Shown here in pieces: positions 1-64,000 of a DNA stretch of 64,000 nucleotides. A program made the position numbers and the translations under genes. The DNA is from Phylloscopus collybita (taxonomy: Eukaryota; Chordata; Aves; Passeriformes; Phylloscopidae): contig JAJNNQ010000044.1 of the NCBI GenBank assembly GCA_027886175.1, positions 248,001 through 312,000 on the forward strand. Reading direction: 5' to 3'. The notes beneath the pieces were generated by a model that was not told the DNA's origin, searched no databases, and saw nothing but the letters and a program-made list of their open reading frames with translations. Every line of letters begins with the position of its first letter. Positions within the stretch are counted from its first letter, which is position 1.

Positions 1-325
1 GGGTGGGGGAGGGGACAGGATGGGATTGGGGACCCCAGGGTGACCCCCCACCCCCCCGGGGTGACACCACGGTCACTTGGGGACGGCCAGGATGTCTCCA
101 GCCCCCCATGGGTGGCTTTGGGGTCCCCCAGGATGTGCCCAGGTGTCCCTTGGGGTGTCCCAAATCATTTGGGGACGTCACCTGAGTGTGTCCGTGTCCT
201 CCTCCTGGTCTGTGTCCCCAAACCCCCCTGGGGGTGTCCCCAGATCCTTATGGGGGTATCCCCCGTGCCCCCTGTCCCCAGGTGATGTCCTTGTGATGTC
301 CCCAATGGCCGTGCTGTCCCCGCAG
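1..325 (+). other. CDK2: CDK2 intron, 3' part
   Basis: This intron sequence precedes the first recognisable CDK2 exon and ends in a cgcag acceptor at 321-325. It is made of degenerate short units such as gtccccagg and tggggtgtccc, and I see no coding exon in it. Earlier CDK2 exons lie outside the window. Confidence 0.7.
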
Positions 326-1163
326 ATCACGCGCCGGGCTCTGTTCCCGGGGGACTCGGAGATCGACCAGCTCTTCCGCATTTTCCGCACCCTGGGCACT
401 CCGGACGAGGCCGCCTGGCCGGGGGTGTCGGCGCTGCCCGATTACAAAGCCACCTTCCCCCGCTGGGCCCGCCAGGACCTGGCCAAGGTCCTGCCCCCGC
501 TGGACGACGAGGGCCGCAAGCTCCTGGCGGTGAGGGGACACTTGGCCTGATTTTCCCCACTGTTCCCTGACTTTCTCCACTGTTCCCTGATTTCTCCCCA
601 TCTTTTTCCCTGATTTTCCCCCACCTTTTTCCTGGTTTTTCCACCTTTTTCTTGATTTTTCCCAACTTCTTCCTGATTTTCCTCGTTTTGCCCCCCTTTT
701 TTCCTGCTTTTTCCTGCTTTTCCCTCCACTTTTTCCTGATTTTTCCCATTTCCACTTTTTTCCCCCCCCTCCCTTTTTCCCCTCCTTTTTCCCACCTCTT
801 TCCTGATTTTTCCCCTTTTCCTGATTTTCCCACCTTTTTCCTGGGATTTCCCCTCTTTCTCCTGATTTTCCTTACTTTTTCCTATCTTTTTGCACTTTCC
901 CCCATTTTTTTTCCATTTCCCCCATTTTTCCCCTTTTCCCCATTTTTTCCCCATTTTTCCCCCTTCTCCCCCATTTTCCCCCCATTTCTCCCCGTCCCCC
1001 CCCCCCTTTTCCGCTCTTTTTCCCCCCTTTTTCCCATTTTCCTGGTTTTTCTCCCCAGCAAATGCTGCACTACGACCCCAACAAGAGGATCTCAGCCAAG
1101 GCTGCCCTGGGCCACCCCTTCTTCCGCGATGTCACCAGAGCTGTCCCCCACCTGCGCCTCTGA
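326..1163 (+). CDS. CDK2: Cyclin-dependent kinase 2, last two coding exons (partial)
   Basis: CDK2 is the cyclin E/A-dependent serine/threonine kinase of the G1/S transition and S phase. Only the C-terminal lobe is present, about the last 102 residues of a roughly 298-aa protein. The exons are 326-529 (68 codons, starting [15 protein letters not shown]) and 1059-1163 ([17 protein letters not shown] to the stop). Both junctions are phase 0 with ag/gt borders. The segment covers the end of the kinase fold after the activation segment, including the conserved DPNKRISA helix, and ends HLRL as in vertebrate CDK2. The start codon, ATP site and catalytic loop lie upstream of the window. Identity is near certain because the match to vertebrate CDK2 is almost residue for residue. 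CDK3 is the closest alternative and fits less well. Confidence 0.95.
541..1050 (+). repeat. Polypyrimidine intron tract in CDK2
   Basis: Almost the whole last CDK2 intron is C/T on the + strand, built from variants of ttttccctgattttcccacc with very few purines. The tract runs into the acceptor at 1051-1058. It makes long spurious open frames on both strands and could adopt triplex structures. Confidence 0.8.
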
Positions 1164-1615
1164 CCCCCCCAAATGGCCCCCAAACGGCCCTAAAATAACC
1201 ACGAATGCCCCCAAACAGCCCCAAAATGTCCCTAGAACTCCTCCAAAATGCCCACAAGTGTCCCCCAAACCCCCCAGAATCCCTTGAAATGTCCCAGGAT
1301 GTGCCAAAAATGTCCCCCAAACCCCCCAAAATGTCCTAAAATGTCTCCAGGATGCCCCAAATGTCCTCAAAACCCCCTCAAGTGTTCCCAGAACTCCCCT
1401 AAGGGTCCCCAAAATGTCCCCAGGGGGGTCCCAAGGCTACCCCCTCCCCCTGATTTGTGGCACTTACAGGCTGTCCCCTCCCCCCCACCAATGCCACCTC
1501 CTCGATGTCACTTTGTCCCCTCCTGCTGTCCCCCCCACCCTTCCCGTGATTTTTAGAGTGGAATTTTTTGTAATTTCTGCAAAATTTTGTAATAAAATTT
1601 TCTGGCTGTTTTTTT
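1164..1615 (+). other. CDK2: CDK2 3'UTR with tandem repeat
   Basis: From 1165 to about 1440 the UTR holds degenerate units of the type ccccaaaatgtcccc, roughly 20-30 bp each. Unique sequence then leads to the poly(A) signal near 1591. Confidence 0.7.
1591..1596 (+). terminator. CDK2: CDK2 poly(A) signal
   Basis: A canonical AATAAA lies 428 bp after the CDK2 stop codon, in a T-rich stretch and followed by a T/G-rich downstream element at 1601-1630. Confidence 0.85.
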
Positions 1616-1869
1616 TTTGGGGGGGGCGGGGTGGGAAGGGATCAGGGTGTCATTGTCACCTCTGGGGCTGGCCTGTCACCTCCCCTCGTCAATCCTGACA
1701 CCCCCAAAATGTCCCCAAGCCCCTCCCAAATGTCCCCAGGACCCCCTGAAATATCCCCTCCCCCCCCGGTGTCCCTACAATGTCCCCAAGCCCCCGCCCC
1801 GCGTACTTATCAGGCCACGCCCCGAGCCACGCCCCTTTTCGTAACCACGCGTACCGCGCAAGCGGAGCG

Positions 1870-2342
1870 CTAAGATTGGGTCGCTCTTGCTCCGCCCCCA
1901 GCGCGCGAACTCCCGGCGGTCCTCGTTGCCAATCACCGTCAGCACCTCCTCTGATTGGGCGAAGCTTCATCGCCCCGCCTCCTGGGCTCCGCCCCCTTCG
2001 GTCACCTTATTTGTTGTTCGCCCCGCCCTCCCGCGAGTCTCCGCTCCCCATTAGTCATCCGCCACATCACTCACCTCAAACCCCGCCTTCTGGTCGCCTT
2101 TCCTCCTCCCCATTGGCCGCGCTCTCTCTTCCCTGCTATTGGCCGCTGTGCTGTGCATCACTCTTTCGCCCTTTCCTATTGGTGAAGCTAGGCGGGGCGC
2201 TGCCCTTCTCACGTCCCATTGGCGGAGTGCGAAGGTGGGCTCTGCGCTGATTGGTCAAGGCTCCATTTAGTCCGGCCCCCTCCGTGAGGGCTTGGCGGAG
2301 CCGCTGTTTGTGCGCTCGGGGCCGCGCCGGGAGGGCCCGGAG
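1870..2342 (+). promoter_or_regulatory. RAB5B: RAB5B CpG-rich promoter with eight CCAAT boxes and candidate noncoding exon 1
   Basis: Eight CCAAT/ATTGG pentamers lie within 380 bp, at 1875, 1929, 1954, 2112, 2138, 2178, 2218 and 2250. Most sit in a stronger NF-Y context such as ctgattggt or ccattggc. GC-rich CpG-dense sequence follows, and a possible donor (ag|gtaccggg) at 2342/2343 could close a noncoding first exon at about 2280-2342. No TATA box is seen. The placement 1.5 kb before the RAB5B coding exon fits the gene's 5'UTR. Exon 1 limits are inferred. Confidence 0.65.
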
Positions 2343-2919
2343 GTACCGGGGGGGCGAGCCCGGAGGGACCGGGGACGCTCTGGGGGCAGCACCGGGCACC
2401 GAGGGCAGTCGGGCACCGAGCGGAACCGGGAGAGACTGCGCCGGGCCGGGCCCGAGGCGCTGAGGGCGGGACCCCCCCCGGATAGGGATTTGGGGAGGGG
2501 GATTGAGGCCTGGGGTGGCCGCGATCCCCTCATCCCGGGGGGATTCCGGGCTGGGATCACCCGGAGGGGTCGGGGCTTGGCCGTGTTGGGGTTGAGGGGA
2601 GCGGTGCTGCTTCGTTGTGAGGGGAAACCCCCATTTTGTGGGGGATTTTTTGGCCCCTTCCCCATTATTGGGGTGTTCTCCCCCCTCGTTCCTATTTTGG
2701 AAGTTGTCTTCGCTGTTTCGGGCGTGTTTTCCCCGCCCCACTCCCAATTATTGGGGTTTTCCCCCCCTGTCTTGGTGGTGTTTGTCTGTCTCCTCCACAT
2801 TATTGTGGTTTTCCCCCCTGTTTTCGGTGTGTTTTCTGCTCTCGTTTCTATTTTGGGAGTGTTTTCCTCGCAGTTTTGGTGTTTCTCCCCCTCATTAGGG
2901 AGGGTTCTGATCCCTGCCT

Positions 2920-3460
2920 GGAACTGGGAGTCCCCCAGGATTTGGGGTTCTCTGGAATTTGGGATTCTCCGGAATCTGGGATTCCTTGGAATTGGGGCTC
3001 CCCCTGAAGTTGGGATTCCCCGGAATCTGGGATCCCCCAGAACTGAGGCTCACCCATGGTTTGGGATCTCCCTCAGAATTTGGGATCTCTCAGAACCGAG
3101 GCTCCTCCAGAATTTGGGATTCCCTGGAATTTGGAATCACCCAGAATTTGGGCTCCCACATAACTTGGGATCCCCCAGAATTTAGGATTCCCTGGAACTT
3201 GGGATCCTGCAGAATTTAGAATTGCTCAGAATTTGGGATTCGCTGGAATTTGGAGTTGCTCAGAATTTGGGATCCTTCAGAACTGAGGCTTTCCTAGAAT
3301 TTGGGATTCTCTGGAATTTGGGATCCATGCCAGAATTTGAGATCTTTCAGAACCAAGGCTCCCCGAGCATTTGGGATCCTCTGCAATTTGGGATCCCCCA
3401 GATCCAATCCTTGCCCAGAACTGAGGCTCCCCCAGAGTTTGGAATCCCCTGGGCAGCCAC
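2920..3460 (+). repeat. Minisatellite in RAB5B intron 1 (ggaatttgggat...)
   Basis: More than twenty degenerate copies of a unit like ggaatttgggatcccccagaac, about 20-22 bp, with higher-order pairs. Conceptual translations are repetitive (GIWDPPELR-like) and are not genes. Confidence 0.85.
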
Positions 3461-3469
3461 AGCCTGTCC

Positions 3470-3780
3470 CATCCCGGTGGGGTGATCCCATCCCAGGGCA
3501 AGGATCCCAGTGGGGTGACTGCATCCTGAGGGGGTTGATCCCAGTGTCATGATCCCAGCTCAAGGTGCTGATCCCAGTTGGGTCATCCCAGTGTGGTGAT
3601 TCCATCCCACTGTGACAATCCCAGCGGAGTGATCGGATCCCAGGGTGGTGATCCCAGGGTAGCGGTCCCATCCTGAGGGGCTGATCCCCGTGTGATGCTC
3701 TCATTGTGAAGATCCCATCCCATCCCATCCCACCCCATCCCACCTGGGTTATCCCGGTGTGCCGATCCTGTCCCAGTGTG
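3470..3780 (+). repeat. Minisatellite in RAB5B intron 1 (gatcccag...)
   Basis: Degenerate units of gatcccagtgtggtgatcccatc, roughly 20-25 bp, continue up to the RAB5B acceptor. A short catcccatccc run lies at 3714-3742. Confidence 0.75.
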
Positions 3781-3850
3781 GTGACCCCACCCCTGTGGGT
3801 GAGCCCAGCAGCTCCCGTGTTCCCCGCAGGATCAGCGGCTGTGCAGGGCC

Positions 3851-6342
3851 ATGGCCGGCCGCGGGGCCCAGCGGCCCAACGGGCACTCGCAGCCCAGTAA
3901 GATCTGCCAGTTCAAACTGGTGCTGCTGGGAGAGTCGGCCGTGGGCAAGTCCAGCCTGGTGCTGCGCTTCGTCAAGGGCCAGTTCCACGAGTACCAGGAG
4001 AGCACCATCGGCGGTGAGCGGGGATCTGGGGGATCCCAAAGGGATCTGGGGTACAGGGAAGGCTTTTTGGAAGGGTTTGGGACACCCTGAGGTGTCCCTG
4101 GGTGGCTCTGGGGACACCCTGAGGAGTCCTTGGGCAGGTTGGAGATGCAGTGAGGGTTCCCTGGGAAGGGTTTGGTAACACCCTGAGCTGTCCCTGTCCC
4201 CGCTGCAGTGTTCCTGGTGCAGTCTGTGGGTGGGTTTGTGACACTCTGGGCTGTCCCTGGCCAGGTTGGCGACACCCAGAGGTGTGCCTGGCTGGGTTTG
4301 GTGACACCCTGAGCAGGTTGGTGACTGTCCCCTGTCCCCCCAGCGGCGTTCCTGACACAGTCTGTGTGCCTGGGTGGGTTTGGGATGCACTGAGCTGTCC
4401 CTGGCTGGGTTGGTGACACAGTGATGCCTCTCTGGGTTGGTTGGTGACACTCTGGTGACACTCTGGGCTGTCCCCTGTCCCCCCAGCGGCGTTCCTGACG
4501 CAGTCTGTGTGCCTGGACGACACCACAGTGAAGTTTGAGATCTGGGACACGGCAGGGCAGGAGCGCTACCACAGCCTGGCCCCCATGTACTACCGAGGGG
4601 CCCAGGCTGCCATCGTAGTCTACGACATCACCAACCAGGTTTGGAGGGGTCCTGAGAGGTTTGGGGGTCTCGGGGGTTTTCTGAGGGGTCTCAGGGGGTA
4701 CTACTGCGGGGCCCAGGCTGCCATTGTCGTCTATGGCATCACCAACCAGGTTTGGGGGGGTTCTGAAGGGCTTGAGGGGGTTGAGGTGTCTCAGGGGGGT
4801 CCTGAGGGGTTTGGAGGGGATTTGAGGGGGATTTAGGGACTCTGGGGGGATTTTGGATTGGGTCTTAGTGGACTCGAGGGTTCTGAGGGAGCTCAGGGGA
4901 GTCTGAGGAGGGTTTGAGGGGTTTTGGGGGGCATTTGAGAGTCTCGGGTCCTGAAGGGTTTTGGGGGGCATTTCGGGGTCAATTTGGGGCCCTGGGGGGG
5001 GTGTTGTGTTGAGAGGGGTCTCGGGGGGGCCCTGAGAAGTTTGGGGGGGATTTGGAGGTTTCAGGGGGGTCCTGAGGGGTTTAGGGGGGGATTTCAGGGA
5101 GATTTGGGAGTTTCAGAGGGGTTTGGAGGGAGTTCTGAGGGGTCTCAGGGCTACTACTGGGGGGCCTAGGCTACCACCTGGTCTATGATGCCATCGCCCA
5201 CGTATTTGGGGGAGATTTGGGGGAATCCTGAGAGGTTCCAGAGTATTTGGGGAGGGGTCCCAGCCTGCAATCCCCCTCCCCAGGAGACGTTTGCCCGTGC
5301 CAGGGGCTGGGTGAAGGAGCTGCAGCGCCAGGCCAGCCCCAGCATCGTCATCGCCCTGGCCGGCAACAAGGCTGACCTGGCCAGCAAGAGGATGGTGGAG
5401 TATGAGGTCAGGGGGATTGCTGGGAATTCCCAGGGAATTGGGGAATTTACAGGGATTTTTTTTGGTATTTACAGAGATATATTTGAGGGGAGGGATTTCA
5501 TGGGCATTTTTTGGGGAATTTATGGGTTTGGGGGGTTTTTTTGAATTTATGGGGGTTTTTTGTGAATCTCCTGGTTTCTTCTTTTTTTTTTTTTTTTTTT
5601 TAATTTCTGCTCTGGATTTTTTGAGAATTTCTGAGGAGTTTTTGGGGAATTGTCTGAAGTTTTTTTGGGGGTGTTTTGGGGGATTTTTAAGAACTTTTCC
5701 CTGCAGGAAGCCCAGGCCTACGCTGATGACAACAGCCTGCTGTTCATGGAGACCTCGGCCAAGACAGCCATGAATGTCAATGACCTCTTCCTGGCCATCG
5801 GTGAGGGGCTGGCCTGGGGGGCTCGGGGGGTCTGGGGGGGCGTGGTTTGGGGGGCTCTGAGGGGTCTCTGAGGGGTTTTGGGGGTGTCTCAGAGGGGTCT
5901 GGGGGGGCTCTGAGGGCTCTCAGGGGGGTCCCAGGGGTCTCAGGGAGGTCTTTTCCAGCCCCTTCCCAGGATTTGGGGCTGGGGCCCTGTTTCTAAACCA
6001 AATCATTTGGAGTCATCTCAAACCCCCCAGAATCATCCTAAACTATTCCAAATAACCCCACATGATCCCAAATAACCCTGAATCATTCTCGGATCATTCC
6101 AAATAACACCAAACCATCCCAAATCACCCCAAACCATCCCAAACCATCCAGAATAACCCCAAACCATCCCAAACCATCCCAAATCACCCCAAAGCATCCG
6201 GAATAACCCCGAATCCCCCGTTCCAGCCAAGAAGCTGCCAAAGACGGAGCCCCAGAGCACGAGCGGGGCTGGGGGCCGGGGCCGGGGCGTGGACCTGAGT
6301 GAGCAGAGCCCGCAGGGCCGTGGGCAGTGCTGCAGCAACTGA
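3851..6342 (+). CDS. RAB5B: RAB5B small GTPase, complete coding sequence in five exons
   Basis: Rab5b is a prenylated Ras-superfamily GTPase of the plasma membrane and early endosomes that drives endocytic fusion. Coding exons are 3851-4013, 4487-4638, 5284-5406, 5707-5800 and 6227-6342. They total 648 nt, giving 215 aa, the same length as human RAB5B. The P-loop GESAVGKS is at residues 27-34. The effector-loop threonine is in YQESTIGA, switch II is WDTAGQE, guanine specificity is NKAD and ETSAK, and the protein ends CCSN for geranylgeranylation. The first coding exon starts at 3830 after tccccgcag. The N-terminus [11 protein letters not shown] differs from mammals only in the variable region, and the tail favours RAB5B over RAB5A or RAB5C. 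Both edges of exon 3 and the end of the last exon are duplicated in flanking noncoding DNA (see findings). Confidence 0.96.
4190..4516 (+). repeat. RAB5B: Tandem units carrying the RAB5B exon 3 acceptor edge
   Basis: The true acceptor is at 4485-4486. A copy at about 4325-4373 contains the same tract, the acceptor at 4342-4343 and the first 30 exon bases, differing by about one base over 49. A weaker copy has its acceptor at 4206-4207. Spacings are 136 and 143 bp. Confidence 0.85.
4589..5206 (+). repeat. RAB5B: Copies of the RAB5B exon 3 donor edge in the next intron
   Basis: The exon end at 4589-4645 ([17 protein letters not shown] plus donor) recurs at 4699-4755. That copy reads [17 protein letters not shown] and keeps the gt donor at 4750. 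A decayed copy lies at about 5150-5206. The first copy is exactly 111 bp downstream and in the same open frame as the exon. Confidence 0.88.
4640..5150 (+). repeat. G-rich minisatellite in RAB5B intron
   Basis: Degenerate units of ggggtcctgaggggtttggggggattt surround the donor-edge copies. The + strand is very G-rich with many runs of three or more G, so G-quadruplex formation is possible. Confidence 0.75.
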
Positions 6343-6620
6343 GGGATCCCAGGGGATCCCAAGGGATCCAGCCAGGATACAGCCTCGGCTGCAGCGACTG
6401 AGGGATCCCAGGGGATCTGCCAGGATCACAGCCCAAATCCAGCCGGGATCACAGCCCCCAGGGCTGCAGTGACTGAAGGATCCCAGGGGATCCACCGGGA
6501 TCCAGCCAGGATTGAACCCAGATCCAGCCTGCAGGACTGCGCCGGTGCTGCAGCGACTGAGGGATCCCAAGGGATCCAGCCAGATTACAGTGAGGATTCC
6601 AGCCCCAGTCCCAGACAGGA
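6328..6620 (+). repeat. RAB5B: Copies of the RAB5B C-terminal codons and stop in the 3'UTR
   Basis: The last coding bases tgctgcagcaactgagggatcc recur as ctgcagcgactgagggatcc-like sequences near 6391, 6461 and 6547, each followed by caggggatccagccagga. Spacing is about 60-85 bp. The repeat unit therefore includes the prenylation-motif codons and the stop codon. Confidence 0.85.
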
Positions 6621-8525
6621 TCCATCCCAGATCCCAGCCAGGATCCCACCAGATCCTGGCCCGGATCCCGGCTCCATCCCCACTCTGGGACTCTCCCCAG
6701 CACTTCTTGAAGCTTCCAAGGCTCCCTCTCAGCACCAGATCCCTCCAGGATCCTCCAGTTCCTGCCCAGCTCCACCACATCCCTCCTGGAGCCACCAGGC
6801 CCCACGTGGACACACCAGATCCCTCCTGGCTCCACCAGATCCCTTTGGATTCACCAGGTCTCACACAGATTCTCCACATCCTATCCGGCTCCACCAGATC
6901 CCACCTGGATCCTCCAAACTCCTCCTGGATCCTCCAAACTCCTCCTGGATCCTCCAGATCCTGCTGGATCCCTTTCCCAGGTCCTGATCCCTGCCCCAAG
7001 GCAGCAGGGCTGACTCGGCTGGGACTGGACTCGTGAGGATCCCTGGACTGTCCATCTGTCCCCGTGGGATCCCTGGGGCCTCGGACACTTGGATCCCTCC
7101 TGGATCCCTCCTGGATCCCTCCTGGATCTCTGCCCAAGGATCTGGGGATCCCACAGACCCCCGGGATGCATTTTCCAGGGGCCCGGCACTGATTTCTGCG
7201 GAATTTTCATCGTTCCCGCCCGTTTTTGCCCATTCCCCTCGGGGACAGCAGCTGCAGTGTCCCTGTGTCCTCTCCTGGTGGCCTCAGCTGGAGGATCCCA
7301 AGTGCCTGGGGACATCTCGAGACATTTGGGGACACTGAGGGGATCCTGCCCTGGGATCTGGGGTGGCCTTGTGGGTGACGTCCCTCACAGGGATGTCCCC
7401 ATGGTCATGGTCACCCCACAGTGATGTCCCCTCATGTCCCGACCATGGCTGTGACATCACTGTGGTCATTGCGGCCAGGGTCACCCCACAGCGATGTCCC
7501 CAATGACCCTGGCCACGGTCACCCCCCAGATGACATCCCCAGGTGATGCCGGTGGTGGCCATGATGTCCTCCTGCTGATCCAGGCCACCAGGCCACGTCC
7601 CCCAGCTGTGGTGGCCTTCATGTCCCCTGGTGATCCTGGCCCCAGTGATGTCCCCCAGCTGTTCCCAGCCATGGTGGCCCTTCAGGTGACATCCCCCAGG
7701 TGGTCCTAATGGTGGCCTCAATGTCCCCTCAGTGATCCCAGTGGCAGCCATGACGTCCCCCAGGTGTTCCCAGCCATGGCCACCCCTCAGGTGCCACCCC
7801 CGGTCGTCTCCCATTGCCCCCCAGTTTGTCGCTGTCCCCACCGTGGGGCCGTCCCTGTTTGCACTTTATGGCCAATGTCCCCTCGGTCCTGTCCCCATGT
7901 CCTCGGGGGTGGCAGCGAGGGGACAGCAAGGGGACAGCGGTGCCACCCCCCTGCCCTTTGTCCACGTTCCTTCTGGACCCTCGGTGTCCCCACCCTGTCC
8001 AGGGGACACCCAGGGTGCTGCCACCTGAGGGGGGACACCCCAACTTGGTGACACCCCAAAATTTGGGACACCTCAAAGTGGTGACACCCTGAATTTGGAG
8101 ACACCCAGAATTGTCCCCCCCAGGCACAAGGGGTGGCAGCTGTGGGGTGGAGGGACCTGGTCCCATATGAAGCCCCTGGAGACACCTTGGGGTCACCTTG
8201 GGGACATTCCCGGGGTCACTCCGGGGACATTCCCCGTGCTCCAGAGCCTTTGGAATTGGTTACATTGATGTCCCCAAAATGGTGGCCCGGCAGTCCCAGC
8301 CCTGGACCAAACGGGGACACTGCAGCTTTTGTCACTCTTTTTTTTCTTTAATTTTTCTTTTTTCCGGCTTTTTTTTCTCTGATCTTATTTCCTTTCATTT
8401 TATTTTATTTTGGTTTTTTTCCTTGCTTGGGGAAGCTCCTCCCTCGCGGTGAAATAACAATCGTGGTAACCACAACGTCGGGTCGCTGATTTACCCATGT
8501 ATTTAATGTAAAGTAAAAACCGAAC
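6343..8525 (+). other. RAB5B: RAB5B 3'UTR, probable extent
   Basis: This stretch has no gene signal. It holds gatccctcctggatcc-type repeats (6600-7150), a gtgatgtcccc repeat (7370-7800) and a T-rich region (8330-8430). No canonical AATAAA was found before SUOX. The unique stretch near 8495-8525 (gtatttaatgtaaagtaaaa) may be the 3' end with a variant signal. Confidence 0.45.
7370..7800 (+). repeat. Minisatellite (gatgtcccc / ggtcacccc units)
   Basis: Units such as cacagtgatgtccccaatgaccctggccatggtc recur at roughly 30-65 bp spacing in the RAB5B downstream region. Confidence 0.7.
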
Positions 8526-8677
8526 AAGGACAAAAAACAAAACAAAACCAAAAAACCAAGGAAAAAAAATCCCCAAAACCCCAAAATTCCCAACTTTTTG
8601 TGTGCTTAGGGAGGGGACGCGGCGACAACACCGGCGACATCCGGTGCCAGCAGCCGCTGCCAGATCGCGGCCCTGCC

Positions 8678-8694
8678 CTGATAACGCTTATCAG
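8678..8694. promoter_or_regulatory. Perfect palindrome of two GATA sites
   Basis: CTGATAA-CGC-TTATCAG is a perfect inverted repeat with two head-to-head GATA-factor motifs, about 320 bp upstream of the inferred SUOX first exon. It stands in sequence that is otherwise not repetitive. Confidence 0.55.
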
Positions 8695-8789
8695 AGCTGG
8701 CAGCTGCCTGGCGGCTCCTGTTTGTTGCCGCTTTTTGCCATTTTTTCCCGTTTTCCCCCAAATTCCCACCGGGAAATCGGGGAGCGGCG

Positions 8790-9015
8790 CTGCCCCTTTA
8801 GATCCGCGTGGCTGCTTCGAGACCCCCGGGTGCTTGGCGTGGTGTTGCCCCTTTAAGGCGGCGCTGGGTGGGGCCCACTCCGAGGGAGCCACGCCCGCTT
8901 GGCCCCGGCTAAAGTAAACAGGAGGCGTGGTCAGAGGTGTCGGGGCCACGCCCATCGCCCCCTCTTAAAGCGGCCGCGCCCGCAGGGACGTCGCGGGACC
9001 GGAACCGTTACGCAG
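8790..9015 (+). promoter_or_regulatory. SUOX: SUOX CpG-island promoter and candidate noncoding exon 1
   Basis: CpG-rich sequence with repeated ccacgccc GC/KLF boxes (near 8890 and 8947), a gacgtcgc CRE-like site at about 8987 and NotI-type cggccgc. A candidate donor (cgcag|gtgcgc) lies at 9015/9016. No TATA box is seen. The role is inferred from composition and from position before the SUOX coding exons. Confidence 0.55.
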
Positions 9016-9019
9016 GTGC

Positions 9020-9660
9020 GCGGCGGCGACAACCGGGACCGGGGTGGGAATGGGGACAACAGAGACCGGGACCGGGATGAGAATGCAGCGAAAAAACCGG
9101 GATCGGAGTGGAGCTGAGGGTGGGGGGAGAGCCGGGACACTACTGAGGCTTGGGGGAAAACAACGGGGACCGGGGGGCTTTAGGGACAACCGGGACTGGA
9201 CTGGGCCTACGGCGGGGACAGCCGGGACCGAGATGGGGCCGGGAGCAGGAAGAACTGGGACAGGGATGGGGATGGGGAGGCGACAACCAGGATGGGGTTG
9301 AGAGAAGGGATAGCAGGGACTGGCATGGGCTTGGGGACCGGGACCTAGCTGGGGCTGGCACCGACCGGGCTGAGGGGGCAGAACCGGGACCGGGCTGTGC
9401 GAAGGGACAACGGGAATCGGGATGGGGCTGAGTGGGGACAACCGGGGACCGACCGGGCTGGGAACAACCGGGACAGGGCTGGGGTTGCGAAGGGGAAGAA
9501 CCAGGACCAGGCTCGGGGGGTGGGGGACAACCGGGACCGGGCTGGGACCGGGTGGGGACACAACGGGCACAGGGCTGGGTCTGGCGCGGGGGGAGAACCG
9601 GGACCGGGCCAAAGCTGGGGGGACGTAACGGGGACCGGGCTGGGGCTGCAGGGACGGAAG
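9020..9660 (+). repeat. Minisatellite in SUOX intron 1 (gggacaaccgggaccgggctgg)
   Basis: About 20 degenerate copies of a GC-rich 25-35 bp unit. It creates long antisense open frames, which I reject as genes. Confidence 0.85.
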
Positions 9661-9804
9661 CGGAGCGGGGAACCGGGCGCGGTTGTGCCGCAGCAGAGGT
9701 CCCTGATTGCCGCTCCCCCCTGGCAGTGTCACCCGGGCTGTTTCCCGGTCCCGGTGCCCATCCCAGCCGCGCTCTCCCGTCCCGACGCCGCCGCCGCCGC
9801 CGCG

Positions 9805-12800
9805 ATGCTGCTGCTCCGGGCTATGGCCGGGCGCAGGTAGGAGCGGCCCCGCTGGGGCTCCCCGTGTCCCCCGCTGTCCCGGGACCGCTGTGACTCCGCT
9901 GTTCCCGCAGGCTCGCGCCGCTGACGCAGCTGCCCCGTGGCTGCTCCCGGTTGGCCGCCGGTAGCGCGGCCCCGGGGGGACACCGGGGAGAGGCCCCGGG
10001 GAAACAGCGCGGGGCGGCCCCGGTGCTGGCAGCGCTGCTCGGGCTCGGGGCCGTCCTGGCCTACGGAGAGCGGCGGCGGAGGGTGAGCGACACCGCGGGG
10101 GACACCGGGGGTGATGGCACCGAGGGTGGTGGCACCGGGGGGGAGGTGACACTTCGGGGTTCTTCCCCGGGACGGGGCCACCGGGGGTGGGGTTGGATCC
10201 CTGCGGGAGGCGGCACCTGAAGGGGCGGATCCCGGTGAGGGGTGACACCGGGACAGCGGGAACCCGGGAGGGGGATGGCACCGGGGGGCGGATCCCGGGG
10301 CGGGAAGGTGGCCCCGGGAAAGGGGTGACACCGGGACAGCGGGAACCCAGGACGGCGGTGGCACCGTGGGAATGATCCCGAGGAAGGGGTGGCTCCGGGA
10401 CAGCGGAATCCCGGGGAAGGGGTGACGCCAAGACAGGGTACACCCGGGCGGAGGTGGCACTGGGACAGGAGGATCCTGGGGCACAGAGGTGGCGTCGAGG
10501 AGTGGATCCTGGAGAGGGGGTGGCACCGGGGGGCGGATCCTGCGGCACGGAGGTGACACCGGGATCCCGGGGAAGGGGTGACAGCAGCACCGGGGGCCCG
10601 GCGGGGTTCCCGCTGACCCTCCCGGTGCCCGCAGATCGCCCAGGCCGCCCGTGCCCCGCCGGCCCCGCAGTACCCGCGCTACACCCGCGCAGAGGTGGCG
10701 CAGCACCGCACCCCGAGCGACCGCGTGTGGGTCACGCACGGCACCGACGTCTTCGATGTCACCGATTTCGTGGAGCTGCACCCGGGGGGACCGGACAAGA
10801 TCCTGCTGGCGGCCGGCGGGGCCCTGGAGCCCTTTTGGGCTCTCTACGCCGTTCACAGCCAGCCCCACGTGCTGGAGCTGCTCCGCGACTACAAAGTGGG
10901 CGAGCTGAGCCCCGAGGACGCCGCGCCACCCCCGGCGGACACCGAGGACCCGTTCGCCGGGGACCCCCCGCGCCATCCGGCACTGCGGGTGAACAGCTTG
11001 AAACCTTTTAACGGCGAGCCGCCCCCGGAGCTGCTGACCCAGAGCTTCCTGACGCCCAACGAGCTTTTCTTCACCCGCAACCACCTCCCGGTGCCTGCCG
11101 TGGAGCCGGGCTCGTACCGGCTCCGCGTGGAGGGTCCCGGTGGCCGCGCCTTGTCGCTGTCGCTGGCGGAGCTGCGCCAGCGCTTCCCGAAGCACGAGGT
11201 GACGGCCACGCTGCAATGCGCCGGGAACCGCAGGTCCGAGATGAGCCGCGTCCGGCCGGTCAAGGGGCTGGCCTGGGACATCGGGGCCATCAGCACGGCG
11301 CGCTGGGGCGGGGCGCGGCTCCGGGACGTGCTGCTGGCCGCCGGTTTGGGCGACAAAAGCGGCGAGTGGCACGTGTGCTTCGAAGGGCTGGACACGGACG
11401 CTTCGGGGACGCCGTACGGAGCGTCCATCCCGCTGGAGCGGGCGCTGAGCGCCGAGGCCGAGGTGCTGCTGGCCTACGAGATGAACGGGCAGGAGCTGCC
11501 GCGCGATCACGGCTTCCCGGTGCGCGTCGTGGTGCCCGGCGTGGTCGGGGCGCGGAGCGTGAAGTGGCTGCGGAGCGTGGCGGTGTCGCCGTCCGAGAGC
11601 CCGAGCCACTGGCAGCAGAACGATTACAAAGGGTTCTGCCCCTCCGTGGATTGGGATTCCGTGGATTTTGGGTCGGCGCCGGCCATCCAGGAGCTGCCGG
11701 TGCAGTCGGCGATCACCGAGCCGCGGCCCGGGGCGGCCGTGCCCGCCGGGGAGCTGACGGTGAAGGGATACGCGTGGAGCGGAGGAGGAAGGGAGGTGGT
11801 CAGGGTGAGCGGGGGAACGGGGATGGACGGGAGAGGGGCGGGGAAAGGGAGACGGGGAACGGGAGATGGATGGGAAAAGTGGGTGGAATCACCGGGATGA
11901 GGGGATGGAACTGCTGGGGGAATGTGGGCGGATTCACCAGGGAAAATGGATGGACTTGTGGGGAAAAGTGGGGGAGCGGGCAGAAAAAAACCAGAGTGGG
12001 ATCACCAGGAAAACCGTGTGGGATCGCTGGGAAAAGCAGATGGAATGGCTGGGAAAAGTGGGTGGCCGTGACGGGAGGGGTGTCTGAAATTAGTGGGAAA
12101 AGTGGGTGGAATTCTGGTGGAATTCCTGGAAACTTGGATGGAATGGCTGGGAAAACCAGATGGAATCAGTGGGATAAGTGGGTGGAATTTATATATATAT
12201 ATATAATATTTAATAATTCATATTGAGATATACTACATAATAATAGACTAATATAGCAATCTAATGTCTAATTTAATAATGATCAACACAGCAGTATGAT
12301 AGATAATGCCATAAGTAATATAACACAATAATTTGGTGATTTACTACTGATCAATATAAGTATATAGCATAGCAAAATAAATAATACAGTAATAAATACA
12401 ACAATAGCACAATAATCGGCACACTGCCCCATGCTAATTAGCAGTAATTATTTGTGCCCATTACTCCCTGGCAGGTGGACTTGCCCCTGGACAGGGTATA
12501 GCAATAATTTAGTAACCATCAAAATATCTGTATAGCAATACAATATAAATAATACAACACTATCATAATCAGCACACTGCTTCATGCTAATTAACGCTAA
12601 TTACCCGTGCCCATCCCTTTCTGGCAGGTGGATATGTCCCTGGATGGGGTACAGCAATATAATAATTTAATAATGAGCAATATAATAATTTACTAGTAAT
12701 AATCAATATATCCATATAGCATAGAATAACACAAAATTAAGCACACTGCTCTATGCTAATTAACACTAATTACCCATGCCCATCACTTCCTGGTAGGTGG

Positions 12801-13689
12801 ACGTGTCCCTGGATGGGGTATAGCAATATAACCATAAAATAATAGAGTAATAAAAAATATTATTATAATAATATAATATAGTAATAATACCACAATAACA
12901 CAGCAATAAGCACAATGCTCCGTGCCAATTAATGCTAATTACCCATGCCCATCGCTTCTGGCAGGCAGGCATGTCTCTGAATGGGGTATAGAAGTCTTAA
13001 TAATTTAATACTCATCAGTATATCCATATGTTAACACAATAATAATACAATAATAACACAATAATAACAAACATGATGCTCTGTGCTAATTAACGGTAAT
13101 TACCCGTGCCCATCCTCCCTGCCAGGTGGACGTGTCCCTGGACATGGGGGTATAGCAGTCTAATAATTTACATGACCAATGTATCGGTATAGCAACACAG
13201 TACAATAACACAATAATAACACATTTATGTGGGGGTCTATGCTAATTAACGCTAATTAGCGTTGTTTATATGGCTCCCTGGCAGGTGGACGCGTCCTTGG
13301 ACGGGGTATAGCAGTCTAATAATTTAATAATGATCAATGTATCGGTATAGCAACACAATATAATAACACAATAATAACACAACGCTCTATGCTAATTAAC
13401 GCTAATTAGCATTGTTTACATGACTCCCTGGCAGGTGGACGTGTCCCTGGACGGGGGCCGGACGTGGCGCGTGGCCGAGCTGCTCCCGCGGCCGGAGCGG
13501 GGCCGGGGCTGGGCCTGGGCGCTGTGGGAGCTGCGGGCGCCGGTGGCGGCGGGGACGCGCCTGGAGCTGGTCTGCAAGGCCGTGGATCGCAGCTACAACG
13601 TGCAGCCCGACAGCGTGGCGCCCATCTGGAACCTGCGCGGGGTGCTGAGCAACGCCTGGCACCGCGTCCCCGTCACCGTCACCCGCTGA
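9805..13689 (+). CDS. SUOX: Sulfite oxidase, complete coding sequence in four exons
   Basis: SUOX is the mitochondrial intermembrane-space enzyme that oxidises sulfite to sulfate, the last step of sulfur amino acid breakdown, passing electrons to cytochrome c. Exons are 9805-9836, 9911-10082, 10635-11804 and 13435-13689, totalling 1629 nt (542 aa; human 545). Codons 1-68 give a basic targeting sequence and a hydrophobic segment ([13 protein letters not shown]). A cytochrome b5 domain follows, with heme ligands His117 (LHPGG) and His142 (YAVH). The molybdopterin domain carries the Mo-ligand cysteine, Cys263, in [12 protein letters not shown]. The C-terminal dimerisation domain runs from VDVSLDGG to [14 protein letters not shown]. 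The large exon 3 ends GREVVR|gtgagc. All junctions keep frame, and the catalytic residues are intact. The last exon is flanked on both sides by partial copies of itself. Confidence 0.96.
10090..10610 (+). repeat. Minisatellite in SUOX intron 2
   Basis: Units such as gggacagcgggaacccggg and ggggtggcaccggggggcggatcc, about 30-60 bp and degenerate, fill the intron between the transmembrane-segment exon and the catalytic exon. Confidence 0.75.
11805..12190 (+). repeat. Degenerate tandem repeat at start of SUOX intron 3
   Basis: Units such as ggaatggctgggaaaagtgggtggaatcaccggga, about 30-45 bp, follow the exon 3 donor. An abrupt change to AT-rich sequence comes at 12188. Confidence 0.7.
12190..13434 (+). 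repeat. SUOX: AT-rich 150-169 bp tandem repeat carrying decoy SUOX exon 4 acceptors
   Basis: Each unit holds an AT-rich block (aataatttaataatgatcaata...), the phrase atgctaattaacgctaatta, a ctccctggcag acceptor and the first ~22 bases of SUOX exon 4 (gtggacgtgtccctggacgg), then returns through ggtatagca to AT-rich sequence. Exon-like starts fall at 12475, 12628, 12797, 12965, 13126 and 13285, and the true exon at 13435. Spacings are 153, 169, 168, 161, 159 and 150 bp. Every unit keeps an AG dinucleotide at the acceptor. The AT-rich composition is foreign to this GC-rich gene. Confidence 0.93.
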
Positions 13690-13925
13690 GGGACCCGCTG
13701 GGGACAGTCGTCGGGGCATCGGGGACATCGGAGCATTGGGGACATCAGGGATCCTTGGGGCCCATCTGGAACCTGCGTGGGGTGCTGAGCAACGCCTGGC
13801 ACCGTGTCAGTGTCACTGTCACCTGCTGAGTTTCACCATTGGGGACATCAGGGACAGCGGGGGCATTGGGGACACAGGGGGGTCCTGAGCAATGTCTGGC
13901 ACTGTGTCCCTGTCCCTGTCACCCC
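13621..13925 (+). repeat. SUOX: Copies of the SUOX C-terminal codons and stop in the 3'UTR
   Basis: The exon end at 13621-13689 ([16 protein letters not shown]... stop) recurs at 13761-13829, exactly 140 bp later, reading [22 protein letters not shown] and a stop. A third decayed copy (gtcctgagcaatgtctggcac...) covers about 13881-13923. Linker units of ggggacatcgg separate them. Confidence 0.9.
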
Positions 13926-13954
13926 CGAGTGCCAGGAAATCAATGGGATCTCAG

Positions 13955-14410
13955 TGGATCCCAAAGTGTTCCGCGGATCCCAAAGGGTTCTGTAGGGCCT
14001 GGGGTCTGTGGATCCTAAAGGGTCCCATGGCCCCAAAGCGTCCCACAGACCCCAATGGGCTCTGCAGAGCCCCGGCTTCTATTGAACCCAAAAGATTCCA
14101 CAGACCCCAAAAGGATTTTGTGGTCCCTGAAGGGTTTTATGGACCCCAAAGGCTCCTACAGCCCCCAGGTTCCATTGACCCCAAAAGATTCCACAGACTC
14201 CAAAAGGATTTTAGCTGCCCCCTCCCCCCCCCCCAAAGAGTTTTATGGACCCCAAAGGGTTTTACAAACCCCAAAATTATTTTATGCCCCCCCCCAAAGG
14301 ATTTTATGGCCCCACATAAGATTTTTATGGACTCCAAAGGGTTCTGGAAATCCCAAAGATTTCTATGGCCCCGATGGATTCTGCAGCCCTGAAGGTTCCT
14401 GCAGCCCCAC
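13955..14410 (+). repeat. Minisatellite (gaccccaaaggattttatgg)
   Basis: About 20 degenerate copies of a 20-24 bp unit lie downstream of SUOX, probably within its 3'UTR. No canonical AATAAA was found. A cataaag at 14527 is a weak candidate. Confidence 0.75.
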
Positions 14411-14639
14411 AGCTCGAAGGTCAGTGGGGTTTTATTGCCCCAGGGTTTTTATGGCCTCTGACTTTTATGGCTGCAGGGTTTTTATGGCCCCAGTTTTTAC
14501 AGCCCGATGTGTGAAAGTGCCTCCTGCCATAAAGATTTGGGAACTTTTATTTTTATGGGCTCGGTGCCTTCCTGGGGCAGCAAGGGCAGGGTGGGATGGG
14601 GGGATAGGGGCAGTTCTGGGACCTCCTGATCCTATTGGG

Positions 14640-14850
14640 ACTCAGGGACCCCATGGGACTCCCTGACCCTACAGGGCCCTGTGACCCTGACCCTAAATAA
14701 CCCCCTGATCCTATGGGACCCCTTGATCCTGTGGGACCCTGTGACCCCACAGGACCCCCTGACCCTAAATAACCCCTGACCCTATAAGGACTCCATGCCC
14801 CTAGAGGAGCCTGACCTCATCCCCACCTTTTTGATACCCTATATTGACCA
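14640..14850 (+). repeat. Short tandem repeat (gaccctatgggacccc)
   Basis: Degenerate units around gaccctaaataacccctgatcctatgggacc lie between SUOX and the next repeat. No gene signal. Confidence 0.65.
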
Positions 14851-15175
14851 GCAGTGATTGGTTATCGATCACCGATACCTGCCCCCGGTTATCAATCGCC
14901 AGTGATTGATCCTTGGTTATTGATCACCAACATCCACCCTCGGTTATCGGTCCTGGTCATCAATCCCGGCGTATCGGCCCTCGGGTATCAATCCCCATTA
15001 TCGATCCTGCATTATCGATCCTCGTTATCGATCGCCGGTTAGCGATCCCCGTTTATCGATCCCTGTTTATCAATCCCCGTTATCAATCCCTCTTATCAAT
15101 CGCTGGTTAGCGATCCCCGTTTATCGATCCCCTGTTATCAATCCTCGTTATCAATCCCCGTTACGCATCCCTGCC
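14850..15175 (+). repeat. ATCGAT-rich minisatellite
   Basis: About 25 copies of an 11-12 bp unit gttatcgatccc and variants (gttatcaatcccc, gttagcgatcccc). Each copy is close to palindromic around ATCGAT. Confidence 0.85.
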
Positions 15176-15279
15176 CCATCGACGCGCTCGGCGCTCCTTG
15201 CTCGAGTCTCTCCGCGCTCTTCAGCCCTGCCCCATCGATGTACTCGGTGCTCTCTCCCTCCCCTCCTCCCTGCTCGATG

Positions 15280-15462
15280 CGCTCGGCGCTCGGCGCGGGG
15301 CTGGCGGGGCCGGAAGTGGCCCGGCCGGGGGGGGGGGCCCGGGGCCTCCTCAGGAGCCGCCGCCGCTGCCGCGCCCGGACCCCCCCGGACCCCCCCCGCA
15401 CCGGGACCCCCGCGCCCCCCCAGCCCCGGGGGGGGCCTCCCGAGCCCGTCGCGGCCCCGTCG
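15280..15462 (+). promoter_or_regulatory. IKZF4: IKZF4 CpG-island promoter and candidate noncoding exon 1
   Basis: A CpG-dense block with an ETS-type site (gccggaagtgg, about 15308-15318), a run of G at 15329-15338 and a good donor (ccgtcg|gtgagagc) at 15462/15463. No TATA box is seen. It is the only promoter-like island between SUOX and the IKZF4 coding exons, so assigning it to IKZF4 is an inference from position. Confidence 0.55.
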
Positions 15463-15499
15463 GTGAGAGCGCGCGGTGTGCGGGGAGCGGCAGGGCCGG

Positions 15500-17110
15500 G
15501 GCTGAGGGGGGGGCGCGGCCTCGCGGGGGTGTCAGTGCGCTGGGAGGGGTGGGGGGGGGGTCGCGGTGCCCCCTCCGGGCGGGTTTGGGGTGTCCAGGTT
15601 GAGGGTGGGCATGGGGGGTTGTTCTGAGAGAGGGGCGCGTCTTCCTGAGAATCTCAGGGGGTTTTGGCGGGCTCTGGATTTTTGGGGGGTGGGGGGTGGT
15701 TCGTGTTCCTCCCCGAGGGTGTCAGGGCTGGATTTGATGGGGGGTCGTGTCCCCCCAGCGCTGTCAGGGCCGTGTTTGTGGGGGGAATAGGTTTTTTAGG
15801 GGGGTGGGGGCTCGTGTCCCCCACATCGGTGTCAGAGGGGTCTGCTCTGGCGGGGGGTCGTGCCCCCTGACACCCTCAGGGGTTTTGGCCGGTTCTGAAT
15901 TTTGGTGGGGGGGGGTCCCTGTGCCCCCCCCGAGGTTGTCAGGGCTGGATTTGAGGGGGGGTCGTGTCCCCCCGGCGCTGTCAGGGCCGTGTTTGGGGGA
16001 GGGGCGCCTTCCCCTCAGGGTCTCGGGGGGTTTTGGCGAACTCCGGGTTGAGGGGGGGGGGGTCCTAAAACCTGAGGGGTCTCAAAGCTGTATTTGGGCA
16101 GGGTGTCCTCTTTTGGGGGGGTCGTGTCCCTCCAGCGCTGTCAAGGCTGTGGTTTTGGGGGGGGGGGGGGGGGGGGCGTCGTATCCCCCTGACACCCTCA
16201 GGGGATTTTGGCGGGCTCTGATTTTTGGGGGTGGGGGTGTCCGTGTCCCCTCAGGGCTGCCAGTGCTGGTTTTGGGGGAGGGTCTAGATTTTGGGGGAGG
16301 GGGGGGTGGGCTGTTCTGAGGGAGGGTCGTGTCCCCGTGAGGGTCTCATGAGGGTTTTTGATTTTTGGAGAGGTGTCCGTGTCCCCCCACCAAGGAATTT
16401 CAGGGCTGGATTTTGGGGGGATCTGGGCTGGATTTTGGGGGGGATCTGGGCTGGATTTTGGGGGGGATCTGGGCTGGGTTTTGGGGGGGATCTGGGCTGG
16501 ATTTTGGGGGATCTGGGCTGGATTCTGGGGGGGATCGTGTCCCTCAGCGCTGTCAGGGCTGTGTTTTTGCGGGGGGGACGCCGTGTACCCCTGACACCCT
16601 CAGGGGGTTTTGGCGGGCTCTGATTGTTTTAGGGCTGTGTGTGTCCCCTCAGGGGCGTTGTGTCCTCCCGTGGGTGTCAGCGCTATTTTTGCGGGGTCTG
16701 AGTTTTGGGGGGGGTCGGGGGTGTCAGAAGAGTCTGGATTTCGGGGGGGGGGTCGTGCCCCCCGGCGCTGTCAGGGCCGTGTGTTCTGGGGGGGCGGCCC
16801 TTGCCCCTCAGGGAGTTTTGGCAGGTTCTTGGTTTTTTTTTTTTGGGGGGGGGCGGGTGTCTCTGGGCTGTATTTGGGAGGATCTCTGGTGTTTTTTGGG
16901 GTCCCTATCCTCTTTTGGGGGTGGTCCCTGATTTTGCGGGGGTAACTCTCCCCGTTCAGAGGGTCTCTGATTTGGGGGGGGTCCATGTCCTCCTGAGGGC
17001 TCTTGGGGCTATATTTGGGCCGGGGGGTTCGGGCTGTATCTGGAGGAACCTGATTTTAGAGAGAAGGGTCTCAGGGCTCTATTTGGGGTGGGGTCTGATT
17101 TTTGGGGGTG
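15500..17110 (+). repeat. Long G-rich minisatellite in IKZF4 intron 1
   Basis: Units such as ggggggtcgtgtccccc followed by agcgctgtcagggccgtgtttg recur about every 60-90 bp, interleaved with ctgacaccctcagggg. A pure G run of about 20 lies at 16157-16176. G-quadruplex potential is high on the + strand. Confidence 0.85.
16400..16545 (+). repeat. 22-24 bp tandem array (gggctggattttgggggggatct)
   Basis: Six near-identical units, much more homogeneous than the surrounding repeat, which suggests recent local expansion. Confidence 0.85.
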
Positions 17111-18235
17111 TCCCCACCCGGGGGGGTGGTTCCCGAATTTTGGAATCCCCCTGTGGAATCAGGACCCCCCCCCAAAATCCCTTTAAATCCTTTAAGGATT
17201 TAATCCTCCCCCCTTTAAGGATTCCTGGAATGACATTTATGGGCATCTCCCCCCTCCCCTCCCCTCTCCAATTCCTGGGGTTTTCCTGGCTCCCGCCTGG
17301 GTTTTTTGGGGATAATGGATTTTGTTTGGAATTTTGGGGTTGGGGGGGGGTCCCAACCTGCCCCCTCCCCGGGATTTTCCAGCGCTGCTTTTCCCTTTTC
17401 CAGCTGGAATCTCCTCCCATTCCCAGGAATTTTGGGAGAATTTCCCCTCATATCCCAAAATTCCCAACCCCATTCCCAAAAACCCCCAAAAATTCCTGTG
17501 GGAATTTCCACAGTGGGGCAAAAACCCCCCCAGGATTTTCCCCTTTGGATTTCTGTGGGATCCGCGGGAATTTTTTGGTGTTTTTCCACCTCCTGGAAGG
17601 CTCTAGATCCCATGGGAATTTCGGGGTTATCCAAGGGCACAGGAGGGAGGATTTTTTTGGGATCTCTTCCCGAGGGAGCTGCTCCAGTTTGGAATTTAAA
17701 TTAAAAAAAAAGAAAACAAAACAAAAAAAAACCCAACCCACAAAAACCCACTAAACCGGGATGGGGCAGGCGAAGCTGCATCCCAGAAATCTCCTGGAAT
17801 TGTTTTCCCAGCTTTTCCTGGGGTTTATCCCCCCAAAAAACCGGGATGGAGCAGCCGGAGCTTCATCCCAGAATGTCCTGGAATTGTTTTTCCAGATTTT
17901 TTTCTATCCCGAGGACAAAAGAAGGGAAAAAAAATCCCAAAGGGTTGGGTTGGAATTTGAGTTTGGAATTTGAGGCGGATCCCGGGGAGTTGAAAGCCAG
18001 GAATTCTCGCGGTTTTCCCAGGATTTTTTTTGGGGTGGATTTTCCGGGCAGGGAGGGGAGGGAGGAGCTGCTCCCAGCAGGCATTTTTCGGGAAAAATAA
18101 CATTCCTGATTTCCATGGGAGCGCTGGGCCCCCGGGATGGGATTTAACTGGGATTTAGCCAGGATTTATCTGGGATTGCATTCCCGGGGTTTGGGCTGTG
18201 CCAAGGGTGGGAATGGGGATTTATCCAGGGCTTCA
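17110..18235 (+). other. IKZF4 intron 1, no gene seen
   Basis: Mostly degenerate tggaattttggggat/ttcccaggaatt wording without a clear period. An A-rich stretch lies at 17700-17755. A short duplication (gggatggggcaggcgaagctgcatcccagaa versus gggatggagcagccggagcttcatcccagaa) lies at 17760 and 17844. Confidence 0.5.
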
Positions 18236-18239
18236 TTCC

Positions 18240-19200
18240 CTGCTTGTTGAGTTGTGAAAAGGCTGGAAATTGGAATTTTTCTGGGATTTCACTCTCTGGT
18301 TTTTTTCCAGTTATGCAAAGGGTGGGAATCAGGATTTTTCTTGGGATCCCGTTTCCTGTTTTTTCCAGTTATGTAAAAGATGGGAATGGGGATTTATCCA
18401 GGATTTCATTCCCTGTTTTTTTTTTAACCCTGCAAAGGCTGGGAAGGAGGATTTTTCTGGGATTTTATTCCCTGGTTTTTCCAGCCCTGCAAAGGTTGGG
18501 AATGGGGATTTATCCAGGATTCCATTCCCTGGTTTTCCAGTTGTTCCAAGGCTGGGTATGGGGATTTATCCAGGATTTATCCAGGATTTATCCCACCCTT
18601 TTCAGGGCTGGAATGGGAATTTATCCAGGATTCCATCCTCTTCGTTTTCCAGAGGCAGAGGATGCAAAGAGTGGGAACTGAGATTTTTCTGGGATTTCCC
18701 TCCCTGTTTTCTGTTATGCAAAGCCTGGAAATTGGAGTTTCTCTGGGATTCCATTCCGGTTTTTTCCAGTTGTTCCAAGACTGGAATGGGGATTTATCCA
18801 GGATTCCATTTTCTGTTTTTTCCAGTTGTTTAAAAGGTGGGAATGGGGATTTTCCTGGAATTTCATTCCCTGGTTTTTCCAGCCTTGCAAAGGGTGGGAA
18901 TGGAGACTTATCCAGGATTCCATTCCCTGGTTTTCCAGTTGTTCCAAGACTGGGAATGAGGATTTATCCAGGATTTATCCAGATTCCATTCCCTGGTTTT
19001 TGAGCCCCGCAAAGAAGTGGAATTGGGGTTTTTCTGGGATTCCATTCCCTGAATGGGGATTCACCCAAGGATTTTTCTGGGATTTATCCACGAGTCCATT
19101 CCCTGGTTTTTTCCAGCCCTGCAAAGAGTGGGAATGGGGATTTTTCTGAGTTTTAGCCAGGATTCCATTCCCGGTTTTTCCAGCCCTGCACAGCCTGGGA
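18240..19200 (+). repeat. 57-60 bp minisatellite, about 16 copies
   Basis: The unit resembles ttccctggtttttccag followed by ccctgcaaaggctgggaatgg and ggatttatccaggattcca. Copies start near 18257, 18317, 18374, 18433, 18490, 18547, 18605, 18664, 18719, 18777, 18834, 18890, 18945, 19011, 19124 and 19190. Each contains a polypyrimidine-ccag block resembling a 3' splice site. Confidence 0.9.
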
Positions 19201-21075
19201 ATCGCAGCCGCCCTGCTCTCTCAATTCCTGGAAAAATGCCCTGGGAATGTGGGGGAAAATCTGGGATCGTCTCCCAGGCAGGGCTGGGAAGGGAAGGGAA
19301 GGGGGGGGATGGAGCTGGATTGGCCGAGCCCGCAGGATTTTCCCAACGGAAAAAATTCCGGGATTCCAGCTGGGGCCTGCTCAGGGGGCCTGCTTAGAAT
19401 TCCCAGCTGGAATTCCAGTCCCAGCAATCTCCGAGCAGCAGAGCCACAGGTGAGAACAGAGCTCTGGAAGTTTTTATTCATTCCTTCCCCCACCAAAAAA
19501 AAAGGAAAAAAAATCCGGGAAGTTTTTTTCTCTCACGGATTCCAGCACTTTTTTTTTTTTAATTTATTTCCCCCCCTTTATTTTTTTTTTTTTCCCAAGG
19601 AATATTTTTTGTCATTCCCGCCCACTCCGGGCTCTTCCCAGAGCCACTTCCTTTGCTTTTTTTTTTTTTTTTTTTTTCCCTGGGAATGCTCGTGGGATGG
19701 GGCTTTCCATGGAACTTTTTTCCGCTGACAAAACCTTCTGGGAATTTTTCTCCAGCGACAAAAAAAAGAAAAGGTTGGGGAAAAAAAAAAGCAACAAACC
19801 ACCAAAATCCAACAAAAAAAAATTCCATCGGAAACAGGGCTTGGAAAGGAAACTGGGATTGGAAAAGGGAAGCTCAGGGAATTTATCCGGAGGTGTTTAT
19901 TCCCGAAAAAATCTTTTCCTGCTGCTTCCAGTGCCGAGAGGAGCTCGGATCTGAGCTGGGATATCCCGGGAAAAAGGGGATTTGTGATTGCAGGGATTTT
20001 TGGGAGCAGGATCCATCGGAATTCCTGGTGGGATCAGGTTTGGGGGGTGCTTCTGCTGCATCTAGAGGTGGAAAAATATTCCGGAGGGGAGCGGTGGGAA
20101 TCTCACGGAGCTTCAGGTACAACAAAAAGGAGGAAAAGTGGGAAAAATTTGGGAAAATCCATGGGTTTTAAAGCGTGGGATGGGATCTGAGGGGTTTTTC
20201 CCAAGATCTCCTGGAATTTCTTGAGATGGGGATGGAATTGGGATTGGGGGGGGGGGTTAAATGGAGTTTTTTCCTGAAGGATTTGGTGTGTGTTTTTTTT
20301 TTTTTTTTTTCTTTTCTCCCCGGAGTTTTCCCAGGTGGGGAAAAGTCCTGGATTCTGGGAAGGAGGAGAGCGCTGCCCTAATTCCAGCCAGGATTCCCAA
20401 GGGATCCCCCCCTTTGGAATCAGTCCCGGATCTGTGTCCTGGTTATCCCAGGGATTTATCCAGGGAATTTCTCCCTCTGCTCACACTGCTTTTTTTGGAC
20501 TTTTTCCCTAAAAAAAAAACCCCAGGAATGGGCTCGGGTGTTGCAGTAGGGATGAGGGAATTTTGGGAATTTGGGGGTTTTTCCTTCCAGCCCCTGCTTG
20601 GGAGGCTTCGGATTCTGGCAGAAATTCGGGAAAATTATTGTGGATGTGGTTCCCAGAGAGCTGCTGGGGGCTTTTCTTCCCAGGATTTTTAAAAATCTGG
20701 CAATGAGGAATTCCAGTTTTTCCTGTTCAGGGGCTGAGAATTCCAATTTTCCCTGCTTTTTATCCTGCTGGGACTGAGGAATTCCAATTTTCCTAGCCCT
20801 TCGTTCCTCTGGGACTGAGAATTTCCAATTTTCCCTGCCCATTTTCCCGGAGTTTGAGGAATTCTGATTTCTTCTATTCTTTGTCCTACTGGGATTGAGG
20901 AATTCCAGTTTTCCCTGGCCCCCAGGTAAAATTCCTGATTTTTTTTTTAATCCTGGAATGGAATTTTTCCAGCCACAATTCCTGAAATTCCAAATGTCAG
21001 GGAATGGATGGATGGGTGGGAAGGGGAATTCTGGAGTGCCTGGAATTCTCTGTGCCAGCTGGGAATGTCCCCAGG
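19200..21075 (+). other. IKZF4 intron 1, no gene seen
   Basis: Holds poly(T) tracts (19549-19560, 19658-19678, 20296-20311) and degenerate ggaattccaattttccctg units (20690-20930). Short open frames here are compositional. Confidence 0.5.
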
Positions 21076-21290
21076 GCTGGAATTGTCCCTGATCCTGGAA
21101 TGTCCTGAATCCTGGGATTGTCCCCAGGACCGGGATTGTCCTGATCCTGGGATTGTCCTTAATGCCAGGATTGTCCCCAGGACTGGGATTGGCTTTGCCT
21201 TTGGGATGATCCCTGGTGCCAGGATTGGCCTCAATCCCGGGATTGGCTCTGGAATTGTCCCCAAATCCCTGGAATTGTCCCTGGGATCAC
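21075..21290 (+). repeat. Tandem repeat (tcctgggattgtcccc)
   Basis: About nine degenerate copies of a 22-26 bp unit such as ctgatcctgggattgtccccaggac. Confidence 0.75.
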
Positions 21291-21314
21291 CCCAGGCTCT
21301 TCCCTCTGTGTGAA

Positions 21315-21765
21315 CGACTCTGGCTGCTAATTAATACCTCATTAATGGCTAATACATCATTAATGACTAATCAATAGCTTATTAATGCCCAAATAGTATC
21401 TAATTAATAGGCCCTTAACAAGCACTTAATGACTCATTAATAGCTCATTACTGACCAATTCATAATGAATAGTAACTAATTAATAGCCAATATCCAATGG
21501 ATAGATTGTTAGTGTAGCTAATTAATATCCAATCAATAACCGAATAATCGATTACCAATCAATAACCAACTCATATTTAATTACCAACCGATTAATAATT
21601 ATTCAAAGTCAATAAAATTAACAATCAATTAATATCTCATTAATAACTAGCTAATATCCAACTAATAACCAGTTAGCACCCATTAATAGCTCATTAATAT
21701 CTAATTATAGCCAATGAATATGAAAGTAATAGCTCAATAATAACCAATAGCTAATTAGAGCCCCC
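21315..21765 (+). repeat. AT-rich repeat (ctaattaatagctcattaatg)
   Basis: Degenerate 11-22 bp units rich in TTAATTAA and ATTAAT form an AT island directly before the first IKZF4 coding exon, in otherwise GC-rich DNA. TAAT homeodomain-type cores are abundant, as expected by composition alone. Confidence 0.8.
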
Positions 21766-21973
21766 TTTCCCTGCGGATCCCAGAATTCCCCAGATCCAGA
21801 AAATCCCGAAAATCCCCTGGGCTCTCCCAAGGCTCGGGAATTTCCGTGGGCTCCCCGGGGATTCGGGGCCAGCTTTGCATTTGGGGTTTCCCCAAACCCC
21901 GCTTTTTCCCCAGAGCAGCTTCCGGAGGCGAATCCTTTCCTGGAAAATTCCTTTTCCAGGGAATTCCGCAGCC

Positions 21974-23372
21974 ATGGACATTGAGGACTGCAACCCCCGG
22001 TCCTATATCACCGGTAAGGAATTTCCCCAGGTTTCTCCCGATTTTCAGGGCTGGATTTGAGATCTCAGCCCCTTACTGGATTTTCCCCAGATTTTTTCCA
22101 GATCTTTCCCAAAATTTTCCCCCAGATTTTTGGGATTACCAGGGGATCCAGAGGGAATTTGGATGATCCAGCCCCCAAAGCCCAGGATGGGACCGAGTTT
22201 TGTGGGATTTATCCCAATTTCGACAGAGCTGGAGCAGGAATTCCTGATTTTTTCCAGCTTTTCCCACAACTTCCAGAGATTCAAGGCTGGAAAATCCTCA
22301 GGGAATTTTCCCAGGGGTGGGAAAAGCCAGGAATTGGGGGAAAAGCCGGGATCTGGGGCCGAGGGTGGGAAATTCTCGCTTGGATCGGGGGCTGGAATTT
22401 CCAGGAGGGGCGGGAATGGTTCAAATTCCAGCCTGGCAGGAGGGAGGGAGGGAATGAGATCCAGGAAAATTCCATGAGGGAGCAGTTGGAATGTTCCCAG
22501 GGAAGCTTGGAATGTTCCCAGGGCCGGGCTGGAATTGCCCCGCAGGGATTGGGAAGGAGGGGGAGGAGGGGAGGGGAATTTGCCGCGTTTCGAATCATCC
22601 TGGGGCTACTGATCCCGAAAAAATGGGTTTGGATCCACATTCCTGATGCGGGGGTGGGGGGAGCCCCTGGATCCATCCCGGATCCGTCTGAGCCTCTGGA
22701 TCCTTCCCGAGCCCCTCTGGATCCATCCCGGATCCTTGTGATTCCCTGGATCCATCGCTTTCCCTTCCCACATTCCCACCCCTCTCCCTCCTCCCCTCCC
22801 TGCAATTCCCACTCCCCGGCTTTTGGGAATGCCCGATTTCCCATTCCTATCCCAGTAAAATTTGGGATCCCGCTAAAATCTGGGATCCAAACCCTGCACT
22901 CCTCTCTCATTCCCTCCTCCTTCCCCACATTCCCACCTCTCCTCCTCCTCCCCTCCCTCTCCCATTCCCGGGGCAATTCCCGGTGGAATTCCCAGTTCCT
23001 GCTCTTGGCTAGGACCAATCCCACTAAAATCTGGAATCCCGCTCTTCCTCCCTCCTCCCTTCCCACGTTCCCATTCCCAGCTCCATTCCCAGTTCCCGGC
23101 TTTTGGGAATGCCCCACTTCCCATCCCGCTAAAATTCTGGGATCCCACTGAAAGCTGCGATCCCACGCCTGCTCTGAGCCGTTCCCACGTTCCCATCCCT
23201 CTCCCTCCTCCTCCCCTCTCCCATTCCCGGCTCCATTCCCAGTTCCTGGCTTTTGGGAATGCCCCATTTCTCCCTCTGCTCATTCCAATCCCACGAAAAT
23301 TCTGGGATCCCGCTCTCCCTCCCTCTTTTTTCCCTTCCCACATTCCCATCCTTCTCCCTCTCTTTTTTTTTT

Positions 23373-23403
<31 letters not shown>

Positions 23404-26400
23404 CCCCGAGCCCTTCCTAGCCCCGTTCCCGGTGCAATTCCTACTTTTCCTCATCCCCATCCCACCAAAATCTTTTTCCCACATTCCCACATCCCAGCCC
23501 CATTCCCGGCTCCGTTCCTAGTTCCTGACTTCTGGGGATGCTCCATTTCCCATCCCCATCCCGCTAAAATTCTGGGATCCCACGGAAAAACCGGGGTCCC
23601 TCCCTCGTTCCCTCCTCCCTTCCCACATTCCCATCCCTCCTCCTCCCCTCCCTCTCCCATTCCTGAGCTGGATTTTCCCTGGATTCCAGGAATCTGCTCT
23701 TCCTGGAAGGTGAGCGGCTGCGTGCGCCCCGCCAGCGCCGCCCTGCGCCCTCCCGGGATCCCGCGCTGCTTCCCGGGAATCCCGATCCAGGGATCTCCGG
23801 GATTCCTCCCGCAAGGTACGGCACCGTTCCCGGCACCAGAACATCCCGGGAGAATCGGAATTCCGAGACAATTCAACTCGAGGGGTGCGGGGAAAAGGCG
23901 CCGCCGCCGCCGCGCTGGGAGGGGATTGAAGGGATTTCAGGAATTCCCGACTGGAATGAGGGAGGAGGGAAAAGCGGGAGAGCTTTGGCCACTCCCCGGG
24001 GTGGGATTTAGGGATTTAGGGATTTGGGAGGAGCCGGAGATTCCCGGAGCGCCTCCGGGATTTGGGGATTTGGGGCTGCTGGAACTGTCGGGGTTGGGAG
24101 CGCAGCGAGCTGCGAGCAGGATGAGGCTCCAAGAGATTCCCAAAGGTCGGTGCCGGGGATTTTGGGGATTCGGGATAGCCGGAGATGGAATTTAGGGATC
24201 CCGGAATTCCCCTTTTCCATGGGATAAAGCCCTTGGAGTTGGATCAGAGCTGGGGAGGATCGGGATGTGGCTCCGGGAGATTCCCAAAGGGAATTTGGAG
24301 TTTGGTATTTGCCCCTGGAGTAGCTCTGAGGGCTTTAGGGATCCTGGAATTCCCCCTTTCCATGGGATAAAGCTCTTGGAGTTGGATCAGAGCCGGGCGG
24401 GATCGGGATGAGGCTCTGGGAGATTCCCAGATGTTGGTCCCAGGGGGTTTGGGACCAGGGATTTGCCCCAAATCCCAAAATTAGGATTTAGGAATTCCCT
24501 GTGGAATTTAGGGATTCTGGAATTCCCTGTCCCAGGATAGAGGTATCCATGGAGTCACATCCAGCTCCAGAGGGAAATTTGAGAATTCTGGGATTCCCTG
24601 TGCTGGGAGAGAGGTGCCCATGGATTCAGATCCGGCTCCAGAGGGAAATTTGGGAATTCTGGATGGGACTTTAAGGATTCTGGAGAAGAGAATTTGGGAA
24701 TTCCGGAATTCCTGAGCTGGGAAAAGACCCAGCCCCACTGAGGACCCTTTGGAGAGGGAATTTTCCCTCTGGATTTGCCCCTGGATCAGCTCCGGAGGGG
24801 AATTTGGGAATTCTGGAGGGGAATCTAAGGATCCTGGAGAGGAAAATGTGGGAATCCTGGAATTCCCAAGCTGGGAAAGGCCAGACCCTTGAAAAATCCC
24901 GATTTTTCCCTGGGGATTCACCCCTGGAATATCTGGAATATCCTGACCCCCCTAGCTGCCCCGGGATCAACATTCCCAACATTCCCGAGGAGCGGGAACG
25001 GCTCCTCCCGGCCTTTCCCAGGTTTTTCCCAGGAATTTGGGAATTTTCCAACACCCTCCCCACCTCGGCAGAGTTTGGGAAACTCCAGAGCCGCTCCCAG
25101 GGCGATTTTCCCAGGAGTTATTCCCGGCCAAAAATTCCAGCTGGGCCGGAAAAGTTTGGAAATCGCACTCCCAGCTGCTCCAGAGGGAATTTCCCGTCCC
25201 AAAATTCCGGCTGTTCCCACGGAAGGAGGAATTCAGGATGGGGGGAGGGAATTTGGGATGGGGGGTGGAGATTTGGAATTGGGGACAAATTTAGGATGGG
25301 AAGGGATTTGGGATTGGGGGGGAAATTTGGGATCAGGGGAGGAAATTTGGCAATTCCACATCCCGGGAAAGGGGCCTGGAGCAGGGGGGAGTTTGCATCT
25401 CTTTGGATCACTGGAATGGAATTGGGAATGGAACAAATCCCAGCCCTTCCCAAATCCAGGGGGAGGTTTGAGATTGGGAATTCCCCTCTGGAATTAAATT
25501 CCTGCTCCTCCAGCACCTTCCAAATCCAGGAAGGGGCTCTGGGATCCAGGGTCTGGAATGGGAACAAATCCCAGGGTCTGGAATGGGAATAAATTCCTGT
25601 CCCAGCCCTTCCCAAATCCAGGTGTGGGGATTTGGGATTGGGAATGGGGGGAAATCCCGGCCTCAGCCCCTTCCCTCCCAGGGGGAGGTTTGGGATTGGG
25701 AATTCTCCCTGGGATTTCCCCTCTGAGCCCATTCTGTGTTTCCCCAAGGCCGTGGGGATTCCCCCCTGGAGCAGGAATTCCCTCCTGGAGCTGCCCGGAG
25801 CCCCCCCAGCCCCCGCTCATCCCCACACTCCCCTGGTGAGTATTCCCAGAATTCCCAGAGTATTCCTGGAATATCCCAGAATTTCCCCCTTCAGCCCTCA
25901 CTCTCCTAGTGAGTGTTCCCAGAATTCCACAAATATTCCCAGGATTCCCCCCCCCCCGAGTATTCCCAAAATTCCCAGATATTCCCAGGATTCCCCTCCT
26001 CAGTTCCCACTCCTGTCTCCCCATTTCCCCAGTGAGAATTCCCATAATTCCCAAAATTCCCAGGCAGGAATTGCAGCTCCCACTCCCTGAGGCTTTTTTT
26101 GCCAAGGGAAAAAGAGTAAAGGAGAAAACTGGGACTGGGATGAGATAAATCCCAGACTCTGCGATTGCAGGAGCAGAAACCCCTGGAATTCTCTCCCATC
26201 CCTCATTTTTTATCCCCCATTTGTCCTGGAAAAGCCCTGGGAGCTCTGGAATCTCAGCATTCCAGAGGGTGAGACCGTTCCCACTCTTGGAATCCACTGG
26301 AATGTGGAAAACTCTTGGAATTCGCTCCAGTTTCTCATTTTTTTAATCTCCTTTTTGTCCTGGAAAATACCTGGAAAACCTGGAATCTCAGCATTCCAAG

Positions 26401-29400
26401 GGGTGACACCTCTAGGATTCCGATGGAATGTGGGAATTCACTGGGAATTCACTCCCAGCCCTCATTATTTCCCTTATTTTTGTCCTGGTAAACACCTGGG
26501 AGCTCTGGAATCTCAGCATTCCAACGGGTGACTCGGCTGGAATTTGGGACAATCCCTCTGGAATGCCATCTGGCCTTTCCCCCTTTCCCAGGAATTCCCG
26601 AGGGAGGGGAGGAGAAACTCCGAAAAAAACAAAACCATTCCCAGAGGGAATGAGGGGGAGAGAGGGGAAAATTCCCAGGAGAGGGAGTGGAATCCTGCCG
26701 GGAACTTGCCACTGGAATTCCCTGGGAGTGCCTCGGGCAGGGGGAGGGTCCTGGACAGAATTCCAGGGGTTTTCAGGCAGCGGGGGAAGGAATCCCAACC
26801 CTGCTTCCCAAATCCCTTCCATGATTCCCTTTCCCGAACCCCCTCCCCAGTTCCCTCTCCCCAATTCCCAAATCCCTTCCCTGATTCCTGAATCCCCAAT
26901 TCCCGAATTCCCAACTCCTCAAATCCCTTTGCTAAATCCCTTCCCGAATTCCCGAGTCCCTGATTCCCCCCGGCTCTTCCCGGGAGCCGCATTCCCGACA
27001 TTCCTGAGCTCTCCCTTCCCAACATTCCTGGCAGGAATTTCCCCCCAGAGCTTTCCCAAGGAATCTCCAGCATGTTCCTGGTGTTTTCTGGGATCTGCCG
27101 AGCCGGTTGAAATTTGGGAAGTGTTGGGAATTGGGAAGAGCCTCAGGCTGGGGAGAAATACGGGAATTTTTCCTTGGATCCCGCTTTTTTTCCCACCCTC
27201 CATCCTGGGCTGGATCAGGGCTCCAGGAGCAGGTGCCTGTCTGGAATTTTCCTGGGAATTTTCTCTTGGTGAAAAATGGGAAGAAAATTCCCAGTGGGAT
27301 CCTTAAATCCTGGATTTTGGCCCTTTCCAGGGGTTTTCCCAGGGTTTTTCCCCTCAGGAAGAGGGAGGAATTCTTTGGGAATGAGGAGAGGGAGATTTTT
27401 CCCAGCAATTCTTTTCCCTGAGTTTTTTTTTTTTGTTTTGTTTTTGTTTTTTGTTTTTGTTTTGTTTTGTTTTTTGTTTTTTTGTTTTTTTTCCCCAGGA
27501 ATTTTCTTCCCCCTGGAGTTTTTTTCCCTGAGTTTTTAGGGTTTTTTTTACCCAGAGTTACTATTCCCATGGCTTTTTCTTGGAGTCTTTTCCCATGGAG
27601 TTTTTCCCAGGAGTTTTTTTCCTGGAGGGTTTTTTTTTGGGATTTTTTTTTCCTGGGATTTTTTTCCCAGAGCTTTTTTTCCTGGGACTTTTTTTTTTTT
27701 TCCCAGGGAATTTTCTCAGGGACTTTTCCCAGAGATTTTTTTTCCTGGGAGCTTTTCTCAGGGAGATTTTCCCAGGGAGTTTCTTATCCTGGAGGTTTTT
27801 TTTTTTGTTTGTTTTTCCTGGAGTTTTTTCCCAGGAGCGTTTTCCCAGAGGTTTTTTCCAGGGAGTTTTCTTGGAGTTTTATTCCAGATTTTCTTTTCCT
27901 GGGAGTTTTTTTCTGGCATTTTTTCCCCCCACAATTTTCCAGGGTTTTTGAAGGATTTTCCAGGCATTTTCTAGGGGTTTTCCAGAATTTTCCAGGTGTT
28001 TTCCAGGGGGTTTGAGGGATTTTCCAGGAGTTTTCCAGGGGTTTTCCATGTGTCTGGGATGGAGAAACCTTAGTGAGTATTTTTGGGGAGACATTCCCAT
28101 GGGAAGAAATCCCTAAAAACCCAAAAATTCCTTTTAGGACCAATACCTGGGAATAAATCTATGGATAAGCCCCAGAATTCCTTTTTTAGGACCAATTCCT
28201 GCTCAATTCTTGGGAATAAATCCCAGGATAAAACTCCCTGAAGGTTTTTTAGGACCAATTCCCATGGGAATAAATCCCTTCCCACCCCAGAACTCCTTCC
28301 AGAACCCCAGGAATCCCTCCCCAGCCCTGGAATTTCCCCTCTCCCCATCCCATTTCCCCCCCATTCTTCCCTCTCTCCATCCCTGAAATTTTCCTTCTTA
28401 TTCCATTTTCTCCCCTCTCATCCCGTTTTTCCTTCTCCCTATCTCATTTTGCCTCTCCCCATCCCATTTTCCCTCTTATCCCACTTCCCGCTCTCCCCAT
28501 CCCATTTTCCCTCTTATCCCATTTTTCCCTCTCCCTACCCCTGGAGTTTTCCCTCTTATCCCACTTCCCCCTCTCCCCATCCCATTTTCCCCCTCCCCAC
28601 CCCTGGAATTTCCCCTCTCCTCACCCCCTTTTTCCCTCCCTTCCAGCCAATTCCATCAAGGTGGAGATGTCCTCAGATGAGGAGTCCCAGGGCCGGCTGC
28701 TGTCCCAGGAGGACAAGGAGGGGCTGGGCGAGGATTCCCTGCCGGAGCCTTTTCCTGAACAATTCCCGGAGCCTTTCCCGGAGCCGCATTCCCCGGGCGG
28801 GATTCGCCTTCCCAACGGGAAACTCAAATGTGACGTCTGCGGGATGGTCTGCATCGGGCCCAACGTGCTGATGGTGCACAAGCGCAGCCACACCGGTGAG
28901 ATCCCGGGAAAAAACGGGAGGAAAAGGGGAAAAAATGGGAATTCTGGGAGCTGGGAATGGGATCAGAGCCCTGGGAATGGGATCTGGACTGTGGGGATTT
29001 GGGAATTCTGGGGCTGCGTCGTGCTCACAGTGCACAAGCACAGCCGCACCAGTGAGATCCCGGGAAAAACGGGAATTTTGGGATCCCATCCCCTCCATCC
29101 CAGCACAGAGCAATCCCTGGTTTGTGTTTGTGGTGCCAGCAATGATTCCCATTGAGAATTCCGGGATTTTTCCAGGAGAACGGAAAAGAGTTTAGGGCTG
29201 GGATTAGGATTGGGGTTTGGGTTAGGGTCAGGGTTGGGTTTAGGGCTAGGTTTGGGTTTAGGGTTAGGGTGCGGTTTAGGGTCAGGGTTGGTGTCAAAGA
29301 TTAGGATTGGAATTGGGATTTGGGTTTAGTTTAGGGTTGGGTTGAGGTTTCAGTTGGGGTCACGGTTAGGAGAAGGGTCAGGGCTGGGTTTGGGGTCAGG

Positions 29401-32400
29401 GCTGGGTTGAGGGTAAGGGTTGGGTTGAGGGTCAGGGCTGGGTTGAGGGTCAGGGCTGGGTTGAGGGTCAGGGCTGGGTTTGGGGTCAGGGCTGGGTTGA
29501 GGGTCAGGGCTGGGTTGAGGGTCAGCGTTGAGTTTAAGGTTAGAATGAGGTTTAGGGTTTGGCTTAGGGTTAGGATGAGTTTTAGCCTCAGGGTTGGGTT
29601 TAAGGTTCAGATGAGGTTTAGGGTCAGGGTTGGCATCAGGATTAAGGTTAGGATTGGGTTAGGGTTTGGTTTAGGAGTTGAGTTTTTGGGGTTGGAATTG
29701 TTCCTATGGGGAGTTCCAGGATTTTTCCAGGAGAACGGCCGTTCCAGTGCCAGCAGTGCGGGGTTGGGGTTATCTGGGAGCCATTCCCATGGGGATTTTT
29801 GGGAATTCCAGGAGAACGGCCGTTCCAGTGCCAGCAGTGCGGGGTCGGGGTTATCTGGGAGCCATTCCCATGGGGATTTTTGGGAATTCCAGGAGAACGG
29901 CCGTTCCAGTGCCAGCAGTGCGGCGCCTCCTTCACGCAGAAGGGGAATTTGCTGCGCCACATCAAGCTGCACTCGGGGGAGAAGCCCTTCAAGTGCCCCT
30001 TCTGCTCCTACGCCTGCCGGCGCCGCGACGCCCTCAGCGGGCACCTGCGCACGCATTCCGGTGGGTGCGGGGTCGGGAATGTCGGGAACGGGGTGGGAAC
30101 GGGGCGGGAAGGGGTTCTGAGGTAAGTGAGGCCAAGATTTGGGTGGTTCAGGGGGAGTTTCAGGGGGTTGGTGTGGGTTTAGGGGGGAGAGTTCCAAGGT
30201 TTTCCAAAGGTTTTTGCAATGGTGGAGCTCAGTGGGAGATGGGAGATGGGAATAGGGAAATCCTAAAGAAATGCAGGGCAGAGCCTATGGAAAAGCTCCA
30301 TCCCACTGATCCCATTGATCCCACTGATCCTGTTGATCCCAACCCATCCCATCCCATCGATCCCATAGATTCCATCCCATAGATCCCATAGATTCCATCC
30401 CATAGATCCCATAGACATTCCATCAATCCTGTGGAATGTCACTCTGGGGCTCTGTTCCTGTCCCCTTCTGGGGTCCCCCTGTCCTTGGAGGGGACAATTC
30501 CCAGATTTCTCAAAGAGTTTTCTCGAATCCCTATGGATCTCAATCCCATTTCAGGCTGGATCTGCCTCCTGCTCCAGGGATTTTCCCTCATGAATGTCCT
30601 TTAGGAGATCCCAACGAGCCCAAATCCCAGGATTTTCCCTCATTTTGAGTTCTGTGACCCTTGTGGATCCCAATCCTATTCCCGGAAGTTCCTGGTTCTG
30701 GATCTGCCTCCTGCTCCAGGGATTTTCACCCATTGGGGTCCTTCAGGGGATCCCAAATTATCCAAATCCTGGGATTTTCCCTCATTAATGTCCTTCAGAG
30801 AATCCCAAAGTGCTCAAATCCCAGGACTTTCTCTCATTTTTGGGCTCTGGGATCCCTGCAGATCCCATTCCCAGCCTGGATCTGCCTCCTGCTCCAGTGA
30901 TTTTTCCCTCACTGGGATCCTTCAGAGGATCCCAAATTATCTAAATCCTGGGATTTCCCCTCATTTTTGGGCTCCATTCATACCCATTCCCAGCTCCTTG
31001 GAATTCTTCATTCCAGAGGCCGAGAACTGGGACAATTCCCTCCCCATCCCATCAAACCCAACCTGGGCTTTTTTTGGGGGAGGTGATGGAGGAAATCCCA
31101 AATTTTCCATGGATTCTGGAGGAGGAGGAGCCCTGCATTCCCAGCATTCCCAGGAGGGGCTCCTGGCTTTCATCTGCTTCCCCAAAAAAATCAGGGATTA
31201 AGGATCTGACATCAAAGGAGCCAAAAATTCCCCCAGGATTTCCTTCTCATCCCAGCCTGGAAAATTCCAGCCCTGGAGCTTCCCAGTTTTTCCATGGCTT
31301 GGAGAAACTTCTGGAATGTAGCACCCAGTGGAGTTCCCCAGGGCTGATTCCAGTTCCCAATTCCTGATCCCGATTCCTGGTGCTGATCCCAATTCCTGAT
31401 CTCAATTCCCAGTTCCTGATCCCAGTTCCTGGTGCCACTCCCAATTTCTCCCACATTCCTCCCCATTTCCCAATTCCTGTTGATTTCCTTCCACATTTCC
31501 CAATCCCCCCCCCCATTCTCCAGATCACCTATCCCACATCCCAAACCCCAGATGCTGATTTCCGTGTCCATTCCCTGTTTCCCAGTCTCCTCCCCGACGG
31601 TGGGCAAGCCCTACAAGTGCAGCTCCTGTGGCCGCAGCTACAAGCAGCAGAGCAGCCTGGAGGAGCACCGGGAGCGCTGCCACAGCTTCCTCCGGAACCT
31701 CCCCGCGGAAAACCCCGCACAGACAGGTCTGGCCGGGAAAATCCTGGGAAAATCCTGAATCCAGAACCCCCCCGGGGGCTGGGGAGGACGGGGGTGGGGG
31801 GGAATCCCAGAAACAGGTCTGAGGAGTTGTGGGATCGTGGGGCTTTTCCATGGATAAAGGGTGGGGAGGGAGGGGATTGGGATCCTTTTCCATGGAAAAA
31901 GGGTTGCAAATGAGAGGATTGTGATCCCAAATTCATGGAGAAAGGGTGGGGAGTCAGGGATTGTGGATTGTGATCCTTTTCTGTGGGGAATTGTGATCCC
32001 AAATCCATGGGGAAATTGTGACCCTTTTCCATAGGAGGATTGGAATCCTTTTCCATGGGGGATCCTGATCTTTTTCCATGGAAGAAGGGTGGGGAAATGA
32101 GAGGATTGTGATCCCAAATCCTTGGAAAAAGCTGAGCAGTGAGGGACTGTGATGTTTTTCCATGGAAAAAGGTTGGGAAATGAGGAGATTGTGATCCTTT
32201 TCCATGGAAAAAGGGTGGGGAGGGAAGGGATTGTGATCCTTTTCCATGGAAAAAGAGTAGGAAATGAAGAGATTGTGATCCTTTTCTGTGGAAAAAGGGT
32301 TGGGAATGAGAGGATTGTGATCCCAAATCCATGGAGGAAGGGTGGGGAGTGAGGGATTGTGGATTGTGATCCCAAATCCATGGAAAAAGGGGGGAAATGG

Positions 32401-35400
32401 GGGATTGTGATGCTTTTCCATGGAAAAATGGGTGAGAATAGAGGGAACTGTGCTCCCAAATACATGGAAAAGGGGTGGGAAGTGTTGGGAATGTGCTCCC
32501 AGAGCTGTGAGTCGATGCCCCCACCACAGATCCCAAATTCCTGACTCCAAACCCCCATTCCCAGAACTTCCCCGAGCCTTTTCCACGAGCTGAGGTTGGG
32601 AGCTGCAGAGAGGCAGAATTTTCCTGGGAAAAAGCCAAAATTGGGACGTTCCCATCTCCTCATCGAGGGCCCTTGGAAGGACCGGGATTTTCCGTATCAG
32701 GGAACATTCTCAGTTGGGATTCCCAGGATCAGGGCCCATTTCTGAGCAAGATTCCCAGGAACAGGGAAGATTCCAGAGCAGAATTTTTGGGAGCAGGGGA
32801 CATTCCTGATTGGAATTTCTGGGCTCAGGGGCCATTCCAGGGCTCAGGGACCATTTCAGAACAGGATTTTTGGGATCAGGGCCATTCCTGAGCGGGATCC
32901 CCCTGCTCAGGGGCCATTTCAGAACAGGATTTTTGGGATCAGGACCATTCCTGAGCGGGATCCCCCTGCTCAGGGGCCATTTCAGAACAGGATTTTTAGG
33001 ATCAGTGACCATTCCCGACTGGTGTTCCCGGGCACCACTCCAGACCGGGATTTTTTAGACTCACGACCATTCCGGATTGGAATTCCCGGGCGCAGAGGCC
33101 TCTCCAGGGCGCAGGGGCCATTTCAGAGCAGGATTTCCGGGATCAGGAACCATTCCCGACCGGGATCTCCCGGCTCAGGGGCCATTTCAGAGCAGGGTTT
33201 TTAGCATCAGGCCCCATCCGCAGCCGCTTTCCCCGGGGCAATGGCGGGGCTGGCCAAGCGCTCCCAGGCCTGAAGCCGCCTCCTCTCCCCCCTCACCGCG
33301 GCAGGAGCGGGCCCCGCTGGAAGCAGGAGGGATCCGGGAGCGGCTGCCGGCGCCGCGGGGACACGCACGGGGTAAGCTCGGGCTCCGGCAGCCGCTCCCA
33401 GGGGCCCTCCCAGCCCGCAGCTCCCGTCCCGCCCCACTCATCCCGGGTATTTTTTTTTTTTTTCCCTTTGTTTGCGTTCTGCAGGGGAGGAAATCCGGGA
33501 GCTGGACATGGTGCCTGAGGCGTTGCTGCACCCCGAGCGCCCCACCTTAATCGAGCGCCTGGCAGGCAGCTTCACCAAGAGGAAACGCTCCACGCCGCAG
33601 AAATTCGTGGGTAAGGAAAAGATGGAAAAGCTGGGGGGGAAAAAAAAAAAAATTCTCCCGGCGGGAGATGAGGGGCGGCCTCAGGGATGGCCGGGTGTGG
33701 AGGGGGGAGCGGCGCGGGAAAGGGAATCCCCACACAAAGGTCTCAAAATGGGCTTCAAATTAACAAAAACAACAACAAAAAACCCCACCCCACCCGCCCC
33801 CCCCCCAAAAAAAACCCGCCAAAAAAAACCGCCAAAAAAACCCCAAAAAACCCCCCCCAAAAAAACCAACCAAAAAAGCCCAAAACAACAACAACAACAA
33901 AAAAAAGCAAAACCAAAAAACCCGGGTCAATTTGAAAAATATAAATTCAAATTTAAAGTAAAGTGACTCTTTAAGAAAAGGCTTTAATTAAAAAAAAAAA
34001 AAAATCCCCTCACATTTTTTTAAAAAAATCTTTATGTTAAAAAATACCCACAAAGTAACCAAAAATCCTCGAATCAGCAAAATCCCAAGGGAAACGCATC
34101 ATGCCCCAGAAATTCGTGGGTAAGGAAAAGATGGAAAAGCTGGGGAATGGGGAAAAAAATTTTCCCGGTGGGAGATGAGGGGTGCTCTCAGGGATGGCCG
34201 GGTGTGGGGAATGGGAATCCCTACACAAAGGCCTCAAAATGGGCCTTAAATTCACATAAAACCTCCTCACATTAAGAAAAAAAACCCCTCCTTAAATTTA
34301 AAAAATCCCCCCTCAAATTAACAAAAAGCCCTCATCTGAAAAATCCCCCCTCATATTTAAAAAGACTCCCTTAAATTAACAACCCCCTCCCAAAATTAAC
34401 AAAAAACTTTCAAACTAACAAAGAAACCCCTCAAATCAACAAAAACCCAGATGAAATGCTCCAAGCTCCAGAAATTTGTGGGTAAGGGGCTCAAAATATC
34501 AAATAACTGGCTCAAATAAAAAAACCTCCTCAAATTAAAGAATTATACCCTGAAATGAAAAAAAAAATCACCTTGAATTAAAAAAAACCCTCAAATAAAA
34601 AATACTCCTTAAATTAAAAAAATTCTGTTCTCAAATTAACAAAAAAGCCCCTCAAATTAACAAAGCTCCCTCAAAAAATAATCCCTCAAATTTTAAAAAA
34701 AACCTTTATAGAAGCCCCTCAAATTAACAAAACCCCCCCTTAAATTAAAAGAAACCCACTGAAATTAAAAAAAGGCCTTAAATTTAAAAAACCCTCTTCA
34801 AATTAAAAAATCCCCATCTTTAGTTAAATAAATCCTCAAATTAACAAAACTCCCCCTCAAATGAAAAAAAATCTCAAAATTTCTCCTCTCAAATTAACAA
34901 AAACACCCCTTAAATTAAAGAAATCCGCCCTCAAATTAACAAGAAGGCCTTAAGTTAAACTCCTCAAGTTAAAAAACTCCCTTAAATGAACAAAAAAGCC
35001 TCAAATTAACAAAAAAAACCCCTCAAACCAACAAAACTCCCTCATATTAAAAAAAAAAACCTCGTGGAAAAAAATACCCCTCAAAGTAAAAAACCCCTTG
35101 AATTAAAAACACCCTCAAATTAAAACAATCTCTCCTCATATACAAAAAATACCCCCTTAAATTACAAAAAACAAGTTGAAATTTAAAAAAAACCCTGAAA
35201 TGAAAAAAAATCCCCTCAAATTAAAAAAACAAAACAAAACAAACAAACAAACAAAAACCCCACAAAAAACAACAACAACCCATCAAATTAAAAGAAAACC
35301 CTAACATTAAAAAATTCCCTCATCAGACACCGGCTGTTAATGGAATTCTGGGGGGCAATCCCCCCACCTCTCTCCCCTCCCCCCACCCCCAGTGAACTCT

Positions 35401-36831
35401 TTTGGGGTTCATTTTGATAATTTGGGGGGGGGGGGGGTGGTGTTTACCCCTCAATAAAAATCCCACTGGAATTTCGGAGACTTTTCCCCCCCAGCTCCTG
35501 CTCCCTGCCCCCTTCCTGGGAAAAATGAACCCAAATTTTGGAGCTGAACCCCCCTGGGACCCCCAAACGTGGGGGGAGCTGCTGAATTCCAAACTTTATC
35601 TGAGGAATTTCTGGAATGGGGTGTGGGGAACCCCAGGATCTCCCCCATGGTGTGCTTTGGGATCTCCTCATCCTCCTGATCCTGACCCTAAACCCAAACC
35701 TGCCCCATCCCAACCCCTCTGATATTGGGGTCCCCTAAACCCAAACCTGCCCCATCCCGACTGCTCTTTCTGGTTTTGGGGCCCCCCAATTTCAAACCCC
35801 AAACCTGCCCCATTTTGACCCATCTCTCTGATATTGGGTCCCCCAACTCCAAATTTCCCCAACCCCTCTCTGTGATTTGAGGCTGTCCCCAAGCCATTCC
35901 TGCCACTTTTTCTCCCCCTTTGTCCAATTCCTGTTGCTTTTCTCTCTCTTTATTTCCAATATTGGGGGTCTGGGGGATTTCCCAACCCCTCTCGGTGATT
36001 CTGGGGTGCACTCATCCCACCCCAACCCCTCTCAGGGATTCTGGGGTGCCCTGAGGGTGCTTTTATCCCGCCCCAGCCCCTCTCCGGTATTTTGGGGTGC
36101 CCTGGCAGTGCCTTCACCCCACCCCAACCCCTCTCCCCGCAGGTGAGAAGCAGATGCGTTTCGCCCTCTCGGAGCTGCCCTTCGATGTCAGCCCGGGCTT
36201 CGAGAAGGACGTGGAGGTGGTGCCGGCCCGCGGCCACCCCCTGGACCCGCCCTACGCCGGGCCCCTGTCCCTGCTGGGCGCGGGGGACCCCCTGCGCCCG
36301 CTGCGCCTGGCCACCAACTGCATCACCGAGGTGACGCCGGTGATCAGCTCCGTCTACACGCAGATCCAGGCGCTGCCCGCCCGCCTCGAGCTGCCGCGGG
36401 GCCGCGACTCCTCCGAGGACGGCCCCGAGGGCATCCCGGTGATCTTCCGCAGCAGCCGCGACGCCGGCGGCTCCCCTTCCAACGGCTGCCAGGACTCCAC
36501 GGACACCGAGAGCATCCAGGAGGAGCGGGCGGGCGGCGGCAGCAGCCGGCACAGCCCCGCCTACGCCAAGGAGGAGCCCAAGGAGGAGCCCGAGGGGGCG
36601 GCGCGCTGCTTCCCCAAGGAGGCGCTGCGGGTGCTCAACGAGGAGGGCGAGCAGCTGCGGGCCTTCTGCTGCGAGCACTGCCGCGTGCTCTTCCTGGACC
36701 ACGTCATGTTCACCATCCACATGGGCTGCCACGGCTTCAGGGACCCTTTCGAGTGCAACATCTGCGGCTACCGCAGCCAGGACCGCTACGAGTTCTCCTC
36801 GCACATCGTGCGCGGCGAGCACAAGATATGA
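21974..36831 (+). CDS. IKZF4: IKZF4 (Eos) zinc-finger transcription factor, seven coding exons
   Basis: IKZF4/Eos is an Ikaros-family repressor, known as a FOXP3 partner in regulatory T cells. Exons are 21974-22013, 25749-25835, 28647-28895, 29893-30060, 31586-31726, 33485-33610 and 36143-36831. They total 1500 nt (499 aa), with all junctions in phase. The protein starts MDIEDCN. Four N-terminal C2H2 fingers follow: about 104-124 (CDVCGMVC), 130-152 (CQQCGASF), 158-180 (CPFCSYAC) and 191-214 (CSSCGRSY, ending HRERCH). Two C-terminal dimerisation fingers ([16 protein letters not shown]) end the protein. [12 protein letters not shown] and DSTDTES mark the linker. Exon 2 (GDSPLEQEF) is the least certain exon. 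It fits both phases, is 87 nt long and could be skipped in frame. The sequence fits Eos better than Helios because of the MDIEDC start and IKZF4 synteny. Confidence 0.93.
22740..23660 (+). repeat. Long-period repeat in IKZF4 intron (about 170 bp units)
   Basis: Units contain ttcccacattcccatccctctcc, then cggctccattcccagttcctggc, then ttttgggaatgccccatttccc and cgctaaaattctgggatccc. They recur about five times. A poly(T) stretch lies at 23365-23403. Confidence 0.8.
24010..25720 (+). repeat. Degenerate tandem repeats in IKZF4 intron before exon 2
   Basis: At 24185-24470 a ~165 bp unit (gggatcccggaattccccttttccatgggataaagc, then ttggagttggatcagagc) is present twice. From 24490 to 24900 come ggaatttgggaattctgga units, and from 25240 to 25720 come gggattgggaattcccctctgg units with cccaaatccagg. 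Confidence 0.7.
25840..26560 (+). repeat. Degenerate repeats after IKZF4 exon 2
   Basis: Units of ccctggtgagtattcccagaattcccaga, which resemble the exon 2 donor edge, occur at 25830-26050. A ~130 bp unit with gggagctctggaatctcagcattccagagggtgag repeats three times at 26225-26540. Confidence 0.65.
26560..27420 (+). other. IKZF4 intron, no gene seen
   Basis: Contains a tandem of ccaattcccgaatcccttccc (26820-26950). No coding exon matching the Ikaros family was seen. Confidence 0.5.
27420..28070 (+). repeat. T-rich repeat (ttttttcccagggagttttcc)
   Basis: About 30 degenerate copies of a ~20 bp T-rich unit, each with a cccaggga core resembling an acceptor, lie on the + strand of the intron. Confidence 0.8.
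28320..28640 (+). repeat. Pyrimidine minisatellite before IKZF4 exon 3
   Basis: Units of ccctctccccatcccattttccctcttatcccattt run up to the exon 3 acceptor (ttccag at 28641-28646) and form its polypyrimidine tract. Confidence 0.8.
28857..29076 (+). repeat. IKZF4: Copy of the IKZF4 zinc-finger 1 exon donor edge
   Basis: The exon end and donor at about 28860-28915 ([11 protein letters not shown] then gtgagatcccggg) recur at about 29015-29075 as [11 protein letters not shown] followed by gtgagatcccggg. The copy keeps GT but changes the base before it (g to a). Confidence 0.85.
29190..29700 (+). repeat. Telomere-like degenerate repeat inside IKZF4
   Basis: About 40 variants of TTAGGG-type hexamers and longer units (gggtttagggttagggt, gggttgagggtcagggctg). 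The 29400-29530 part is a cleaner 18-19 bp array of ctgggttgagggtcaggg. It separates the exons for zinc fingers 1 and 2. Confidence 0.8.
29731..29935 (+). repeat. IKZF4: 81-bp tandem copies of the IKZF4 zinc-finger 2 exon start
   Basis: The acceptor plus exon start (gagaacggccgttccagtgc...) is present at 29731 and 29812 and at the true exon start 29893, with exact spacing of 81 bp (27 codons). All three acceptors are intact (ttccag or attccag), and the [10 protein letters not shown] codons are identical in all three. No stop codon separates them. A fourth, decayed acceptor copy lies at 29176. Confidence 0.93.
30295..30425 (+). repeat. Short tandem repeat (gatcccatagattccatcc)
   Basis: Units of 10-20 bp in the intron after the zinc-finger 2/3 exon. 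Confidence 0.75.
30540..31000 (+). repeat. Tandem repeat (ctggatctgcctcctgctccag)
   Basis: Units with ggatctgcctcctgctccag, gattttccctcattgg and gtccttcaggggatcccaaa recur three times (near 30557, 30702 and 30878) with a partial fourth. The centre of each looks like a splice acceptor. Confidence 0.75.
31840..32500 (+). repeat. ~55 bp minisatellite containing a TTTTCCATGGAAAA palindrome
   Basis: About 13 units of ttgtgatccttttccatggaaaaagggtggggaatgagggat. Most carry a 12-16 bp perfect palindrome centred on CCATGG. It lies in the intron after the zinc-finger 4 exon. Confidence 0.85.
32690..33230 (+). repeat. ~32/63 bp minisatellite (ggatttttgggatcagggccatt)
   Basis: Units alternate between aggatttttgggatcagggccattcc and gagcgggatccccctgctcagggg. 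Three adjacent 63-bp copies at 32860-33000 are nearly identical. Confidence 0.85.
33590..34490 (+). repeat. IKZF4: Copies of the IKZF4 exon 6 donor edge
   Basis: The exon 6 end with donor (cgccgcagaaattcgtgg|gtaaggaaaag) and about 150 bp of following intron are repeated at about 34090-34260, with gccccagaaattcgtgggtaagg. A third, shorter copy lies at about 34452-34487 (ctccagaaatttgtgggtaagg). All three keep a gtaagg donor. Confidence 0.9.
34260..35330 (+). repeat. A-rich minisatellite (cccctcaaattaacaaaaa)
   Basis: About 50 degenerate copies of a 17-22 bp unit. No coding potential. It fills the intron before the last IKZF4 exon. Confidence 0.85.
35690..36142 (+). repeat. IKZF4: Repeats carrying the pyrimidine tract of the last IKZF4 acceptor
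   Basis: Units of ccaacccctctc followed by ggtgattctggggtgccct recur near 35985, 36024, 36076 and 36125, the last ending in the functional ccccgcag (36135-36142). Only the true copy has the full acceptor. Upstream units at 35690-35870 (aaacctgccccatcccaacccctctgatattggggtcccc) belong to the same family. Confidence 0.75.
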
Positions 36832-37130
36832 GGTCGGAAAGATCCCTCCCCACCCCTGCCTCCAGTTCCCCGATTTTCCCCTTCTTCCCCCTTGGCAAAC
36901 ACTAAATGTGAGGCTGGGAAATTCCCCCGTCTCAAATTCCCCATTTTTCCCTGATTTTTCTTCTCCCATTTCCCCTCCCACATCGTGCCCAAAATGTGAG
37001 GTTGGAAAAACATCTCCCCTGCCTCAAATTCCTGTTTTTCCCCCTCGATTTTCCCCTCTCATTGCCCCTCCCTCATTGTGTGCCATGAGCACAAAATGTG
37101 AGGTTGGAAAAAAAATCCCCCCACCCCAGC
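36800..37130 (+). repeat. IKZF4: Copies of the IKZF4 stop-codon region in the 3'UTR
   Basis: The stop context aagatatgaggtcggaaa (TGA 36829-36831) recurs as aaatgtgaggctggg, aaatgtgaggttgg and aaatgtgaggttgg with TGA at about 36909, 36996 and 37099. Spacing is about 80-103 bp. Upstream parts of the exon (cacatcgtg, gagcacaa) are also kept in the later copies. Confidence 0.85.
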
Positions 37131-39620
37131 CTCAAATTCCCCCTTTTTCCCCCCAGTTTTCCCCCTCGTGGCCCCTCCCATTCTTAGGGCATGGAACTGT
37201 TATGTTTTGTTGTAATTTTTTTCTTTTATACTCCTTTGCACTGACTTTGGCTATAAAAAACAAAACAAAAAAAAAGTATTTAAAAACAACGTTAAAAAAA
37301 CCCCAAAAAAACCAGAAACCCACCCTGAAAACGCAACTGGCCCCGCCCATGGGGAGCCCTTAATTCTTTTTATAAACGGAGTTATTTAAATATTGAATAG
37401 GAACCGACTTTTTTTTGTGCTTTTTTTTCCCTCCCCCCGTTATTTATTAAGCTTTTCAGTTGCTCTTTTGATAATTCTTGGGGTTTTTCACCAAAAAAAA
37501 AACAAAAAACAAAAAACAACAAAAAAAAAAAAAATCACACGACAAAAAAGGGTCTCACTTGAATTTTGGAGACTGTTCCCCCCCTTGCCCTGCTCCTGCC
37601 GGCTCCCGGCACTGCCCGGCCCCATTCCCGGGCTAAAGGAACCTCAAAATTTGGTGCTAAACCCCCCGGGACCCCCCAAAACCCAGCCTGAGCCCCCCAC
37701 CCCGGGGGGAGCTGCCCCTTCCCGAGCTTTAACCGGGGAACCCCGGAATGGGATGTGGGGACCCCCAAAATCCTTCCCCAAATCCCCTCGGAGCCTTTCC
37801 CCCTCTCCTGACCCCTAAAATGAAGGATGAAGGTCCTGGGGGTCTCCTCCTCTTCCTCAGCACAGCCAGGGTGGGACCCCCAGATCTGGGATCCCCCCAA
37901 GTTTGGGGTTTGACAAAGGAGAGGAACTCAGCAGACCCCAATCCCAGCCCATGGGACCCTCAGATCTGGGGGGACCCCTCGCTGCAGCCCCCCATTCTTA
38001 GGGACCCCCAGTCCCCATCCCTCCAATCTGGGGGACCCCCAGCTCATGGGGACCCCTAACCACAGCCCCCCCACCCATGGGCCCCTCCCCACCCCAGTCC
38101 TGCACCCATGGGAACTCCCAGGTCCCATCCCTTGGTGCCGGGGGCCCCCCAGCCCAGATCCTCATCCCTCAGTGCTGAGGGACCCCTGACTCAGTCCCCC
38201 ACCCATGGGGGCCCTGAGGCTTCCACTCCTTGGATCTGGGGGGGGGCCCCCACCCATGGGGACCCCCAGACCCCATCTCAGAACCCTAGCCCTGGGAACT
38301 GGAGACCCCCACCCTTGAGGAGCCTCATCCCTTGGATTTGAGGAACCCCTCTTGCTGCAGCCCCCCCACCCATGGGGACCCCACCCCTCAGAGCTGGGGG
38401 ACCCCTCACTACAGCCTCCCAGCCATGGGTCCCCCCCACCCATGGAGACCCCTAAGCCCCCTGCCCTCACCCACAGACACCCCAGTCCCCATGGGTGACC
38501 CCAATGGGGACCCCATTCCCGAACCAACCCACCCCTCACACCTTGGGGACCCCTCTTGCTGCAGCCCCCCACCCACGGGTCCCCCCGCCCCGTTTCCCCC
38601 CATTTTGGGGGTCCCACCCCCCCGGCCCAGGACGCATAAAACGCCCCCGCGGTGGCAGCGGGGGCCAAACCAAAGCTGTCCCCGAGCAGGGGACACCCAC
38701 GAGCACCTCAGCAGCGCCCGCTGCCCCTCCCCAGCCCTCAGCTTTGGGGACTGCAGGGGATTTTTCCCCTCTCCTCCCCCTCCCACGGCGCTCAGGGGGG
38801 ACCCCCACTCCCAGCTGCCCTTTTGGGGGTGCCCCCACCCCTCCCCCAGCTCCCGAACCAACCCAAAAAAGGGGGCTTTTAACCCGAAACCGGGTTTCCA
38901 ACCCCAAAGTGGGGCTTTTTCTAACCCAGAACCAAGGGGTTTGAACCCCAAAAAGGGTTTTTTTAACCCAATTCAAAGCTCTGCCATTTCCAACCCCTCG
39001 TGGGTTGGTTGAGTTGGGGTTTTTTTCCCCCTTTTCTGTTCCTTTTTTCCATTTTCTGTCTCCTCTTTTCGATTTTTCCTATTTTCATTTTCCCTCCTTT
39101 TCCATTTTCTTTTTCCCCTTTAATGTTTTTTCCTCTCTTTTTCCATTTTTTTGCTTCTTTTTCATTTTTCCCCCATCTTCCTTCTTCCCTTTTCCTATTT
39201 TTCCCTTTTTCATTTTCTTTACCTGCTTCATTCCTCTTTTTCCAAATTTCCCCCTTTATCATTTCCCCCCATTTTCATTTTTCCCTTTTCCATTTTGTTT
39301 TCTTCCCTTTTTCATTTTTCTTTCCGTCCTTTCCATTCTTTCCTCCCCTCTTTTTTGTCCCCCTTTTCCATTTTATTTCCCTCTTTTCCATTCCCCCCCC
39401 CTTTTTTTTCTCCTTTTCCATTTCTTTCCAGTTTTCCCCCCTTTTTTTCCCCCGTTTTTCGGCGTCAGACCCGAAACTGTAGGAATTTTCTAAGACCTCC
39501 AGGTGGCTTTATCCCTGTAAATATCTATTTTTTAAACCCGACAGATGAAGAACAAATGAGGATGTGCAATACCCCCCCAGTTTTTCCCAAAATCCCGAGG
39601 AATTAATGGATTCACTGTTG

Positions 39621-39622
<2 letters not shown>

Positions 39623-39669
<47 letters not shown>
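39623..39669 (+). repeat. Poly(T) tract of about 47 bases
   Basis: An uninterrupted T run near the end of the IKZF4 3'UTR. A second run of about 17 T lies at 39726-39742. Confidence 0.9.
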
Positions 39670-39670
<1 letters not shown>

Positions 39671-39857
39671 TTAGGTTTTTTGGCTTTGCCCTTTTTTGTG
39701 AGGTTTTGGACTTGCTTTTTGACCTTTTTTTTTTTTTTTTTTCCAAATTCCCCCTTTTCCCAGGAGCTTTTGTATCTGTAAAATATTGTAATTAATGATT
39801 TGTTGTAATGAGATCTACTGTAAGTTTTGTACTGTACTGGCTGAGGCTCTGGTTCAA

Positions 39858-39863
39858 AATAAA
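39858..39863 (+). terminator. IKZF4: IKZF4 poly(A) signal
   Basis: AATAAA in ggttcaaaataaacagg, preceded by a unique stretch with ttgtaatgagatctactgtaag. This is the only canonical signal between the IKZF4 stop codon and the RPS26 promoter. Confidence 0.85.
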
Positions 39864-39899
39864 CAGGAATAATTTAATGTGCCCCCCCCCAAGCCCCAA

Positions 39900-40640
39900 A
39901 AATCCCTTTCCTCAACTTTGGGGACACCGGAGGGGACAGGGGACATTGGGGACACTCAGGAATTGGGGGGAGGACGTTGGGGACATCCAGAAATGGGGGA
40001 GGAAGGGACATTGGGAGTCTCCTTTAGGGGGTTTTTGGGGGGACACAGGACATTGGGGACATCGAGAAGGGACAGGGGACATTGGGGACCCCGATGGATT
40101 TGGGAGGGCAGAACAAACGGGACACTGGGGACACCCAGGAATAGGAGGGGAAAGGACGTTGGGGGTCTCTTGGAGGGGGTTTGAGGGGGACACAGGACAT
40201 TGGGGACACGCAGAAATGGTGGGCAGGGATAGTGGGGACCCTCAGGAGGGGACAGGGGACATTGGGGACACCCAGGAGTGGCAGGAAAGGACGGTGGGGA
40301 CAGACTAGGGGGACACAGCACAGAGGGGTGGACACAAATGGCATTGGCGACCCCCATGGATAGAGGGGGACACAACACTGGGGATCCTGAAGAGGGGACA
40401 AGGGACATTTGGGGACACCTGGGAGTGGGGGAAGGGGGACCCTGGCGACACTCAAGGAGGGACGCAGGACACTGGGGACAACAGAAACGAGGGGAAAGGA
40501 CATCGGGATCTACTTTAGGGGTTTCAGGGGGGACACAGGGTATTGGGGGCACATTAAGTGGGGGGACAATGGGGATCCCCAAGAGGAGACAAAGGACCCT
40601 GGGGATCCCCGGGGTTGGGGACACCCCTACGTCACTGGGG
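39900..40640 (+). repeat. Intergenic minisatellite (ggacattggggacacccagga)
   Basis: Long array of degenerate ~60 and ~120 bp units such as ggacaggggacattggggaca plus cccaggagtggggggaaagga. It fills the gap between IKZF4 and the RPS26 promoter. Confidence 0.85.
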
Positions 40641-40678
40641 TCCCCCATGGACGGCAGGGGACGCCTCCCCCTTTCCGG

Positions 40679-41026
40679 ACTCCATTTCCCAGCAGCCCTC
40701 ACGGCGTGAGCGCCTTGAGGATGACGTCACAGGCAGTGCGCGGGAGTATCGAATGCGTGCGCAGCGCGTATCCCTCCGCCCACCGCAGGAAAAATAGTCC
40801 CTACACCATCCCCGCTCCCGTTAATTAACAACCCCCCACTCGAACTCCCGCCGCCTGAATCTCATTCTTCCCGCTCCAGTGCCTCGGGCGGAGCAGCTGC
40901 GAGGCCTCCTTGGGTGTTCCAGAGAACCGGAGCGGCAGCGGCGGCGCTTCCGGGCGGAGGGATCGGATGAATATAAGTCCGCCGGTACTTCGGCAGCTCC
41001 TCTTCCGGTTTTCTTTCAGAGCCGCC
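40679..41026 (+). promoter_or_regulatory. RPS26: RPS26 promoter and 5'UTR
   Basis: From upstream: an SBS/ZNF143-like site actccatttcccagcag (40679-40695), a perfect CRE TGACGTCA (40722-40729), an NRF1-like tgcgtgcgca (40754-40763), a TATA-like gaatataag near 40970, and a pyrimidine block ctcctcttccggttttctttc ahead of the ATG that fits a 5'TOP ribosomal-protein leader. The CRE/NRF1/ZNF143 set suggests a strong housekeeping promoter that may also fire in the antisense direction. Confidence 0.75.
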
Positions 41027-43514
<2,488 letters not shown>

Positions 43515-43554
43515 GGAGACGCCAGCCCAGGACGGGACCCCCGCGTGCAGAGTC

Positions 43555-43560
43555 AATAAA
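43555..43560 (+). terminator. RPS26: RPS26 poly(A) signal
   Basis: AATAAA (agtcaataaagactg) lies only 41 bp after the stop codon, typical of the very short 3'UTRs of ribosomal protein genes. Confidence 0.93.
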
Positions 43561-44311
43561 GACTGAAAGCCAAAAGACAATCTGTCCAGAGCCGGCTCCG
43601 TGTTCTTGGGGGATTTGGGAACTGGGAGGGCAGGTTGGGATGCTCTGATCCTACTCTGTATTTTTGGGGGATTTGGGACTCGGCAGGGGGGCTTCTTTGC
43701 GCGGCTCCCGGGCCGCAGGTTGGAAGCCTGGCTGCCCTTGCAGTGCCAAACACTTCCTACAAACTGACATCAGGAACCTGGGGGGCTGAGTTTGGTTTTC
43801 CATAGCAAAGGGCCACTGTTCACGTCCGACTCGGTGAGCTTGGCACAGGGCTCTGAACGGATCAGGATTTCTCCCAGATCCAAGGTGCCACAAATTGGAA
43901 CCCTGCCTACCCTTGGAGTGCTAAACTTGCGTGGACACTCACTCCAACTCTGGCCTGTACCGAACTCTACCTGGATGGCACCCGCAAATGGAAATGATCA
44001 AGGCGTCATCACACAGTCCTGTAATGCTCCTGGCAGGCTTACAAGAGAGGGAAACTGGGTCCATCATCTGGTTGGTGAGGGGAGCATGGGGTAATGCCAG
44101 TAGACTGCCTAGAACACACAATAACTGATGCTTAAGAGTTGCACCAGAAATCGAGACCTGAGCAGTAACAACTGCTTCTGTCCACTGATCGCTGCTCACC
44201 TCGCTCCATTGACCTTTACCGCAGATACCCAACTCCACTTCCTAAAAACAAAGACAAAGAACAGTGCTGTAACAGCCAGCATTTACACTTCCCCTGCAAA
44301 GACAGTGACCC
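43561..44311 (+). other. Unclassified DNA after RPS26
   Basis: No gene recognised. A ~60-bp duplication of cttgggggatttgggaactggg lies at 43603 and 43664. A second loose duplication (ggttggaagcctggctgcccttg versus attggaaccctgcctaccctt) lies at about 43719 and 43894. Composition shifts from GC-rich to balanced here. Confidence 0.5.
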
Positions 44312-44897
44312 ACCTCCTCAGGGGAAACCCCCTCACCGGGATGGGGCGATCTGCTGCAGGTTTAATCCATCTGCATCTGAAAGAGAGGACAAAAGTCAGA
44401 GTGCTGCAGGATAATTGACAGCTCCAGGCATCTTGTGTCAATCTAGGAATACCCTCTATAGTCCAGTGACGCCCCACACTACAAATTTCAAGCCCCCGGG
44501 ACTTGCCCTATTACCCCTACACCCAGACTAAGCAGCAAGGCAGAGCAGCTCGGGGCCAAATACACACCAACACCCGTGACACAGGAGACCACAAACGAGG
44601 GAACACAACGGGGACAGAAAACTCTCGGCCACAAGAATGACCGTGAGGACCCAGGGAGCTCGGAATGAGGTGACCGAGCTAAGACCAAAGGCGAGCTGAC
44701 CAGGCTCGGAGAACCCTGCAGGAAGAAGATGTCAGCAGGATGATTTATTCCAAGGACCGCAAAGACGGATGCCCGAGAGTGCTACGGTCAGAATCACCTC
44801 CCTGTCTTTGCCTTCTGACAAGTCCTAATCCGCCAGAATGGATCGTTGCAGAGCACAGCTGTCGACACAGCTCAGAACAAGACCTGAAAGTACACCA
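44312..44897 (-). repeat. Left arm of ~585 bp inverted repeat, LTR-like
   Basis: Its reverse complement matches 48382-48968 with few differences. In the - orientation it carries AATAAA (TTTATT near 44744) followed by a cttcttcctgcaggg stretch, which resembles the poly(A) region of a retroviral LTR. Matching 66-codon open frames in both arms (44488-44688 and 48594-48794) are shadows of the homology. Confidence 0.8.
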
Positions 44898-45540
44898 GAC
44901 AAACTCACACTGGCTCACCTGCTGCTGCTGCCCAGCACAAAGGTTTGTCCCTCGGCACCTCCTTCAAGCAATGCTCCACATCCAAGTACATCCACGTGCC
45001 CCCCCAGACCCAAATTCGTTCCATGAGACACCCCGGGGAGCCCACCACAAACCCCACTCCTCCAGCAGCTCCATGCCAAAGTGAGCCGAGGGAAAGTCTC
45101 TTAAAGTAGCCCCGGCAGAGAGCACTGCCCTGTCCCCTCATCATCCTCACCGCTCACACCAGTGGCTGCTGCTACTCTGAGTGGGAAGGCAGGGGCAGAG
45201 GGGACTTGGTGCTTTTTCCCTGGACAGCTCGTTTTCTGCAGCTAACACAATTAGACACTGGGCTTCCCTTGCTGTGGGTAAGGACCCTCTTCTCCTTTTA
45301 GGGGCTGCTTTAAGAGGTTTGTGCCGCCGCTGCCGGCACTGGCGTGGTCTGCCCGCTCCCCCCGCACCGTGGGGCGGCGGCAGCCCCGGAGCGAGTCCCG
45401 GCGAGGGGCGCGGGGTGACGGGGGGGGTGTCCTGGCACGGGGCCGCCCCTGCCTGCCAGAGGAGTCAATAGTTTTAGAGGAAGGAGGTTTGGCAAAAAAA
45501 AATTCGTTTTGGCTAATCAATGAGAAGTTAGTTTGAAAAA
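44898..45540 (+). other. Unclassified DNA between arm and C-poor tract
   Basis: No gene recognised. A GC-rich stretch with CpGs lies at 45315-45460. Composition then changes abruptly at about 45480-45590 into the C-depleted tract. Confidence 0.5.
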
Positions 45541-47760
45541 GTAAAGAGGTTTTTTTTTTTGTTGTTGTTGTTTTTTTTGTGTTAGGTAGTATGCTTGATA
45601 GAGAATTAAGGGAAGATGATAGAGGATGTCGTATTATGATACCATTTAAGGACATTTTATATTTTATTTTGCATTCTCTGCTTTAAGCTCAAATTAATAT
45701 GCTTTAACTATATATACATTTATCTATAGATGCACTTCCATATAGAGAGTAGTAGTGCTATTTAATAGATAGCAGTATGGTGTTTATATGTGGTTTTAAT
45801 TCCTATTACATTGTTTTGGTGATATGTAGTGTTTAGTGTTATTTTTGGATATTATTTATTATGTGTGATTTGGTTTTTGAGTGAAGATAACTGTATGGAT
45901 GGGTTTGTTTGTATTTTAGATACAATTGATTTAAGTAGCTTTATTTATTTATAATAGGCTTCTGATATGTGTTATTGGGGTTTTGGTTTTGTTTATTGTT
46001 GGTGAGCATTCAGTTTGGGTAGGACCAGCCTGGCTGGTGGAGATTTAGGTGTATTGTTAGATGTAGTTTTTTAAATTTTTAAATTTTTTTTCTGTTTGGT
46101 GGTTTTCCAGTGGTTTTTAATAACTTCTAGTGTAGTTTTATTTTGTTTGTAGATGATGTATGATAAGGGACATGGTCTGTTTATTTAACATTATGCTTCT
46201 TAGTTTACATGTTGATTAGGTTATTTTTGAATTGAGTTTTGTTGTTGAATTTTTTTTTTGGTGGGGTATTATATTTTAAAGGCTGTGTTTTTTGAGGTGT
46301 AACTGGCTGCACCAGGAGGTACAGGGGAGATTTTTCTTTATTTGGTGGTGGCTTTTATCATGGTGAGTAGGTAGTGTTTGTTTTGGTGGGTTTGAGGTAG
46401 TGTGATGTAGTTAATCTGCGAGAATTTCCTAATATTTATAATTGGATTGTTGCTTCTTATGTTGTAGGGGTTTATTTATTTGGCTTGTTTGATTGCAGTA
46501 TGTGTTTTATAGTTATGGATAATCTGGAAGGTATTGTTTATGGTTAAATTGATCTTTTGGTTTTGTGTGTATTTATATTTTTGTTTGGATGGTTTGAGGC
46601 ATTATAGGTTTATTGAATTAGGATTAATTTTTTTGGTGTTAATAATTTATTTGTGATATTTTAATTTTTGCAGTTTGTTTTGGTTTTTTGGTGTTTTATT
46701 AGTTTTATTTTTAGGAGCATGGGTATTGATATGGTGGATATTTTAGCTAGTTTTTTGGGGTAGTGATATTTATTTTTTAGTAGCTTAGATTTTTTCATGT
46801 TGTTAATTAATGTGGGTTTTTTTAGTTAATTTTATAGAGTATTGGTTATTATTTTTGAGTTAGTGTAGAGATAGAGCTTTGATTATTTTTCTTTAGTCAG
46901 GTTCAGGGTCAGTTGTACAGTTCTGAGTTTAGTAAGTTAGTTTATCTTTTTTGCTAGTTTTTGTGATTCTATATGCTTGTTTTTTTATTTCTGTTCCATT
47001 TTTATGACATGATAAGAATTGTTAGTGAAAAGAGTGCAGTGTGGTTTGTTTGCTGGTGCTTGTATGGTGGCATTTTTTAGTTTGTGTTTGTTTGGGGTGT
47101 TTTTTTCAGGAGATTAAAGTTTTTATTTTTGGGTTAATTTGTAATTATTTTCAAGACTTTAGGGAGATTTAAATTTTTTTATATGGGTGTGCTGTATGAA
47201 GAGAATAATTTATTTGTTTTATGTGATATTGGTGGCATGGTAGGTAGAGGGTAGCAGTTACTTAAAATATGTTTGAGGGGTTTTGGCACTTCAAATATTT
47301 GTTTGGAATGTTTGGTGTTTTGGGTAAGTTGAAATGGGATTTAAAATTTTTTTTTAAATTAGGTTTTCTTAGGCTTTGTTACAGTTAAAATTGTATTTTT
47401 TTGTTATGTTAGTAATAGAAATAGGTTTTGATGTTGTATGTAGTGATGGGATTAGCATATATGGTGTACTAGTGTTGTCTAAGGATTTAAATTTTTGTGG
47501 TTTTGGTGCGTTAGGTAAATGAATTTATGTAGTTCAAAACACATGGGGTTTTTTGCTTTTTATTTCGTTAGAGGCAAACTTTTCAAGTTTGAGATGTTCT
47601 GGGCATATATATGAGTTTTTTTAAGGGGATTGGTTATGGGGTTATTTTTATTATTTTTGGAAGTTTGATTTTAGGTAATTAGAGGTGCCTTTTTGTGGTG
47701 CAAGTTTTTGGGGATTTCTTTCTCAAAATTTCTATTTTTGTGTGGTTGGGGTAGTGGGGT
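45541..47760 (-). mobile_element. Cytosine-depleted tract, candidate hypermutated retroelement interior
   Basis: For 2.2 kb the + strand is rich in T and G and nearly free of C. For example, 46441-46500 has 4 C against 16 G, and 46561-46620 has 1 C against 14 G. It is not a simple repeat. The - strand is accordingly A-rich and G-poor, the signature expected after massive G-to-A change of a retroelement sense strand. On the - strand some frames are interrupted mainly by stops that could derive from TGG. No protein family could be recognised. It could also be an unusual AT-rich spacer. Confidence 0.45.
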
Positions 47761-48381
47761 TTCTGGTGCAACTCTAAGCATCCATTACTGCTTGTGTGTT
47801 TTAGGCAGTCCACTGGTACTGCACTGAGACCCCCTCACAGGCTGGACAACAGATCAGCTAAGGTCCTGCTTTGATGCTTGGTTTTCTTTGTGGCACCAGA
47901 CAAAGAGACAGCAGCCCGGTGACAGCAGGAGTTTCCCAGAGGGTGAGCCGGCCTTCCTTTGCACCCGACCTGGATTTTCATCCCCAGATGTCGCAGAGAT
48001 AAGTGCAGGGCTACAGATCACAGAGGAGACCAAAAGCAGGGTGCTGGGTCGGGGGTCACCGGGAGGGATTTTTGAGTCAGCTTTGGAGACAGGGATGTCC
48101 AAGATGTGACCCCCTAGGCCCCATCGAGGGAAAGTCTAAGTTTTGATCACAATGCTGAGGTGTGCAGGGCAGAGCAGTCCCGGTGTGTGTCGTGTCACTT
48201 GTCTGTCGTGCCTTCTGTGTCTTTTGGGCATCTCGTCCTTCACATTTTTGCCGTGGCCCTTCCGGGGGCCTGTCGCAAACCCTGGCGTCAGCCTTAGCAT
48301 CTGCGATCTCTGCGCTCCTCGGCCCGGCGCCTTTGGCTCGGGAGCTGGGACAGGCATCGCCTCTCTCTTCAGAAGCCTCCA
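47761..48381 (+). other. Unclassified DNA before right arm
   Basis: Normal composition returns at about 47760. No gene is recognised, and the short open frames on both strands look like chance. Confidence 0.45.
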
Positions 48382-48968
48382 GGCCGGTGTCCTTTCAGGT
48401 CTTGTTCTGAGCTGTGTCGACAGCTGTGCTCTGCAACGATCCATTCTGGCGGATTAGGACTTGTCAGAAGGCAAAGACAGGGAGGTGATTCTGACCGTAG
48501 CACTCTCGGGCATCCGTCTTTGCGGTCCTTGGAATAAATCATCCTGCTGACATCTTCTTCCTGCAGGGTTCTCCGAGCCTGGTCAGCTCGCCTTTGGTCT
48601 TAGCTCGGTCACCTCATTCCGAGCTCCCTGGGTCCTCACGGTCATTCTTGTGGCCGAGAGTTTTCTGTCCCCATTGTGTTCCCTCGTTTGTGGTCTCCTG
48701 TGTCACGGGTGTTGGTGTGTATTTGGCCCGGAGCTGCTCTGCCTTGCTGCTTAGTCTGGGTGTAGGGGTAATAGGGCAAGTCCTGGGGGCTTGAAATTTG
48801 TGATGTGGGGCTCTAGATGGTATCTGTAGATTGACACGAGATGCCTGGAGGTGTCAAGTTATCCTGCAGCACTCTGATTTTCATCTTAACTTTCTTTCAG
48901 ATGCAGATGGATTCAATCTGTAGCAGAGTACCCCAATCCTGGGTGAGGGGGTTTCCCTGAGCAGGTCA
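48382..48968 (+). repeat. Right arm of ~585 bp inverted repeat, LTR-like
   Basis: Matches the left arm in inverted orientation. AATAAA lies at 48533-48538, followed within 20-40 bp by a T/C-rich cttcttcctgcagg element. I could not fix TG...CA ends, so LTR status is tentative. Opposite orientation rules out a simple single provirus. Confidence 0.75.
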
Positions 48969-49471
48969 GACAAGACAAGAATCAGATATTTCTCATTTTC
49001 TGGCGCTCCAGTGCAGGCCACCAACATGAGTGGCTTCAAATGAGTGAGTCCCTTGCTAACTGCCCCTCCACCAAGGGAGCAGCTGCAGCCTCCTCTCCTC
49101 CGGGCTGGGCTGAGGGAGGAAACACTTGGGGCTGACACAACTCCACACTCAGGGTACTTGGGAAAATGTGTAGGTCTGTTCTGGTTTTTTTTTTTTTTTT
49201 TTTGGTTGTTTTGTTTGTGGTTGTTTTGTTTTTTCCTTTTTTTTTTTCATTCTTTTTTTTTTTTTTGAGCTTTCTACAGGGTTTCAATCATCAGCTTGTT
49301 AAAAATAACTAGTATGGACTGAAAACATGAGGGGCTGGCAAGTTACAGGCTCCAAAGAGAACTTTTTTTTTTAATGGCTGTGAGATTATATCTTGATTTT
49401 GAGACTCTTTTGGCCATCTGTATTGTTAAAAGTCTATTGTTTTTAAGTAAGCTGCTTCAATAATGCATCTA
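48969..49471 (+). other. Unclassified DNA with poly(T) tracts
   Basis: T-rich stretches lie at 49183-49203 and 49236-49267. No gene is seen. Confidence 0.5.
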
Positions 49472-49933
49472 TGTCGTAGTCGACATATGTGTGGTAGTAG
49501 TCGACACGGACACTGCACTCGCACTTGAGGTGCTTCATCAGAAGGCTTAAAGTATAGGCATCTTGATATTCAAAAAGTCTCCCCTGTACCTTTGCTCTGT
49601 ATCTTCTCTGTATCTTCTCAGAGCAGCTCCACACAGCTCTGGCTCTGTCGGTCCTTCTGTTCTGGCTCGCTCCTTCCTGACCCTGGCACGGCCGCCTAAC
49701 CCTGTCTGTCCTACATACAGTATCTTACCTTTTCTGGCCCTTGCACAACCTCCTGTCCCTAGGTCTTTACAGCACGGTGAGCAGACTCCAACTGACTTCA
49801 ACTGCAACTAACTCACTCTTTATCAGGCCCATAGCTGTGAGGGCAAGGCTGTTTCTACTCAAGGATGATTAACACAGGTGTAACATATCAGGAGGGAGAC
49901 TGCCTTTGCAGCATCTCCTTTCGTCTCCCCACA
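49472..49933 (-). repeat. 3' LTR of the tRNA-Trp element
   Basis: Direct copy of 50778-51234 with scattered substitutions and a few short indels. A long identical stretch covers ctcactctttatcaggcccatagc through the gtctccccaca end. Confidence 0.85.
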
Positions 49934-50757
49934 ATTCCCCGTTTCTTTTTATAATTAAACATTTCGAGAAACACATGCTTAGGTAAATTGACCATTATAA
50001 CATTCAAACACTACATACAAATACTGTCTCCAGTTTCTTCTGTAAGTGGATGCATTAGGCACAGATAACACTGCTTGATAAATATCAGTTTCATTTTCCC
50101 TAATTGTATTTTTTCTCTATTGTATTTTTTCTGTTTATTTCCAGTTTTTCTTTTTTTTCTCTATTTTCTTCTTTTTTTTCTTTTTTTTTCCCATTTTTTC
50201 TATGCTTTTTAATTTTTCTTTTTTTTTTCTTTTTTAAAAAGTTTTCTATTTTTCTATTTTTTTCCTGTTTTTTGTCCTTTTCTCTCCTCTCTCTGCTTCT
50301 CCATTATAACTATAATATTGACGAGCCATGGTTAATTTTTTGAAGGAACACTTTGATTCCAGGATAGCCCTTCAAACTACATTGATTAATCCATTTAACA
50401 TCCTGGCCATTTTCTTCCATTCTGGCATAAAAACTTGACATGAATGTCACTGTTGCGGCAGTCACAACACAACCTCCTTAGAGAAGTTATGTCCCATTAT
50501 CACTAGTTGGTGGCTCACCTATTGCTAGGTGTCTTTTATAATATAAAATCAGGTCCAGACCTCCCTGTGGCTTCCACTGCCACTCTCAGCTTCACCAACA
50601 CTGCCTCCCCCACTCCATTCCCAAGCGGGTCTACATTGCCAGTCACTGGGACCCCATATGAGTCCAGGCCAAGTATGCAGTTCAGGCTATTGTATCAGTA
50701 TATAGTTTTGGTTGTATCAGTATACAGTTATCACATCGCTCATCATGTCAGTCACTC

Positions 50758-50775
50758 ATCACGTCGGGGTCACCA
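50758..50775 (-). promoter_or_regulatory. Primer-binding site, tRNA-Trp type
   Basis: All 18 bases match the primer site I know from avian alpharetroviruses. It lies 2 bp inside the 5' LTR, which is the standard spacing. Confidence 0.85.
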
Positions 50776-50777
50776 GA

Positions 50778-51234
50778 TGTCACAGTCGATGTATGTGGTG
50801 GTACTCGACACGGACACTGCACTCGCACTCGAGGTGCTTCATCAGAAGGCTTAAAGTATAGGCATCTTGATATTCAAAAAGTCTCCCACACTTTTGCTCT
50901 GTATCTTCTCTGTATCTTCTCAGAGCAGCTCCACACAGCTCTGGCTCTGTCTGTCCTTCTGTTCTGGCTCGCTCCTTTCTGATCCTTGCACGGCCGCCTA
51001 AACCTGTCTGTCCCACACACAGTATCTTTTCTTTTCTGGCCCTTGCACAACCTCCTGTCCCTAGGTGTTCACAGCACAGCAAGCAGGCTCCAACTGACTT
51101 CAACTCAGCTAACTCACTCTTTATCAGGCCCATAGCTGTGAGGGCAAGGCTGTTTCTACTCAAGGATGATTAACACAGGTGTAACATATCAGGAGGGAGA
51201 CTGCCTTTGCAGCATCTCCTTTCGTCTCCCCACA
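50778..51234 (-). repeat. 5' LTR of the tRNA-Trp element
   Basis: Partner of 49472-49933, with a perfect TG...CA terminus on the - strand. It is adjacent to the primer-binding site. Confidence 0.85.
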
Positions 51235-52430
51235 TATATGGTAGAAATACTCTCTAATGTCAGAAGGTTAGAAAGCACTAACACCAACATGGCACCTCCT
51301 TAATTTTTAGCAGCAAAACTTGATCTTAACTAAACTTAAAACTTCATTACTCTGCTGCTAATAAATTAGTAAAGAAGTTCATCAGCTTTTGCTGCATTTC
51401 ACTGATACTCAAGGTCATTAAAATTGTCTCTACTGTTCTAAAATAAAGACAGATTTTAGACCTCCCTCATTCTCCCCATACTAGAAACATGTGCATTGAT
51501 TATTTTTAAGCTGCCCGGAGAAGGTGTCTGTGGACATGGCAGCCAGGGAATGGTGCTGGGAAGGGCAGGATGGGAAGGAACTGCTCAGAAATCCAGAAGC
51601 AGCGGTGGATTGGGAGCTGATCCTGCCTCAGTCACAGCCTTCTGGACGGTCTGTGTAATGATAATATTCCTATTTTCCTTCCTGAACACAGGGTCAGAGG
51701 AGAACAGAAGTCATTGCATTGATGGAAAGGGGAGCCCCAGGGAAAAACTGCTGCTCGTGTCCGCAGAGAGCAGAGGGAAGAGCCCGGGAGAAATCTTGGC
51801 TGGCTGAGGGGCACTTGTGTCCCCTGTGGAACAGATCCCTGCGTCTCCTCAGACCTGCTGGTTTGCAGCACAGTTTGGACACCTTTTGCTGCCGCTTTGG
51901 TTCTTAAGAACTGGAAATCCGTGGATTTCTGGAGGGTTTCCATAGGTTCTCCTGTTTTCTAGGAGCTGCACAGTGAGGTAGGAATTTTGAGGAGGCCCTG
52001 GCCAAGCTGCCAGCGGCGAGGAACATGGAGCATCCGGGGGGCTTCTCCCACCGGAGTTTCTCCTGGAGTGTGCTGCGTGTACTGCTGGATGTTTAAGCTG
52101 GGATGGGGTGTTCTCCTGCAGGCCCAGCTCTAACTGCTGCCTCTGAGCCCAGGCCTTGCTGTGCCCCAACACTATGAAGACTACAGAGAATTGAAATACA
52201 AACCAAAACTGCAGCAGGAAGCCCAGTGCAGTTTAGGTTGTTGTTCATGAGATTCTCCAAGCTGAGCACAGACACTGTGTTCAGCACAGGCACAGGCAGG
52301 GGCTTCTTGGAGCGCTGCTCTGGCTCCCATTCTTTGGAGCAGGGGATTGCAGGAAATAAAGAAGAGAAGCCCATCAACTACTGCAGAGGGACAGTCACTG
52401 GCAGGAACCAGTGGGGTAAGAAATGTGAGG
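51235..52430 (+). other. Unclassified DNA
   Basis: No gene recognised. A short + frame at 51496-51807 and its overlapping antisense frames have no recognisable domain. Confidence 0.45.
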
Positions 52431-53290
52431 GGCAAAGAAGGCAGCAAAGGTGAGGTGACAAGTGTGAGAAATGGGAGTGAAAAAAGGAGAGAAGTGTGAG
52501 GGAAGAAAAGGGTAGGAAAGCTGTGGGGGAAAGGGTGAGAAAAGTGAGGGGGAAATGGTGAAAAATGGGAGTGAAAGTAGGAGAGGAAGAGGAGAGGAGA
52601 AAAAGGCAGGGAATATGATGGGAAAATTCTAAGAAACATGAGTGGGAAAGGGTGAGAAAACTTAGGGGGAACAATGGAGGGAAATGTGAGGGGAAGAGAG
52701 TGAGCGACTTTCCTGGCAAAGAGAGAGAAACAGGCAGCAAATGTGAGGGGAACATTGTGAGAATCCTGAGGGGAAAAGAATGAGAAATGAGAGGGCAGAA
52801 AAAGGCAGAAAACATGAGGGGGGAAAAGGGTGGGAAGATGGATGGGAAAAGTGGCAGAGAACAGGAATGAAAAAGGGCGCAAGAGGAAAAGTATAAGGAA
52901 CATGAGGGGGAAAGAAAGATAAACATGAGGGGAAGAGTGTGAGAAATGTGAGAGGGAAAGGGTGAGAAACAGGAGGGCAACAGTGAGAAACACGAGGGGG
53001 AAACCTGGAGAAAAATGACTGAGAAAAGGAGAGAAACATGAGGGGAGAAAAGGGCAGGGTAAGTGAGGGAAAATTTGTGAGGAACATGAGGGAAGAAATA
53101 ACCAGGAAAGAGTGGGAAGGTGGGGAAACGTGAGAGGTAAAGTGTGAGGAAAGTGAGCAGAAAAGGGTGGGGGAAACGAGTATGACTTGGGAGGGAAACA
53201 TGAGAGGAAAACTGTGAGACTTGAGAGGGGGAAGGGGTGGAAATGAGAGAGGGAAAAGAGCAGGAAATGTGAAGAGAGAACAGGAATGAA
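52430..53290 (+). repeat. Purine-rich minisatellite (gaaacatgaggggaaaagggtga)
   Basis: About 30 degenerate units of 25-35 bp on the + strand, almost all A and G. Its complement generates the long serine/phenylalanine/proline frames on the - strand (to 417 codons), which are not genes. Confidence 0.85.
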
Positions 53291-53524
53291 GGCAGTATTG
53301 GCATAACAGCTGAAATCATTCCTAACCCATTCCCCGCTCTGTTTGCCCATTTACTGGACAAGCCCAGGGCCCCTCTGTATGTCCATATCCACCTCTGCCC
53401 TGATTCCTGTCTGGAAGCAGCAGAAGGGGCAGGATGTGCTCCAAGCTGGGAAGGCCACAGGTGGTGCTGATTTCCAGAGGCTTCAGTGTCCCAGCTGAAG
53501 CCAAGGCAGGACTGGGTTGAAAGG

Positions 53525-53526
<2 letters not shown>

Positions 53527-53583
<57 letters not shown>
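53527..53583 (+). repeat. (CTG)19 trinucleotide array
   Basis: Nineteen uninterrupted CTG units. It would read as polyLeu, polyCys or polyAla on + and polyGln, polySer or polyAla on -, but no surrounding gene was recognised. Confidence 0.95.
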
Positions 53584-53587
<4 letters not shown>

Positions 53588-55020
53588 GTGCCAGAGAGCC
53601 CTGGCTGGGCAGGGCACGGCACCCACTGCACTGCGGGCTCTTTGTCCTGCCAGAGCTGGGCACAGCTGGCAACAAATCATGATGGCTTGGGGGAAACCAA
53701 GGGGTTTGTGGAGGCTGCATTGCTCTGCACATACCCGGGCCACCTGCAGCACAGAGCTTTGGCCCCCGGAAAGGTCAACCTGAGGGAAACAGCTGGAGAA
53801 GGTTTCATTTTCACCTTTCCAGAGAAGTGACTAAAATGGAAGTTACCAAGCAGGGCCTGATCCCCCGTGCCAGCTCAGTGTGGGAAAGGAGGCATGGCTT
53901 TTATTTCAGTGCTGGGTGCATGGGCAATCACTTTTCTAGCACGTGCTCACTCAGAAATCTCACCTATTAATTTGTCACCGTGGAGGTAAGACCTACTCAT
54001 TACTTTGCTGAAACTCACAGGCAAAAGATTCTCTCAAAGTATTTGACATATTTAAATCCTTCTCAGAAGTTACTGACAGCAGAGTTGGGGTCCCTTGAGG
54101 GTCTCTGGTGGTCATTTGGGGAACATCTCACTCCTCAAATTCTCCTCGGATGCTCAAGAGCCTCCTACAAACACTTTCTTCCCCCTGAATGCATTCCAGC
54201 GACCTTCTTAGGAGGACTGCTCTGTTCTCAAGGCTAAGGTAGCCACTCGCACACAGCAATCACTGCACTGGGGGAATAGAGGGCTCAACACTGTCTGTTC
54301 ATGCCAACAGAATTCATGATTTGTTACAGTTCAACATTTTCTCAACACCTTCTTTCCCTGGGAATTGCTCACAAGCATTTCCTCAATGCACCTTGGAAAC
54401 GTGTTTGCTGACTGAAGGCACATGGTGTCTTTCCTTCAGCAATGAAGAAAGAAAACACAAATGGCCTACTGAAACCCTTCTGCTCCCTTCCAAATCAGTC
54501 ACTGCTCAAGCACAACCCACAGGCTCATCCCCGATTCCCTCGGTGAGATAAGACATAATATTTTGCTGCAGCTGAAAAACTATTAGATAAAAGAATGAAA
54601 GTTGTTGGTTGTAGGTGTTGTTATTTAGGGATTGGATTTGTTCTAGGTAATTTGTTTGGTGTTGCTGTGAGGGGCCGGGTTGAAGACCAGACCAAAAGGG
54701 AAGTAGGATAAGAGGGAAAGTGACAAAGTGACAGACAAGTAGATTGTGAAGTGAGAATATAAGTTCCCTAGTGTTATAGATACAAAAAAACCCAACAAAC
54801 AAACCTAACCCAAAAACCCCCCAAAACAAAACCAAAAAAATAAGTTGAAACTTTTTAATAGTTGTGTCCCTATACTGGCTGTGTGTTTCAATTTCCATTC
54901 GCAACGGTGTTTATTTTTCAACTGGTTCTGAGTTGTTACAAATACTTGCTGTTGTAATGCTGTTCGGGTAGTTGTTAGAAAGTGTTGCAGGGTTTAGTTA
55001 CCAATGTTTGTGGAAGTTTT
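53584..55020 (+). other. Unclassified DNA
   Basis: No gene recognised. An A-rich stretch lies at 54780-54840. Confidence 0.45.
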
Positions 55021-55039
55021 GTGCGGCTGCCTTCCGGAA

Positions 55040-55490
55040 TGCAGTTAAAGGGATAATACCAGGGGAAGGGGGGGAATCTTCTGCTCTCCCCAGATAACCC
55101 AGAGACTGAGACCACCACCCAGCGCTTTCATTGGAGAACACGACCGCCCAATCAAAACACGGCGGGAAGGAATGATTGGTGTAGACAGCACCCTGCTAAG
55201 AACCAATGAGAGCCCGAAGAATGCACCAATCATGTAAAGGATCCAAAACGAGCCAATCCCTGAGGGGACTGAGACCATAAAAGGGACTGACCACGCACAG
55301 TGGGGGCTTCTCTCTCGGGAACTGGAGTGTGCTGAGGGGTGGCCTGTGTGCACGTATTTGTTTGCTCTGACTTGCCGTGAGGGGCTGGGACTAGCTCAGC
55401 CCCTTGTTCCTGTAGCCGCTTCATAATAATAAACAGTTGGCCTTTCCTTTTTTAACATCTTTGGATTCACAGCCTCGTCATTATTTTTGC
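55040..55490 (+). mobile_element. Solo-LTR-like unit with promoter and poly(A) signal
   Basis: Several CCAAT-type boxes (ccaatca near 55149 and 55229, ccaatga near 55203, ccaatcc near 55254) precede a TATA-like ataaaa at 55277-55282. About 150 bp later come AATAAA (55428-55433) and a T-rich downstream region. This CCAAT-TATA-short R-AATAAA layout is typical of retroviral LTRs. Ends could not be fixed, and no second copy or internal region was found. Confidence 0.6.
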
Positions 55491-56993
55491 AACTTTGCGT
55501 CACTAGTACCCAGCCAAAGGGAAAGGGGACAGGGTTTGCCCGGAGCTGGGAAAGGCAGTAAAAAGCAGTGTTCTGTTGGGGTGTTTGTGTGTGTTGGGCT
55601 CTTAGGAGAGTGAGATACACACGCAGCTCAGGTGAATCCTTACTAAGAAACTGTTCTCTTTTGCTTTGATGACTTTGTGCCCATTGAATTTCATCAAAGA
55701 CTTGGCTCCTTTCTAACACCTCTCTCCCAGCAGCTCAGGGCTGCTCAGGGCTGTATTGCACGGTGCTTGCTGTGTGCCAGACAGCACAAAGCAGGCTGGC
55801 CTGGTGCCCCTGAATATTTCTGCACAACACTCTGCATTTCACCCCTTTGCTCAGTGCTCAGTGCAAAGCTCCAGGACTGCAGGTGCTTCCTCCCGGAGCT
55901 GTGTGAGGCCCTGGCTGCTGCAGATGGGAGCTGACAAGCTGTCCCTGCCTGAGGCTGCCCTCAGTTCCCCTGGCAGAAGCGCCGTGCCTGAAGGACTCTG
56001 CCCTGTGCTGGAGCCTGCGGAGCAGCCCGGCTCCCTCCCGCTGTGCCCGGAGTGCTGCACACACTGCTCACCTTGCCCAGGAGTTGCAGGGCAGCCGGCA
56101 CAAGAGCAGGAATGCTCAGCCAGGCCTGCAGCCCTCGGCTGTCCTTGGCCTTTCTCTCCTGCTGTGCAGACTGCACAGGGCCAATGCCCCCAGGCTGCGC
56201 TGTGCCCAGCAGGGCTGCATTTCCCCTCGGGAGGAGCAGCTGCCAGCTGAGCCCTGAGAGCCGAGGATTTGCCCGGGGCCACCAAGAGGCACCCAGGGCC
56301 GGGCTGCTGCCTCTTGCAGCTCCAAGGAGCTCATGGCAGCCTCCTCTGCCCAGGCTCAGGCTGCTCTGGGCTCTGCCAGGGCTCTGCTGGGGCTCCAGCC
56401 TGGGCAAGGCGGGGCCTGCTCTCCCCTGGCCCTCGCTGACAGCTCTGCGCCAGCTCTGCAGCTTTCCCTGCAGCCTCCCTGATCTTTCTGCTTCCTCACT
56501 TGAGCAAAACTCTCCTCCAGCCAAAGAGATTGCACTTCGGGATACAAATCCAAGGGGCAGGAACCCAAATGCTCCCCAGTCATAGCTTGAGGGCTGCATG
56601 TGCACAGGATCTTTGGGCTGCCCCACTCCTCCTTTGCAGGTTCTGCCTGCAAATGCCACTGCCCTTTCTGCCTCAAACACAGGTGCCACAGCTGGGGAAA
56701 ACCCAGCCAGTGGGCCATATTCCAAAGGCACCGTGGCCTGGAGAGGATGAATGAAGAAGCCTTCCCCACTTTCAAACCCTACCAAAGAGGCCATCATTGT
56801 CACTTTCCAACTCTAAGAAAAACCAGACAATTCAGAAGGAAATGTTGAGCTTTCTCACAAACTCAGAAAGAGAGAAATCTTTGAAATAATTTAAAGTTTC
56901 AAAATCTTTATTTATTTAAAACCCTATGCTACAATCCTACTCTATCAACCTAACTAAAAACCTAATGCACAATATTAGCTATAATTCTACTCT
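55491..56993 (+). other. Unclassified DNA downstream of the PAK-like gene
   Basis: No gene recognised. The GC-richer stretch 55880-56480 has overlapping open frames on both strands without recognisable domains. 56880-56990 is AT-rich and may hold the 3'UTR of the - strand kinase gene. Confidence 0.45.
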
Positions 56994-59900
56994 CTAATTC
57001 TCCTTATGGCTGGTCACGGAGAAATATATTGAATATGATCGCCCCATTCTTCTCTTTTCTTTCTGCTCTTTGACTGCACCGATGAGTGGCGCCAGGCTGG
57101 ATGCGGGCATGGCCTCTGTTACAAATGGATGCTGCACAAAGGAAAACAAAAACCAACAATGAACCATCATTTTCCGAGCTAAGAGCCTCAAAGGCAGGGC
57201 AATATTTTTTTAAATGAAAGAGGGATTGAGTCAGAGTAGGTCAAAGGAGAAACAGTGGGGCAATAGTGGCACAGGTTGCTGCAAGAGCTGCCAAGTGCCC
57301 CAGGCCTGGAAATATTTCAGGTCTGAGCATCGTGATCTCTTTCAAGATGTCCCTGCTCATGGCAGGGCACTTGGAGCAGATGACCTTGACAGGTCCCTGC
57401 CAGCCCAGCCCAGTCCAGGATTGCTGAGTGTTTTTGTTTGAACAGCACCTGGAGTGGAGGTGAGGAGGAGGGGGGCTCATCTGATGCCTTGCACTTGAGT
57501 GGAGGAGGAGCTCATCGCTGGGACACTGTTCCAGCTGCAGCCCCTGGGCATTTTACCTGCAGCAGCTCCTGGGCAGACCAGCGCTGCGCCTCGTCTGTCT
57601 GCAGGCAGCAGCTCAGGAAGTGACGCAGCAAAGGTGAGAGGAGCTCGGGCTGCCGCAGCTCTGGGGTCCCTCTTGTGGCGATCAGGCGTTGAGCCTGGAG
57701 AAAAAGGAAACACCAGTCTCTCCCCTGCTCCTTTTGCTGTGTCTGTAACTGCTCTCCCAGATCCCATTGTTCAAGCTCCACTCTGCAGTGGCAGTTTGTT
57801 TCTGCCGTGGCACAGAGGCAGAGATGCCTTTCCTGGACCAACAAACACCCCAAAGCCCAATGCAGCCAGAGCTTTTCCAAGATCCAACAGATCTGGCCTT
57901 GGCAGCTGATTTCATTGACTGACCTTGTTAGTGGAAACGACATCAGCAAAGGCACCTTTGGCTCTCTGAGCATTCCCTTGACCAGCTTGACAGGCTATTT
58001 GGAGGAGGGACTTTGCTATGCTAACTCACTCTACTATTTCCAAGGATTATGACATGAAATGCATCTCTGCAGTGCTTGTTGGTCCCTTGAGCACAGCTGC
58101 CATCAAACAAAAGTCATCAAGCTTTTTGCTTGGCTCTTGAAAACAATGATAATTGAAAGGAAGGAAAGGAAATCCCTCAGTTATTCCTCAGGTAAGGAAA
58201 CAAACATTTGGAATCTCATCTTCAACACAGACACGTGAAGATGCATGCACCAATGGATTGGCAGTAAAAAGCCTGTTTGGCCACACAGGAAACAGCTGCA
58301 GCTCTGTCTCTCAGCAGACTGCAAATTTCAGCTTCCCTTGTGTGGCCAAAGGCAAATTTGGGCGGTGAAATGAGAAGAAAGAGAAATGCCATCTCTATGG
58401 TAGCCCTCTGCTCATTTGGATACTCAGGTCAAGGCATTCACGGTGTGCCCATCCTAGAAAGTGCCCAGAAACAAAGGGGTGGTTTTGGCAGGCTCTGCAC
58501 ATCACCAGGCTTCAGCTTGGTGACGTGGAGAAAGTGGCTTGGCTTAGGAAAGAAATATGGTCCCTGAGTGTTTCAGCAGCAGTGCACAAGAAGCACAAGA
58601 GCCTCTGTGGCCTTCACACCCTCATGTCCATGTTCCAGGCAAGTTTCCCTCAGAGAAGAATGGGGGTGCGCTTCTTCTCTTCAAACAACTGTTTTAGAAA
58701 CTTGTTTGGGTTTGGCTTTCTTTCCTTCATTTCAGGAAAGATGATACCAGTTCTAAGATAGTTGTTTCCTGTTAGTAGGGCCATCTCCACAGCCTAAAGA
58801 GCTGGAACGACTTCTAAGCCAAAGCAAAATGTTGCCTGAGCATGGAGATGGTTTGTGTGGAGTGAGGCTGGAGCTCCCCCAGTGATGCAACCAAAAGTAC
58901 AGCAGATGCTGATGTGCTGCAGGGACCTTTTTAGAAAGGGACCGTGGTGGAAGTAGTTCCAGCAGTTGACAAAGGGATTTTGTCCAACGGCAGACAGAAG
59001 GTGGGCAAGGTGAGAAAGACAACGGGATCAGAGGGTATTGACACCTTACCGAGCGAGAACTTTCACTCCAGTAAGGGACTTCTCCTTCAGCCATTTCAAT
59101 GCCCACAATGCCAAAAGACCATATGTCCACTTTGGGGCCATATGGTTGACGTTTCACCATTTCAGGCGCCATCCACCAAGCAGCCCCGATCACCGAGCTG
59201 CGTCTACTCTGCTCGTGGCTGAGTTGAGCAGAGAGGCCAAAATCAGCTGGGGAGAAAGCAAAGGACAGTTTTTATTTGAATACTGTGCAAGGAGGAAAGC
59301 AAGCAAAAGAATTGCCCAGGAGAAGTTGGAGAATGTGCTGTTGAATCTCCTGGATGGCTGTCCCTGGTCTGTTTTCTCAGGACTTTAGCCAAGGCAATAT
59401 GGCATTGGCTACTTCAAAAACCCCACATTTTTTACACTGCCTCCAGCAGTGGCTTTTGTTCCCCTGAAGCTTTGCACTTGTAGCTCCCTCCCTTGGGAAG
59501 GGACACACACAGAGCACAGCCAGTCTGGACTGCTTGTTCCTTGTGCTAGGTCTGTGCACGCTGCAACGGTGTGGTCAGCTCACAGCAGAGCCCCTGCACT
59601 GCCAGCAGCACCATTTTTGGGGGGCTGGCAGTCGCTCCAAAGCAGCCCCACACCCCACATGTCCCTGGAACGCTGCACCTGACCAGGAGTATACTGACCC
59701 AGCTTGACAGAGCCATCGGTTCTGAGCAGGATGTTGAGGCTCTTCACATCTCGGTGCATCACATGGTTGGAGTGCAGAAAATGCAGTCCCTGCAGGCACT
59801 GAGAGAGAAAACAGAAAGCAGAGGGCAAAAATCACTGGTATGATTTCATCACACCAGAAAGGAAACAGCTCTCAAATATTCCCTCTCCAGGGGAATGGGG

Positions 59901-62860
59901 AGTATTGGCAGGACACAGTGCCATGGAGAGCAGGAGCTTGCTGCTCCTACACTAGCAGAGCAGCACCTTTCTAAAGAAAGGCAGGTCAGCTTTTCAAAGA
60001 GCACCAGCAACTGCTCTTGTAGACTTTCCTGTGCAAACCAGCCAGAATGACTGCTGCTGCAGTGGATGTGCTCAGAAATAAAGAGCACTTTGGCTGCACT
60101 GCTAACCTTTCCAGCTGAGCACTGAGAGAAGTGAGTCTCTCTTTTGTCTTTGCTGTGTGTTTCAAATGCTGCCACCACACCTTTGCTTTCACAGGCAAGG
60201 AATGCAGTGCAGACAGGCAAAGGCTTAGGGAGGCAAGATGGAGAACAGCAAACACAGAGACGGAGTGAGACCGCAACAGCAGCAGATAAGAGGCCAAGAG
60301 CAGAGTGCAGTGAGTGCAGGGGCACTGGCAGGCAGTTCACTTGAGATGCTCCTGCTTGCCCAGAGCATGGCAGCAACACAGAAACAGAGCCTGGCACATG
60401 GAATTGCTCCTGTTCTGAGCCCTTTTCCCAGACAAGCCTGCCCAAGCGCTCGGAAGCACAGGTGGGATCCCTCACCTCCCGGCTGACACTTGCAATCTCG
60501 GGTTCACACAGGTCAGCCTCCTTGATGACATCAAACAGAGTGCCTCCATCCATGTACTCCATAACCAGCCAGAGTTCTTCATGCACAAGGTAGCTGAAAG
60601 AAGGAAACAAGGCCATGCAGATGAACAGGCGTGACTACGTTGGTTTTGTGCTTGATTCTTGTTTGTGGCAAGGACAGAATTAAAGGAGTAGACATTCCCT
60701 CTAGGCTGTGCCTTGTTTGCAGTCTCAAGAAGAATGGCACAGCTGTGAAAAAGGAGGTGTCTTAGATGGCCAGCAAGAGAGAAGTGCAGTTGAGTGACAG
60801 GCCAGATGAAAAACGTGTCAGGCGTGGTCTTTCTGGAAATAAGCACCTGGTGTTCCTGGCATGGACAGCCATGGAAAAGAGGGACATCGAGCCAAGGGAA
60901 ATCCTGTCTAGGATGGTTGATCAGCATTGAAGAAACCTAAAGAAATCAATCCTGAGACAACATGGAGGCAGTGAACTTACAGGGTATTGACTTAGTATGG
61001 TAGGGTTGATCCAGGTTTTTGAGCCATTTTCCAAGCATGTGTTTGAAAGCCAGGCAAGACTCATGCAGACAAAATGCACTCTCTTGCCATCCATTGGAGA
61101 TGAGTAGAGAAATAAGAATTAACCAATAATTACCGGCTCTCTTTTCTGCCAGTGTCCCAAATGGGTTTTGAACCTTGCACGCTTTTACTTTGTAAACAAA
61201 CACATGTAATGTGTATCCCATGTATGTAATCATGGGATAAGACCATGACCATGACTCACCTGTCTAAATAATTCACAATAAAGGGGCTCCTATTCCTCCT
61301 CATGACTGTGATTTCAGTAATGGTGTCTTGCTTGCTAAACAGTCCTTGAAGCTTTATTTTCTTGATGGCCACCTGAAATGACATTGAAAATCAGTCACTT
61401 TAGCAGTTGGTGGCACGAGACCACAGCACACACGGAGCGAGTGATTTTGCAATGACACAGCCGAGCCAAAGTGCCAAAGTGCCTTGTGTTTTGACAAAGA
61501 AGTAATAAGGAACTGAGATCCCAACAGCCCATTTCTCTGCTCCTCTGGGGGCCAGTTACAGGACACGTGGCCACTGTTAACAATGGTTAACAGGGCCAGT
61601 TACAGGACAATGTTGTCCACTTGTTAACAAGGGTGTCTCAACTATCACCCACAAAGCTCTGAGCACACTCTCTGTTTCTCTGTCTGTACATCAGAAGAAG
61701 GAATCTGTGCCTTGGGGCTCTGTGGATACATCCTGGGCTCTAAGCAGGGCTTAGGGCTTGGAGGGATGCCTTGCAGACCTCTCCCCACGTGCAGTTCCCA
61801 AGTGCAGCACTGCAGGTGGCTAAGGAACTGCCAGGAACATTCAGATGTATTTGCTGGCAGGCAGAAATGAGAATTCAGGACTCTGAAGCCATAGGCCCAG
61901 AGAGCAGTGAGATGCTCTAAGGCACTGCCTTTGGTGGAGCAATTGAGAGCCAGGGAGAGCGTCCTTCTCTGCAAGGAACCGCTGCCCTCCTTGCCTTCCT
62001 TCTGGCAGCTGAGAAGGACAAAGAGTGTCCCAAAGGCACTTGGCAGGCTGGCCCCAGTCTGTGCTTCTTGTGCCTCTGCAGCACAGCTCTAGCCAAAGCT
62101 CCAGCCACAGCTGACACAAGAGAGGAAAGCCCTGGAGAGCAGCAGAATCTGCAGGGGCTGTTGACATTTACCTCTGCTCCTGTGGCAGTGTCGATGGCTC
62201 TACAAACATCTCCAAAACCCCTAGAAACAGAACAGCAGCAAAGAAAGGAGAAGCCAATTAGATGTTGGAGATTAGAGAGAGGAGATTAGAGAGAGGAGAT
62301 CTCTGCTGTAAATGCCTCAAAGGTGCAGCATGCAGGAAGGGTCTGCCAGAAGGCAGATGATGCATTTTCCTCTCAAGTGCATGGGCATTGGGCCTGTTCC
62401 TGAAGCACTGGGCTTTACTGCCTCAGCTCAAAAGGCCATTCATCTTGGATGAATGGATTCTTTCATCTTGGATTTCAGTTTCTAAACTGGGCAGTCAGTT
62501 TTCAGCCTGACCTCAGACTATTTCCTTCAGCAAAGTCTTGGGAAGAAATGTTCCTGAGAACTGTTATCTCACTGCTGTGATAGGGAGTAGCTTGCTGTTT
62601 CTGGCAGTGAAATGGAAGTGTCTTGGACAATGCCTTCTGGCCACACTGCCAAATTCTGGCCGGTACTGAGAGATGGGGCAGCCGAACGCCAGTGTCTGAG
62701 GATGTTTGCAGCTTGCCTGGCTTCACACTTGAGAGATATTCCAGCAGCAAATCACCTGCCTCATGGCTATGTAGAAGGAACGGTGCTTGGACTCACCCGC
62801 TGCCAAGGTGTTCCAGTTCAATGTATTTCCTCCGGGGATTTTCCCAGGTCACCATTTTCC
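56994..62860 (-). CDS. PAK-family (STE20) serine/threonine kinase, kinase-domain exons
   Basis: This encodes a p21-activated-kinase-like protein, a class of signalling kinases acting on cytoskeleton and survival pathways. Exons on the - strand in coding order are 62860-62797, 62220-62172, 61372-61260, 60593-60476, 59798-59699, 59246-59050, 57694-57557 and 57131-56994. All eight join in phase and give about 304 codons to the stop. The kinase has a glycine loop GSGGFGDV, catalytic lysine in [17 protein letters not shown], the APE motif as MAPEM, and a DIWSFGI helix. The activation-segment motif GTPYW of PAKs is GAAWW, so the conserved P+1 Thr is lost. No CRIB domain was found in the window. Exon 1 has an in-frame ATG near its start, but upstream exons may lie beyond 64000. 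It resembles the passerine PAK3-like multicopy group, from memory. Confidence 0.85.
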
Positions 62861-64000
62861 CTGAGGGAAACAAAATGCAAGATCGATTGCACTTGAAAGC
62901 ACAGACCCCACCAGCCAAGAGATACAAAAGGCTGCCCCACTGTCTGGGGCTCTGACTTCTTTGTGGTCAGCTGCATGACAAAAGGCTGGCAAAGCCCAAG
63001 CAGGAGCAGTGACAAGCAATGGGAAGAAGGCACAGCCAGAGCGAGCCCCTTCCAAGCTGGTGCCCATTCAGGACACAACAGGATCGGCTTTGGGATCAGA
63101 CACACCCAGGTGCAGATCAACGCCCTTTTTGTGCCAACACCTGCTGGTAGACAGAGAGTCAGCTGGGCTCTGTTCTCAGCCCCACCAGGTCTGATCTGAG
63201 AGCACAGGGCTGGCAGCTGTTGTGGGCAAGGAGCAGATTCAGTGACTTGTGCTGCAGAATCACCCAGGGCTTGATGTGTTTTCCTAGAGACTGATCTGAG
63301 CAGGGCTTGGGCCAATGGGTAGGATTGTATCAGCCATGGGAATGAGTGGGAATCAGGGATGAAAAAGTGCCATGGATCTCAGGAATATCCAGCAGCAGGG
63401 CTGGAGGCTGGCTCCTGAGAAACGCCTCCAGTGCAGTTTGATCTGATCAGGCCACAGCAATGTGTCTCTTGGACACATCTGTATAAGAACAAAACTGGGA
63501 TATTAAATACAGATTGTTGACAAAGTATCTTATTTCATTGGGGCCACAATAAAGACACCTCTTGCTCTCTGTTTCTGCTGACACCTGCTGTTCTTTCAAA
63601 GAAGTTCTCACTGACAAAAATATAATATTCTCATTTAATAAACTGTAGATGCAGTGGTTGTAATAAGAAGAGTCATAAAATGACACCAGTAAGACACATG
63701 GGGCAGAAGAGCTCCTTCAGGATGGAGAAAAGTCTACCCCAAAAATTCCACAAAGAAACCTCAAACTAAAACCAAAACCACAACGAAAAGACAAAGTGCC
63801 CAAACCAGGAGTCTAAGGAGAATTTAGGAAGCTAACCATTCCCTCCAGTTTGGCCACGAGCGCACAGGACTTGCCTGCATCATTTGCTAGGTCACAGCCT
63901 TGTGCTGATGCAAGAACAATCCCTGCTTCTGCCCGGAGCAGATAGGGAAGCTCAGGCAAAGCCAAGCATGTCCAAGCTGCCTTCAGAGGCAGCAGGAACA
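62861..64000 (+). other. Region upstream of the PAK-like exons
   Basis: No regulatory or N-terminal PAK domain was recognised. A short - strand frame near 63540-63612 has plausible splice borders but no family match. Confidence 0.4.

Follow-up and report, generated by a model that had tools for sequence, protein, structure and literature searches.

The window analysed here is a stretch of 64,000 nucleotides from the songbird Phylloscopus collybita (assembly GCA_027886175.1, contig JAJNNQ010000044.1, positions 248,001 to 312,000), whose forward strand carries, in order, the end of CDK2 followed by RAB5B, SUOX, IKZF4 and RPS26. Exon borders in all five genes were placed by hand at AG/GT sites, with IKZF4 exons b and c added later, prompted by avian proteins; the resulting exon numbers differ slightly from those of an earlier, sequence-only reading of the same DNA. 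The junction between SUOX exons 3 and 4 corresponds exactly to residues 381/382 of chicken sulfite oxidase (1sox). The best solved relatives of the RAB5B model are Rab-5A and Rab-5B chains, and its joined coding sequence matches Rab-5B (2hei). When the IKZF4 zinc fingers are compared with solved chains, other zinc-finger proteins take the top E-values, with Helios, Ikaros and Eos also ranking high, and the name of this gene therefore rests on a protein search. The best rows of that search are IKZF4/Eos proteins, the first 13 of its 120 best rows are passerine by name, and the window’s protein is 95% identical to that of Aphelocoma coerulescens. The corresponding search with SUOX gave passerine proteins in its first seven rows, and 15 of its 120 best rows are passerine by name.

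Copies of exon edges in introns and 3ʹ flanks

The non-coding DNA of RAB5B, SUOX and IKZF4 contains local copies of the edges of true exons, which we call echoes. Every echo is a direct copy across an exon border and carries about 10-70 bp of exon plus the splice site or stop codon. For each edge, 30 exonic bases were compared with at most 1200 bp of the non-coding sequence beside it, and the score was evaluated against 200 dinucleotide shuffles. At exactly nine edges all 200 shuffles scored below the observed value (z from 5 to 19), and a combined criterion passed the same nine of 39 edges and failed the other 30. The nine are the acceptor and donor of RAB5B exon 3 and the stop of RAB5B exon 6; the acceptor and stop of the last SUOX exon; and, in IKZF4, the donor of the ZF1 exon, the acceptor of the ZF2-3 exon, the donor of the next-to-last exon and the stop of the last exon. 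A tenth echoed edge, the donor of IKZF4 exon c, is absent from the earlier list and was detected with queries that straddle the border.

The sequence-only reading had described true exon edges inside local repeat units, with acceptor-side copies upstream of the exon and donor- or stop-side copies downstream. The edge test confirms both the edges and the sides, and all nine copies in RAB5B, SUOX and IKZF4 exceed all of their shuffled controls. The echoes and two of the true exons are as follows.

4190..4373, + strand: RAB5B exon 3 acceptor echoes (edge test, alignment)
4487..4638, + strand: true RAB5B exon 3 (AG/GT borders; joined coding sequence as above)
4698..4809, + strand: RAB5B exon 3 donor echo, 111-bp tandem unit (TRF row 4587-4809, period 111; alignment)
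6390..6574, + strand: RAB5B stop-codon echoes at 6390, 6465 and 6549, the true edge being 6331-6342 (edge test, alignment)
12392..13434, + strand: SUOX intron 3 array with six exon 4 acceptor echoes (alignment)
13435..13689, + strand: true SUOX exon 4, the last unit of the intron 3 array (starts at the equivalent of chicken residue 382)
13760..13829, + strand: SUOX stop-side echo, copy of the final 70 coding bp including the stop codon (90% identity, 83.8 bits)
25895..25928, + strand: IKZF4 exon c donor echo (passes straddling tests only)
29023..29070, + strand: IKZF4 ZF1-exon donor echo (edge test, alignment)
29716..29892, + strand: IKZF4 ZF2-3 acceptor echoes, 81-bp unit (TRF row 29725-29923; 31/31 identical)
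34089..34487, + strand: IKZF4 next-to-last-exon donor echoes, ending 34119 and 34480 (edge test, alignment)
36904..37104, + strand: IKZF4 stop-codon echoes at 36904, 36992 and 37094 (score 14, 0/200 shuffles; alignment)

RAB5B exon 3 is echoed on both sides. Upstream, the acceptor echo e1 is exon-like over 4344-4373 and is preceded by an acceptor tract (4325-4343) identical to the true one, and an older echo, e2, has its acceptor AG at 4207-4208. Downstream, the donor echo combines 52 bp of exon-like sequence (4698-4749, 88% identity) with the donor GT, is in frame and open over 37 codons, and is followed by an older remnant near 5150-5230. The RAB5B stop-codon echoes lie 3ʹ of the coding region and so are not intronic.

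The six SUOX echoes (starting at 12475, 12628, 12797, 12965, 13126 and 13285) each reproduce the exon 4 acceptor and its first ~22 bp within units of about 150-170 bp, and every one of them, if spliced, runs into a stop. The SUOX stop-side echo also has an older remnant, near 13881-13930. In IKZF4, the copy of the exon c donor (true site 25835) ends at 25908 and has an exon-like part of about 13 bp, and the single ZF1 donor echo is exon-like to 29051, lies 156 bp downstream of the true donor, and is in frame and open. The 81-bp array matches at 99% over 2.5 copies, with exon-like sequence from 29731 and 29812, and its acceptor echoes are in frame and open (81 and 162 bp). Both next-to-last-exon donor echoes retain GTAAGG, in a 34-35 kb stretch that is AT-rich (GC 0.34). 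The IKZF4 stop-codon echoes are the weakest family.

Echoes of this type have been reported from chicken dot chromosomes under the names sequence stuttering and exon stuttering (Hron et al. 2026, Genome Biol Evol; PMC12954441). The term minisatellite, used in the sequence-only reading, suits the two of 39 borders that lie at least 15 bp inside a TRF array; elsewhere the copies have aged further or stand at greater distances.

Splice isoforms and the SUOX intron 3 array

Echoes might be kept because they serve as functional alternative splice sites and yield isoforms, which we consider very unlikely. Their splice sites can equal the true ones: the RAB5B acceptor echo e1 agrees with the true edge at 48 of 49 bases (one mismatch) and the IKZF4 ZF2 acceptor echo at 46 of 46. 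At four of seven splice edges the nearest echo lies a multiple of three away, and three of these are open (111, 156 and 81 bp), but with seven cases such frame counts are indistinguishable from 1 in 3.

Gene models of other passerines provide a second line of evidence. SUOX tails were compared in all 15 passerine rows among the 120 best, and two models, from Sylvia borin and Cinclus cinclus, have echo-style exon 4 ends. The tail of the Sylvia borin ‘isoform 2-T2’ matches the echo unit of the window (14/19 at 12625-12681, tblastn E=3.6e-5) and also aligns at 13282-13347. The tail of Cinclus cinclus isoform X4 is echo-compatible and too short for significance, its best match to the array or exon having E=0.5. 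Three further SUOX models (P0144, P0147 and P0151) continue from the donor into the intron, and another (P0145) has intron-like sequence leading into exon 4. For IKZF4, a Hirundo rustica model has the end of the ZF1 exon twice, the second following what looks like a frame shift in the first. Annotated isoforms of this kind may reflect RNA evidence in annotation pipelines. The isoforms themselves are annotation rather than reads, and use of a SUOX echo would remove the C-terminal region of the protein. Moreover, 0 of the 120 best IKZF4 rows have an insert of at least six residues at the ZF1/ZF2 junction, and 0 of the 120 best RAB5B rows, few of which are birds, have an insert like the 37-residue echo; where RAB5B rows among these 120 do carry extra residues between exons 3 and 4, in two fishes and a spider, these are unlike the echo. 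The earlier proposal that echoes offer a route to new splice isoforms has one good and two weaker cases in the gene models of other passerines, all of them annotation only.

Divergence among the SUOX echoes likewise argues against maintenance for splicing, as it gives no clear sign of selection or constraint on the copies. Pooled echo-to-echo identity is 75% in the exon-like part and 73% in the adjacent 20 intronic bases. Identity over the whole 118-bp intronic part of the unit is 58%, a value that we put down to poor alignment of an AT-rich stretch, although it could mean some conservation of the exon-like part. The window is 89% identical to Sylvia borin in IKZF4 and 87% in SUOX, and the matching tail implies that the SUOX repeat unit either predates the split from Sylvia borin or formed twice from the same sequence.

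The intron that holds this array has its own history. We take exon 6 to be the last exon of human SUOX. In the window, the coding sequence of SUOX is spread over four exons. According to the relevant passages of PMC8139553, human SUOX has three coding exons, and exon 6 holds both codon 159 and codon 401. Intron 3 is therefore probably absent in humans, and was probably either gained in the lineage to birds or lost in mammals. An origin by AGGT tandem duplication was considered and rejected, since the intron ends lack similarity to the exons: comparison of the intron 5ʹ end with the downstream exon start, and of the intron 3ʹ end with the upstream exon end, gave no duplication signature relative to 500 shuffles (p=0.65 and p=1.0). 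In this respect SUOX intron 3 differs from intron gain by duplication as presented in the portions of PMC4974935 considered here.

Two side observations concern the same junction. The end of SUOX exon 3 and the start of the intron share a purine-rich match (score 17, 0/500 shuffles), which may reflect either low complexity or an old echo of the donor. Contig P0211, whose SUOX sequence is gecko-like (90% to Gekko, its closest relative with a name), runs uninterrupted across the exon 3/4 junction; this might be taken to mean that the intron is missing there, but the contig may be RNA.

The human exon structure, the Sylvia borin tail and, weakly, the Cinclus cinclus tail lead us to a more speculative proposal, which we regard as rather unlikely. 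SUOX intron 3 would have arisen in the bird or archosaur lineage within what is a single exon in mammals, stuttering at its acceptor would have kept a long-standing array of spare acceptors, and songbirds would splice some of these to make a sulfite oxidase without the C-terminal region. If this were true, stuttering would actively generate isoforms, and perhaps introns as well.

Rates of copying at exon edges and in the surrounding DNA

The sequence-only reading had further suggested a greater-than-chance tendency of expansions to begin at exon borders, perhaps anchored in conserved GC-rich exon edges. Under this hypothesis, borders are preferred start points at which GC-rich edges or splice-linked processes such as R-loops or RNA-templated repair seed the expansion. 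The ten echoed edges within one 40-kb block could be viewed in this light, and so could the 3 of 15 introns that reach the published stuttering score, compared with 190 of 5572 introns on chicken dot chromosomes (nominal P=0.013), although the latter is an unfair test because the window was chosen for the feature, and the set excludes IKZF4 exons b and c. The comparisons made inside the window have a sample of 43 edges in one window that was itself chosen for having echoes.

By a single criterion, 9 of 39 edges are echoed (acceptors 3/19, donors 3/15, stops 3/5), compared with 117 of 400 random non-coding points of the gene block (p=0.46); for splice edges alone the count is 6/34 (p=0.17 against random). 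The 30 non-coding bases adjoining the borders are echoed at 10 of 37. Inside exons the signal fades with distance from the edge, to 2 of 27 at 30-60 bp (each of the two close to an echoed edge of its own exon), 0/25 at 60-100 bp and 0/48 beyond 100 bp, and the difference between edges and this deep interior (together 0/73) is pronounced (p=4e-5). With exons b and c included there is again no excess, at 10/43 edges and 105/400 random non-coding points (Fisher p=0.86), a count that leaves out IKZF4 exon c and takes in the donor of RPS26 exon 3, although on visual inspection this donor is a stretch rich in C and we do not treat it as an echo. Border-straddling queries gave 10/41 versus 130/400 (p=0.38) and 10/41 versus 117/400 (p=0.59); both of these counts include exon c, and in one of them the SUOX exon 3 donor replaces the SUOX stop.

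Edges were also compared with pseudo-edges of the same non-coding stretches under three query and flank settings. One setting gave 9/37 versus 54/222 (p=1.0), and the other two gave 9/37 versus 92/222 and 9/35 versus 89/210 (each p=0.07), towards fewer echoes at true edges; deep exon interiors in these settings were echoed at 2/63 (20-base queries), 0/58 and 0/56. TRF arrays overlap fewer borders than expected when exons are circularly shifted, with 2 of 39 observed and 9.6 expected, and 0.9995 of 2000 shifts reach at least 2.

None of the seven comparisons with random or same-stretch non-coding points shows an excess at borders, and the TRF overlap is below expectation. Anchoring in GC-rich edges is not needed either, as AT-rich sequence makes up the 34-35 kb stretch and the greater part of SUOX intron 3, where GC is 0.21-0.38 in six of nine 200-bp bins. 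Stop-side edges, which have no splice sites, are echoed in three of five genes, and although these are too few to judge frequency, their presence indicates that splicing is not needed. Preferential seeding at borders is thus rejected for this window by the 30-base edges, the straddling queries, the same-stretch points and the circular shifts, and we judge it highly improbable as an explanation of the echoes.

The background itself varies by region. TRF arrays cover 34% of non-coding DNA at 326-43514, and 4.8% of coding DNA and 4.9% of the sequence at 45-64 kb. The echo rate follows the same division, at 29% (117/400) in the gene block versus 3% (9/300) at 46.3-62.7 kb. Between CDK2 and RPS26, TRF assigns about one third of the non-coding DNA to tandem repeats, and some of the duplicated units cross an exon border. 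The echoes are very probably the product of local tandem duplication, or stuttering, acting throughout the non-coding part of a songbird gene cluster rich in repeats, in which borders are overrun at the background rate rather than being special targets.

A duplication that crosses a border would leave one complete exon, while the copied edge, with its splice site or stop codon, would land in the intron or 3ʹ flank. Selection would tolerate such an event because the gene stays intact, and duplications inside an exon would be removed. Candidate origins of the duplications themselves are replication slippage, unequal exchange and template switching, which are indistinguishable here; junction microhomology was inspected by eye. 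An edge rate like that of ordinary non-coding DNA, together with a signal that fades inside exons, is what blind duplication and selection on intact exons predict. The copied stop edges, the direct copies with flanking sequence and the lack of clear constraint on echoes point to a process that acts on DNA without regard to splicing. Assembly error, in which read segments are collapsed or duplicated, might be suspected from the 99% identity of the IKZF4 81-bp array, but it is extremely improbable given that the other echo families are visibly diverged and hence old, that the SUOX unit (common to two passerines) and the ZF1 exon-end copy recur in gene models of other species, and that the intron structure of chicken PHF8 was verified in raw nanopore reads, as stated in the passages of PMC12954441 covered here.

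Relation to exon stuttering in chicken

The passages of PMC12954441 covered here describe chicken stuttering in 115 genes and 236 introns, of which 190 belong to dot chromosomes. The source lies no more than 1 base from an exon border in more than 90% of cases, the median copied exon length is 36 bp, length variation among chickens is high, and potential alternative splicing is raised. The same passages mention local expansions in other birds and name no cases. The echoes in the window resemble this phenomenon as it is set out there, as imperfect tandem copies of the lateral part of an exon, with its donor or acceptor, in the adjacent intron, with sources at the border, units of tens to hundreds of bp, intact coding exons and repeat-filled introns.

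The published characteristics can be compared directly with our data. Direct tandem exon copies are present in the adjacent intron at seven splice edges, and six splice-edge alignments from the 30-base edge test reach to within 1 base of the border. The introns of the gene block are heavily covered by tandem repeats, as the regional TRF values above indicate. The published score rule, as worded in those passages, calls for a blastn-short match of at least 20 bp and at least 42.1 bits in the adjacent intron. Among the 15 introns, three contain such matches (both RAB5B intron 1 and RAB5B intron 2, and intron 2 of IKZF4 as numbered in that set), as does the 3ʹ flank of SUOX; none was found in the other 12 introns, including SUOX intron 3, or in the remaining four of five flanks.

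Some properties set the present case apart from chicken stuttering as described in the passages covered. The host is a passerine, and 3 of the 10 echoed edges are stop-codon edges in 3ʹ flanks, which fall outside an exon-versus-intron screen. The SUOX unit is common to two passerines, whereas those passages stress orthologous introns with differing repeats. RAB5B, SUOX and IKZF4 are absent from the main text of PMC12954441, which, judged by titles and abstract beginnings, is the sole description of exon-edge copies in birds among the matches listed. SUOX, IKZF4, RAB5B and CDK2 are likewise absent from the main text of the MicroFinder paper, as are CDK2, IKZF4 and ERBB3 from that of the complete-chicken paper.

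Two other known systems bear a partial likeness to the echoes. In the potato RdRp case of AGGT intron gain, as given in the portions of PMC4974935 considered, a tandem duplication across an intron-exon border also relocates splice signals. However, a new intron was made there, whereas the copies in the window sit in existing introns and 3ʹ flanks. The ‘hidden’ avian genes (PMC4539667, PMC6792250) resemble those studied here in being GC-rich and difficult to sequence and assemble, but exon-edge copies go unmentioned in the beginnings of both abstracts.

The exon-edge echoes are real, were well described in the sequence-only reading and are already published as stuttering, of which they are a passerine member. 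To that description the window adds a passerine case, copies on the stop-codon side in three of five genes, a test of edges against background and a shared SUOX array. It also offers an answer to why exon edges occur in repeats, since the repeats of this window run over them about as often as over non-coding DNA in general, and an edge rate at background level points to a DNA-level process that is blind to splicing. The shared SUOX array and the annotated echo isoform make it testable whether cells put such debris to use.

Repeat density on either side of RPS26

Both measures of local duplication fall abruptly beyond RPS26. Tandem Repeats Finder (TRF) coverage is 34% up to this gene versus 4.9% in window 45000-64000, and the echo rate, or the share of sampled non-coding points with an echo in adjacent DNA, is 29% in the gene block versus 3% past RPS26. 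Minus-strand ORFs at ~58.7-62 kb carry a motif suggestive of a putative PAK-type kinase. Two further repeats in the window:

29192-29675, IKZF4 intron between zinc-finger exons ZF1 and ZF2: long array of degenerate TTAGGG-like repeats, with TRF periods of 6, 36 and 54
~53500-53580: trinucleotide repeat run, translating as a C, A, Q or S run depending on frame

The former resembles the telomeric repeat, and the latter sits in the stuttering-free part of the window.

Intron 3 of SUOX

11805-13434, + strand: SUOX intron located between the codons that correspond to residues 381 and 382 of the chicken protein

Human SUOX is described with three coding exons in one account (PMC8139553), and therefore probably lacks an equivalent intron. 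The end of SUOX exon 3 has a purine-rich match at the start of this intron (window 11827-11875; score 17, 0/500 shuffles), which could be an old donor echo. In three finch SUOX protein models (P0144, P0147 and P0151), the reading continues from exon 3 across its donor and into intronic sequence (RVSG...), which shows that the same intron start is present in those species.
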